Shown here piece after piece: positions 1-64,000 of a stretch of 64,000 nucleotides of DNA. Within the stretch, counting starts at the first letter, position 1, and the number at the start of each line of letters is the position of its first letter. The notes under the pieces are model-generated. The model was not told the origin of the DNA. It ran no database searches and saw only the letters and a list, made by a program, of their open reading frames with translations. Location of the stretch: NCBI RefSeq assembly GCF_001625215.2, contig NC_030387.2:33007606-33071605 (forward strand), in the 5' to 3' direction. The stretch comes from Daucus carota subsp. sativus (Eukaryota; Streptophyta; Magnoliopsida; Apiales; Apiaceae). The position numbers and the translations under genes were made by a program.

Positions 1-16
1 ATATATATATATATAT
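1..16. repeat. (AT)n microsatellite at the window edge
   Basis: Uninterrupted AT dinucleotide run that may continue beyond the window. The following 190 bases are probably 3' UTR or flanking DNA of the LONGIFOLIA-like gene. Confidence 0.8.
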
Positions 17-203
17 GTGCATGTATATTAAGCGTATGAAATCATGTCATCGACAGTATAAAAGGTCCTATATTTAGCTAGAGAAGCTGTGACATCACAT
101 ACAGGTCTCTGTGCTACTGAACTAAACAGGTTGAAATGCTTGAAAGATAGAGAAGGTAGGAGCAATAGTTGATTATGAGGAAAACTGAGCAGATCGTGTA
201 TTG

Positions 204-3200
204 CTACTTGGGAAATAGTTTCCTACAATGTGTTCCTGACTGCAGTCGCAGTCTCAGACCAGTTGTCCCGCCACATAAAACCTCACCAATCAAGTCTTTG
301 AAGATCATACGCTCTATATCTAATACTATTTCTGGGAGCTCAAAATTGTAAGCTGCCCAACCGGATTCATTTATCATGTCTGCACTTAAGACTGTTGTGA
401 TGCTGTCATAATCACCAACTACGCTGGAGTCTGTAGCAGATTGTTTATGAGTAATTTTAGAGCACAGTTCTTTGAAAAGTTTATCTCCTCTCATGCTATT
501 TTCTGCTCTCAAATTTTGGTGAATCCATGGTTTGACTGAACCTGTCAAAGTTGATTTGAGAGCAAGAATCTCATTCACAACATCAAACAGTAGCTTCCTC
601 TGAATTGCTTTATTGAATTTCGATTGTCTCTCTTTTTCATGGTTTTCTTCTACAAGCTTGGTGTTACACATCACTTTCTCTAGCACACAAAACAATTTGG
701 GACTCAGGGGTAGTTCTGATGGATGCAGCTGAATGGCTGTCAAGTTGGATCCACGATCCATAAGTATTCCCGCTGCTACTAAAATCTGAGCAATATATCT
801 GTGTTCGGAATTGTTATCGTCACAAACAGATTCAATGCAACTTTTGGTAGCTTCATCTTGACTGTTCACTAGTCGAAGTTTGTGAATCAAGTGATCGATG
901 TTTTCAAGTTTTCCTTGCTCAAACCTGTAGCTGCAACTAGATTTTTTTTTGTTCTTTATGTGATCTATATACACTGCACCCCGTTCTGCTTCGCCACTAT
1001 TTTCAGTATCATAATCTGAGCGCAGATAAAATCAGTGTCAGAAATTTTACCCTTTTAGGTAAATGCTCATATTTAAAATTATATTAGAACAAATTATTAG
1101 GTTCTTGATTATTAGCAATTTAGCATGCATGGACATCATTTAGAGGACTGAACAAACTTTGCAATATGCACATAAACAAGCTGGTCCTGTGGTGTGGTAT
1201 TGGTTGACCTACATTTAGGTTAGAAGTTTTAGCTGAAAATTTTGTCTGTTGAATGGATGAAGATACAAATAGTTGCAGCTTTAGTTGAAGCTCTTTTCAC
1301 TGTAGATTTATACCTACCTATTCATGCATCATGAAGTCTGTCCTTTTAGTTGTATTCTAGATCATGATCACTCTATTTATTGTTGCTCTAATAGCAAATA
1401 ATTCATTGTGCAGTAGTTATTGTCATTATTGTAAGTCGAATGTGGAGATGCACAGGAGTTGAGTTAAATAGGAAACTAACCTTGAAAAGCACTTGGTATC
1501 TTCTTGACAGGAGATGGGAAGTCTTCTTCATAGAATGTAATATCGAGAACTGAGACAGGACTTGGTTGTTCCAGTGTGACTGCCGCAAGTTCAGCATTTA
1601 ACACATCTTCAGCCAATCTAGTTGTGAAATTCTGGACAGGAAATAAAAAACCTATTAGTATGTTGTATAGTATAAAGTATGTAGTATATAACATATGACA
1701 AAGTAGATAGAATCACTCACTTCTTTATTAGGGTCCTTGGGTCGGAAAAGGTCTGTAATCTGCTCAAGATGATTTTGTCCTGGTTTTTCTGTCCCAATTT
1801 GTGAATCCGGGCTACTGCTACTTTCTGATTGCATAGAAACTGTATCACCTTGGTGACTCGAGTTTCTTGATTCATTACTTGACCTGTTCAATTGGTCAAT
1901 ATCTTGCTGCGGATAGGTTGGTTTTGCTCGAAAGTTTCTTGTTGGCAAGCTTGATTGCACCGGGTGCATAAATGATTCCTTTCTGGACATTCCAGGATCT
2001 GGTGATTGGGTGGTCGAATAGGTAAGCTTGTCGATCTCTTTCTTCTTCTGCAATCTTTGGCCCGCGTTCCTTGAGTTCCCTGCATAACTGGCATGATTAT
2101 CTCCCCCAATGTGCTGAGGCACTCTCTGCTGTTGAGATGATTTAAGAATTTCAACCTTTGTCTTTACTATGTTGGGAGGTTGGGCCCAACTTGAAGCATC
2201 TCTAATATGATTTCTTTTCAGAGCGATATGTGTAGCTTTGCGCCTGCCAACTAGTTCCAATATGTTGTGGTCGTTGTCACCAGACCATTTTTTATGAAAA
2301 ACTGGTTTGCAATCAGTCTTAGTTGCAGGTTTCTCAATTTGTGTAGTTGGTTTCATTATCACAATCTGGGATCCATGTCGTTTGGGAGAACTAGACCCCT
2401 TGACGATGGGTGAGGTAGGATTGTTAGTTTGCCTCTGCTGTATGGACACCCGATCAAAGCTGCTGGATGGGCTGCATTCGCTTCTGTGAGACTCAAATTG
2501 TGTAAGTTGCTCTTCTTTCTTGTTCTCTAAGATCTCTCTTTTCTTTTCCATTGCCTCAAGTATCTGTTTAAGAGCCCTAAGATCCTTTCCAGACCTTTTG
2601 AATTCAAGTTCAGTCAACCTTTTCTGAATCTCACCATAAACAGAAGGTGATGCCTGGGAAGACTTTTTAAGAGGTTCTTGAATTTTCAAGCTTTCGCCGT
2701 CTGTCCTTTTCCATGGAGCTGGTTCTAGTGGGGATTTTGAACTTGAGGTTGATTTCTTGAGTGGGTTATCATCTTTCGATCCAGGAATCCTTGACACAAT
2801 CGGGGATCCAGTTACTTGATTTTGCTTGCTTTTGTCGTATATTCTTGATGTTCTTGACATTGCATCAGAGTCTTCCTTAAGTAAACTTTGACTCTCATCT
2901 GGGGTTGGTTCCAAGCCCATTAGCCTGGCCACAATGGCAGATGGTCGCTTATTACTTCCAGGCTCCTGGTTTAGGGACGTAGTTTGTCTGGAAATACCAT
3001 TTTCAGTACCTCTTTCAATAGGCTGATAATTTGATCGAGATTGAGATGCAGAAACTCTAATGCAACGCTCTCTACTGTCCAGTGATAGCCTCGGAAGTTC
3101 TTTGAGCTTTGCCGTTGATTTCAATTTATCTTGTGAAATCCTTTCGTCATAAGAGTACCGAGGAGCATCCCTTGGTGTCAGAGTTGGAGAACTGTACTTC

Positions 3201-4653
3201 TGTTCTTTGGCAGTGCGGGGTGCACCTCGAGACTTCCCTACAGTGCGCAATGATCCATCATTTCTGGTAAGTTTTGTGTTAACGGATTTATGCTGCTGAA
3301 AAGGCCTCGGAGAATCTATGTGCTTCATGGCTTTCACCCCGACTTTTTCTTTTGTGGTTTTGACGGATAATCTATTTGTTTCTCTGTACATGGAGTCCTT
3401 TACTATATCCCGAATATCAAGGGATTGCGGCAACAAGTGGGGGGAGGAACTTGGTTGTCTAGTGAGCAATGGTGGGGATGTAATTTTGGTACAGCTACTT
3501 TGGCAGGATGATGAAGGTTCTGATTGAGCTTTTTTATTCCAATCAGCTGATGAGAAGGTTGACGAGGAACAAGATGATGAAAAGGATGTACGCGATGGTT
3601 CAACAGGGGCCATTAGCTTCTCTTTTCCTACCTGTTTCAAACGCATTTGTAAGTTAACTATCCCAGAAGTACTGCTTCTAATAAGTAATTTGTGTTGCTG
3701 AAGTATAGAATTTACCGGTGTTTCTTGCCTTGTCCCACTCTTCTCCATTCCATGATTGACATACTGACCTGTGAGTATAAAGTACAAAAAATCAGATTTA
3801 TAGCGATGAAGACATGTTCGTGCTCAAGCATGGGATCTCCGGTCTCCACTCTCCACACATTACAAAGACGCATATAACAGTAAGTATACATGCATAACCA
3901 AATTATGACTCTATTCTAACCTAGGCATTTAATCAGAGACTATCAGCATGTCTATGCGTGTTAAGTCGTTAAATTTAACTCCAAACACAGAAAGGCAATG
4001 GTTTGATGTATGTTAATGCAACTCTTACAAACAGGTTTCATGAACTGGGTTCTGAGGATATATGGCAGAAGTCAGAACAGCGAAAATATGTCTCAAACTA
4101 GATGGATTCGTAAGTAAAATTCCTTCAAATGATATATGAAATTTTAAAAAGTACATTACTCCCTCTGTCCCATTTTAACTGATGTTTGACTTTTTAACAC
4201 GTATATTGAGGTGTAAAAAAATAGTATCTACACTCAATAAAATTTTTTAATTCTTATATCAAATTAAAGTTTGGATTCTAAACTTTTATTTGATACAAAT
4301 TTAATAAAGATTAATTATGTCTACATGTGATTTTGTTAACACCTTAAAATACGTGTAAAAAAGTCAAAAGCAGTTAAAATGGGACGGAGGGAGTACTGTA
4401 AGTTGAAGCGTCTTGATTTTAGTTTTTCTCATTCTCACACATTCAGTGTTCTTTATTCAAAGCACCTAGAATTAAATACCAGGTATTGTAAAAATATACC
4501 TGATGGGAGTCTTTTGTGGCTATGGCCATTGACTCGTCGGCCGGTAAGAAAATATTGACGGCCAAAGAGCTGAAATATTCCGCTCATGCATCCAAGCTGA
4601 TTCTGCACATCTGTTCCTTTATCTGTTGCTGAATGTAAAACCTTTGAAGACAT
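204..4653 (-). CDS. LNG1/2-like: LONGIFOLIA/TRM-family protein (four coding exons, 1054 aa)
   Basis: Coding exons on the minus strand: 4653-4500, 3768-1721, 1631-1481 and 1015-204; all junctions are GT-AG, phases agree and the sum is 3165 nt. The N-terminus carries a GCMSGIFQLF block (about residues 17-26) as in LONGIFOLIA1/2. An ARLMGLEPTP motif lies near residue 330, typical of TRM (TON1 recruiting motif) proteins. The last exon holds the C-terminal DUF4378 domain (about residues 854-1035, ending with the block RMIFKDLIGEVL). The middle is Ser/Pro/Lys-rich and looks disordered. Family knowledge: LNG proteins associate with cortical microtubules and promote polar, longitudinal cell elongation. 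At 1054 aa it is somewhat longer than Arabidopsis LNG1/2 (a little over 900 aa). An upstream in-frame ATG at 4671 would add six residues (MKKEVK); 4653 is preferred because family members begin MS(A/S)K. Intron 1 holds a Stowaway MITE. Confidence 0.93.
4159..4393. mobile_element. Stowaway-like MITE in LONGIFOLIA intron 1
   Basis: 235 bp with terminal inverted repeats starting CTCCCTCTGTCCCATTTTAA and ending with its complement GGGACGGAGGGAG, flanked on both sides by TA, the Stowaway (Tc1/mariner) target duplication. No coding capacity. Confidence 0.9.
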
Positions 4654-5586
4654 TTTTACCTCTTTCTTCAACTTCTAGGAAATGCTTAGCATGTATAAGC
4701 TTGGAGAGCCTTTCCTTTAAAAATCTTTTTTCTTCAAACACAGGTCGGGTGAGTCTTGGCTTTCTGATCACAAGGATTTATCGCACACACATTCACTGTA
4801 TCACGTGATTTTGATTAGTGATGATTCGATTAACAGGAGCCCTGAATATTGCGTGCAGGTGATATGCTATATTATATGACTTCAGAAAAGATGGAATGGA
4901 CTTGGAGGGGTATAGGATATTGAATGTATGATATATCAGGTGCGTTATGAGTCTTATGACTTGTGACTAAGAGCACTAACATAAATAAAATCTTTTCAGA
5001 ACCTATAGGCAACTGTTGTCCGAAAACGAAAAGAGATGGTGATAAAAAAAAAAAAAACTAAAATGGAGCTAGTTCTTTACAATTTCAAAAATAACCCCCA
5101 CCTTATACGCTTCTGAATGACCTTAAATGCTAACTGTGTAGAGATTCTGCAGATCCAAGAAATGATGTTCCTTAGATTTCTGTAGTAAGAGCAAAAGAAA
5201 TAAGTTTGTTATAGCTTTCACAAGAAAGGACTAATAAGAAGGAGATGGTTGGAACATATAGAGTGGTGTGCAATCTGTTTTGGAAGACTGGGGAAGGGTT
5301 GTAGAATTGTAGTGAGGGCTTTATTCTAAATTTAGAGCAAGGTTTTGGTGGCAAAGTATATTATATAACTATAAAGTATTTTTGTTATATAAAAAAAGAT
5401 GTGTGGGTCAGATGTGGTGTGAATTTGTGGGTCAGATCTATACTGTCATTTTCTTCCCACTTCCATGTGGACAAAATAATGGTGGTGGGACTGGATTCTG
5501 AAACTCTCTACATGGGCATGTGGAGATTGTCAGAGGGTGCAAGAAATTGCTAAGTGGATTATGTACTGGCAAGCCACCAGAGTCTA

Positions 5587-5960
5587 AGAGCGAGTCCAAT
5601 AGGTGTGCTAAATCAAGTCTTAAATCCAAAAATAGGGAATATGGGATAAAATTGCACTCCAACACTATGCTAGTGATGTGCTAAATCACTAGCACAAGCT
5701 TCCCCTTCCCTATTTTTAGAATATGCTAGCCACTCCTAAACTATTTTTATCATTAAAATATTCATTTCTCTCTCTTCTCCACATCATTTCCCTCTCTCCT
5801 CCACACCAAAGTTGTTTAAATTTAATATTATTATAATAATAGGGAATGAATATAGGGAGTACTATTGGAGCTCATGTGCTAAATCTTGTGCTAAATCACT
5901 AAGACATATTATTTTATAATATTTTTAGGGAACCTCTTAGCATAGTGTTGGACTTGCTCT
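5587..5960. mobile_element. Non-autonomous TIR element (MITE), family uncertain
   Basis: Ends are inverted copies: AGAGCGAGTCCAA at the left and TTGGACTTGCTCT at the right. Internally, phrases with AACACTATGCTA and GTGCTAAATC recur in both orientations. About 374 bp, no ORF. The target duplication is unclear, so PIF/Harbinger or hAT cannot be chosen. Confidence 0.6.
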
Positions 5961-7122
5961 AAACTCTAAAGCCCTTTTTCAACCATTCCCTTCCCCCATT
6001 TTACCAAGCTACCCTTATGCAGAGTTTCGTGTTTTCACCTGTTTGCATACCATAAGGGCAGTGCCTGATTCCTGAATGCCCAGTTGTTTCATATTTATTT
6101 ATTTCGCTATACATGTGTTTTGCATAATGCATAACTAACAGAAATTTTGTAATTTTCTAACGTAGTGGTGTGCTGTTGATTTGGTTCAAGTTCACGCATG
6201 ATATATCAGCTAAATTTTGTATTTATTTCTGTTTTACTACGCATCTGCTTGTTCCTCTTTATGCATAATACTATGTAGCAAGACATCTGTATATTGGGAT
6301 GTAGGTGACTGAAGCTGCATATATACAAAACTCTACTACTCTGAGGACTCTAGATGTGTGGAAAATAACAGTAGTGAAATTTCGGCAACATAGAAGAAAA
6401 TGGTCATAAAATCTCTTATTTCCAAAGTTAAAGGTCTGCATTCATATTCCGTGCTGGTAATTTCATCAAGTAAACAGAAATTATGTATAACCTCAAGTTA
6501 TATTACATTACCGTTGTAACATTATTCTTGAACTTGGTAGATTCAGTGAATGTGCTAAGATCTGTTTTCACGTTTAGAAATCATGTAGCTAGCTTTTAGC
6601 CACATCCCTCCAGCCCGGAACAATCAGTGTCTTTGAGAACATCTTTTTTATTGTGACATGTCATTCTCAATGAGAATGTGATTAGTTACTTGCCTGAAAT
6701 ATTTATATTAAATTGGGATGTACATCACATGAAAGACTCAATAGTTTTGTATAAACTATAAAGTAGCATCTTCCCGGAGATTGAAACTAATGCATACCCT
6801 TTTTAACTTGGCATCTTTTCTAACAAGATCTCTGTGGTAAAATGGCATCATATGATCTGAGATAATTGTGGTCCAGAATCTAGTCTATTGGTCCTGGAAC
6901 TAAATTCGAGATGTTATATCATCTTCTAGCATAGAATAGGTTGGACTGCTAGGGTTCCGTACACAGTCTTTTTCTCTTTTTCAGTCAGTCAGTAGCAAAA
7001 TTCTACTCCTTGTATGATTGTATATCAGAAAAGTTACATATGAGACCGCCGTGAAAATAAAACAATTATGGAAAACCAATAACAGCATAGAGCTTGTTTG
7101 AACAAGAGTCTGGGAAATTCAG

Positions 7123-7302
7123 GTGGTGTTTGCTATCGTTTTCTGTTTTCTGTTGTTTAAAACTGTTTCTAATTATATATTTACTGAAAATTACTTGTAC
7201 AACTAAGACCAAAAGCACTACATTTTTTATCATAAGACTGTTTTTTTATGTTCTTAAAAACAGAAAACAGTTCTTTAGTTGTGAAGCCAAACAGACACTT
7301 AG
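7123..7302. mobile_element. Small hAT-like MITE
   Basis: Imperfect inverted ends: GTGTTTG with TTTTCTGTTTTCTG at the left, CAGAAAACAG and CCAAACAGACAC at the right. About 180 bp. Weak and imperfect; family inferred only from the GTGTTTG end. Confidence 0.4.
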
Positions 7303-10300
7303 TTTCTACGAGGTAAATGTGGTAGAGCTCTAGTTATTTGCATAAGATTTTAATTGTGTGGACTAGTTTTCGGTGCATAGTTTTCTCATACATGTAATAA
7401 TTGTACGAGACTATGACATGATGTTTTAATGCACATTTTCATTACAGGTATATAGAGGAATGCACAGAAAGACCTACTTTTTTCTAATTCATGCCACTAA
7501 TGAATGTCAATTGATGCTCACAGCTGGTGCAATGTTTTAGTTCCTAGAAGTGAAACATGGAGGAACAACTTTTGACTTACAGCTTGCAGCGGCTACAGTA
7601 ATTTGTAAGAGCTTTCAAGTGTCTGTATTACAAAATAAGCATTTACATCTACTGTTTTCTGTTCATTTGTGCATATACTGTTCTTGTTTACATGACTTGC
7701 AAGAAGAAAAAAAAATAGTAAAGCGATCTATTAATCTAGCCAGCCAGACTGCAAAAGTAGCGAGGCAAAGCAGTTAATCTTCAGAATCTTAGAATTTTGT
7801 GTCCTCGACAATTTGCTTCGTGTTTGTTCTATAAAAAAGCAAGCGATGACATAGAACTAGAAGGGCTCTAGGCTGTCGTGAATTAAATATGTATATACTG
7901 TATACAGATGGATATATGTCTGTGAAATACAACTAAAACAATGTTGTACAAATTAAAATGAATAGCTGTTATAGCTTGTGACTCTGCTATTTCTACAGTG
8001 AATGGCTCCCACCACATTAGACAATGTCAAGAAGTGTCTGCTTCTAACCCATCATCAGTCCATTCTTTGTGGGTACTCGCTCTTATCCTCCTCCTCCTCA
8101 TATATGATACTTCTCAATTTATTATACAAGCTCAGGGTTACTCTTATCTGCAGTGAGTTAACTGATAATTATCCTGTCAATACTTATATGCAGTACTAAT
8201 CTTGATACCGGAATGTCTTAAGCATATATACATTCCAGAGTCGCGATATGCTAAAGCCATGTGGCCGGTTAGTTGTCTATATGCTTGATTGTGATGGTTT
8301 AGGTTTGAGGTTGAGGATAATGGAAAAGGAGAGGGATACAAAAGCACGTTGAGAAGTTAAGCGATCACGTGAGGGGTGGCTGCAGAGCTGCAGCTGGCTA
8401 AACTAGAAACTGTTGAAACCTAATCAACCATATCCTCATACTATGTTTTAGCACACCAGCAGCCCACAATTATAGGCACATGATCCCAGTCCCAACCCGA
8501 GGGCTAACTGAGGGCCTATGTTTAGCTGTAGTCAATAGTACGGGGTAAATTCTATGGTTAAGATTCGGATACATGTGCTAATCACGTTGATTAATATATA
8601 GTCCGCGCAATCGCTTTCAACCTTTTAAGCTAACTAATAATTATCATGTAGTGTATCAGATTATCTGTGATTGCAAGTTAGTTAAGAAAGGTTTGAAATA
8701 ATTAAGGGTTCCTAAAAGGTACTCAGAGATTGTGTAACCACTAAACTAGTTAATAGTAGTAGTTACATGTACTATTAATATTCCATGCCAGAGGGTCTGC
8801 TGAATTTGAGATGTTGTCATCTCTTGCATATCACATGGCAGAAGGATAAAATTTAATATATAGTGGTTGAAAATTATAAACCTAATGGTTTGTTCCTGCT
8901 GAACTGAGCAAGAAACATGCATGGTGGGAAAGACTTGGCTACCAAGACAAACCCCTCTTTTATGGTCTTGTTAATTGCTTGACTTTAACTAAATACTACT
9001 CCATTTATATTTATTTATTAGTTACTTTTATATTATAGCAACTGGGTAATATTATATGATATGTGACATAAATTTTAGTTGTGAGTTAGTACATTAATTA
9101 TATTTGTTTAATTTTGTGTGTGTAATGTTTGGGAATGACAATACAGAGTTAATTACTTTATGTCATGCATTGCATATAGTAATATTTGTAGTGAATTGTT
9201 TCTGAAGAAAAAGTAATTTGTAACATGGTTCACTTAAATATATTCCTTGAATCAGAAGAATGAAATACAGTATGTATGTAAAAAGTCAGAGACTGACAAT
9301 TCATAATAATTTTGTGTTACGTGGGCAGATCACTGAATTTTAAATCATCCACTCACATGCAAACCCTCATGCACCATCAAGAAATCTATAGGTATGATCT
9401 GTGATCATTAGCCTAAACACGTTCTGGTTGTGATCTTGCCAATAATTGACCCTGTGATTAACAGATGGATTACCTGGTAATCAGGATATTAGAAAACGAC
9501 TATAATAAACGGATACTCATTTATGAGACATATATTTATACGAGATGGACATATTGTATTGTCGCTGTTATTATCATGAGATTAAACACATCGATGGTAC
9601 ATTCCGAAAAATCGAGATTATGACATGATCAGATGGTGCATTGTATGGGCTGGAGGCACACAACACACAGAATGAGTGAAGAAAGGGCAAGGGGATATTA
9701 AGCAGAGATGGAGAAGAAGATAGTAATCCCCAGCAAGCAGTAGGGTAGCCATAAGTTGATAGCAATGATTCTATATTAAATCAAGTACATTGTACTGTAC
9801 ATGCATATATGGCCTCTATCTTTGCATTATTCAACAGTTGGTATCTATATTTAATATCATAATGATATCCTCATGTCATGTTTCCTTTCCACCCAACTTA
9901 TCTCTAGCTTTTTGCCTGCCCTTCCTGGATAATTTTAATTGATTTTTAACTAATCTTTTTGGTTCTATGCACACCTTGTAAGTTGCAAGTGCTAGTAACT
10001 TGTCAATGCATTGTATTTTCTTTCTTTCTTCATGAGCAATCAGTTTCTTTGGAGCTCCAAGACAACCACTGTATGTTAGCTTATTTTCGTGTGATTGATC
10101 TTATCATCGTGTCCTGGACACCAGGTTCCACTTATTGACCCTTTTCCCCGATTATAAAATATTCTGAGTACAGAAATTTAAATATCGAACCATCCAAGTG
10201 GAAATGGAGTCTTGTCTTGATCCAAATGGTGATAAATTTGAAACGAAATCTCATCGATTAGTCGGTCCATATTTTTGTAACACGTCTTTTTTTCATCAAA

Positions 10301-10324
10301 TTTAAATACTAATCTTCGAAATAA

Positions 10325-10565
10325 TGGTGGTGTTTGGCAAACACTTTTAAGTCTCATTTCTAGGTTTATAAATAAAAAGCACTTATTTGTACTGTTTGTG
10401 TAAAAAGTCGAGAAGTACTTAAAAGAAGCTGGGAATATTAGCTTTTGTTTCATGACTTCTACTTCTTTTCCAAACACTTTAATCACTTATAAATCTTAAC
10501 CTAATTCTAATTTTTATTTCATTTTTTTGATTTAAGCAATAGACACTTATTTTAATCTCACCCAA
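10325..10565. repeat. Dispersed repeat, copy 1 (GTGTTTGGCAA family)
   Basis: Shares an ordered series of blocks with 11064-11300: GTGTTTGGCAA, CACTTTTAAG, TATAA then CACTTATT, GTAC..TTT, TTAGCTTTTGTTT, CAAACACTTTAATCAC and a final ACACTTATTTT. The two copies are in the same orientation and about 740 bp apart. The GTGTTTGGC start suggests a hAT-type MITE. Confidence 0.6.
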
Positions 10566-11063
10566 CGACCATAATAACTGAAGCTACTACTTACCACGAT
10601 CGACTTTAATGGCTAACATGTGCTACGAGTGTCTGTGTTTATCAGTTTGACTATGAGCAGAGAATTCATCATTCCTATGGATACATGTATATTTACTTAA
10701 GTAAGACATTTCTTGTGTGAAATAAACGTACCACTAGTGGCATGATGATTCCATGCAATTATTCAGGAAACGTTGCATCGTTCTTCGTGCAACATCTTTT
10801 TGAGTTTCAGTGCACGGTTCTCGAGGAATGATTGGACACCATATAACAAATCGAACTGGTTAAGGTACCCGTTGAGTTTGAGTTGTAGTACCATTTCAGC
10901 TTTTCACTGTGTGGCCATATTGTACTATTTTTGATAGGGGAAGATGCATGCTTATTGATTCCATTATGGACTATTTAAGTCGATAATTTCTTTCCACCGG
11001 TATACATTTGCAATTGAATTTGCTAATATAAGTCTCTCCAAGAAATTGCGGGCTTCCAAGTGG

Positions 11064-11300
11064 GTGTTTGGCAACCACTTTTAAGCCGGCCTTCTCGTTT
11101 TATAAGTTATGTACACTTATTCGTACCGTTTAGGAAAAAAATCAAGTAATACTTATAAAAAGTTAGGAATGCTAGCTTTTGTTTAAGGAGTTTTACTTAT
11201 TTCTCAAACACTTTAATCACCAATAAGTCTTATATTACTTCTAACTTCTACTTCACTTATTAATTTTAAGGAGGAAACACTTATTTTTAAGTGTGTTCAT
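11064..11300. repeat. Dispersed repeat, copy 2 (GTGTTTGGCAA family)
   Basis: Second, diverged copy of the element at 10325-10565, recognised by the same blocks in the same order. No ORF of its own. Confidence 0.6.
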
Positions 11301-12820
11301 TGTAAATATTTTAAAGTCTCTCAAAATCAGTAATAAGTATTTATTCAACTCCGATTACGAAATCCTGACTCTGCTCAACAATTGACTAGCATATGGCATT
11401 TTGCTCCTATTTTTTCTTTATTACTTTTATCACCCTTGATAAATCCCTCTACTATTCTCCAACATTCAAGTCGGTACTGGTCTCTTTCTATGCTTTTAAC
11501 GTTTGCTTATTGTTTTATTCTATTTTCTGAATGTAGAATCACTTCCTGGTTCATGTACCTTTGAAACTATGCTTTATTCATCTTCAATAATATCTTTTTC
11601 TTTCAACGTCTGCAGTCTGCACGTACCAATCACATAATTTTTCGAAATATCTCCAAATACACCTTAAAAAAACAATGATCACAATATGTTTTATCTTCCG
11701 GGAGGATTTCGATCTGTAGAGATAAGAAGCATATGGACTATGAGAGGTCCAGAATGCAATGCAATTATCATCTTGTTCTATTTAACTAAACAAAATATAC
11801 CAACCATCGAAAAATACAACACACTTGAGGCTCGGAATAGACTGATATGAATGAATTATTAACTAAGTATGGCCATTAGGCCCAAACTGTGGGAAAAGTG
11901 GTCAAAAACGATCAACTCGGCCTCTTTTTCAACAGTCTATATGATTCAGGGATGGACCAATCTGACACTTGGTGAAGGACCACTCCTTTGTGAAGCTTTC
12001 TTCACAAAGTTCAGTTGTAGAATTCAATAATTCAGTTTCCAAGGTTGGTTACCAAAGATTATCATCTGAAAAACGTTTGGACACTCCTCTGAAGGTCCAG
12101 TCTCCACAACTTTCATGTTCAAGAACTGACCACCTAAATATGTGCCTACTTTTATTACAAAGTTAAAAGACTAAATATATTGAAATGAAGGAGGTAATCC
12201 TGTTCATAACATTTCTGTATCTCATCTTAATGGCAAAATCGATAGACGAGTTCAGAAATACCGTAATAGTGGCTGTCCAGTAAAACCAACTAGTCAACTA
12301 TGCCAGGATTTTAAAAAAAAGCAGAAATATGACCAGGTGAGGCTGTTCAACAGAACCAACAATGCCAGAATTTAGCAACAAAAAATGAGAAAGAAACGAG
12401 CACACACACAATAGAAACAAGACCAGGTAAACCTAACTATTTAATTTCCAAATTATTATCAAGAAAGTTTGTTAAACTTCATTCATCTAACATTTAAAGG
12501 GCAAAATTCTAAGTTGCTGTCATGAAACTTAATGAAACTGCATTTGCATGACACTAGTGTAAACTAGAACTAAACCCACAGCAGACTTGTTTACAAGCTA
12601 GATGTAATATTATTTCGAGTTGTAAATTTGGTAGCAATAAATAATTCAGATTGAGAGCCAATGCTAATATAACCAGCAAACTTGTCATCCTAAAATAATG
12701 ATACCAGCAATAATGAAAATGGGATGGCCACCTTCGTAAGCATCGCCAAAAGCATATAACACATGAAATATATCTGAACCCTTTTCTTTTTTTTTTTTCA
12801 TTTCTCTTTGGGAATTTCGA

Positions 12821-12844
12821 GGAGGGGGGGGGGGGGGGGGGGGC
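12821..12844. repeat. Long poly-G tract
   Basis: Run of about 20 consecutive G next to a T/C-rich run. Its complement gives a spurious proline run in a minus-strand ORF. Such tracts are prone to length error in sequencing and could form G-quadruplex-like structures. Confidence 0.9.
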
Positions 12845-13038
12845 AAAACAGAAACAGTAAGTGCATAGGCAAAAACCATAAGCGCATAGGCTTGTGGTTT
12901 GAAGTGGCTATCTTTCGTTCACGGCAGAGATCTATTGCGTAGGTAGAGGCTTTAGTGCAATATAATCAAATGGTAGAGGACCTTTTAGTGTGTAAGCAGA
13001 GACAGCAAGACCTTATAACATCTGTCAGGTGTGCTCCA

Positions 13039-15748
13039 CTAACGTATGAGCGGAACACTGTTGCCCATTCTAGTTCCAAGGTATGAAGTGGTTGATACAT
13101 TAGACTGCATGTAGAGAACTTTAGAGTAAAAATCCCAGTACGAGTTTGTCTCATCTATGTGACTTTGTCCAAACGGATGTTTCTCTACGTATTTCCTCAT
13201 GTTACCAGTAGTAGCCAACTTTTCCACATAAACACGAAGATCACCACCTGGGCCTGTAATGAGAATGCATTTTCGTTTTATAAATATACATCCAATGATA
13301 TACTAATAGACCATTTCGAAGTTCTAACATCATAAAACAAGAGAGCTCACCTAAAGAAGTATCATGCTTGTCCTTGTAAGTAAAGGAATAAGGGAATACA
13401 GCAGTGTGCATCTAGAATGTCAAGATAAAAAAAGAAAAAAAGTTCATGCAATTAGTAAGTTCTACATCAAAAAGATAGTATTAAATTTAAAAGATAGCTC
13501 AAGGCTAATAAAAACAGGCGACAATACTTACAGGATTAAGCAAAGCCTTATGTGGAGAGTCATCTAGCAGCAATGTGTTTGATTCATTGTAAACACCCTT
13601 TTCCCAAGGTAGATCATCATCATAACCTTCCCAAATCTTCCTCAGATCCTTGCAAACTAAGGGTTTGTGCTTGTTTTCTAGAGTATAGAGCCCTGTTTTA
13701 GTACACTTGGACAAATCCTGGAAAAAGAAACAATTAAATTATTAATTTACACCATGACAAAAAAATATATATTATATTAATTTACAATACATTAAACCAA
13801 AGTGGTTATTAAAAACTTACACACACACACACACCCCCAAGCCCAAAAAAAAAAAAGAATGCAAACAACTTCAGGTGCTGGTTTGTACTCTATATACCCA
13901 AAACCAAATGAAAAGTGTTGCCCAGATATTATGCCAAAAGCTATCAGTAGTTTCCAAATAAAATGAGACTTACTATCCCACATGGTACATATGATGACTA
14001 AATAATTATGTTGTACAGTAAAATTCAAATCCTCGGACTCACAAGATTCTACAGTTGCCACAAGAATATAGGCCTGCCGAGGCTCAGGGTTTTGCACAAG
14101 TTTCCCAGGGTTCCACATATGAGTATTCCCAGAACTTCTTACTATATTGATGGCAGGTTTCACTATGAATTAGAAGTGTTCTACAATACGCAAACTTCCT
14201 CCGAACTAAAATTATACTTATTGTCCTCTCATCTCTAGCCATGTTATATATTCAGTGCTTTTAAAACCATCTTATTTGTCACCCCAAACAATATTATTGT
14301 GTGAAGGGCTGAGGGCCTTTTGCCTATAATAACTATAGCCCTTCAAGCAATTTAAGATGGGCTCTCTAGAGTGCCCTGCAATCTTCAATTATATATAGAC
14401 AAATACAAAGAAAATTTTTAGCACATACCCAAGAGAACACCAAGTTGTGCTTCATATCTCCCAACAAATAATCGATCACCCGATCAACTACCTTCCTAGA
14501 CATATGAAATCAAAATAGTAAGAATGAGAAGCCAGGCTAAATATATCAGGACAGCAGAACAAAGAAATAGCCTATATAAGCTTAACAAGTACTTGGATCT
14601 TGAAGACCAAATCCCCACATCGAAATTGTCGAAGCAAAACCTTAAAAATTCTTGATAGAACGGTCGCTTGAAAACTGTGCCATGAAGGAAATTATCATTT
14701 ATGCTTAGCGCCAAAATATTTGAAGCACCAGAGGTTCATATAACATAATATATAGATAAGTGTGTGTGTGTGTGTGTGTGTGTAGTTCTTACTGGCTCGT
14801 CTTAAGATATTTATGTCCCCTCTGCAGTCCTTTGGTGGAGGAGAAACTACATCTGCAAGAACCCCATTTACATCAAGAATGAGCAGCTTTCTCCTTGAAG
14901 ATGTTCTTGAGACTATTTTTGGGGGAGGACGTGAAACAAGAAATCTGTCCGCTCTGTCAATCTGTGTTGAAGAAAAATGTTTTGCCACCACTCTGCTCAA
15001 CGGTGGATGTTTTTTATGAACCATGTTTGTAGCTGGGCTTTTTTTGGAGCAAGTAGCAGTGCAACGAAATGCGTTGTCACATAAAAGAGTAACACAATTT
15101 CCTATACCCTCAGATCGCAAGTGAGGATCACAACGAACCGCACCATGATCATGTTGAAATTCATGAGAAAATGACTTCAACATGGCATCAGAGTCCCTCT
15201 CCACCAGTACAGTCTCGTCTGAGAAGTAAAAACAGATTTAACATTATGAATGTAAAGTGCTACATATGAAAAATGGAACAGTACGCAATTTTGTCAAATA
15301 TTGGTTTGAATTTTAACATGGAGGCATATATAGACGCGAACACTTCATATTTAAGAAAAAGTTCCATATGGTTACCATAACAAAGCTTGGAACATTTTCT
15401 TGAAGATTTAGATTCTTTAACTTGAGTCTGATTTGTACTTGATTCATCATTCTTTCCCTTTCTATAGTAGTCGTCTGCTAGCCAATGACTGGACTCAGTT
15501 TCATTATTGCTTCGAGTGCAATATCTTTCATTGAACTTATGCTTCATCAGTCCTCTTGTCAGTTCGTTACCTGTTTGCTCTGCACTCCCTTTGACAAGAT
15601 CTTTTTCTGTATCTACTTCCATTTTGAGATTTTTGAAAACAAAAGCATTCGCAGTTAATTCTATTTTGCCCTGTGAAGAACCCCTGGATACTGTTTTACG
15701 TTCAGTTGTCGAAGAACTCCAGATATTAATACGATGGTGGACCAACAT
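13039..15748 (-). CDS. FCP1/NLI-interacting-factor-type HAD protein (seven coding exons, 469 aa)
   Basis: Coding exons: 15748-15376, 15218-14793, 14674-14593, 14495-14429, 13717-13532, 13411-13351 and 13253-13039; GT-AG borders and phases agree and the sum is 1410 nt. Residues 1 to about 210 are low-complexity and Ser/Lys-rich. The HAD domain begins with KLLILDVNGVLAD at the end of exon 2, followed by RPFYQEFLRFCFDNFDVGIWSSR, then WDLSKCTKTG, NTLLLDDSPHKALLNP and DTSLGPGGDL. These are the ordered motifs of plant FCP1-homology proteins. The usual catalytic DxDx(T/V) is DVNGV here: the nucleophile Asp is kept but the second Asp is Asn. Phosphatase activity is therefore uncertain. The first ATG after the exon-start acceptor at 15751 is taken as start; upstream exons look non-coding. 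Confidence 0.88.
13818..13840. repeat. (CA)n and C-run in an intron
   Basis: Short simple-sequence run of CA followed by C bases and then A bases, inside an intron of the HAD gene. Confidence 0.7.
14759..14784. repeat. (TG)n microsatellite in an intron
   Basis: About 12 TG repeats immediately 3' of the second exon's splice donor (gene on the minus strand). Confidence 0.85.
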
Positions 15749-17025
15749 ATCCTACAGCATCCTTGATCATTCATTGATTGTACGCGATTTTAATATGGGT
15801 AAGTAGCAGCCACTGAAAGGATAAATTTACAACAATGAGCTGAATATTGACATTTAAATAATAAGAAACAACAAGCAGCTGAAAGAATAAAATTTCAAAA
15901 AAATAACACTCAAAAGGCAAATGAACAAAAAGAACGATTGTATTATATAATATCAAATTAATACTAAAAAATACCTTTATATACTGTTTGCTCATTGTTT
16001 AATTTGTTTCACTTGCAACATTAATAAAGTACCGAATATCCATATATGAAGATTAGAAAGCAAAATGCAATAGAGAATGTGGAAAATTGGTTTAGAAGGC
16101 GGAAGGCGGCAATAGGCAATAAGGTCTTCAAAAGACAATGTGCAAAGCACTGAAACAAAGACGGGCGCTTCAAGCAAGTGAATCGATGAGAACCATGCAT
16201 GATTATAATGCACTCATATTTATGTAGCAGTAAATTATAAATAGTAGTGAAGTGCAAAAAAATTAAAGATAAACACAAACGTTAATCAAAAGATCGGCAT
16301 AGTACTTTGGACGTATAATCTATTTAAAGTATGTTTCTGCTGAAATTAATATATTCCACTCATATTTGTCATATGCGTGTTAACTACTATACCCTAGATT
16401 TAATTGAAAAATATAACAAACAGAAAATTTTCTATATGATCTTGGAAATCGGATAAAATTGAGCATTCTGTCGCAAGAATAGGACTCCATAGGTGGTTGG
16501 TTACGTATCAAATATATAGTTTTATTTATTGTAGTTAGCAATATATATAGTATACGGTATTTCAATTTTAATTTACAATAAAGGACATGCTCAAAAAAAT
16601 AAATTAACAACAAAGTAGAACTCGGCAAAAACAAAATATCTTTTAAAAGTGACACATCATTTCTCCTTGCAAGCAAAGGCGCGAACTTAAGTTCTCCTCG
16701 CAATAAATAATCTGTAATTTTAAACCAACAAGAAAAATCCAAAAATCACTATACTATCTGTATTCAGGCACCTCATACGGTTACTTATTGTATTTTCTCC
16801 TTCAACACAATTTAACTATTCAAGTACATTACGAAAATCCCCCAGTACTTCAGTCAATTACGCAACCAAACACATTTGCCTCAAAACACACCTACTGGAT
16901 AGCCTTCTAAATTGCTCTTTAAGGAAGTGAATTTGACAACCAATCAAATTTGATTAAGCAAAACTGCAACACTATGACAATTTCATATATACACATATAT
17001 ATCATTTATAGTCTGTGTATATTAC

Positions 17026-17070
17026 CAGATATTAGAAAGCAAGAGCCGCCGGTAAATTGTTATCCATAAT
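17026..17070 (-). other. Possible 45-nt 5' UTR exon with an 11-codon uORF
   Basis: On the minus strand a TTTTCAG acceptor precedes 17070 and a GTAATA donor follows 17026. Between them lies ATG at 17067-17065 opening MDNNLPAALAF and closing at TAA, 17034-17032. A donor-like CCAG|GTATCT at 17307/17306 would close a first UTR exon. This would place an upstream ORF in the leader of the HAD gene. Splicing is inferred from signals only. Confidence 0.4.
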
Positions 17071-17775
17071 CTGAAAATAAATATACAAATAATCTGAGAA
17101 ACGAGATTAATCATTCGAAAGAAATTGGTAAATTATCGCACATCTTCAGGATTGGAGAATCTGGGAAGAGGAAAACATATACATATTATTACATGGAGTT
17201 TGAGATTCAATTGAGGTCGAAACAAGTGTATAGATACACAGATGGATATATAAATATATTAAACAGGGATAGAGATGGATAGATACATAGGAAGAAGAAG
17301 GAGATACCTGGATTAAGGATGTAAGGAAAATATAGCGTCAGGGCGTGGATTATGTATTTGAGGAAGAGCGTGCGACATAAACTATACAGTATATACAGTA
17401 TTGGTATTTCCCGAATGTTTGACTTTTACCTCGGAAGTCTCGGCCCTAAAAATTTATTTTATTTTATTTTCACAAATTCATAACGAATTTTGTTAATTCT
17501 TTGAAAGAGACTCAACCAGGACAAATTCCCTTGTCTCATGATTGATCATGCGACTAGGTTGAAAAATAAATAAATGAGCTAAAATATTAACCGTTTTATT
17601 ATCGGATTACTTAGTTACTTGAATAAAAATATTCTGAAAATTAAAAATGAAGATAATGATTTTCCGAGTAATTCAATCTACATATTCATTGAAAATAGTA
17701 GCTTCACAAAACCTTCAAAGAAGAGGAAAAAATAATTCGTTAGCGGATGGATTTCTCATGTTTCTCACATTGACC

Positions 17776-18085
17776 ATGTTTGGAAATTAGAGGTTTTGGG
17801 CAAAATTAGAAGTTTAAGGTGATTTAGTGGTTTGACCACTAGAATCCGCTAATATTAGTGTTTGGTAGTTAGCGGATTCAAATCGAGGTTTGGAACCAAA
17901 AAACCAATTTTGAAAAAACTCCTTTGAGAAGATTTTGGGCTAGAGGTCTTGGTTTGTGTCTAGAAAAAACTAATCAATCACTATTAACCAAATATTTTAC
18001 GAAAAACATCTAATTCAATCCGCTAATCAACATCTAATTCAATCCGCTAACAGCTAACCATAAATCGCTAATTCACAAACAGCGC
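17776..18085. mobile_element. Probable MITE (TGTTTGG-ended)
   Basis: TGTTTGGAAATTAGAGG near the left end and CGCTAATTCACAAACAGCGC near the right end are imperfectly complementary. Internal AGCGGATTC and AATCCGCTAA phrases recur in both orientations. Imperfect; target duplication not identified. Confidence 0.4.
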
Positions 18086-18299
18086 CTTTCTCTCATCTCT
18101 TCAACATCAATAATTTTAACTAGTTTATAAAGTAGCTTTATAAAATAACATAATTAGGGTGATCACATAAATATATATTGATAGCTATATTTTTTTTTTT
18201 AACTACATGGCTATGTTGATTTAGGAATTCCTAATTTTTTTTTGATAAATACTAGAGATAATTATGAAAGTACTCGAAATAGTTTTGTAATAAAAAAAT

Positions 18300-18988
18300 G
18301 AGTTAATTGCAATTAGCACCCCTTTGGTTTCGGCTTATTGCACATTGCACCTAATAGTTTTGGAAAATACACTTTGCATCCCCAGACTTTTAACCCGTAG
18401 ACACTTTGCACCCTTTCCGTTAAATTCCGCCGTTACCGTTAACTTTTGCAGGGACATTTTGGGAAATTTAATTGCATTTAATAAAAATCAGACCTTTATT
18501 TAAATTTTTTGACCATCTAAACGATATTTTTCGGAAAAATTTAAAGAACGAAAGTTGTAGAGAATAAAAAGATCTTCTTAGAACTATAAGGTTCAAAATT
18601 TTCGTAATTCTTTTTATAATTATTTTTAAAAAATTCAAAAATTAGCAATCTTGTAAAAATGAACAATCATTTTTAAATAATTATTTAAATTTTGAACCTT
18701 ATTGTTCTATAAAGATCTTTTTATTCTCTACAACTTTCGTTCTTTAAGTTTTTCCGAAAAATATCGTTTAGATGGTCAGAAAATTTAAATAAAGGTCTGA
18801 TTTTAATTAAATATAATTAAATTTCCCAAAATGCCCCTGCAAAAGTTAGCGGTAACGGCAGAAATTAACGGAAAGGGTGCAAAGTGTCTACAGATTAAAA
18901 GTCTGGGGCTGCAAAGTGTATTTTCCAAAACTATTAGGTGCAATGTGCAATAAGCCGAAACCAAAGGGGTGCCAATTGCAATTAACTC
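18300..18988. mobile_element. Foldback MITE with 9-bp target duplication (MULE-like)
   Basis: Starts GAGTTAATTGCAATTAGCAC and ends with the near-complement CAATTGCAATTAACTC. The arms stay complementary for well over 250 bp and almost meet in the middle, so the 689-bp element can fold on itself. It is flanked by the 9-bp direct repeat TAAAAAAAT on both sides, the length typical of Mutator-like elements. No transposase. Related in design to the foldback at 31684-32451 but different in sequence. Confidence 0.85.
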
Positions 18989-19279
18989 TAAAAAAATTAA
19001 ACGGTAAATTTTCGATAAGCGATTAAGTAAAAATGTATGAATAATAATATAGGTAAAATGATATATATCCGGTTTATAATGACTTAAATGAGTCCCGAGT
19101 AACATAGGTGGGTCAAGTGAGATATTTTGATAACGGGGTCAATTTGATATAAATTCGAAATTAATTCGAGGATGATCAATTAACATCGATTTTAAAATTA
19201 CCGATACCACCCACATTTCGAGAAAAAAATAAGCTAAGTATTTGAGGAAGAAACCCATCGACAACAGTCCTTACAAATT

Positions 19280-21181
19280 ACTAGTAGTAAAACTTTTTTT
19301 TGAAACGCAAGCGAAATTCATTAGATAAAAAAAAGATACAATCTCCAGAAAAGTCTGAAGACCATTACCTGATCTTTCTTGCTTCTAAACAAAAGAACCC
19401 ATACCAACTTAGAAGCTTAGGACTACCAACTAGGAAAGAAATTAAAACTACTTGACAAACAAAGGAGAACAACCTAAACACCATAACCCATGAGAAACAG
19501 AACCTCCTGGAACCGCGAATATTGTGAAGAGCAAGCAACGAAGGTCTGCTGATAGCTCTGAAATTCTGAGCATAACCCCATATGACAGCCATCCTCTGTA
19601 GAACTTGAGAAGTGCCAGCTATATGCTTGCTTTTTCATAAAGAAATTGGACTATGTGTGGCCCAAACTTCTGTCATAGCAGGCCTGTGCATTCCTGAGTT
19701 TGCCAAAGAAATAGCATTTGAATTTAATTCTTCTGGGACAAACTGAATAAATATGGTGGAGTGAATACATTCCTGAGCACCTTCTGGCAGAGTTAAATGT
19801 GGGAAATCCACATTCACTCCTTGATTAACAGCATTAGAAGCTTAGGACTACCAACTAGGAAAGAAATTAAAACTACTTGACAAACAAAGGAGAACAACCT
19901 AAACACCATAACCCATGAGAAACAGAACCTCCTGGAACCGCGAATATTGTGAAGAGCAAGCAACGAAGGTCTGCTGATAGCTCTGAAATTCTGAGCATAA
20001 CCCCATATGACAGCCATCCTCTGTAGAACTTGAGAAGTGCCAGCTATATGCTTGCTTTTTCATAAAGAAATTGGACTATGTGTGGCCCAAACTTCTGTCA
20101 TAGCAGGCCTGTGCATTCCTGAGTTTGCCAAAGAAATAGCATTTGAATTTAATTCTTCTGGGACAAACTGAATAAATATGGTGGAGTGAATACATTCCTG
20201 AGCACCTTCTGGCAGAGTTAAATGTGGGAAATCCACATTCACTCCTTGATTAACAGCATTAACCGCTCCGATCGAATCTGAACAGATTACACTACGCTTT
20301 GAATGCCAATTATTGGAAACAATCCAAAGTACCAGGTGCAAAATGGCTATAATTTCTATTTCCAACCTATAATGGCAAAGGACAGGACCTGAGAAAGTAT
20401 ATTGACTTTTCCCAACTGTATTCTTAGCAGCTCCACCCATACCACCCTTTCCCGCTTGATTTGGTAAATATTCCCCATGCACTTCGCAGATAAGATCAAA
20501 AGAAAATCTAAGAAATTCCCAGTATTTGGAGGAGAGTTTATGGAAATGAACAGCTAGTGCTCCCTGTGGATTTACCCGCCACAGCGGAGTGTTGCCAAAC
20601 TTGAAAATATCAAGCGAGGCTCCCCAGACAGAGACCCTGCGGAATATGAGCTCCTCTAATACGCATTTCTTAATCCTATCATTACGGAAGATCAATTCAT
20701 TGCGTGCCAACCAGATGGACCAGGTAGTAGCAGCAATAAGCCAATAACTAGGTGCCAGACTCGACGTACCTGGCGATTGTGGAACATTCTAAGTAACCTC
20801 AGCAATGAGAACCCGTTTGTGAAAATTTTATCAAATTTCACACTCCACCACTTGCTTATGAAGTCCCAGGCCCAGTTCGCCAAATCACAATCCCACATTA
20901 AGTGACTTAACGATTCCTCACCAGAGTTGCACCAAGGACATGATTGATCAAAATTATGAATGCGAATAGCTAGGAAAACACGAGTTGGAAGTATCTACCA
21001 AATGATTTTCCAAAGGAAAATAGAAATTTTTGGAGGGACACGAATCTTCCAAATATATAGCCAATCTTTATCTCTAGAATTTGCACTGAGTATACCAGAA
21101 TTCATTGAATTTTCCATGAGCTGATATGCATTTTTTGTGGTGAAAGACTTGCTTTGTGGTGAAAGACTAGTAGTAAAACTT
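19280..21181 (-). mobile_element. 5'-truncated LINE (L1-type) copy with 16-bp target duplication
   Basis: Direct repeats ACTAGTAGTAAAACTT at 19280-19295 and 21166-21181 bracket the insertion. The left one runs into a T run, the complement of a poly(A) tail, so the element lies on the minus strand. Reading that strand, a zf-RVT-like stretch (CPWCNSGEE then SLSHLMWDCDLANW, near 20.9 kb) is followed by an RNase H-like region (CSDSIGAVNAVNQG, 20060-20710). This is the 3' end of a plant L1 ORF2; the reverse transcriptase is missing and the frame is interrupted. The segment 19411-19835 is repeated in tandem at 19836-20260. Confidence 0.85.
19411..20260. repeat. 425-bp tandem duplication inside the LINE
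   Basis: 19411-19835 and 19836-20260 read as identical head-to-tail copies covering the element's 3' UTR and the end of its RNase H region. The duplication must have arisen after insertion or in the source copy, and it is recent or an assembly artefact. Confidence 0.9.
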
Positions 21182-22259
21182 AAAAGTAGAAAATTTGTGG
21201 AAAAGAGAGTAAAATAAGTAGTATCCGTTAAAACGTTTGAATTAATTGGTAATCCCGAGTCTTAAAAATCCCTAAAATAGAGGCAGAGCATACCCTACCA
21301 GAGAGTGTATATATACAGATTTTATATAAACACACACAACGCACCTCCTCCATCTGTCTCTCACATTCTGTTTCATTCCCGATCTGAATCCATTCTATCG
21401 CTTCCTCTTGCAAACCTGGGGTCGGGTTAGCAACAAAAGGTACCCAAATGTTATCCCTAACATCGCTGTATCAATCATTAAATTGTTTCAATATATACAT
21501 GTACATTTTGTAATTGATATTATTTCTGAATTTTTTTTTCATTTTATTATTATCTTCTGTTGTCTAGGTTGTGTTTATGTGTAATATGTTGTTTTGAAAT
21601 GAGATTAGATCTTTGTTGATTTTGCGAGTATTGATTGATCGAGGGTTATTTCATGTTTGGGTGCTGGAATTGGGGTTCTGTTGGTGTCTGTTTGTCTCTA
21701 AATTGCACGTTGTTGATAATGTTTTTAGTAATATATAGATTTTTCGAGTTCGGAGAAATTTAACACGATGATTGTTTTCGATTGGTGGAGAAAACCGGGG
21801 GATGAAATTCAAGGAAAAAGGAAATTGCTAGGCGATGGATTATAGAAAGGGTATAGGGCAAAGATTTTTGAATTACCATGTGGTTGAGTTGAGTTCCTTG
21901 GGAGAAGGGTACAACGGCACCTTGTCACTAATCATATTCTCGTCATTTTTTCCTAGTCGTGGAAGCCGAACTTGAATAGCATTGTAACATTGTTCGAACA
22001 CACGTCACATACGATCACTAATGTTATTATAAAAAAATTGATAATACATTAGATAGGACAAACAGTTAAGGTTTTTAAATTTTAGTGTGTGGGAGATGCG
22101 CTAATCGAATATGTAGTTTCTTGCTCTCCTACCTGCGTGGTAAATTTTTGATTGTTGATTACCTTAGCAGCAATCCTTCATGTTCTTGCTTGTGTTAATA
22201 TCATCTTTCTTTTTCTATTCTTTTTTGCTTCTAACCGTTGAAAGCTTTTCTTCTACTAG
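21182..22259 (+). promoter_or_regulatory. Promoter and intron-containing 5' leader of the SPIRAL1-like gene
   Basis: A TATATAAA box lies at 21323-21330. A donor AAAG|GTACCC at 21439/21440 and an acceptor CTAG ending at 22259 suggest an 820-bp intron in the 5' UTR, with a short second leader part of 15 nt before the ATG at 22275. Leader introns are common in plant microtubule and housekeeping genes. The splice is inferred, not shown. Confidence 0.5.
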
Positions 22260-22274
22260 ATATAATTTTACGAA

Positions 22275-23359
22275 ATGGGTCGTGGGGTTAGTGCCGGCGG
22301 AGGCAAGAGTTCCTTAAACTACCTGTTTGGAAGTGGTGAAAATTCAAACAGCCCTCCACCAACTCAGAACCAGGGATCAGACTCAAAGAATGTTGCTCCA
22401 CCAAAGCCTGAAGAACCCACAAAGCCTGTTGAAGCTGAGCCCAAGCCTGTTGAAACCAAGCAGAGCCCAGCAAATGTTCATGATAGTAAGACTAACAATT
22501 ACCTCAGGTCTGAAGGACAAAACTGTGGCAACTTTATCACGGTATGGCATTATCATGAACTTAAACACGTTTCATACTTTGGGATCTGTATACACGCTAC
22601 TCAATTCCATGATACTTGAACCTTTTTATTACCTGAAGTTCTTACTTGACTACTTGCAAAATGGCCTCTCTTGGGTGTTTGTTAACAATGCATTCTTCAT
22701 TATGTCTTGAATATATATAATAACGCTAAAAATCTATAGGTAACAAATATATCTGAGTGTACCTTATATGCAACAGTAGTTTTTAGATTAACACAGTGAA
22801 GTTGGCTGCGTTTTAAGAAATAGTTTTAAAGTTAACACAGCGGAGTTGGCTATGTTTTAAGAGAAGCTTGGATCGTGTCTTGGTATTATAGGTTGCACAT
22901 AGTGTGAAAATTGGTGTTACCTAGACCTATTAGACCTGTTGAACTTTCTGTTATCTTTTGGGAAGTACCATACTCGGAGCTTTTGTGTTATCAAAATGTC
23001 CTCTCTTGGGTGTTTATTAACAATGCATTCTTCATAATATCACTAAAAATCTGAGGTAACAAATATATCTGAATGTACCTTATATGCAACAGTAGTTTTT
23101 AGATTAACACAGTAGAGTTGGCTACGTTTTAAGAAATAGTTTCAAAGTTAACACAGCGGAGTTGGCTATGTTTTAAGAGAAGCTTGGATCATGTCTTGGT
23201 ACAATAGGTTGCACATAGTGTGAAAATTGGTGTTACCTAGACCTATTAGACATGTTGAACTTTCTGTTTTCTTTTGGGAAGTAGAAGTACCATACTCGGA
23301 GCTTTTGTGTTACCCTACATGTCAGCTGAACGAATCACATGGTTATTACGACTAAGATA

Positions 23360-23407
<48 letters not shown>

Positions 23408-23754
23408 TATATATATATATATATAGGCAATTGCTCAAATAGAAACCACTATATATATATATATAGATAGATAGATAGATAGATATATGGGCATTTGACT
23501 TTGCTAGGAAGTAATTGCATTTTATAATTTGCTGGATTGTTAATATGTAAACTTGATTTTCACCAGTTTTTTGCTTTGCATTTTATAACAATTACAGACT
23601 AGTTACTGATTATTCAATCCTCGTGCTTATCATATGGTTTCAACACAACTAATTGAGTTTTACTTAATTGTAGGATCGCCCTTCAACTAAAGTGCATGCT
23701 GCCCCTGGTGGCGGTTCGTCCCTTGGGTATCTCTTTGGTGGTGATGGAAAGTGA
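22275..23754 (+). CDS. SP1L: SPIRAL1-like microtubule protein (two coding exons, 115 aa)
   Basis: Exons 22275-22541 and 23674-23754, donor ACG|GTATGG and acceptor GTAG|GATC, phase 0, 348 nt with stop. The N-terminal GGGKSSLNYLFG (residues 8-19) and the C-terminal GGGSSLGYLFGGDGK are the two paired motifs that define SPIRAL1 and its SP1L relatives. Between them is a Pro/Glu/Lys-rich linker, presumably disordered. Family knowledge: small plant-specific proteins that bind microtubule plus ends and lattices and keep cell expansion straight. Length is normal for the family. The intron carries a tandem duplication and an AT microsatellite. Lying near the LONGIFOLIA-like gene, it matches the order of LNG2-SP1L3 in Arabidopsis. 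Confidence 0.95.
22661..23314. repeat. Tandem duplication of about 325 bp in the SPIRAL1-like intron
   Basis: 22661-22990 and 22995-23314 share the same text in order: CTCTCTTGGGTGTTT, AACAATGCATTCTTCAT, CTTATATGCAACAGTAG, GCGGAGTTGGCTATG and AGAAGCTTGGATC, with a few substitutions and small indels. Each copy also contains its own internal doublet around AACACAG..GAGTTGGCT. Confidence 0.88.
23357..23481. repeat. (AT)n / (GATA)n microsatellite cluster
   Basis: Two long AT runs, a third short one and a GATA run lie within 125 bp in the SPIRAL1-like intron. High length polymorphism is expected. Confidence 0.9.
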
Positions 23755-25745
23755 TCTCCTTTGAGCCTACAATCTGTGGCTGCTCTAGCACTTATTTCTA
23801 GCTTGGACAAGTATGCAATTTCTAGACGTATTTTATCACAATGTACAATTATGCAGTGAATATACTTGATTTGCAGTCAACTTTATTAATGTGCTGCTTG
23901 GGTTTTTAGTTTATGATGCCATTTCATATGCCCTTTATATATCTGAATGTTGTAACTTAGAAATGCCAGTATTTTATCACCATATAAGCCTATATATGCT
24001 ACCAACTAGCTACTTGGTTGAATTCCTGTTGCCTGCATTCTCAACTAAACACAAGTTAAGGAAAAGAAGCATGCTTGAAATGGTCATATTCGTCAATGAT
24101 ATTGCAGACTAGAAAATAGAAATATAAAGCGTAAGCACTACTGCATCGTTCTAGTTCCCGGATCTCAGGCGTTCCAAACAACCACTGTTCTTTCCCTTGA
24201 AAAGAGTTCATCATTTCATCATATCGGCACCTCCATCTAGTTTACTAGAAAAGAGTTTTTCTGTTATTCAGTGAATTCAGTTGAATTGCATCAGATAAAG
24301 TCCAGGATTTTGCTTGCAGACTACCAAGAACGTATGCTGCTAAGCAATTTTTCAAGCCACTCGATATCCAGAACAATAGTTTAAACTAGATTGTCGACCT
24401 AAAAGTTTGTTTTATACTCAACTTCAATATTCTAGATGTTAAACTTCATTTTGTGTTAATAAAGGCGACTTGCATAGCATGTACACGTACGTACTTACTA
24501 TCTATATATTGGCAAATTTGGAAACTTCATTTCCTTGACAACCTCTTATTTTACACCATTTTTACATCATCATTCATAGAACGATGTTATACAACATACA
24601 AGTTGGTAATTTCATCCAAAAACTAGGATACTAAATCGATACTCCCTTCCCCTCAATTTATATACCGGGGACGCGGACACAATGCGCATTTTAATTCTCT
24701 AAAATATACTCCATCTGTTCAAGATTTTTTACGTTATTTTTCGACACGCATTTTAAAATTCTTATAAAATATAATTCTATAACATTTTTAAAATTCTTTT
24801 CCTAAATAAAAGTTTGACGTTTAAACTTTTATTTTTTAAAAAAAGAAAAAAGTTTAAAAATATTTTGTGAAACTATATTTTATTGAAATCTCAAAATACG
24901 TGCAAGCAATGAACATAAACAACGTGGGACGGAGGGAGTAGTACTATAATCTATTTTTAATAAAAATTACTATTTAAATCTTTTATTCGTAAAAATAAAT
25001 TTGAAACGATATAAATTATACTTTATAATAATATTAAAATACATTCGAATAATTAAAAACGAAGAACACTACGGGAAGGGGAGGGAATATCAAACAGCCA
25101 CGAAAAAGTAAAAACCGAAGATTGTATGACCATAAAATCAAGCAGATACTTTTTCGTCCAAGAATGTGATCTCTTTCATTGGCTAGTATTACATGACCTC
25201 GTAGTTCCGTAAGATATTTATATTATTATTTCGTGGTCTGTAAATAATGTTATATGAAAATTCTCTTAAACATAAACTATAACAATGATTTTCGAAATAT
25301 GAAAAGTCATAACCTTATTTACCAATGATAAAATTTTGTGACCTATTAATTAATAATTTACTATAATTAAAATTTGAGCCTCAGCTTTGCACGTTCTTGA
25401 AACTTCAAAGGACGAATCCGATACTGCAGATGACAATCCATGCGGTATGAAAAAAGAAATAATTACAAAATGATTCATTCGAGATTACAAAGCTGTGAAC
25501 ATAATACAGTAAAATCTAACAACATTGATGGAAGAACCAGGTACTTGACTTTTGTCAGGTCGGGTCTTTTAAATTATTCTGGTATTATAAGAATTTTCAG
25601 TAAAAATAACTTAAACCAAACGAGTAACCATAACTGAGCGACTAACGGAGATGACAATACGATACGATCATACAAGACTGTACTTGGCCAAAGAAGATAT
25701 GGAGATGATTATATTCATGGACATGAATACGTGTTATTATTTGCT
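23755..25745. other. Intergenic, 3' UTR of SPIRAL1-like gene and AT-rich DNA
   Basis: No gene seen beyond the 3' UTR. Contains a Stowaway-like MITE at 24709-24938 with a partial related end just before it (near 24652). Confidence 0.6.
24709..24938. mobile_element. Stowaway-like MITE
   Basis: 230 bp from CTCCATCTGTTCAAG to GTGGGACGGAGGGAG, flanked by TA on both sides. Arms complementary with mismatches. A CTCCCTTCCCCTCAATTTAT end about 55 bp upstream is a remnant of a related element. Confidence 0.8.
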
Positions 25746-26105
25746 TTATCCCGAACCTCTTTTGCAAGTCACAGTTTTACAAAGTCCGTGCGACCGAGTT
25801 TTTTGTAGAGCTATGCAAGCTTCACTATATGACTTGCTTCTTGCTTTACAGAAAGAACTTTGTCCAGTGTCAGTAGCGTCATAGCTTATAGATCTGCCAC
25901 TGGTCCCAGCAAGCCGTCTGCCTGGGCTATGCATTAGCAGCATCTCAACTTCGTCTCCAGCGCCACAGTCACCTATGGTACCATTGCACACAGAAGCACC
26001 CCTGTAGCCATCACCTGCAGCTCCTCCTAGTTTTGTGCTGCCCGAAACTAATATTATTACTAGTAGTAGTGAACACACGAGGCTAGAATTATTTCTCGAA
26101 TTCAT
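25746..26105 (-). CDS. RALF-like secreted peptide precursor (119 aa, intronless)
   Basis: Single exon, ATG at 26105. Residues 1 to about 30 form a signal peptide (hydrophobic core LVCSLLLVIILV). The propeptide has CNGTIGDC (40-47), the paired-Cys block usual in RALF precursors, and a dibasic RRLA site (63-66) like the subtilase cleavage site of canonical RALFs. The mature part starts near residue 67 and carries ISYD (73-76), matching the YISY receptor-binding motif, and four Cys at 86, 97, 109 and 114. RALF1 spacing is 9, 12 and 5 residues between Cys; here it is 10, 11 and 4. The NPYxRGC block is not recognisable, so this is a divergent member. RALFs are apoplastic ligands of CrRLK1L receptors; one such receptor gene lies 6.6 kb to the right. 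Confidence 0.87.
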   Translation of the reverse strand: MNSRNNSSLVCSLLLVIILVSGSTKLGGAAGDGYRGASVCNGTIGDCGAGDEVEMLLMHSPGRRLAGTSGRSISYDATDTGQSSFCKARSKSYSEACIALQKTRSHGLCKTVTCKRGSG

Positions 26106-26172
26106 TTCTGTATGATCTCCCCCTTTCTTTTTTTGTTTAACTCTTATGTGAAAGTGGTCTTACATATGCCCG

Positions 26173-26184
26173 TATTATATAATA
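26173..26184 (-). promoter_or_regulatory. Candidate TATA box of the RALF-like gene
   Basis: Palindromic TATTATATAATA about 70 bp upstream of the RALF-like ATG, at a plausible distance for a short leader. Confidence 0.45.
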
Positions 26185-26302
26185 CACCACATCCTAGTAC
26201 GTCTGTTTCCCTATTGTAGTTTGATAAGAAACGTATGGCTCTACGATTATATTGCTGATACCACTGCCCTACCAGATAAGCTGCTGCTTTACTAGTGCCC
26301 TT

Positions 26303-26606
26303 TGTAGAGAACCATTCCCTCTAAAACCTTAAGGTGTTAGAGGAGGCCCCTTTATGGATCTTATACTTTAACACTCCCCCTCACTCGAAATCCCATTATT
26401 TGGGTTGAAGAGTGGATCACGGGCGCCCATCTTTGGGGCATAACTTGCCTTCGTGTCCATCTTAAATTGTGAGAATATTGGGGGTGGCAGAGGCTCGAAC
26501 CCGAGACCTCCCGCCAAACAAGAGCTCTGATACCATGTAGAGAACCATTCCCTCTAAAACCTTAAGGTGTTAGAGGAGGCCCCTTTATGGATCTTATACT
26601 TTAACA
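26303..26606 (-). mobile_element. Intact TRIM retrotransposon (304 bp)
   Basis: Two 71-bp terminal repeats (26303-26373 and 26536-26606) read as identical and start TG and end CA. On the minus strand the right-hand repeat is followed at once by TGGTATCAGAGC, the primer-binding site matching initiator Met-tRNA, and a purine tract GAGGGGGAG lies just before the other repeat. CCCTT is duplicated directly on both sides. It has no coding sequence, as expected of a terminal-repeat retrotransposon in miniature. Identical ends imply a young insertion. Confidence 0.96.
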
Positions 26607-27659
26607 CCCTTGTTTTTGGCATTACCGCTTGATTCGGGGAATCTAATGGATGGTTTGATTGAGAAATTTGGTAATTAACAAAAATGAGATTCGTCGTCAG
26701 AATTATGATCTATCACGGTGATTATTTAACAGGAAATCCGGTGGAGTTTGGTGGTTGTATGTTTATGTGTGGCTGAGATCAAAAGGATTGCAGGTTGTTT
26801 ACTTTCTCTAAAATTTTAATCTTTCTAATGTGTCTATATACCTTGTATTTATAGAGATCAAATCATTCGTAGTTCTTGGACGCCAAAAAATTTAAATCGA
26901 TTAGAAGTAGGTTTCTTGCGGGTAAGTCATGGTCAAGGCGGTGGCCTATAGTCTAGACATGCCTTCTATAATCTTTTGGAAACCTCAATCGAGGAAGTTC
27001 AGACATTTTCGGAGAGCTTAGCCTTAAACCCCAATACCCCATTCTAATCCAAGTACGTCACGGATATCACAGTATCCTTAACTATTAGAGGTAACATTAA
27101 TCGCTACTATTTGTATCTTGGATGGAGGGACATGGTATAGCCGCAACCATCCTGTAATGTGTATGGACGAGTCTTTGCCCCCGGTGATATAACCCATGAT
27201 ATTGTAGGGCAATGTTTCCAAAACTACCGTGACATGCGATTATCTTCAATCTTCAATAAATGATATGATCACCTCAAACCCTCATACGAGAATAACCCGA
27301 TAGAATACATGATTGAAGATTTTAGATCACAGCTGAATGGGCTCCGAAAGCCATAGTCTTCCCATACCTCAAGAAGGCCTTCAATGCTTCTTGTCTTCGT
27401 TTGAACACACCAGCTATTGTACACTTCAGTACATAACTAACTCACCATTAGCTTCATGTCTTTAAAAGTTCATGGGTATGAATGACAACTTTTATTGATC
27501 TGATATATAGAGGCTTAAGCCGTACCGATCTAATTGGATTTTACCAAATTTGAATTTTTGAGTTTTGGATTTATTTTCAAAAACTGAACTATTTTCAGAT
27601 CCGATTTTGGTTTTGACCATATCGATCCAAAAATCCGAAACGGGCTAATTATCGATTAT

Positions 27660-28166
27660 GTCACTTTTTGCATTAGAAAATATCAAGTGGATCACTAAGA
27701 AATTTTTGGTCTCATTTGAATCACTAAAATCATAAAAAAAAATTCAAATGGATACCTCTAATACCTTTTCGAGAATTAAACTTTATTTTTCATTAAGTTT
27801 CACACATTTTTCTTGGATGTTAGTATAATCAAATGAAATGTTATGAATTCTAGTATTTATGATAATATATTTAGATTTTAAGAAATTTATTTATTACTTA
27901 TTTTTAATTTTACAATAATTTTGTTTAATTTATATCAAATAAATTTTTCAAAATTTAAATATATTATCATAAATATTAGAATTCATTACCTTTCGTTTGA
28001 TTATACTAACATTTAAGAAAAATGTGTGAAACTAAATAAAAAATAAAATTTATTTCTCGAAAAGATATTAAAAGTATCTATTTGATATTTTTATGACTTT
28101 AATGATTTAAATGAGACCAAAAATTTTCGAATGATCCACTTCATATTTCTAATCGTAAAAAGTGAC
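27660..28166. mobile_element. Foldback TIR element of about 507 bp
   Basis: Left end GTCACTTTTTGCATTAGAAA and right end TTTCTAATCGTAAAAAGTGAC are complementary, and the arms continue to match through TGGTCTCATTTGAATCA and its counterpart to the centre. No target duplication could be assigned. It abuts the next element directly. Confidence 0.75.
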
Positions 28167-28873
28167 CTGCTTAGAGCATCTCTAACAGTGTTGGCTATAA
28201 TCGTTGGCTATATGGAATCTGTAAGACATTATGTAAAATTTGTTAAACCTGTAAGACATTTTGCTTCAATGGTATTAGATATATTAGTTGGTTATAATTT
28301 AAAAATAATATGTTATTAATATTTTAGATTGTTAAAATAGAATATATCAGTTCAATATGGTAATAAATGATGTGCAATCTCTCTACAGATTTCTTACAGG
28401 CCTGTAGAGGTTCGACAAATTTAGCCATCTATAGGAGGTTGACTAAAATTATACTCCCTCCGTCCCATTTTATTTGACCTCATTTCCTTTTTGGGACGTC
28501 CCAAAAAGAATGAACCTAGAATACTTATTATTTTTGAACACTACTTTTCACTATTACACCCACTAACTCTATATTTTATACTCTCTTATCATTAAATAAA
28601 CAATATTACACCCACTACTTTTCTCCACTATCTCAAATCTATTATTAAATATTGATAGGTCCCACCACTTTACCTACTTTTCAACTACATTCACTACCTT
28701 TTTTCTTAATCTCCGTGAAAGTCAAACCCGTTCACATAAAATGGGACGGAGGTAGTAAATAACAGCTGGGTATAGTTGGAGTATGAGTTTTTCGAGTTGT
28801 TAGGCTAAAATTTCTTATTTTTAGTATGCCAATTCATTTTTTAAAGAGTTTACGATGGCCGGAGATGTCTTAG
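28167..28873. mobile_element. TIR element (CTTAGAGCATCTC family) interrupted by a Stowaway
   Basis: Starts at CTTAGAGCATCTCTAAC and ends at GGCCGGAGATGTCTTAG, the approximate inverse. Elements with GAGCATCTCCAAC ends are common in plants. The inner part is split by the MITE at 28454-28755. Ends are imperfect, so limits are approximate. Confidence 0.55.
28454..28755. mobile_element. Stowaway-like MITE, nested
   Basis: 302 bp, CTCCCTCCGTCCCATTTTAT at the left and ATAAAATGGGACGGAGG at the right, TA on both sides. Confidence 0.88.
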
Positions 28874-29022
28874 AACTCGAGAAACGTTTTCGTCTAAACG
28901 GACGATGTCGGACTGTAATTAGTTTGGATGAACTTGCTTAAATTTATGGGTTAACTTGGTGCCACGTACGTTACATTTGGAAATTGCTTGAGGCCCGCCC
29001 ACTTTGTGGATCACATTCACTG

Positions 29023-29114
29023 TGAGCCCAATCACAAGGACAATTTCGGCCCTTTGCCCAAAAAATAACAACAAAACCAACTGTGGCCTTTCTCCTTTCC
29101 TCTTCTAGGGTTTT
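29023..29114 (+). promoter_or_regulatory. eL39 promoter: telo-box and site II-like motifs
   Basis: CTAGGGTTTT (29105-29114) is the telo-box, in the AAACCCTA inverse orientation, and GAGCCCA near 29023 is a TGGGCT site II element on the opposite strand. GGCCC and GCCCA recur between. This pairing is characteristic of plant ribosomal protein promoters. Confidence 0.75.
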
Positions 29115-29172
29115 GTAATATATACGTAGATCGCCGCTTCTCGGTCCGACCTTTGACAAACACAGGAAAAAA

Positions 29173-29541
29173 ATGGTGATTCTCTTTAATGCTGCTCTTG
29201 TTTTTTTAAAATCTTGTTTCTTCTATTTTTGTATTTATTTTCTGATATATTTGTGGATTTGAGTGTGTGTTGTTTTTTGTTGGGGATGTAGCCGTCACAC
29301 AAGACATTTATGATAAAGAAGAAGCTAGCCAAGAAGATGAGGCAGAATCGCCCCATCCCTCATTGGATCCGTATGCGTACCGACAACAAAATCAGGTTAT
29401 TACATCTCCATCTTCATGTGTGCTGTGTGTATAGAGTTAATCTTGTACTCTATGTGTTTTCCTGTTACTTATGTACATGTGTGTATGTATAGGTACAACG
29501 CTAAGCGCAGGCATTGGCGCAGAACCAAGCTCGGCTTTTAA
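29173..29541 (+). CDS. RPL39: 60S ribosomal protein eL39 (three exons, 51 aa)
   Basis: Exons 29173-29175, 29292-29395 and 29493-29541 give 156 nt: [20 protein letters not shown] at the start and [11 protein letters not shown] at the end. The product is the full-length eL39, a tiny, highly basic protein lining the peptide exit tunnel of the large subunit. The first coding exon is the ATG alone, followed immediately by the GT donor, an arrangement found often in ribosomal protein genes. Promoter motifs upstream fit. In Arabidopsis a copy (At3g02190, from memory) sits next to SP1L3. Confidence 0.97.
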
Positions 29542-29876
29542 GGACTATGATTCCTCGCTGGGACTTGGGAGTTAGTTGTCTATGTTTTGCACTTGGGGGC
29601 TTTAATTTCTTATAATTGTACTAATGCTTTATGCTTGAGATTTTTAATGAATATATGACTTCGAGTAAATAATACTCGTATTTTGCAATCAAATGTTATG
29701 TGAAAGAATATTTCATGGAATGATAATGTTTACGTTTCAGATGTGTTAGTGTGGATTTTCTGGTTAGTTCGCTAGACGCTAATGGATATGTTGGTTCTAC
29801 ACTCTGATTATATCATACTGTGGAAGAATAAGTCCAATAATCCATATACAGAGCTCAATGTTATGGTTATTAGTGG

Positions 29877-30662
29877 TTTGTGGCGGAACCAGGAATTAGA
29901 TTTAGGGGGCTCAAACTGTGTTGTTCACGGGTCGTTTAGATACAAGGTACGGGCTAGTTCTTATGAATTGGGTACGACGACCCGTGAATCCGGTTCGTGG
30001 TTCGATATCTTATCCCTTTTAGTGATTTTTGACTAAACAATATATAGTCTACTTATGATTTTCATGATTAAAATGTTTATAAAGGTGGATCACCAAAATC
30101 AGCGAACTTGAACATGATCCCTAGGGATGCAGGTCGAAAAAGAATCATGTTCCAGAAAATTTCATATTGATACTTTTTATCTAGAGTGCATGATTATTTC
30201 TTAAGATTATACAAGCTGCTAGATTAGGATACATGCACATTTTAATATATCATAGGAGTAATGTAATTATGTGCAAAGTTTTTTGAAAACAAGTAATTGA
30301 CCGTCACAACTCACAAAAACAAATTTAAAATTTTAAACTGCAATACAAAGTTCAAACTCTAACTTTTGAGAAATCCGAAACCCTCAATTAACAATCTCTT
30401 TATACAAAATCACAGTGGATACAAAGAGATTGAAGAATAACAATTTATCCAAGAATCAATCATAATATCATAACTTAAAATTTGGAAAGCAAGTCCTTCT
30501 CTATGATATTTATAATTCAGCGGGGCTAAAAAAAAATTATATTAACATCAATAATTTAGCGGGGGCTGGAAAAAGAATATACACTGTTTTTTCGAGTTCG
30601 GGCGCCCGGGGGGGGGGGGGGGTTTCTAGCATCCCCTAGCCCCCTCTAGTTCTGCCACTGTT
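29877..30662. mobile_element. TIR element with GTGGCGGAACCAGG ends
   Basis: Left end TTTGTGGCGGAACCAGGAAT and right end CTAGTTCTGCCACTG are imperfectly complementary. Such GTGGCGGA(A/G)CCAGG ends are frequent in plant genomes. Contains a run of about 15 G near 30612. No transposase frame seen. Confidence 0.55.
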
Positions 30663-31683
30663 GCCTTTAGCGACCTCAGTATGAACCTTCTGGATCATAT
30701 GAATGGGAAGACAAAGGCTGAATAACATTGTGGATCCAAAGCTCCAGATATAATGAAAAATCTTTAACTGTAATAGAGTAATAAGTTAGGAAAACAAAAG
30801 GTCGATTATTAACTAATAAGTTAGGAAAACAAAAGGTCAATTATTAACTTATAAAATATTTTAATTCAATTTTAAATTGTTAAAGAGCCCAAAATTTAGA
30901 AACATGGAAAGGAGACATCTGAGAGATAACACGTCAAGAGATCTTCCTTTATATATATATAAGATTAATAAAAACTTCATATATCTGATGAATTTGTGAA
31001 GCTGTGTGCACGGGGAATGCTCGCCACTAAGTGCATATTCAATCACAACTTCAAACTTCATATTTCTTTATTTTTAATTTTACAAATGAAGTAATCAATC
31101 TCCAATCATCCATTACTTTATCTTTATATATGAAGTTGAACTATGAAGATGAAACAAAAGTTAATTTATTTATAAAATAAGTAATGGTTGGATATGAAAT
31201 AAAAATATGAAAAAACTGAAAAATGAAGATGAAGTTGCTTTATTCATGAAATTATGATTGGAGATGGTATAAACATGGCTAATAGGCTCTCTGTTATTTT
31301 GGTCTGAACAGCTATTTCCTATCTTCTTTATACCAGTTGATTTGTTCATGGGATAGACCGAGCCCATTGGGCAAGCTTATTTTTCAATATTTAAATGTAT
31401 AGTTTTTTTTAGAAAGATATATATTTTTATAATTTTTTAAAATATAAAAGTTTAAAAAGATGTTGTATATTTTTTACTTATTAAAAAAATAAGAGTTTAA
31501 TTTAGGAAAAGTAGAATTTATGTACCCTTAAAATAAGTTCTTAAAAATAAGGTTAGCCTGCTTACTTTATACTCTAGGATTTAATGTAGCTAACACTTGG
31601 TTCAGGGTAAAAGAAATTCAGAATTTCTGCGTATATTATTATATTTATAACCAGCAACTCTACGATAAAGCTAGCATTATTCA

Positions 31684-32451
31684 TAATTGCATATCACACC
31701 CCCTAACTATCATTCAAAAACGATATTGTAAACATAATTTGAGAAACTCAACTCGCACCCCTTATCTTCACTATTCAAACCCGAGATACACCCCTGCCGT
31801 TAACTTCCGTTAATTTTGTGCACTCCGTTATTGTACCCATACTTTTGGAAACTCATATCGTACCACCTATCTTTACATTTCAATAACGATACGCACACCC
31901 TTCGTTGAATTCCGTTAACTTCCGTTAAATTACTCTTCCGTCTCAATTTATATGTCCCTTCTGTTGTTTGAGGAGTTAAATTGACTAATTTTTGACTAAT
32001 TATTTGAAAATATGTATTTATTATTTTAGGAAATAGAAAGTTACATATTAAAATAATAAATAAATATTTTTTTAATAGTTGGTCAAAAATTAGTCAATTT
32101 GATTTCTCAAAAAGTAAAAGGGACATGTAAATTGAGGCGGACGAGTATTTTAACGGAAGTTAACGGAATTCAACGAAGAGTGTGCGTATCGTTCTTGAAA
32201 TGTAAAGATAGGTGGTGCGATTCGAGTTTCCAAAAGTATGGGTACAATATCGTTTTTAAACGTAAATTAAGGGGTCCGAATTGCAATTACATGTATAATG
32301 ACTTAACAGAATGCATAGAGTTAACGGAAATTAACGGCAGGGGGTGCATCTCGAGCTTGAATAGGAAAGATAAGGGGTGCGAGATGAGTTTCTCAAAGTA
32401 TGGATACAATATGATTTTTGAATGATAGTTAAGGGGTGCGATATGCAATTA
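31684..32451. mobile_element. Foldback MITE carrying a Stowaway in its centre
   Basis: TAATTGCATATCACACCCC at the left and GGGGTGCGATATGCAATTA at the right; the arms remain complementary inwards, with AACTTCCGTTAA and its complement repeated near the middle. The central 213 bp (31933-32145) is a separate Stowaway. No clear target duplication. Confidence 0.85.
31933..32145. mobile_element. Stowaway-like MITE nested in the foldback
   Basis: CTCTTCCGTCTCAATTTA and its inverse, flanked by TA. Removing it restores a near-perfect palindrome CCGTTAAAT / TTTTAACGG in the outer element, so the insertion came second. Confidence 0.85.
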
Positions 32452-32613
32452 CCTCTAAATTACAGGAAACTTGTCATTCAATTATTTTTAAATTAATCCA
32501 AAGCGAGGTGATTCTGTTGAACAGAGTTGCGGTGTTTGACCGGCTGGACATCGGAGTTTCTACTGGTTTATTTTTTGCCACGAAGTTTCTACTAGCTAGT
32601 TAATTGCCCTTTC

Positions 32614-32620
32614 TATAAAT
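32614..32620 (+). promoter_or_regulatory. TATA box of the CrRLK1L gene
   Basis: TATAAAT about 80 bp upstream of the ATG at 32695. Confidence 0.55.
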
Positions 32621-32694
32621 ATGTCTTTAAGCAAAGTGTACTCATTTCATGTAAACCAATGCTTTCATTTCTTGAAAAATAAGCTCGAACACAG

Positions 32695-35256
32695 ATGGGT
32701 GGGTTTTCATTGCATCTCTATATTTTGCTCTCCTGCATATTTTTCATGTCCAAAACATACATATATGCTACTGACAACATCCTCCTCAACTGTGGCGCAC
32801 CTCACAACACAAATTCTATGGATGGCCGAGAATGGGGCATTGATGCTCTAAACACTTCAACATCAGCCACCACCGAACAAAAGCCTTCCATAGATATTCC
32901 TTACACAACAGCCCGCTTCTTCACTTCTAAATTTACCTATACAATCCCTGTCTCCGAAGCTGGTCAGAAATTCCTTCGCCTCTACTTTTACCCCGCAAAC
33001 TACTCAAATGATTATGATACGGCCACATCATTTTTCAATGTCGATGCAGCGAACCACGTTCTTCTATCCAACTTCAGCGCGTCTCTCAACCTGCAGCCCG
33101 AGTCATCAACTCTCGTCAAAGAATACGTCATCATGGTGAGTAGTGTGTTAATGGTGACATTTACGCCGTCTCCAGGCTCGTACGCCTTTGTCAATGGAAT
33201 TGAAGTTGTTTCTATTCCCGACAAGTTGTACATTAACGGTGACTATGCAAAATTTGTGGGTCAAAAAACGGAATTCAGTATAATTGATTCTATGGCACTC
33301 GAAAAATTCTACAGGTTGAATGTAGGCGGCCCTCACATTTCCTCTACAGAGGATACTGGAATGTTTCGGTCATGGGATGGAGACAAGCCATATCTGGTTA
33401 AGCCTGGTCTTGGGTATGAGGTAACAAATGTATTTCCAATTAAATACCTGCCGGCCACTCCGTCCTCCATGGCCCCCGCGACTATTTATTTCAGTGCACG
33501 GACACTGGTAAAAGTGAATCACGGCTCCAACATGACTTGGAGCTTTCAAGTTGATTCCGGGTTTAGTTATCTACTAAGACTTTTTTTTTGCGAGATTGTC
33601 GATTTAGTGACAGATTATAATGTAAGAGTATTTTCTATTTTCATCAACAACCAGACAGCAGAGGACGCCTTTGATGTTTTCGCTATGGCTGCCGGGAGTA
33701 AAATTCCAGTTCATAAAGATTACGTTGTTATTGTAAGTGACAACCCAGATGGTAGCAAGTCTAAGACGGATTTGTTGCTTTCTCTGCGCCCTAACAAAAC
33801 ATCTAATCCTGTAGCTGAAAATACAATTTTGAATGGGTTGGAGATCTTCAAGCTGAGCCAACCTGGAGGTAGCCTCGCTTCGCATCATCCGCCTCATCCG
33901 CCTAATCCACAATCCGGGCCATCGCCTCCATTAGAAACAGGAAAAGACAATGAGAAAGGCGGTTCATCTCACTCCCTACTTGTGGGTGCTTCTATTGGAG
34001 GTTCATGCGGCGTGATAATCTTGTTTTTACTGATTGTTGGCTTTTTATTTTTCCGGAGAAAAAAGAATTCTCAGAATGTCGACAACAAGTCAACACACGA
34101 CAAGTCGAGATCAACTAACACCAACAATTCATCATTGCCGTCTGTTAGAAGCCGGAAATTTTCTTTGAAGGAGCTAAAACACGCTACTAGCAACTTTGAT
34201 GACAATTTTGTTATTGGAGCCGGAGGATTTGGTAACGTGTACAAAGGGTATCTGGACAATGGTACATACCCTGTAGCAATCAAGCGACTGAATCAGTCAT
34301 CGCGACAAGGGGCTAATGAGTTTCAAACAGAGATCAGGATGCTATCAAATTTACGCCACGTCCATCTTGTACCACTGATTGGATACTGTAATGATGGTGA
34401 CGAGATGATACTGGTTTATGAGTACATGGTTAACGGGACTCTCCGTAGTCATCTTTACAGGGGGGATAATTCCCCTTTGTCATGGAAGCAAAGGCTAAAA
34501 ATCTGCATTGGCGCAGCAAGGGGGCTGCATTATCTCCACGAAGGTGCAGAGCGTGTGATAATGCATCGTGACGTGAAATCGACTAATATTTTATTGGACG
34601 AGAAAATGAATGCCAAGGTGTCAGATTTTGGTTTGTCCAAAATGGGGCCTAGTGACGCGTCAGTCACACATGTCAGCACAATAGTAAAGGGAACTATGGG
34701 TTACTTAGATCCTGAGTACTATCGACGCCATCAATTAACTACCAAATCAGATGTTTATTCATTCGGAGTGGTGATGTTCGAGGTGTTATGTGCTAGGCCA
34801 GTCATTATGCAGCAGGTACCGAAGGAGCAAGTGAGTTTAGCTGAGTGGGCTCGAAACTGTTACAGGAAAGGCAGCCTTAGTGAAATAGTGGATAAGAATC
34901 TAATGGGGGAGATTGCAGTGGAGAGTTTGAATAAGTTTGGAGAGCTAGCATGTGGTTGTTTACGGAACCAGGGGATTGATAGGCCTAGCATGAGCGACGT
35001 TGTCTGGAGCCTGGAATTTGCATTGCAGCTTCAAGAGGCTTACGAAGATTTGGACAAAAAGCTGCACCCAGGTTCGGGTGATTCAGCTGTCAATCTTGTC
35101 AGTGGAGCCGGGGACGACTTTGCCAAGGACGACGACGACTTCTTCTCAACCACAATTGTCGCTAAAGCCAGTGAAACCTCGACGACAAGTACTAGTAGTG
35201 ACCAAATGAAATCCGGAAGTGTTTTTTCTGAAATTCTGAACCCGAATGCACGATAA
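32695..35256 (+). CDS. CrRLK1L (FERONIA-family) receptor-like kinase, intronless, 853 aa
   Basis: Signal peptide at residues 1 to about 26. A malectin-like extracellular region (about 27-395) opens with NILLNCGAP and contains FRSWDGD. A short Pro/Ser-rich stretch follows, then a membrane segment (428-453) with a basic stop RRKK. Kinase domain about 502-775: glycine loop GAGGFGNV (508-515), VAIK with Lys530, HRD (624-626), DFG (644-646) and GTMGYLDPEYYRRHQL. HRD and DFG are intact, so an active RD Ser/Thr kinase is expected. The lack of introns and the FEVLCARP block are typical of the family. Members such as FERONIA sense RALF peptides and wall state at the plasma membrane. I cannot tell FERONIA itself from a close paralogue; FERONIA is about 895 aa. 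Confidence 0.95.
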   Translation: MGGFSLHLYILLSCIFFMSKTYIYATDNILLNCGAPHNTNSMDGREWGIDALNTSTSATTEQKPSIDIPYTTARFFTSKFTYTIPVSEAGQKFLRLYFYPANYSNDYDTATSFFNVDAANHVLLSNFSASLNLQPESSTLVKEYVIMVSSVLMVTFTPSPGSYAFVNGIEVVSIPDKLYINGDYAKFVGQKTEFSIIDSMALEKFYRLNVGGPHISSTEDTGMFRSWDGDKPYLVKPGLGYEVTNVFPIKYLPATPSSMAPATIYFSARTLVKVNHGSNMTWSFQVDSGFSYLLRLFFCEIVDLVTDYNVRVFSIFINNQTAEDAFDVFAMAAGSKIPVHKDYVVIVSDNPDGSKSKTDLLLSLRPNKTSNPVAENTILNGLEIFKLSQPGGSLASHHPPHPPNPQSGPSPPLETGKDNEKGGSSHSLLVGASIGGSCGVIILFLLIVGFLFFRRKKNSQNVDNKSTHDKSRSTNTNNSSLPSVRSRKFSLKELKHATSNFDDNFVIGAGGFGNVYKGYLDNGTYPVAIKRLNQSSRQGANEFQTEIRMLSNLRHVHLVPLIGYCNDGDEMILVYEYMVNGTLRSHLYRGDNSPLSWKQRLKICIGAARGLHYLHEGAERVIMHRDVKSTNILLDEKMNAKVSDFGLSKMGPSDASVTHVSTIVKGTMGYLDPEYYRRHQLTTKSDVYSFGVVMFEVLCARPVIMQQVPKEQVSLAEWARNCYRKGSLSEIVDKNLMGEIAVESLNKFGELACGCLRNQGIDRPSMSDVVWSLEFALQLQEAYEDLDKKLHPGSGDSAVNLVSGAGDDFAKDDDDFFSTTIVAKASETSTTSTSSDQMKSGSVFSEILNPNAR

Positions 35257-36832
35257 GGTTGATAGAATGCGGACAAAGGACAACTGGTGGAAGAAATAAG
35301 AGGTAACTCATCGGTGGGCATACATTTTATTGTCTTATTAAGATATGACTAGAGAGAATTACATTTCATGGAGAACAAGTTCTGCAGAAGATTACAATGT
35401 TGGAAAAAGGTACAAGAAGCCAAAAGGAGAGGAGACTGCAAGGCATTGGTTTTAATTAAGTCTTCTTTCCTTGTCCGCTGATAGTTGGAGATCGTTGCTT
35501 GCATGATCTCTACGAGCTGAGCCTTGCATCTATATCCAATCAAACTTTTCTGGAGCTTTTGCTTTCTTTTGCATATACATGTATCTTATATATTTATATT
35601 TAAGAGATATGTTGTATAAAAAATAATGATATATGATGTATAAAATAATGATTAATATAATTAAAAATAGTGATTATATTTAGATTTTTTGTTTATGATA
35701 ATTTGATTTCTATTGTAGTAGGACTCTCTTTGTATAAAGGCCGGCAAACTTGACCCATTTTTTTTATTATTTCAACTTTTATAATATTGTACGGATGTTC
35801 TAATATTTATATATATATATATATATATATAAATTAATATGTGTTTTAATTAAAATAAATTATTAAATGCATAATAAATGTTTAAATTAATTTTTATTGA
35901 GTATGATAAATAAATTTTTTCATAATTAAGTTTGATAAGAGATTTATAAATAAATAGTTTTGAAATATATATACACTTTAACAAAAATGTTGATAGTCTG
36001 GAAAAGATGTGTCCAGTCCCTAAGAAAAAATCTGGGCAGAAGTTTACAAATGAGTAAAAGAAAAAGGCGCAATAAGCCCAAAAGTATAGGAAATTGCGGG
36101 GCAGTGGTTCTAACTAAGTCTTGGGAGACCATTGATTCTGATCAAGTCGTGTTCACATTAGAGACTCACAGACCATTTATATCCAATCGAAGCTCAACCT
36201 GTAGTAATATCATAATGTTTTTACAAGTTTTTGAAATTTAACAAATACTAAAATTGTAAGAAGAGAATATCTTATCTACATAATTTCAATAGGTTTTTTA
36301 TAATATGTCTATCAACATTTTATTAAGAATTTCAATAATTGGAGATATCATAAGCACTCAATTACTACTCTTGCTTTCTTCTCTTTTACGAGAAAATACT
36401 TATTCAAGTTCATTTACTGACACAGTGCGACCCATAGTTTCAAGATTCTGGCATATTTTATAACAACAATAATAATAATAATTGAAACACTAAACGTTCT
36501 GAAGATTACAAGGCACTACTCAACAAAACAAAGAGTCAAGAATCACTTATAATTTGAAAGACAGCCCCACAAGAGGTTATACATTTGAAATCAAAAGGCT
36601 TTGAGTCCACCTAAAAAAAATGATATATGATGCCTGCAAATTAATTACCAATGAAATTAGTCCTCTGAATCAAGTGGACTGCAATGTCACTACTGCAGAT
36701 TTTTAGAGAAGCAACACTCCACTCTACACAAATAATATTGTTCAACCATCTCTAGTATCCTATTCAATTTACTTGGTAAATGTTGGTTTATGTAGTGTTA
36801 TTTGCACGAGCACTACGAAACTGTGCAGTTGT
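35257..36832. other. Intergenic region between CrRLK1L and the carrier gene
   Basis: No gene seen. Holds the 3' UTRs of both flanking genes, an AT microsatellite at about 35811-35831 and a diverged direct duplication (35380-35550 and 36000-36200). Confidence 0.6.
35380..36200. repeat. Diverged direct duplication downstream of CrRLK1L
   Basis: 35380-35550 and about 36000-36200 share blocks in order: GCCAAAAG, GG.A.TGGTT.TAA.TAAGTCTT and TATATCCAATC(A/G)AA. The first copy is in the 3' flank of the receptor gene. The second has no kinase ORF next to it, so it may be the remnant of a lost tandem copy. Confidence 0.45.
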
Positions 36833-39800
36833 TCAGTTACAATGAGTTAAATATTCTTGTGTGCATGAACGTTCTGCAAAAAGACAACAAAAGGTTCAGA
36901 AATATAGGCATTTAGTGTTGAACAAATGAATATAACCAACGGCCAATGAACTTTTTAATGAAGTTCCATATAAGAACGCCAAAAAGCAAAAAGTAGCAAA
37001 TGCTAACCAGTACAAGTCTATAAGTATATATGATTATCAGAGAGTTCATGACAATTTTTTTTTTAAAGCAAATAAAGATTTGCCCAGCTTGAAAGATGAT
37101 ATTTTCGAATTCTCTGGAGCTTAAAAGCAGTGTTCTAAAAATCGGTCTGTCATATAGGCACAAGGCGGCACCGAACCCAATTCGATCCTAGTCGGTAAAT
37201 AAGACATGTTTTTACAAAAATCGGTCCTAGGCGGTCAACATCCCGCCTACGAGGTCTAGGGGGCACATAACAATTTTTTGTGTTATAAATAAATTTTAAA
37301 ATTTTAATAATAATTAGAAGAAATCAAGTCTTCACTTATACTTAACTTAACACCCTATAAAATCAAAATAACTAATTTTTATTTATTTTCCCTTTATATT
37401 ATGGTAAGAGATGTTTTGGTATATATTTATTTAATCAGTGATCTTCTATTCTATGTACCAAGTATTTATTTAATAATATTTATATTGTTTACCAATCAAA
37501 TACTCTGCTAGTAGTAAAAAATTATTAAATTATGTATAATTATAATAATTTTAAATAAATATATATGTCCAATTAGTGTTGTGATTAATCTTCCCGATTA
37601 ATCCCCGATTTCTAGATTAACCGTTAGAATATACACCAAACGCCCTAGGATGCCTAGCGACTTTTAGAACACTGCTTGAAAAGTAAGAAAGCTATAGATA
37701 AGATGGCATGGAGATGCATGATATATTTAGGTCAGAATTCAGCATTACGGATAGGTATCATCATCCATGAGACCACGACATAAACAACCTTGGGTAAATG
37801 CAAAATTTAACACAAAAGAGAAGAAAGTGGCCTTACTTAGGAATTCATAGGCTAGTATCATCGACGTTCCCCATAATGACATGCTGAAAAACCTTGGACC
37901 TAGTCCTCTATAAAGTCCTAGCCAACCATCATCCGCAATCAACTGTTTAATTACTTGTTTTGTAGTTGGTCTTCTTTCGTTGCCCATCACCTAAAATATG
38001 TATAAAAAAAATAGAAACAAACTGTACATCAGGACTTACAACTTACTAGTGTCTGGGAAAGAAAGCAGCAAGATATTGTGAACTTCAACTATTTATGGGA
38101 TCAGGCATCAATTGATGTATGTACAAGTAACAATATTATTCTACAGCTTGTAGCTACCACTGATATACTTCATATAAACATCAGCTGCTACATAAGTTAA
38201 AACAGCATATTCATCTAATTAAATCCATTAGTCTATTGCATATTACATCACCTTACACTCGACAACTCAAAGTAATCGGCAACTCAGGAAGAAAAGAATA
38301 CAGAGTTGTCAGCACCAAACTTTTCTACATTAACAGACCGCGGATCTGGACACCTGGAAAAAGACTGTTTGGCGGATCTAATATACCTGCAAGCGAGTCT
38401 TGATGGTATCGAGTGGAGTAGTGATGCATGATGCTGTAGCCCCGGCAAAAATCCCTCCACCAGTTTGGACTGACATTATTTCCCATTGGCTAGGTGGTGG
38501 GCTGTCACTCTCACTGCCATGACCTAAAAACCTGCCAGAAACATATTAAATAATTTCGCTGTCTTGAAAAAAATAATTATTAAACGAGAACGGAAACGAT
38601 ATGGAGTCTCAATTACATGAAGAAACATGAACCCTGCACCTCTGTTAACCTAATTACACAATTGACGAAACAAAACACCACTGAGTTCTATGTCTAAAAT
38701 AAATATATGTGTTTTGGTATTTCTTACAGTTCTTGACACCATCCCCATATTCTAGAAGAAAAACTGTATCTATAAATAGCACAAGGTAGTACGATAATCT
38801 AGCACAAGCCAATCCTACTCAATTCCTTTACACTCCTTCAACTACTATAGAAAATAAGTCCTCCCCCCTGCAGCCTTTGCAACTTGATGAGCTGGAGTAA
38901 GAGTCTTTACCATACTTAAGTTACTTCTCAGGGCTAGAGCAACAACACCAGATAGCCAAATTTCAAATTTTAGTTCTTTTGGGACTTCTTTTCACATTTT
39001 ATTACTATTTTTAGATCTTCTGGCTCCCCGCACAACGGGAAAATAGAAAGAGGAGTATTCTTTTTAACCATAAACGACTAAATGATCAATTACAAAGAGG
39101 ATTGCTTAACACATACCGATAGTTCAAAAGAAAAAATCTCACCTCCATATGGCACGTTGACTTGAACCATAGGTTGCCCACCATACAGCACTAGTTGGGG
39201 AATAAGTCATAACAGAGAGGCCGAATCCTCTATATAATCCTCGAATGCCATCTGTTCTAAGAACTTTACGAGCAACATCTAGGCCGCCATTATAGCTCGC
39301 ATGGCCTGAGTATCCTTGGACCATTAACTTCTGGCTAATCTGTTCATAAATATGTAGCATATAAAAGTCTTAAACGAGCCAGGAAATTGCTAATAGAACC
39401 AGGTAGAAATAATATTACAATGACTGCTTTATCTGAATTGAAATTCCACATTACTATACTTATCTGTTACAATTATATTCCTTGGACCATTAACATCTAG
39501 CTAATCAGTTCATATATATGTAGCATATAAAAGTCTCAAACCGAGCCAGGAAATTGCTAATAGAACCAGGTGGATATTATATTTCAACCACTACTTTATC
39601 TCAAATAAAATTCCACATTGCTATACTTATCTGTTAAAATTATATGGAGACAATATATTTAGTGGTATAATACAATTTTTTCACTAGATGACATGAACCA
39701 CGTGTTTGTCTTTAGTGCATCAACTGTTGTACCTTGTGCAACAATTGTTTCCCTAATGAAACTTTGCATCTTCCATGAACAGTATTCATGTAAATAGCAT

Positions 39801-42174
39801 TCTCCCACATACTACCAATCATACCACCCAACATTTGAATTTGGAACACAGTAAGTTGTAGTCTTAGGAAACTAGTTTACATATTAATACAGATATCTTT
39901 AAAAAAAACCAGAGTACCCCAATGCCATTGCTCTTCTGCATTGATAAGTGTCCTTGCATTTTTATAGTTAAAAGTGTTTACATGCTTATTCTAGCTAAGT
40001 TTGGTATTTCTTGGTAGAAATGATGGAATAGATGAAAGACGGTGAAACTAAAAAAAATGTCAGAATCAGCAGAAGTTTTTCAGCAAAACGTGGTTGTGCC
40101 TTGTTGATCTTGAGCTGGTGTCGAAGTTTCACAGTAAGGTGTAATCGAAGTTTCTCAGGAAGGAATCGCCGCGCCTTAAAAAAATAGTGAGCTGAAGTTG
40201 AGAAGATCTTTTTTCATGGAGTGGTCACTCCTTATCCTTTAGGCAAAATTCGAATGTTGCAGGAAAAGGATTCCAAAGTCCAAATAGAGTTTGGATTACT
40301 ATTATTTATCTATTACTATCTCTAGAGCATAAATATTACAGCTGGACCCAAGTCACAAGTTGTTTTAAAATAACAATTTAGGTTTAGCCTAAACTTTTGA
40401 ACAACTATCCAGGTTCAACCCAACTATTTAGGTTCATCAAAAGCTATGAGTTACTAAAAAAATACAAAACACAAGTGAAATGTTGTGGATAGGAAACCAA
40501 CACCTGACGCGTGGTATGTGAAACACTTAATCTACCATATGGAATACATCCATAGTTAAGTAGTATCCGAAATATAATAGTAACACATAATTTGTCTTAT
40601 ATTATTATGAACATAAACAAAAGACTCAATCATGCAAACCTCTCACACACACGAAACTTAAATGTTCCCCGAGATAAAGAGAGACGTACACATATACAAG
40701 AATAAGATGACATACCACGTCAATGGGAACAACCACAGCCTGAGATAAAAGCGATGCTGCCAAGCCAGCCACCCCATTTGCAATGGCTGCCTGGGTTGGT
40801 TCTGATACTTTCAGTGGTTCAACCACACTGAATGCAGCCACTTTTGTAGTCTCCAATGCAGTAAGAAATATAACCCTAGCAGGAATTGCTCCAGTAATGA
40901 CTGTGCTGAAACCCCTATATAAACCAGGAATACCTTCCGCTTTTAAAAGGCCTCTGATAACAGAGAATGCATTCCTCTCAGTAGAATTTTTTGAAACTAC
41001 CTGCAGCCTGGTCTTTACAACAGAAATAGGGTATAGTGCAACCGTAATTCCAGAAAATATTCCAGCTCCTACGGCATAAAACTTAGTTTTATCAAGCCTG
41101 CAAGATTACTAGAACTTAGAGACCAATATTCACAGACAATAAAATATTAGAAGGAAGGGGATAGAAGACAAACAAAAGATATTAGATGACTGCAAACAAA
41201 AAATTTATATATTCATTTTAGTAAATGCAGTTGCTTGCTAATTGTCCCTTAAAGAATATAAGAACAAGAATCCAAATTAAAACTAACCTCTATAATTTAT
41301 ACAAACAGAACTCTTCTCCGGTCGTTATGGATTTTACTATTCTTGAAAGCCCTTTATTCTTCACAACAATTTAATGTTTTTAACATCTTGTAAATTATGT
41401 CTATAAAGTTACCTAAATATATGTGGGGAGGGGGGAGGATCCTGGCCCTGTGTCACTATCTCATGCTCGTCATTTTGAAAACTACATGGAAAGAGTTGGT
41501 ACATGAGTTTATCTGATTTATAATCCTACTAAGAGAAGAATTTTATATAAATATAGTGTAGATATTGTTCACTAGCACAAAAATTTGGATATTAATTCTC
41601 AGTGTATGCCGAATGCCAGAAGTAAGGGTAATTAACATTGAGCTCATGCCAGATAGATATTCATCTCTTTAGCGACAATCTTGTCTATCATAGTATCACG
41701 AATACCTTTTCACTTAAAATCTCAAGATAATACAATCAAGTACATCCAAATTACATGGCACAAACTAAATTATCCTCCAAGTATTGCCACTAGTCACCGA
41801 GACTCCAAATTATCAAGAATCCAAACAATACCACAACCAAACATGAAGAACATATCTCCGCAACATTTCATTTTGCACAAACCAATTGAGTTACTCTATC
41901 AAAATTCCAATTCAAAATAACAGAAATAGTCATTTCCAACCACACTAAACTCCATAATCCAATCGACAAATTGCAGAAATAAAGCTATCCAACACGAATC
42001 AAATCAAACCATACTACATGTTCGAATGCAACATAATCACACGATTAAACACGAATATAACGAGAAAAAAAAGAGTAAATCAGCATTGCATAATGAAAGA
42101 AATTACTTGTCCCAATTAATTTCAGTTTGATCGAACGGTCTGGTTTGAGAAGCAGCAACAGCAGCACTACTCAT
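36833..42174 (-). CDS. SLC25A44-like mitochondrial carrier (six exons, 328 aa)
   Basis: Exons: 42174-42107, 41097-40716, 39339-39143, 38531-38387, 37990-37837 and 36873-36833; sum 987 nt, all GT-AG. Starts MSSAAVAASQTRPFDQTEIN, very close to Arabidopsis At5g15640 as I recall it. Three carrier repeats are visible with signature cores YPISVVKTRLQ, VPIDVISQKL and TPLDTIKTRLQ. Only the third is a full Px(D/E)xx(K/R); the first has Ser for the acid and the second Ser for the base, a feature to compare with other SLC25A44 proteins. Six transmembrane helices are expected in the inner mitochondrial membrane. Animal SLC25A44 imports branched-chain amino acids; the plant substrate is inferred. The last exon codes only 13 residues after the EFLK core. 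Intron 2 contains a decayed copy of the exon 3 start. Confidence 0.95.
37127..37676. mobile_element. TIR element with AGCAGTGTTCTAAAA ends, in carrier intron 5
   Basis: Left end AGCAGTGTTCTAAAAATCGG, right end CTTTTAGAACACTGCT. Internally AT-rich with CCTAGGCGG/CGATTAATC phrases. A related element lies at 55945-56305. Confidence 0.7.
39313..39644. repeat. 166-bp tandem duplication including the start of carrier exon 3
   Basis: 39313-39478 and 39479-39644 match in order (CTTGGACCATTAAC, TGTAGCATATAAAAGTCT, GAGCCAGGAAATTGCTAATA, ACTTATCTGTTA). On the gene strand the functional copy has GAACAG|ATTAGCCAG; the other has GAACTG then ATTAGCTAG, so its acceptor is lost and a stop is created. Confidence 0.88.
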
Positions 42175-44072
42175 CTTCAAAAGCACGCTTTCACCTAAAC
42201 CCTAACTTTGAATTGGAATATAAACCCTGACTACTTATTAATATCTTAAAATATTTTTGTTATATATTTAGATTTTACTCTTACGAGCATTTTGTTTACT
42301 CACAAGTTCCATTCGCCGCGCTCGCGCAACAATTGTTTGGCGGTGGAAAGGTGAGGTTTGTAAGTTCGAAAAAAAAAAAAAAAACTATGAAATTTGTTAA
42401 ACTTTTTGTAATTTAATTTTAGCTCTTTCATATATTATATTACAATTATTTTATTATAATTATTATAGTTGTGATTATAAGTAAACTAATTTATATTTTA
42501 ATTAATTATATATCCTTTATACCTTAACACCCAACAACGACGAATTTGGAATGTAAAAACTGTTAGGAATATCATGAGCATTTTGTCCAGCCCGGGGGCC
42601 TGGAATGTGCTATGTATAAGAAAATAAGATAGGCTTTTAGAACAACTGCCAAGCGTATGAACCTAACAATAAGAAAATAAGATAGGCTTTTAGAACCGCT
42701 TAGCGCGTCTGATCCTAACAATTGGTGTCCGAGCAGGTTGCGTGTGGGATTCCCAAAGAAGGCATTTGTGTGCGCCTGATCCTAACAAAAACTCTTATCT
42801 GAAGAAAGGAATTTTACTACTTTTACTGAATTATATTCAGACCATAGTCTCCTGCCATCGCTTACATGCAAAGCTACATCTATGTAAAGTGCAGACATTA
42901 TTTATCGAGTACAAAAGTTAGAGAAATTTTAAGGCTAGCACTCAGAATAAAAACCCTGTAGTTTACTGATTAATGAAGGCAGAGGATTTAGGACATACTT
43001 TAAGAACTGTGCCTCTTTAGTTTAGTTTAAATTTTGCATAAAATGCATCATTTTATTAGTTCAAACTTTCATCTACCAATGTAGATTGAAACTCATTTTC
43101 TCTGAATATACAATCTGAGCAGGAATAGGATGAACACATTCACAGATCATTTGACAAAATCAGCAGAACCCATCTCAGACAATAGCCCTTTACAGTCACT
43201 TGACACTTATTAACAACCCCTGTCCCCCCTTCCATTACCGCGCCAAAGAGCATGTTGCCGCTGATTAACTCAGCCATTACCCTCTACTGACATAACTTTT
43301 CTCTCCCAGCAACGAATTTCAGGCCTTTCTAAAAAGCATAGCACATCGCATTGATCCCTGTTATTCAAATTATGAATTATCCACTGAAACGCTTCCCTGC
43401 TCGAAGAGTAAGTGCAATAACCATCACTATTCCAACATAATTCCAGCAGTCCTGCAAAAGGTCAATGAGCTGATATATTTAACTCAGTTGTTTCAAATTT
43501 TACTAAATTATCCATTTGTGAGTTTCAAATTTGTCTTCTTTTCGTTAACTTTATGTCTTTATCTATATCCTTATCTCTTTTTCATTTTTTGGGCACCAAG
43601 ATGACAATCCTACATGTCTTGTGAAGCCATAACTTGTACCAAAATGAATATAGCTTATGGTTAGATTTGATTTCCTGTCATATTTAGCTGTGAACATAAA
43701 TTAACTACTACTAACAGAACATGTCCACTGTCAACACCTTTAACTAATTCAAGAATGTGAAGTTGAACACAAAGTCACAAACTGATTATGGGCAGGCTTG
43801 TTGACCGCCTCAACGTTCACAGCAAATTTGATTAATTGACGCACTCCTCCACATCTTCTACTTCAACAAGCATTTAAAAATTAAAAGTCAACATATATAT
43901 GAAACGCAGAAGCTCCAGCTTGCTCAAAATCCAGCCACTAGGCCTACCACTTGACACCGCTATCATCTCTAGTCCTTACTATCAATGTAGTTACATATCA
44001 AGTATCCATCTGCATATTCATATATGTTCGCTTTAGCTGGAAATTCATGAGCAAGAACTGATCGAGAAGAAA
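42175..44072. other. Intergenic region upstream of the carrier and the first COBRA gene
   Basis: No gene seen. The carrier and the first COBRA gene are divergently oriented from here. A 27-bp unit with AAGAAAATAAGATAGGC recurs at 42617 and 42669. Confidence 0.6.
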
Positions 44073-46424
44073 ATGGGAATTTGTTGGAGATCGCTTCCAC
44101 ATTTTACAGCTCATGTCATTCTACTTGTTTTGTTCTTCTCTACCTTCACTTCATCAGGTCCGCACAGTTCTATAAATTCTTATATTTAGTTTTTGCTGTC
44201 GAAGTGTCTTACAAGAATTTCAGTGTGAACATTATGTGGTCGATTTAATCATTTATTTTTCTAGTGGAATGTGATTTTATGTTCCTAACTGCAACAAAAT
44301 TTGATATGTTCAATAGAATGATAAGTATTGTATAGATGCAGAGATGATTAGTTTTATCGATCAGAGTAGTCTTATGTCGCCTTCTGGTCGGTCTTTCTGA
44401 ATCGGTAAGCTTGATTCTTTTTTTTTAATAGAAATTTTTTGGTTTAGTTTGGATTGTTCACTTTAACATATGTGCTACACATAAGGAAAGAATTAGACAA
44501 TTATCAGAAGCTTTAGCAGCTGCTTTTGAGATGCAATCCGAGTAATAAGATGAGATTCCTCTACCTCAAGTTGCTGTAAATGTTAATTTGTGAGAATAAT
44601 TGAACTTGTTCTTGCAGAAGCATACGATCCACTTGATCCATTTGGAAATATTACGATTAAATGGGATGTAGTAAGCTGGACACCTGATGGATATGTGGTA
44701 CGAAACAGTTGAGTACCCCTTCCCCAGCTTGAGGGTGAAAGATTTTTATCTAACCAGCTTGTGTATGTGCATTGGCTAGGCTGTTGTTACAATGTTCAAC
44801 TTCCAGCAATTTCGCCATATTCAAGAACCTGGCTGGACATTGGGATGGACATGGGCGAAAAAAGAAGTCATATGGAGCATGGTGGGTGCTCAGACAACGG
44901 AGCAGGGGAATTGCTCAAAATATAAAGATTATGTTCCACATAGTTGTATGAAGAATCCAAAAGTTGTAGATTTACTACCTGGAACTCCATACAATCAGCA
45001 GATTGCAAATTGCTGCAAGGGAGGACTACTTAGCTCATTGCTACAAGACCCATCAAATGCTGCAAGCTCATTCCAGCTTAGTGTTGGTGAATCAGGAAGC
45101 AACAATAAAACTGTCAGGGTGCCTAAAAACTTCACTCTGGAAGCTCCAGGGCCTGGCTATATATGCGGACCTGCCAAAATCGTCAAGCCAACTAAATTTA
45201 TTTCAGCAGATGGAAGGAGAATGACTCGAGCTATGAGTAAGTACAGCTAGACAACATTATACTCCTTAGTCCATGTTACATGAGATTAATAAACAATCCC
45301 CGGAATGTGTTTGAGATTAATAAAAAAAAATAGCCATCTGCATAGACCAAGAGTACTCATAACCATATTGTCATATATTGCATTTGGAATCATATAAAAC
45401 TGAAGCCTCTACAAAATTTGGCTTAAGATTGTATTATATGAACATTGTTCCAGTGACGTGGAATGTTACATGCACATATTCACAGTTCCTGGCTCAGAAA
45501 ACTCCCGCTTGCTGTGTTTCTCTGTCGTCTTTCTACAATGAAACTATTGTCCCCTGCCCTTCATGTTCCTGTGGCTGCAAAAACAATGGTTCCCTTTCAG
45601 GGAGCTGCTTAGAGTATGTATTCGCTTACTTCTTCATTTTCCTATTAATTCTCTGTAATTAGAATCAGTGCAATTATACCATAATAACTGATGGAGTATC
45701 CGTGCAGCCAAAAGTCTGCATACATCGCGAGTCCTAGCAAGAACAACACTGCACCTCTGGTTCAGTGCACAAGTCATATGTGTCCAGTCCAAGTCCACTG
45801 GCATCTAAAGCTCAATGACAAAGGCCACTGGAGGGCTAATGTTTCCGTTACAAACTTTAATTACCGGATGAACTACACACAGTGGAACATGGTTGTTCAA
45901 CATCCCAACTTTGTCAACATGACTCAAATATTCAGCTTCAATTACAAACTGTTAGCGCCGTCTGAATACATTAGTAAGCATTCTATGCATTAAACATTTC
46001 ACAGCATTTTTTGAACTTTTATCTGATCTAAATGTTTTTTTTTTTCCGATTTAATTGAGCAGATGATACAGCTATGTTATGGGGTATTAAGAGACGTAAC
46101 GACAATCTCTTGCAAGCCAGCCAACACGGACTAGGGAATGTTGAGTCAGATATTATCTTCAGAAAAGATTCATCAACTTTTACTTTCGAAAAGGGTTGGG
46201 CTTTCCCTCGAAGAATCTACTTCAATGGTGATCCTTGTGTGATGCCATCTCTTGATTCTTATCCATATTTGCCACCAGATAACAGTTCACCAATTACCAG
46301 TTCGCGAAATACCATTTCACCACCTGCAAGTTCACCAAATAGGAGCTCACGGCAAGAGATCTTGGCATTTACACTGATGATTGCGCTAGTCTCATATTTG
46401 CTGTTCTGCTTTGCTTATGTCTGA
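44073..46424 (+). CDS. COBRA-like GPI-anchored protein, divergent copy (six exons, 469 aa)
   Basis: Exons 44073-44157, 44618-44697, 44780-45236, 45454-45613, 45708-45973 and 46063-46424; sum 1410 nt. Signal peptide, then EAYDPLDPFGNITIKWDVVS, the start of the mature COBRA domain. The conserved Cys block CCVSLSSFYNETIVPCPSCSCGC and the FNYRMNYTQWNMVVQHPNF block are present. The C-terminus ends in a hydrophobic GPI signal. Exon sizes 80, 457 and 160 are identical to those of the next gene, so the two are tandem duplicates. Differences: HCC is HSC (one Cys of a normally paired site lost), several charged changes in the middle (LNDKGHWRANVSV), and an inserted Ser/Pro-rich stretch before the GPI signal. 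COBRA proteins guide cellulose microfibril orientation at the plasma membrane; this copy seems to evolve faster than its neighbour but has no break. Confidence 0.93.
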
Positions 46425-46751
46425 GGATCTCAGAGTTGATGTTATCACATTTGATGATATGATTTTCAGTAAAATATTTTTCATTAAAATATATGTTCAA
46501 AATTCTTCTCTCAAAATAATTTTTATCGAAACAAAGTTGAGAAAAAATTCCTTTGATCTAGTTTTTAAAACAGAATCTATTCATAAAAATATATTATCCA
46601 AACGAAGTTGAGAAATAATTTCTTTTATCTATTTTACCAAACAAAATCTGTTCATTAAAATATTTTCAACAAAACTTTTCCCGAAAATTTTTCAAAGAAC
46701 TAAATAATTCCAGGACACATAATTTCTTGAGAATATTCTGAAAACCTTTCT

Positions 46752-47284
46752 CAAGATAATTTGGGAATATATTCTCTCTTTTCTCTCTATTCTTGAAGTA
46801 GCCGTCTCTATAATCTGAGGGGCTTCCATCGGTTTTTACCGGTGGAAAGCCCCAATCTTTTCTTCTTTTTAACAGTCTTTGTTCATCTTTTGCTTTTGTT
46901 CAATAAGTTCCCAATTTATTTGGGTTTTGTTTGGTCTCTCCTTGTGTGAGAGTTTGATTTTGATTTTATTTACTGTTCGTCATGTCCGGGTATCCAGATC
47001 TGCAGGATTTTGATGGTGTTGATTTTCATGGTGTTGATTCGGTGATGAAGGTTATTATGGTGATACATCTGTGGTCGATTGCTCAAAACAACAGTTGGAG
47101 GATTACAATATGTATATATCTCTTCAAAAAATCGTTTGGTTGCCTATCCAAGATGGAAGGATTCAACAACGATATTATTATGCGTTTGTTCAATTTCGAT
47201 CATGTATGTAGATGCCGTATGGCTTTTTATTATTGAATTATCTTTTCTTGTTAAAAAAAAAAAAAGATAATTTGGGAATATATT
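46752..47284 (+). mobile_element. Poly(A)-tailed retroposon with 21-bp target duplication
   Basis: The 21-bp direct repeats 46752-46772 and 47264-47284 (core AATTTGGGAATATATT) bracket about 480 bp that ends in a run of A's directly before the second repeat. This is the signature of LINE-machinery insertion. The inside opens with a C/T-rich stretch and a possible ATG frame (from 46982) with no domain I recognise. It could be a short LINE with internal loss, a SINE-like unit or a processed transcript. Confidence 0.8.
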
Positions 47285-48848
47285 TTCTAAAATACTTCTG
47301 GGCATTCTTAACTTTTCTGACATGAAATGGACGTGGATTTTGAAATATTTAAACTTATCAAATTGTCTGACTCCACAGCTTTGGAAAGAGAAATATGAGT
47401 CTCTGTAGTCTGTACATATCTTACAGATTTTAATGTCTTTAAATTGATATAATTTTTCTAATTTTTTCCAAATTTTTTTAATTTACGCATAAATCATCTG
47501 GAGAGGTATAAAAAAATGTCATCTCGACAATGAAAACAAAATAGTTCACGAGTTATCAATTGATTTATGCGTATTTACGAGTTTCCATTGTCACCTGGAC
47601 AATGAAAACGAAACCAGATACATAATGATATATCATCGAGAAAATGCATAATGATATATTAGGAACAAACGAACTTTAGGAATTTGTAAACAAAAGGAAG
47701 GAAAATAATGAACTGAGCAATCCAACAACAGTTGTCTTTTCTGTTAATGAGATCGAGACTTTCTATTCTCCACCGACACAGCCTAATAATATACACGATT
47801 TACATCCATCCACTATAAAAATAAAGGAAAATCGTATGGGTTAAGAATTGCCAACTGATGCTAGCTGCTTTGCTTATTTGTCACCTGCTGTCGGCGAGTC
47901 TCACAGAATATTGGTTTGATTATATTATAATAATGCTTACATAATTATTTAGTACTAACGATCTGGTTGTCAATTATTGTATTGTATTAGTGTGGGTAAC
48001 ATATCTCAATCACACACGAGACTTGACTCGGTAAAATACCATCCAGGAAGCCTAGGGTAAAATTATATAAATATTTGTTTTTTAGTGTAAGGTGTTGGAA
48101 TTCACTGTCTAGAAGGCTATGCGTCAAAATTCAAAGGAATACATATCAAATTTGTTTCCGTAAAACTCAAGTATAATTAATCATACTATTACTTTTTATT
48201 GAATTCGTAGCTTAATATGATTTTTCAGTTAAATTGATCAAATTTAATGAAATTTACATATTATAAATCAAAAATATTATAAAAATCACATCTATAATAT
48301 AATTTTATAAATGGTTATCCACCATTTTCAGTTTTCTTTTGTTGCAAAACACAATTTTCAGTTTTGAATTAGTTATTTTGATATAAAAAGTCAAAAATAA
48401 ATTACTAATTTAGTATATATAAAAATGGATGGATTTAGGATAGCCCACTATTCATGCTAAATAATTAAATGTGATAGAGAAATTTCAGCATACTTTCTAT
48501 TATAATCTAAACACAATACGTTACATGCAGCACAAAGTAAACGGCTTTCAAAAATTCATATCCTCTAGGAGTATCTTTATCCTATAAACAATTAGACAAG
48601 CATGCAAACAAAATAATAAAAACTACAAGAAAGTGCAACAAAAACTACAAAGAAAAATAAAAAAAAAACCCAGTGAAAATGGTGTTATTAATGGCGCAGA
48701 AGAACAGTAACATATACATACAGAAGTTAACAGCTGTGAACGTATAGAAAAATCTTTAAAAAATCAAGTTAAATATGGAACAGTAGCTAGTATGCTGAAA
48801 AGCAAGCCACTACTTACCACTCACCACCGTCATCATCTTTACTCGCAA

Positions 48849-48856
48849 TATATAAA
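48849..48856 (+). promoter_or_regulatory. TATA box of the second COBRA gene
   Basis: TATATAAA about 75 bp upstream of the ATG at 48931. Confidence 0.55.
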
Positions 48857-48930
48857 CACACACACAAACACATCTTTTTATCTCTCTGCTCTTTGGTTGC
48901 AGATCTTGAACATAACAGATCAAGAGCAAA

Positions 48931-50480
48931 ATGGGGTTTTGTCTGAGATCTCTTCCACAATTTACAGCTTATGCCATTTCACTTGTGCTTTTCCTCTCTG
49001 CCTTCACCTTTACTTCAACAGGTTCACTTATTTCTCTACTTTTTTGTGTACTTTTAATTGTTCTTGGTGATGGGTGTGTAAAAGATTGAATCTTTTTGGT
49101 TTGAGTGATTGGGTAGTGTATGCATTTGATGAATTATGATTCTTTTTCATGTGGGTGTATCATTAGAGTTGAAATTTTGTGTTGGGGTGAAAAAAGTTTG
49201 GTGCTTTTTGATAATTTAGAGATTGGAGTACTTGTTTCGGATTGATGATCAATTGGTGTGTTGAATTTGAGATTTTTCTTATATTTTGGTGCTGAATGTG
49301 AAGAAAAGATCTCTTAAGTGGACAATTGATGTATATGATTGTTTCTTTTCGAGGGGAATGTAGTTTTATATTGTCCGAAAATATGTTTCCTAATTGCTAA
49401 TAAAATGGATCTGTTCATGGGATATTGTTTCTGGCTGATCTTTGTGAATTAGTCAACTTGCTATGTTTTAGAAGATGTGTTCATTCTGGTTATACTTGTT
49501 CTTGCAGAAGCATATGATCCGCTTGATCCAAATGGGAATCTTACGATTAAATGGGATGTCATAAGCTGGACACCTGATGGATACGTGGTAAGTGTTACCA
49601 CAGTCTTGAATCTTGTTAATGATGATTGGCAATACTTGTCCCAACCCTCAAGTGACCCCTGATATGTCAACATCTTAAAGACTCAGAGCTTTATAGTTTA
49701 TGAAGCTAATACAGATCTTCCAAATTATTACAAAGCTGTTGTACCTGGCATTTTTGTGGAGTTTTGTTTTGTAACTTAGTATGGAATGTTATCCATGTGA
49801 AAAAAATTATATGAACAAATATTTCATCTCTATAACTTGGAAGGAAGGAGATGAATTTGTAGGGACACTGCCTGAAGAAATAGTTTGGTACTGTGACTTA
49901 AAATACACTCGGCATGTGCCTAATTATAGTATATAAGAAGGTTAAAATGTAGCTATTCCATTTTTTGGGAAATTTCATATAGTTTATACAACTAATCCTG
50001 CGTGTTGTGAAAAACATTACTTAATTTACTATATGAGCGAATGGCAGCAAAAATCTTTTTGGTTTCTAGGTTTTCACACTATTAACTAGAAAGTGTCTTA
50101 AATTGTAATAACAGCACATCATTGTTGATTGTTCCATCCTCTCCTCCTGGAGTATAAATAGTTTATACTACTATAGCTTATTAACTAGGCTTTTACACTA
50201 GAGTAGTCCAATAACACCACTTGTTCTCTTGCGATCTGTATCTAATCTGATGCTTATGTGCATTGGTTAGGCTATTGTTACAATGTTCAACTTCCAGCAA
50301 TATCGTCATATTCAAGCACCAGGATGGACTTTAGGTTGGACGTGGGCTAAAAAGGAAGTAATATGGAGCATGGTGGGTGCTCAAACAACAGAGCAAGGAG
50401 ATTGCTCAAAATACAAAGGGAATGTTCCACATTGTTGTAAGAAGGATCCAACGGTTGTCGATCTACTACCTGGAACTCCA

Positions 50481-50512
<32 letters not shown>

Positions 50513-51919
50513 AGGAGTACTTAACTCATGGGTCCAAGACCCATCCAATGCTGCAAGCTCATTCCAGGTTAGTGTTGGTGGAGCTGGAACTACCAACAAA
50601 ACAGTTAAGGTGCCTAAGAACTTCACATTGAAAGCACCGGGGCCTGGCTATACATGTGGACCAGCCAAAATCGTCAAGCCAACTAAATATGTTACAGCAG
50701 ATGGAAGGAGAGTGACACAAGTCATGAGTAAGTATTGCTCCACAACATTGTACTTCTTAGGCTATGATTGTTGTATATAATTAATAATCCTCAGAATATC
50801 GACCAATTTTTTCCAAATTTAAACTATATTTACCCCATATCATTAACTAAATTTTAGTTCTGTTTGAGTTAACTTTCATTAAAAATCTAATAATTAGGGA
50901 CAGGAAGAGGGCAAGAGGTTTGTAGATTCTGCTGATAAGTATGACAATATAACTTATTTGTACGTTATGGCAGTGACATGGAATATTACATGCACATACT
51001 CACAGTTCCTGGCTCAGAAAACTCCGACTTGCTGTGTTTCTCTGTCATCTTTCTACAATGAAACTATTGTACCTTGCCCTACATGTACCTGTGGCTGCCA
51101 AAACAATAGTACTCATCCAGGCAGCTGCGTAGAGTATGTTTTTGCCCCTTCATCATTTTTCCTGTTAGTTCTTTGGTAACCAGTATTACTATAGTTTTAT
51201 AATAAAAACTGAACCAATGTCTACTGTTATACAGCAAGAAGTCTCCATATTTAGCCTCCGTTGTTTCGAGCCCTAGCAAGAACAACTATGCACCTCTGGT
51301 TCAGTGCACAAGTCACATGTGTCCAATCCGAGTCCATTGGCATGTAAAACTCAACTACAAGGACTACTGGAGGGTGAAGGTTACAGTTACGAACTTTAAT
51401 TACCGGATGAACTATACACAGTGGAACATGGTTGTCCAACATCCGAACTTCGACAACCTTACTCAGATATTCAGCTTCAATTATAAACCATTAACTCCTT
51501 ATGCAGCAATTAGTAAGCATCTATCTTTTCTTTCTTTGTTTTTTCTCACAAAGAATATGCATATTCCAAAGTTTTTGAAGCCTCAATTAGATCTAATAGT
51601 TCTTTCGTATCTATTTTGTTGAACAGATGATACAGCTATGTTATGGGGTGTTAAGTTTTATAACGACTTTCTCTCGCAAGCTGGCCCACTGGGGAATGTC
51701 CAGTCAGAACTACTCTTCCGGAAAGATTCATCGACTTTTACTTTTGAAAAGGGCTGGGCTTTTCCTCGAAGAATCTACTTTAATGGTGACAATTGTGTCA
51801 TGCCACCTCCCGACTCTTATCCATATTTGCCAAATGCCAGTTCAAGGCAACAAATCTCGTTACTCACTCTGATGGTTACACTGTTCTCATCACTGGCTTT
51901 CTACTTCGCATACGTTTGA
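48931..51919 (+). CDS. COB: COBRA/COBL1-like GPI-anchored protein (six exons, 452 aa)
   Basis: Exons 48931-49021, 49508-49587, 50271-50727, 50974-51133, 51235-51512 and 51627-51919; sum 1359 nt. Signal peptide of about 31 residues, mature start EAYDPLDPNGNLTIKWD. It keeps HCCKKDP, CCVSLSSFYNETIVPCPTC, VQCTSHMCPIRVHWHVKLNY and the C-terminal NASSRQQ (likely GPI attachment at Asn or Ser) followed by a hydrophobic tail. Length equals that of Arabidopsis COBRA (456). Family role: a GPI-anchored cell-surface protein needed for oriented cellulose deposition in expanding cells. Of the pair, this is the conserved, probably ancestral-function copy. COBL1 (At3g02210, from memory) occupies the matching position in Arabidopsis. 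Confidence 0.96.
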
Positions 51920-52547
51920 GGATCTGATAGTGTTTGTAATCTATATATGGAGTGTTCATTGCCAAAATTAAGCCCAAAAAATTTCTAGAAACCTCTCAGC
52001 TATGCTTCGTGGTTTGTGTTGCTCGGTGAAGATCTGGAATTGACTTGGATTCAGGTGCACACTTTGGAACGATCATCTGCATCTGGTTTTTATTTGTGGG
52101 TAAATTAGTTCTTGTCACGTCACTTGTAACCTTTGTACCATGTCTTTATCCTAGTCTTAAATTAGTATTGTTAGTAGGATTTCATGTTTATAGTAATACG
52201 AAAATTGTAATAAGCTCAAAAACCACTCAAAGACAGACAAATTTAGTGCTGTTTTACAATTTTGGTTATGTTTATCTTTGTCATTATTATTTCTGGTATA
52301 TGATTTCATTTAAACCCTTCAATGTGTATTTAAGTAGTCTAAGACTAGGCAGGTTTAAGTAGTACTTGTGACCATAAATATGTCAAAACAGAAGAATACA
52401 GAATAGCATGGCTATACGCCTATACCTCCAAAATGTCATGCCTTTTTATACTATTAATTAATGTGTACACAACTCTGTATACATAAATTTCTAGTGCCCC
52501 AGTCCCCTGAGCTTCAAAACTTCAGTATATTGAAAAACAAAAGAAGG

Positions 52548-54278
52548 TCAATGCATGATAAACAATAAGAAAACTGCCCAAATAATAAGTGTGGAGTAAC
52601 CAATTAGATTTCCATTTGCAGAATTTGGTAGAAATGGGTACGTATCTGGTGGTGGCAGCATGCATTCTTCACCATTGAAGTAGACTTTCCTCGGAAACGC
52701 CCATCCTTGTTTAAAGGTAAATGTGTTCTGGTCTTTCTGAAGAAGCACCTCAGACTGTACATTTCCGAAGGGTCCTGCTTCCATTAGTTGATCATTGTAG
52801 AACTTTGTGCCATAGAACATACCTGTGTCATCTGCGCAAGATGTAAACAGTCTTAGTTATCAGTACATCATTACTTCTTCAGGCTATGTTAACAGTTTTC
52901 AGAATATATGCACTTACTGACAGACTGGTAGGGCACTATAGGTTTATAATCAAAGCTGAAAACTTGAGTTACGTTGTTCAGATTTGGATGCTGAACAACA
53001 AGAGTCCACAATGTGTAGTTCAACCGGTAGTTGAAGTTTGTTAACGCAAGCTTCACCCGCCAGTAGTCCTTATAGTTGGCTTTGACATGCCAGTGTACTC
53101 GGACCGGGCACATGTGATGTGTGCATTGTAACAATGGAGAGTTGTCTTTTCTTGGAGTGTTTACCCCAACCACACTCAGTAGTTTAGAATCACTCCTGCA
53201 ACATAGTGGATCATTAGATAAGATGTCTAATTCTGTTGAACTTTGTTATGAAGGTTTAGAAACCGGAAAGCCAGCGCAAGCTTACTTGACGCATTTGTTT
53301 CTTTTGTTTTCACAACCACATGCGCAGCTAGGGCAAGGAGTTATGGTCTCATTGTAGAAAGATGAGAAGGAAACGCAACAGGATGGGTGTTTTCTCGCTA
53401 GAAATTGTGAATAAGTGCATGTCACGTTCCAAGTCACTGCACATAATACATTAGAAGTTTGTGAAACTGTTTAAATTTGTCACCAACAAACTGCAGACTA
53501 GGTATATTGTATGAACTTACTGAGGGCCTGAGTTTTCCTTCGACGATCAGAAGTGAGAAAATTGGTGGGAGGGACAATCTTAGCAGGGCCACAAGTGTAG
53601 CCTGGTCCTGGACCGAGTAATGTGAAATTCCTAGGTAGCTTTACCGTCCTGTTTGAAGTGCCCCCCTGACCGACACTCACCTGGAAGGCCGAGACAGCAG
53701 ATGCTGGATCTTGCCCCCATGCGGCCAAGACCCCGCCTTTGCAGCAGTTATTGATTTGTTGGTTGTAAGGGACACCAGGTAGCAGGTCTACAACAGTGGG
53801 TGTTTTCTTGCAGCAGTGCGGAATGTTTCCCTTAAACTTAGAGCAGTCTCCTTGTTCTGTCGTCTGAGACCCTACCATCGACCATATTACTTCCTTCTTG
53901 GCCCATGTCCACCCCATAGTCCAACCAGGGCTCATAATGTGCCTGTACATTTGGAAGTTGTTCATAGTCACCATTGCCTGAGAATTATCCCATCACACAC
54001 TTTCTTGTCAGCTGCCAATTTTACACTTTTACATATCTATGAAAAATATATTCAAACAAGAATGGTACTCACAACATAGCCGTCTGGAGTCCATGACATT
54101 ACATCCCATTTGATCGTTATGTTTCCAGTTGGGTCCAGGGGATCATAGGCAGCTGCATATATGAAACCTTATAAGAAATGTATATCACTACACATTCTTT
54201 TACATCAAATTTAGTTAGACTTTTACCTGCACAGGCAAAGAGCACGACAATGGAGAGAGCGGAGAAGATGGTTCTCAT
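52548..54278 (-). CDS. COBL4: COBRA-like protein 4 (COBL4/IRX6 type; six exons, 433 aa)
   Basis: Exons: 54278-54227, 54152-54073, 53977-53521, 53436-53286, 53195-52918 and 52831-52548; sum 1302 nt. Signal peptide of only 16 or so residues (MRTIFSALSIVVLFACA), mature start AYDPLDPTGNITIKWDVMS. The diagnostic COBL4 features are NNFQMYRHI, AAWGQDPAS, CGCENKRNKCVK, NTPRKDNSPLLQCTHHMCPV, DTGMFYGTKFYNDQL and a short NSANGNL GPI tail. COBL4 (rice BC1, Arabidopsis IRX6) functions in secondary-wall cellulose of xylem and fibres. It converges tail to tail with the COBRA gene, about 630 bp between stop codons. In Arabidopsis COBL4 (At5g15630) is next to the carrier At5g15640. Confidence 0.96.
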
Positions 54279-55439
54279 ATTTGTTCTACAGATACTTTCA
54301 CGCGATAGCAGAGCTGCAAATCTTGATTGGCGATTGTGAACTTATCTAGAGTGCATCGAGCTGCAACCTTCACAATGTTTGAAATGACAATAGATGCAAG
54401 TATTTAAGATTTAGATGTTCTGAGGAAGTTGCTAGAATATCAAGATGGCTTACCTACTAGTAGTTAGACAGACACATATATAAAACCACATTGTATTCAT
54501 TTCTCGTTTCTGTATCTTAAAGCAAAGTATTGGTTACAAGAGAAATGGCTAGGCGGGATTTATTTGCATAGTGATCATAACACCCCAACGATTCTTTTTG
54601 AAATATTTGTCCTGGCTAGATTATGACACTTGTTTGTTGCTCTAAGAAAACGAAAACCAAATCGAGCTAGACACGATCCATTATATGTCAGTCGCAAGTA
54701 AAATTGTGTACACCTGAGATAAACGCGGATTTTACTGTTATTCGTGAAAGTAGAGAGACTGTTTCCGAGAATTTTAAATATATGAAACAAGTGTCGGTCT
54801 ACGAGAAGTAGAGTTTGAAGGAAGTAAACAGCATGTGAATCAACTGTTTTCTGCTAAAAAATTAAGGCCTTCTGAACTCACTCTTCATTCTTTGGCTTGA
54901 TACATACAGCTTTTCTTCATCCATAATTACTGAAATAAGTATGACTAGATATATATGGAAGACTTGAAAAGAAATATAGAAACGTTACACATGAATTTCA
55001 CTCTGATTCATATCTCGGAAGAATAAGTGTGCAAGAGGAAACTTGCAAATTACTTGCCAGCGGTTCAGTTGGTCTTGGTGATCATCATTGGAGACATTTG
55101 TTTTCAACTGTCTGTTCCTTTTTCCCCTGGCTCGAATCGGTTCACAAGAATAACTTTAAGCTAAGCATGAAATGAAAATCTTGGTATGAAATCAGAGATT
55201 AATCGTAAAAAAATTATGCTCCCTCTGTTTTAAAATATTAATCCAATTTTGAATTTTGATCTTATATTATATAATCATAAGAAAATTTAAAAAAGTATAC
55301 CAGAAAAAAGAACTCATATAACTTTCAAAGAATAATTGTTAAACTTTGGTCAAAATTTGATCTATTTGAATTTTGGGCCATCAAAAATCTATGCATTTTT
55401 TCATAGAATTAATTCATTTTCAGAAAGAAGAAAAAATTA

Positions 55440-55674
55440 CTCCCTCCGTTTTGAAATATAGGCCGTTTGACTTTTTTTGCACGCAATTCTAAGTGCTTTG
55501 ACCGCATGTTAAAAATCACTATTTTTAAAATTTTCCTTTTTTGAATAAAAATATGTGATATATATTTTTATTCAGAAAAAAAATTTCAAAAATAATAATT
55601 TTTAACATGCGGTCAAAAGACTTAGAAATACGTGCAAAAAAGTCAAGCTGACCTATATTTCAAAACAGAGTGAG
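55440..55674. mobile_element. Stowaway-like MITE
   Basis: 235 bp, CTCCCTCCGTTTTGAAATAT to ATATTTCAAAACAGAGTGAG, TA on both sides. A remnant of a similar end lies at about 55222. Confidence 0.9.
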
Positions 55675-55944
55675 TATTACTCCTAGACGACCAAGCATAA
55701 GGGTGAAATCTTGATTTTAAATGATGTACTAATAATTTCTATAAATTTTATTCTGATTTTTAAGTATGGGAAATGAACCACAAAAATAGTTTTTCCTACT
55801 TCGCAGAGATCTTCTCTAATTCCGCACCGCTCATAAATCATATGATAGTCATTTGAACAACATAATCAGGAGAGTATAAGGTCTTGGCTAATTAAGATTA
55901 TGAAAACGATCTAGCCAGTCTCAAACCAAATTAGATGTGATAGA

Positions 55945-56305
55945 AGCAGTGTTCTAAAAATCCCCGATTTAACCGATTAATCCCCTGCAAGGTCGGTCAT
56001 CGATCCGATTTTTAAAATCCGATTAATCCATATATATTTCTTAATCGAAGTATATGGGCTAAATTATTAAAATTAAAATATTATATTACTTTCAATATGA
56101 ATAATTATAGAGTTTATGAATATAGTAAATATATTAGTTACTAAATAGCTAATATAATAATAACTAAATATTAAACAATATTTTAATATTAAAATAAACC
56201 CGATTTTAACTCCGATTAATCCTTCCGATCAATCCCCGATTTCCGATTAATCTTTGAATCGGTAGCTCAACCGATTAAGTCCGATTCCCGATTTCTGTAA
56301 CACTG
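55945..56305. mobile_element. TIR element related to the one at 37127
   Basis: Left end AGCAGTGTTCTAAAAATCCC, right end GATTTCTGTAACACTGG. It shares the GATTAATCCCCGATT phrases of the element in the carrier intron. Confidence 0.6.
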
Positions 56306-56557
56306 GATAGGAGTATTATAATTATGGTTAAAGCGTGTCTATCACTTATATAATTAAGATCATTTATTCCATGGAACGGCCAAAAACCATGTCCATTTTG
56401 TGATCTAAAACACCGACACGGCGACACCCTGGTGCATCCACTCACAGAGCATGTGTGCTCTACTATGCTCCATGCCTGTGAATGATGTAAAAATAAGATT
56501 TCACATTGTGAATCATAAAAAACTGGGACCAAAATACGAGGCAACTAATGGTTGATA

Positions 56558-56955
56558 CGTGTCGCCTATTTGTGCTTAAGCGGTAAAGCGGACACTTAAG
56601 CAGAATTTTAAGTGGTTCAATAAGCGGATTAATAAATTATAATTAAATATTTAGTTATAATATTAATATATATGTAATAATATTATGTTATGGTAGGAAT
56701 TTAAATTTTAATAAAATATATATATTTTTTTAACTTTTTAATAGAATTATAGTTATATAATAATAAAAAATATTTGAAAAATTAAAAAAATAATGAAGTC
56801 AACGTAATTTTGACCGCTTAATCCGCTTACTAATCCGCTTAATTTCCAAAAACGCTTAATTACCCACTTAAAACAAAATCGAAGTATATTTGGGCCGATT
56901 CCACTTAGGCGGACGCTTAATCGGCCGCTTAATGCGCTTTTTACAACACGCAACA
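56558..56955. mobile_element. Possible TIR element (CGCTTAA-rich)
   Basis: CGCTTAA/TTAAGCG motifs recur in both orientations, and CGTGTCGCC and ACAACACGC mark weakly inverted ends. Tentative. Confidence 0.35.
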
Positions 56956-56965
56956 TAAATACTTA

Positions 56966-57179
56966 CTCCCTCCGTTCCCGTGGTTGTTCACTATTTGCAT
57001 GCATTTTGAGAGTCCTGTAAAGTATAGTTGTATAATTTTTTTCTAATTTTTTTTAATAAAAATTTAAATATCAATTTTTTATGCAGAAAAAAAATTTAAA
57101 AATATATTATGGAACTATACTTTAAATGAGTGTGGAAAAGTGTGCCGAAAATTAACGTAAAGAAACGAGGGAGAGGGAG
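56966..57179. mobile_element. Stowaway-like MITE
   Basis: 214 bp, CTCCCTCCGTTCCCGTGG to ACGAGGGAGAGGGAG, TA on both sides. Confidence 0.85.
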
Positions 57180-57711
57180 TATTATTTTACAGTTTATATT
57201 AATTGGAGGACTAATAAAGTTTGTTTTGTTTAGTTTCATAAAAAAAAAAAATAGTTTTGTTTAAGTTGTCTAATCTGCCGCGTCTGCGCAGATGCAACAA
57301 CCGGTTTAATTTATTAGTCTTAAGTTTGAAAGACCTCTATAGATTTGAACTGGCTCAGTTAAAAAAACATGAAGCGAAAAAACATGAAAACAATGGTCCG
57401 ATTATTCCTTAAAGTAATATTCCTCCCACACATTTGGAATTCCCAGGCTTATGCGCACTACGTCTTGTTTCAGGCATTTTTACGCTTTAATAAAGTACAC
57501 ATGGTCAACATAACACCATGAATTTATATTGATTCCACATTTTAAATTTGACTTAAGATGTATCGTGCTTTTTTTAGTAATAAACAAATTGTACATGGAA
57601 ATTTCTGGGCATCGAAAAAAATGGAGATACTGCTACTAGTGTTGTTCTCCGGAATTAATTATCACATGCATCATTTTTTTTTTATTTATGTTTGTTACCA
57701 ATTTATCCATA

Positions 57712-58357
57712 CTAGCCTTTAACCCGTGCAAAGCACGGGCGAGTATATAATTCGTAATTTATTAATTATAATTTAAATTTTAACGTCATTTTATTAGTAT
57801 TTTAGTATTAATGAATTGGATTTTAATTAAATTATATTAACCAATTGATTATATCTTCCTACGGAAATTTAGCTTTTACAATATATTATCTATCTATAAA
57901 TATTTTTCTAATATTAATATGTGACATTTTATTATTCAATTAATTTTAAATCAAAATTTTCATAATTCATATATCTTCATATGATACGTAATTGTTCGTG
58001 TTTGAAATAGAAGCGTCTCTAATTATTTGTATGTATTTTAGACAAAAAATATTCAAAATTGTATATTTTTAATTTTATTTGTAACGTCATTATAATATTT
58101 TATATGAAATACAGTGATAACGTGTCGAAATTTGATAAAATATTATTATCGAAAAATTTTATTTGACTTCCAGTTTAATAAAAATAGATATTAATATACA
58201 TATTAATATACATATAAGGAGTGTTTTTAATATATGAAACTGTTTAATGATGGAAGAGAGTCCTAGATATCTGCATACTTTTAGTTTGAGAGGAGAGTAC
58301 CAAACCAAAATTTTGTACGACTACAAATTATACTTGGCTTTTATAGTATAGTATAGA
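57712..58357 (-). mobile_element. Non-autonomous Helitron (646 bp)
   Basis: On the minus strand it begins TCTATACTATACTATAAAAG after an A and ends CTAG before a T, the A^T insertion rule. Just before the CTAG lies a hairpin CCCGTGC-TTT-GCACGGG with a 7-nt spacer. TC start, CTRR end, a subterminal GC-rich hairpin and no target duplication together define Helitrons. No Rep/helicase frame. Confidence 0.88.
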
Positions 58358-58629
58358 TGCTGGGGTTGAACTGAATAAAAAATTCCAGGATACTTTTCAA
58401 CAACATGTGAAGTAGTCATTGTCTACGTTGGATGAACCAACTCCATCCGTACAAAAATGTAGGCTAACAATTTCTACAGCCCTCTTGTATTTTTCTGTAT
58501 TCTTTAAATAGCTAGCTACTTGTCCTTATTTTTGAGTTTCACACTCTTCTTCACCTCTAATTCTAATCCCACGCGTTCATTTTCTTAGCCAAGAAAAAAG
58601 AGCTAGGGAAACAAAGATCCCCAGCTCCA

Positions 58630-61472
58630 ATGGGTTTGGTGAAAGTTTCATGGTTGGTTCTACTTTCACTTTCCTTGACTTTAAACATCTCTACATGCAG
58701 CAAGGTCTCTTTCTTCACTTGTTTACTCCATTAACTTGATATCTACCTCTCTTTCCTTACATTTAATGAGTCACTGTGTTTGCCTGTCTGGTTATAATCT
58801 TGAATTATTGTTGTAGCTGCTTGAGAAATGCTCAAAAGATAGTGATTGTGATGCTGGACTGTATTGTTTCTCTTGTCCTCAAGGTTTCCGTGGCAAGAAA
58901 TGTGTTAGATCAGCTCCTGCTAACCCCTTCAAACTCCTGGTACTTTCCTTTTCACTCAGTCATTATCCTTTTTCATCATAATTGCAAAGATTTCGCTGGT
59001 TTTGGAGTGAAGTGTATTATACGCTTCCTAAGGTTTTAGACGAGTCAAAACGTAATTTTGATGATTTGGTTGTTTTTACGAACTCAAATGCTAATTTTTG
59101 TGTTTACCTTACTGTTTTTGTGACTGCAACTTTACCAATTTTGGATAGAAGTATGTATGGCTGAGCTAGATTGTGACCAAAATGTGAGGCAGTCTCCAGT
59201 TTGTTGATTCTCTTTTTTTGCCTTTCTTTTGTAAAAATAAAAAATTAGCTCTTAATATTTTATATGATTTAAGTTTTAGGCTTGTTTTTTTTTTTTCTTT
59301 TAGTATAAATGGGCTGTGAAAACACTGAAGAGCTCTAGCTGTACACCCTCATTCCTTTTCCCCGAAAGTTTAGAACCTAATGATGTCCGAATCTGGATGT
59401 TGATGTTAAGGTCATCTTGGCCTATGGAATAAGGCCAGATCCAATTAAGTTTATTTCAAAACCTGCAACAATTAAGTTTCTTTCTGTTGCATTATTCAGG
59501 TTTGGACCAGAATGTGTGGTAAACTTTAACAGTAAACAAATGATTCAACAAATGAAGGGGCAAATTTGCGATATTGAACAGGTTAATGAAAAGTGCTTAT
59601 GATTTGTTTCAAAGGTCGCTTTTGTTGAACTATTTGCCATTGCACAAACCTCAGAAGTCAAATATTGAAGTCTGAACTGTTAGTACCATAAGGAAAAACA
59701 CAACACAGAAATTTATGTCAAAATGTGAACTGGAATTTTAAAGATTGACTTGTGAATAACCCCAATGTCTTTATCTAGGAGGTTGAAGAGTTTCATTTTA
59801 GCTGTTTCATTCAATTACTAATTTCTGCTGCAACACAAGATTACTCACTGAACCAAACTACAGAAGCTAAGGGAGCCAATCTTTACTGTATTAATTTTTG
59901 TCATGGATCATTTGGCCCTTTTAAAAAAAGTTTTAAAGATTATGCTACTTACATCTCAGTCCTCGAATCATCTAAAATTTCTTTACCGTTTAACTTGTTA
60001 AGATAGTAATGATCCTTTATGTTCTTGAACTGCTACAGAGTACAGATGTCCACATTAATGTAAATCATTGCTAACAGTAGAGTTATGCATTGTGTATATA
60101 CAGAATAATTCCCTGCCTTTTAACAAATATTCATTTTTGACGAGTCATAATGCCTTCGCCATTGATGATGAGCCATCTCATACTGGAACTCCAAGAATTA
60201 CCACAACAAATCAAGAGGATACTATTACTCAGCAGCTCAATGTATGTACTTAATAATCCTACAAAAAAGCTTGATTATTTCTCACTTCATGTTTTAGTAA
60301 ACCAGTGTATCTTGCCAATCTTCAGAATGGTGTTCGAGCATTAATGCTTGACACATACGATTTTGAGGGATCTGTGTGGCTTTGTCATTCTTTTGGAGGG
60401 AAATGTCGCGATTTTACAGCATTTGTACGTCTTTATTCCCATCTCATTCTGTGCACAAATTTGTAACTCAAAAAAGAATAATTATCATGCAAATTCTTTT
60501 AGTAATAGAACATGTTATTCATTACTAGGAACCGGCCATAGACACTTTAAAGGAAATTGAAGCTTTTTTATCTGCGAATCCATCAGAAATTGTCACATTG
60601 ATTCTAGAAGACTATGTCACAACCCCAAAAGGATTGACAAAGGTGTTCACAGACGCAGGGTTGATGAAGTATTGGTTTCCCGTAGCAAAGATGCCACAAA
60701 ATGGTCAAGACTGGCCGCTGGTCAGAGACATGGTTGCACGAAACCAAAGGCTAATAGTGTTTACTTCAATCGAAATCAAGCAACAAAGTGAAGGGATTGC
60801 TTATCAGTGGAACTTCATGGTTGAAAACAAATGTAATGGGAAGTGAACTCCTACATAATTATAAAATTGTGACTTAAGAAAACATTTATTAATATATTTT
60901 GTAACAATTTCCAGATGGAGATGATGGGATGAAAAAAGGAAGCTGCTCAAACCGAGAGGAGTCCTCGTCACTTAATGACAAGAGCAAATCACTGGTTCTG
61001 GTTAATTACTTCAGGTCTGTATCAGTCAAAGTATTAGCATGTGGGCAGAACTCTCAAAACTTGATTGACATGCTTCAAACTTGTTATGGTGCTGCTGGAA
61101 ATCGATGGGCCAACTTTGTTACAGTTGATTATTACAAGGTACCAGTTCAGACATGTTTTTAATTTTTGTTGATTGGTGAAAACACATTCTGAAGAAGCCA
61201 AGAATTTTATTTATACACACATATACGTGATTTACTAAAAAGAAATGCATTTATACAGAGAAGTGAAGGAGGAGGAGCATTTCAAGCTGTAGACAGACTG
61301 AATGGGGAGCTACTATGTGGCTGCAATAGTGTGCAGGCTTGCAAGGCAAGTCATATAAACACGAATTTACTTGTAATTACCACAATTCAAGTGCATATGT
61401 ATGTACACAACATTGAACTGAATGGTTAATTTGCAGGATGGATCAAGTACATGTACCCGCAGAGGAGGGTGA
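58630..61472 (+). CDS. PI-PLC X-domain-containing secreted protein (eight exons, 361 aa)
   Basis: Exons 58630-58704, 58817-58939, 60104-60241, 60326-60424, 60529-60832, 60915-61138, 61259-61345 and 61437-61472; sum 1086 nt. Signal peptide, then a Cys-rich EGF-like stretch (KCSKDSDCDAGLYCFSCPQG). The PLC-X fold follows with the two expected His positions, TSHNAFA and WLCHSFGGKC, plus GVRALMLDTYDF, LEDYVTTPKG and NRWANFVTVDYYKR. It resembles Arabidopsis At5g67130, a family of plant secreted PLC-like proteins without the C2 domain, whose substrate is poorly defined. It is shorter at the C-terminus than that protein (about 426 aa), lacking the Ser/Pro-rich and GPI tail. The intron after exon 7 has a GC donor, AAG|GCAAGT. 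Confidence 0.9.
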
Positions 61473-62016
61473 TGCTTCGACAGTACTTTGTTATAAAGGC
61501 TTCAAGTAAGCAAAAGATTTAACAAATACAAATGACTGGATCATCCGAAATATTGCTTCTGCAGAAGAGTCTAATTGCAAACTTTTTGTTTATTTTCTTA
61601 AATCATAGAGATGAAATCATGTAGGCTGATTATTTATGTCGGATTAAAAATAATAGAAGTTATGAGTTGATTTATGTGCTCACTTAGATTAATAATAATA
61701 TACAGATTTAAAAATAAGATCATAGATATATATCACGAATCCCTTGGTAGAAAACGGGTAGATTATCAGAGGAGCATGCGAAGTTAAATGAAGAAAGATG
61801 CGATAAAAAGTTTGTTGCACAATCAAAACCAACTAAAGAGTACAGTCTGTTGCCAATTCAACAGCAGAACCCAAAGAAAAGAGAATTCATATGTTAAAGG
61901 AGTTTTCATAAACAGAACAGAAACTATAACTTAGAATGATCCTCCTGCGACCATTTCTGCAACACAAGAACAGCAACAATAATGAGGACTTCATTGGATT
62001 TAGGATCCTCAAATGA
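61473..62016. other. Intergenic, convergent 3' ends
   Basis: 3' flanks of the PI-PLC-X gene and the F-box/LRR-like gene. Nothing else seen. Confidence 0.6.
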
Positions 62017-62539
62017 CTATTCTTGTCGCTCCCAAAATAGACTGACCAGCCCCTTAGTAGTGTGCAATTCTTCACTTCTATGAGGATATAAATCGGTCCA
62101 CCACCTGATTCTACGACCTTCAGGAATTCCCATCACTCTTATCGTACTTGGATAATTTATGCCTTGACTATACCGAAAGGAACAAGAAATGAACATTATA
62201 CTAATATTTTTCTTGCACCTTGACAGAAATATTTGCAGCCCATACTTTGAAATGCAACCCCTTTCCAGGCTTAACTTCCTTATAGATTTGAGATTCTGCA
62301 CTAAAACTTCTGCTGTTTGCCAATTCAAGTCAAGCCAGCCTAGATTTATGTAGCCAAGATTTTTACAATTTTTTCCAATTTCTTCGACAATTCTAGGGAG
62401 ATGCAAATGTGGTGGTATATTGACTAGTGGTGCATAACACATTGTCTCGATGCCCCTCCAGCATCGCATGGCTCTCGACATCCCTTTACCTGTAATGTGT
62501 TGCGCGCAGGGGAGATAAAGAAATTTGAGTTTTGGACAC
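62017..62539 (-). CDS. F-box/LRR-like protein, last exon (partial)
   Basis: An acceptor TTTGCAG precedes 62539, and the exon reads CPKLKFLYLPCAQHITGKGM then SRAMRCWRGIETMCYAPL, LPRIVEEIGKNCKNLGYINL, TAEVLVQNLKSIRKLSLERG and LQIFLSRCKKNISIMFISC, ending in a stop at 62017. The pattern of Leu and Cys/Asn spaced for plant LRRs plus C-terminal basic, Trp-containing tail fits F-box/LRR proteins that select substrates for SCF ubiquitin ligases. The F-box exon would lie to the right. None is recognisable up to 64000, so the gene is either cut by the window edge behind a long intron or a remnant. No stop interrupts the exon. Confidence 0.6.
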
Positions 62540-64000
62540 CTGCAAATATGTTGAGGTGAGCAATACAGACTTCAGGAATCATCAATCAGGAGGTACTTGT
62601 ATTTGTAATGCTTATGATAACAGTAAAGAGTTCCCAAAAATAATGTCATGCTGAAAAATTTTCAGTTGCAGTAGCCAGTAGGTAGCCTGGCTGAGACGCA
62701 TGCAAACAAACCATAGTAAAATGATTTGCAAATATTTGAATAGACCACTGAAAAGGCTGAGATTAAGAAAATTAAATGTTTGAAAAGACCATCCGATGTT
62801 TTATTTACTGGTTTACCAAACAACATGTTGTAAACTACAATAATTTATTTCGTAATTTAATAAATTTACTAGTTTTGAAAGGTTTTAAAATACAAAGGAT
62901 TAGCTTCTGACATCTATAAAAAAAAATGTATAATAGAATTGGTTGTAATAGAAAGAGTAGATTTACTCAAAACAAAAGAAGCAACTCACCTTGGGTTATT
63001 TAAAAAAAAAAAAAAAACGCAACTCATGTTGGGTTGTTCAAATTTCAAAATTTTAATTAGAAAAAATATGCAACTTTCACATCTAACCTAATATATACGA
63101 TAATATAAAATTTTGAAATATGTAGCTGTTCATATCGAAAGAAACATAAATCATCAAAATAGAAGTTTAAATATTATAACTCGTATATATCATTGAGGCA
63201 CATAACAAAAAATATGATATATTTTATTATTATAAAAAGTAATTGAACATCAAAACTAGAACCAAGATATGTTAATAACACACCATGCTATTTAAAAAGC
63301 AGAAATATATTATAGATGAACGACCCAAAACATTATTTAATTAAACTCCCCCACTCTCTTTCACACACACACTTATATATATAATTTAAACCACAAATTT
63401 TTAATTTTATTGAGTTATTATAAAAAGAATATAAGTCAATATTATTCTGAGAAACTCATGTATAATATTATCATTTATTTTGATCCTCGTCTTGAAGCAA
63501 CTCGTCTCAGATAAAATATATGAAAAAATCAAATATATGTTGGTATTATGTTTCTTAGATGAGACATATTAAAAAATCAAATATATATATATATATATAT
63601 ATAATATTGTGATAATAATAAAATAAAACATGAAAATTTCTTGCTGAACTCAAATTGGTGGCATTGTGAAATGACAACATAATTATCTTTTTAACAAAAA
63701 ATTATTAATTTGAAGGTTTTGAATCATGATAAGTCAGAAATTCACAAGAAAAAAAATAAATTCAAAAACAAGATCTTTTGAAAACAACATTTAAATACAA
63801 ATCAAAATAGGATAAATGTTTGTCCATATTTATATAATTATTTATATTTTATATTAATTATTAAATATATTTAATTATTTAAACATATCAAATAAGCCTT
63901 AATTTTCAAACCAACTATAATATCTTTTTATTTAATTCAACACATACATGTATACATGAATTCAAATTAGTTTCTGATATATGTGTTTGTTTGTGTTTAT
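62540..64000. other. AT-rich DNA to the window edge
   Basis: No recognisable coding exon. A/T homopolymers, an AT microsatellite near 63583-63604 and a CA run near 63362. It may be an intron or 5' flank of the F-box/LRR-like gene. Confidence 0.5.

Follow-up and report, generated by a model that had tools for sequence, protein, structure and literature searches.

The window, by which we mean the whole stretch of 64,000 nucleotides of carrot DNA (on C7) that was analysed, is very probably one of several sister copies in the carrot genome of an old flowering-plant gene block, each of which was fractionated differently after genome doublings. The original prediction was that the window merges two duplicated Arabidopsis blocks into one gene order and looks like their unfractionated ancestor. 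All six families that it named (LONGIFOLIA-like, SPIRAL1-like, eL39, mitochondrial carrier and the two kinds of COBRA gene) were found between positions 204 and 54278, as listed in Table 1. COBRA genes are present as predicted, but there are three of them rather than the listed COBL1 and COBL4. The gene models are homology-guided and lack the first few codons.

Table 1. Genes modelled in the window (positions in the window; strand relative to the strand shown).
Gene	Position	Strand	Basis and remarks
LONGIFOLIA-like	207..3823	-	frames 207-1031 (DUF4378) and 1658-3823; PF14309
HAD/FCP1-like phosphatase (presumed)	13042..15751	-	several short exons; absent from the Arabidopsis list
SPIRAL1-like (presumed)	22275..23880	+	first exon from ATG 22275 to about 22541; N-terminal motif
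RALF-like peptide gene (presumed)	25749..26159	-	RALF-like pattern
eL39	29292..29538	+	exons 29292-29395 and 29493-29538; PF00832
Malectin-type receptor kinase (CrRLK1L-like)	32683..35256	+	one open frame, 857 aa; Pfam malectin-like and kinase domains
Mitochondrial carrier	37838..41105	-	four exons modelled, stop-free
COBL_A	44596..46421	+	COB/COBL1-looking; fast-evolving tandem copy
COBL_B	49486..51916	+	COB/COBL1-looking; slow-evolving tandem copy
COBL_C	52552..54278	-	COBL4-looking; model 54162-52552

Pfam searches identified DUF4378 (PF14309) in the LONGIFOLIA-like frame 207-1031 (E 4.6e-30) and PF00153 in one exon of the mitochondrial carrier (E 4.7e-20). The name LONGIFOLIA is one that we assume, following the original prediction; the best paralogue of this gene is at C3:46.537 Mb (46% identity). 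The eL39 model comprises 50 residues in two stop-free coding exons, and its start codon must lie on a predicted upstream exon. The frame starting at 22275 gave no Pfam match and is taken to be SPIRAL1-like from its N-terminal motif MGRGVSAGGG, with a putative second exon near 23.7 kb deduced from an antisense frame.

Between the listed families, genes for a HAD-like phosphatase, a RALF-like peptide and a malectin receptor kinase intervene. The first is presumed to be a HAD/FCP1-like phosphatase from the motif LLILDVNGVLADV in frame 14698-15237; its exons, searched singly, had no Pfam match above the curated cut-off, and a PF03031 search did not recover the gene. The RALF-like assignment is likewise our assumption, made from a pattern in a frame that gave no Pfam match. 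The malectin receptor kinase has four relatives at 65% on C7:31.85-32.80 Mb.

The Arabidopsis locus numbers given in the original prediction agree with those in print for LNG1 (At5g15580), LNG2 (At3g02170), SP1L4 (At5g15600), SP1L3 (At3g02180), RPL39B (At3g02190), COBL1 (At3g02210), COBL4 (At5g15630) and the carrier (At5g15640). Additionally, At3g02160 is printed as a 'Bromodomain transcription factor' and is matched by a Bromo_TP gene at C7:33000301-33001413, one gene further left and 6 kb outside the window; the entry for one maize gene names At5g15570 along with At3g02160 and At4g34340. Both Arabidopsis blocks contain eIF3m (At3g02200 and At5g15610) and RGP (At3g02230 and At5g15650). The window matches both segments of Arabidopsis, as had been proposed, with orthology to each judged by the names of the families and by the published locus numbers. 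In the available part of a comparison with peach, At3g02200 is named in a chromosome-3 group, and nothing else of the block appears there (PMC1479338).

Like At3g02160-02230 and At5g15570-15650, the window has Bromo_TP (in its left flank), LONGIFOLIA, SPIRAL1-like, eL39, COBRA and carrier genes. The Arabidopsis segments both contain eIF3m and RGP and have one COBRA type each, whereas the window lacks eIF3m and RGP and has both COBRA types plus an extra tandem copy. The families do occur together, but not in one shared order: in the window the carrier (37838-41105) precedes the COBRA genes (44596-54278), but in Arabidopsis, ordered by locus number, COBL4 (At5g15630) precedes the carrier (At5g15640).

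The idea of an unfractionated ancestor was contradicted by gene content, as eIF3m and RGP, which are kept in both Arabidopsis blocks, have no match on C7. None of the 18 rows of a PCI domain search and none of the 32 rows of an RGP search fell on C7, and a search for remnants of either gene in C7:32997606-33081605 gave nothing better than E 0.14. The C7 block thus does not hold all of the gene types common to both Arabidopsis segments. An unfractionated ancestral block, split in Arabidopsis alone, would be in keeping with the seven of nine gene types found within about 62 kb on C7 (counting Bromo_TP), but it is very unlikely in view of the absence of eIF3m and RGP from C7, their presence with LONGIFOLIA-like and eL39 genes on C3, and the different order of the carrier and COBRA genes. 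Furthermore, carrot had two tetraploidies of its own, according to the part of the carrot study available (PMC6995200), and therefore one would not expect any one ancestral segment to have survived whole.

The region C3:46.45-46.54 Mb holds an eIF3m-like gene, an RGP gene (46.446-46.448 Mb), an eL39 gene and a LONGIFOLIA-like gene together. The eIF3m-like gene, which we so name from its PCI domain and its sequence, has exons at C3:46516569, where the PCI domain lies, and at C3:46519209; they are 6-9 kb away from the C3 eL39, which is in turn 11 kb from the best LONGIFOLIA paralogue. This copy at C3:46.52 Mb, adjoining eL39, LONGIFOLIA-like and RGP genes, was the only one detected, the eIF3m-like exon having no second place in the genome. 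The closest paralogue of the carrier is at C6:25.184 Mb (84% identity), and a third eL39 lies 8 kb from it, at C6:25.19 Mb; each of the three PF00832 eL39 matches in the genome belongs to a proposed sister segment (on C7 in the window, on C3 and on C6). LONGIFOLIA-like and RGP genes are also together at C4:40.889-40.906 Mb and, with a COBRA-like gene, at C3:15.90-16.16 Mb. The C6 RGP is 2 Mb from the C6 carrier, which counts against the reading of sister copies. Seven of the nine gene types in the Arabidopsis blocks are on C7 with its left flank and four on C3; only LONGIFOLIA-like and eL39 are common to both copies, and the two jointly hold all nine, which suggests that the block was divided among sister segments in carrot just as in Arabidopsis, but with other survivors.

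The grouping of these families outside the window was evaluated by placing the 54 places of eight families uniformly at random. Six cross-family pairs were found within 50 kb, compared to a mean of 0.27 expected, and 0 of 3000 random trials reached six; three of the six pairs come from one C3 cluster, and so the pairs are not independent. At distances of 25, 50, 100 and 300 kb alike, none of the 3000 random placements came up to the clustering observed. Several unrelated families thus recur together at second places in the genome (C3 and C6); the sequence around such places was read in stretches of up to 10 kb.

Two other candidate sisters were rejected. Around C6:4.03 Mb no other block gene was seen within about 10 kb to the left or right: among frames of at least 90 residues, the left 10 kb shows nothing but the end of the COBRA gene, and the right 10 kb has a universal-stress-protein frame and a sulfotransferase. 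The location of a kinase (C3:46512096-46514690) next to eIF3m and eL39 made it seem a sister of the malectin receptor kinase; however, it contains two kinase stretches but lacks a malectin domain, and the nearest relatives of the window kinase are on C7. Three weaker paralogues of the SPIRAL1-like gene (on C8, at C7:11.35 Mb and on C2) were found, none near a block gene.

The absence of any eIF3m or RGP remnant in C7:32997606-33081605 is also what would be seen if these two genes had never been in the C7 lineage and had entered the blocks of Arabidopsis and C3 in separate events, the window then being complete. This is improbable, since both genes are present in both Arabidopsis blocks and beside eL39 and LONGIFOLIA-like genes on C3, which makes repeated independent insertion at one place unlikely, and the LONGIFOLIA-RGP association recurs on C4 and at C3:15.9-16.2 Mb. 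A scarcely credible alternative is that co-regulation keeps cell-wall and growth genes together, for although COBRA, LONGIFOLIA, SPIRAL1 and RGP function in cell growth or wall building, eL39, eIF3m and the mitochondrial carrier are housekeeping genes, the genes separate between sister copies, and plain inheritance suffices.

In the preferred reading, differential loss from sister copies, the ancestral block would have had the order Bromo_TP, LONGIFOLIA, SPIRAL1-like, eL39, eIF3m, COBRA pair, carrier and RGP. Genome doublings would have copied this block, and different genes would then have been lost from each copy (fractionation): seven of the nine gene types would have survived in the C7 copy, from which eIF3m and RGP were lost, whereas LONGIFOLIA, eL39, eIF3m and RGP would have remained at C3:46.45-46.54 Mb, and the carrier and eL39 in the C6 copy. 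Arabidopsis would independently have undergone the same process after its own doublings with other survivors, which would explain why each of its two blocks resembles one half of the window. The two COBRA types were presumably side by side beforehand; Arabidopsis would have kept one per block, while in carrot both would have stayed on C7, where one of them was duplicated again.

The carrier pair on C7 and C6 had a dS of 0.60 (NG86) or 0.68 (YN00) over 196 codons, the LONGIFOLIA-like pair on C7 and C3, at 46% identity, had a dS of 1.27 or 1.08, and eL39 gave 0.57-1.16 over only 50 codons. Carrot Ks peaks have been reported at 0.551 (Dc-alpha), 0.944 (Dc-beta) and 1.390 (core-eudicot hexaploidization) in the available part of PMC6995200; the LONGIFOLIA-like value is between Dc-beta and the older peak, which, like the low identity of that pair, counts against the reading of sister copies. 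Any assignment of a copy to a particular doubling is tentative. The heavy gene loss and Ks peaks of the carrot paleotetraploid segments (Dc-alpha and Dc-beta) in that part of PMC6995200 fit the pattern of the block. The block is not described there; it was the present analysis that paired C7:33.0 with C3:46.5 and C6:25.2. A literature search on COBL1/COBL4/LONGIFOLIA microsynteny, fractionation and carrot gave nothing relevant by title among the matches listed.

The labels COBL1-type and COBL4-type are our assumption from sequence features. COBL_C converges on COBL_B, their coding ends being about 0.6 kb apart, and its start is likely the in-frame ATG at 54278. PF04833, a CCVS motif and five modelled, stop-free exons were found in each of the three window genes, as in clade I COBRA-like genes, which have five to seven exons according to the part of PMC3533923 available. 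COBL_B and COBL_C are 69% identical and gave no dS estimate because synonymous sites are saturated. In a tree of eight genes, all from the carrot genome, COBL_C groups with a C6 gene (support 82/88), its paralogue at C6:4.028 Mb (83% in the exon that was matched and 79% across the gene model). The NG86 dS of this pair was also saturated, and therefore saturation alone is no proof that COBL_B and COBL_C predate the carrot doublings; 7 of 9 COBRA pairs by NG86 and 8 of 9 by YN00 had no dS. COBL_A is fast-evolving (relative-rate chi2 22.4 and 13.5).

Adjacent-numbered six-exon COBRA genes are given for tomato (Solyc02g089120/130 and Solyc03g114890/900/910) in the part of PMC3533923 available, and the sources, as far as available, count three tandem COBRA pairs in G. 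raimondii and two in poplar, comparable to the tandem genes of the window; these neighbours are not stated there to be of COBL1 and COBL4 type. Counting against a widely kept COBRA pair, the available source parts give no tandem COBRA genes in Liriodendron and call a single soybean gene tandem. A literature search found no paper joining At3g02210, At5g15630 and duplication.

COBL1 and COBL4 occupy corresponding places in the two duplicated segments and so look like duplicates of each other. On balance we favour the interpretation that Arabidopsis COBL1 (At3g02210) and COBL4 (At5g15630) are opposite survivors of a tandem pair older than the doublings of either lineage and not mutual duplicates, and that carrot keeps the pair intact and adds a third, fast-evolving tandem copy, COBL_A, which may be gaining a new role. 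For the COBRA family, position alone would then wrongly pair COBL1 with COBL4. The finding also cautions against taking a single segment from outside the Brassicaceae for the ancestor, since a segment in which two Arabidopsis blocks are combined can be one of the halves left by a later duplication; beyond that, it would be a case of ordinary post-polyploid gene loss.

An exon-level reading and a Pfam search recovered from the 64-kb window, which spans C7:33007606-33071605, and with the help of sequence motifs, all six gene families named in the original prediction; the COBRA genes number three, where two had been named. The genes are tabulated from left to right, followed by a related cluster on chromosome C3.

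Genes of the window (window coordinates) and of the C3 cluster
Feature	Position	Strand	Basis
LONGIFOLIA-like (LNG) gene	leftmost	-	Pfam DUF4378
HAD-like phosphatase	right of LNG	-	sequence motif
SPIRAL1-like (SP1L) gene	right of phosphatase	+	sequence motif, no Pfam match
RALF-like peptide gene	25749-26159	-	sequence pattern, no Pfam match
eL39	between RALF-like gene and receptor kinase	+	modelled exons, PF00832
Malectin-type receptor kinase	32683-35256	+	Pfam
Mitochondrial carrier, four exons	left of COBRA genes	-	homology-guided model
COBL_A, COBRA tandem pair	44596-46421	+	spliced model
COBL_B, COBRA tandem pair	49486-51916	+	spliced model
COBL_C, third COBRA gene, converging on the pair	52552-54278	-	spliced model
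Phosphodiesterase-like gene	right of COBL_C		sequence pattern
F-box/LRR-like gene	right of phosphodiesterase-like gene		weak LRR match; F-box exon in right flank
C3 RGP	46.446-46.448 Mb
C3 eIF3m-like	46.515-46.520 Mb
C3 eL39	46.525 Mb
C3 LNG	46.537 Mb

The four genes named from sequence motifs or patterns are presumed identifications. The COBRA, carrier and eL39 models, which are homology-guided and lack first codons, contain no stop in frame; the spliced model of COBL_A ends the exon at 45236, ahead of a TAG that the Pfam search had flagged. The phosphodiesterase-like and F-box/LRR-like frames lie in a recent tandem duplication whose copies are offset by about 10.4 kb (57252-63586 against positions 4156-10000 of C7:33071606-33081605; matched pieces 91.7-97.8% identical). 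At 19409-20261, a 428-bp stretch occurs twice, head to tail, at 100% identity, in what we take, by its sequence pattern, to be a retroelement remnant; frame 20063-20788 within it gave zero Pfam matches. The RALF-like gene lies 6.5 kb from the malectin-type receptor kinase, a family whose ligands are RALF peptides. This closeness is probably due to chance because the kinase belongs to a loose C7 group (31.85-33.04 Mb), with four members 65% identical to it and shorter pieces.

The likening of the window to segments of Arabidopsis chromosomes 3 and 5 was apt, as judged by locus numbers printed in the portions of the cited papers available; sequence searches were confined to the carrot genome (441 Mb, 11 contigs). 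These numbers place a Bromodomain transcription factor (Bromo_TP) at At3g02160 (PMC4413256), LNG2 and LNG1 at At3g02170 and At5g15580 (PMC3348943), SP1L3 and SP1L4 at At3g02180 and At5g15600 (PMC11817481), RPL39B at At3g02190 (PMC3830539), eIF3m at At3g02200 and At5g15610 (PMC4844609), COBL1 and COBL4 at At3g02210 and At5g15630 (PMC3533923), the carrier at At5g15640 (PMC11676349), and RGP1 and RGP2 at At3g02230 and At5g15650 (PMC3675317). On this printed evidence eIF3m and RGP, both left out of the original list, occupy both Arabidopsis blocks, and they therefore serve as a test of the claim that the window is an unfractionated ancestor.

Neither gene had a match on C7: none of 32 RGP rows and none of 18 PCI-domain rows genome-wide fell there, one of the latter being at C3:46516569, in the gene that we take to be eIF3m from this domain and its sequence. 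Searched genome-wide with an E threshold of 1, a 60-residue exon of that gene matched itself alone. Nine C3 eIF3m-like and RGP frames, some possibly not exons, reached a best E of 0.14 against C7:32997606-33081605; in the control, 8 of the 9 recovered their own source, and the exception, the first eIF3m frame, came from a source absent from the control set. "Unfractionated" is therefore the wrong word for the window.

PF00832 (eL39) has three matches genome-wide, in the window, at C3:46.525 Mb and at C6:25.192 Mb, the last 8 kb from the window carrier's closest paralogue (84% identical). About 5 kb to the left of this carrier copy, a 1995-bp unit is present in three copies head to tail (C6:25172372-25182371, positions 234-6322; 99.7-99.9% identical). 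Of nine gene types (Bromo_TP, LNG, SP1L, eL39, eIF3m, COBL1-type, COBL4-type, carrier and RGP), C7 with its left flank keeps seven, the C3 segment four and the C6:25.18-25.19 Mb segment two. The C7 and C3 segments have LNG and eL39 in common and together hold all nine, a pattern of reciprocal loss between sister segments; the Arabidopsis blocks differ in which genes survived the same process. LNG and RGP also occur at C4:40.889-40.906 Mb, and LNG, COBRA and RGP at C3:15.90-16.16 Mb; these pairings are taken for an older layer because their LNG matches are weaker (33-34% in longer pieces).

Chance clustering was evaluated on places beyond the window, 54 in all from eight families. Cross-family pairs numbered 5, 6, 9 and 11 within 25, 50, 100 and 300 kb, where random placement gave means of 0.14, 0.27, 0.56 and 1.62, and the observed number was reached in none of 3000 random trials at any distance. 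Exons belonging to the same gene had been merged, as had close neighbours (three C9 RGP genes became one place), and the window's own matches and weaker carrier matches left out: the 25 carrier rows comprised the window itself, seven places that entered the count, one merged row and sixteen discarded ones. C2 was assigned the genome length left over by the other contigs. The families were picked from the Arabidopsis list and the test was run after positions had been seen; pairs drawn from a single cluster depend on one another, and the C3 cluster supplies 3 of the 6 within 50 kb.

The single gene order originally proposed did not hold in detail: the carrier precedes the COBRA genes in the window, whereas by the printed locus numbers it follows COBL4, ahead of RGP, in Arabidopsis. 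eL39 shares a strand with LNG on C3 and with the carrier on C6, but is opposite to both in the window. These differences are most simply read as local inversions that followed duplication.

The carrier C7-C6 pair gave dS of 0.60 (NG86) and 0.68 (YN00) over 196 codons from modelled exons 1 and 2, the LNG C7-C3 pair 1.27 and 1.08, and the eL39 pairs 0.57-1.16 (NG86) over just 50 codons. The available part of a carrot study gives Ks peaks of 0.551, 0.944 and 1.390 and dates the two tetraploidies to 46-52 and 77-87 million years (PMC6995200). The values are suggestive only: the carrier pair best fits Dc-alpha, and the LNG pair falls between Dc-beta and the older core-eudicot hexaploidization.

COBL_A and COBL_B are 79% identical (dS 0.44-0.50), and COBL_B and COBL_C 69%, with dS not estimable. 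The dS between COBL_C and a gene at C6:4.03 Mb is likewise saturated, so saturation alone does not show that COBL_B and COBL_C had separated before carrot's genome doublings. A tree of eight multi-exon COBRA genes modelled from carrot alone, with one of five inner branches starred as well supported, pairs COBL_C with the C6 gene (82/88) and unites these two with a further two, longer branches (89/93); COBL_A and COBL_B stand apart. Unique changes in COBL_A and COBL_B numbered 37 versus 6 with COBL_C as outgroup (chi2 22.4) and 38 versus 12 with the C6 gene (chi2 13.5); COBL_A is the faster-evolving copy, at several times the rate of its twin. COBL_A has PHSCMKNP, also found in a C3:16.12 Mb gene, where COBL_B has PHCCKKDP. 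In the sections available, tandem COBRA pairs are reported in cotton (three; PMC4692504) and poplar (two; PMC10540467), and adjacent-numbered genes on tomato chromosomes 2 and 3 (PMC3533923); zero tandem genes in Liriodendron (PMC10143436) and one in soybean (PMC7830662) count against a widely kept pair.

Taken together, these results make it very probable that the window is one of several sister copies of the block, each with different losses; the weaker footing of the C3 eIF3m name and of the date of the COBRA split tempers this confidence marginally. Within this set the window is ordinary and well preserved. What is useful to retain is that one could wrongly take Arabidopsis COBL1 and COBL4 to be duplicates of one another.
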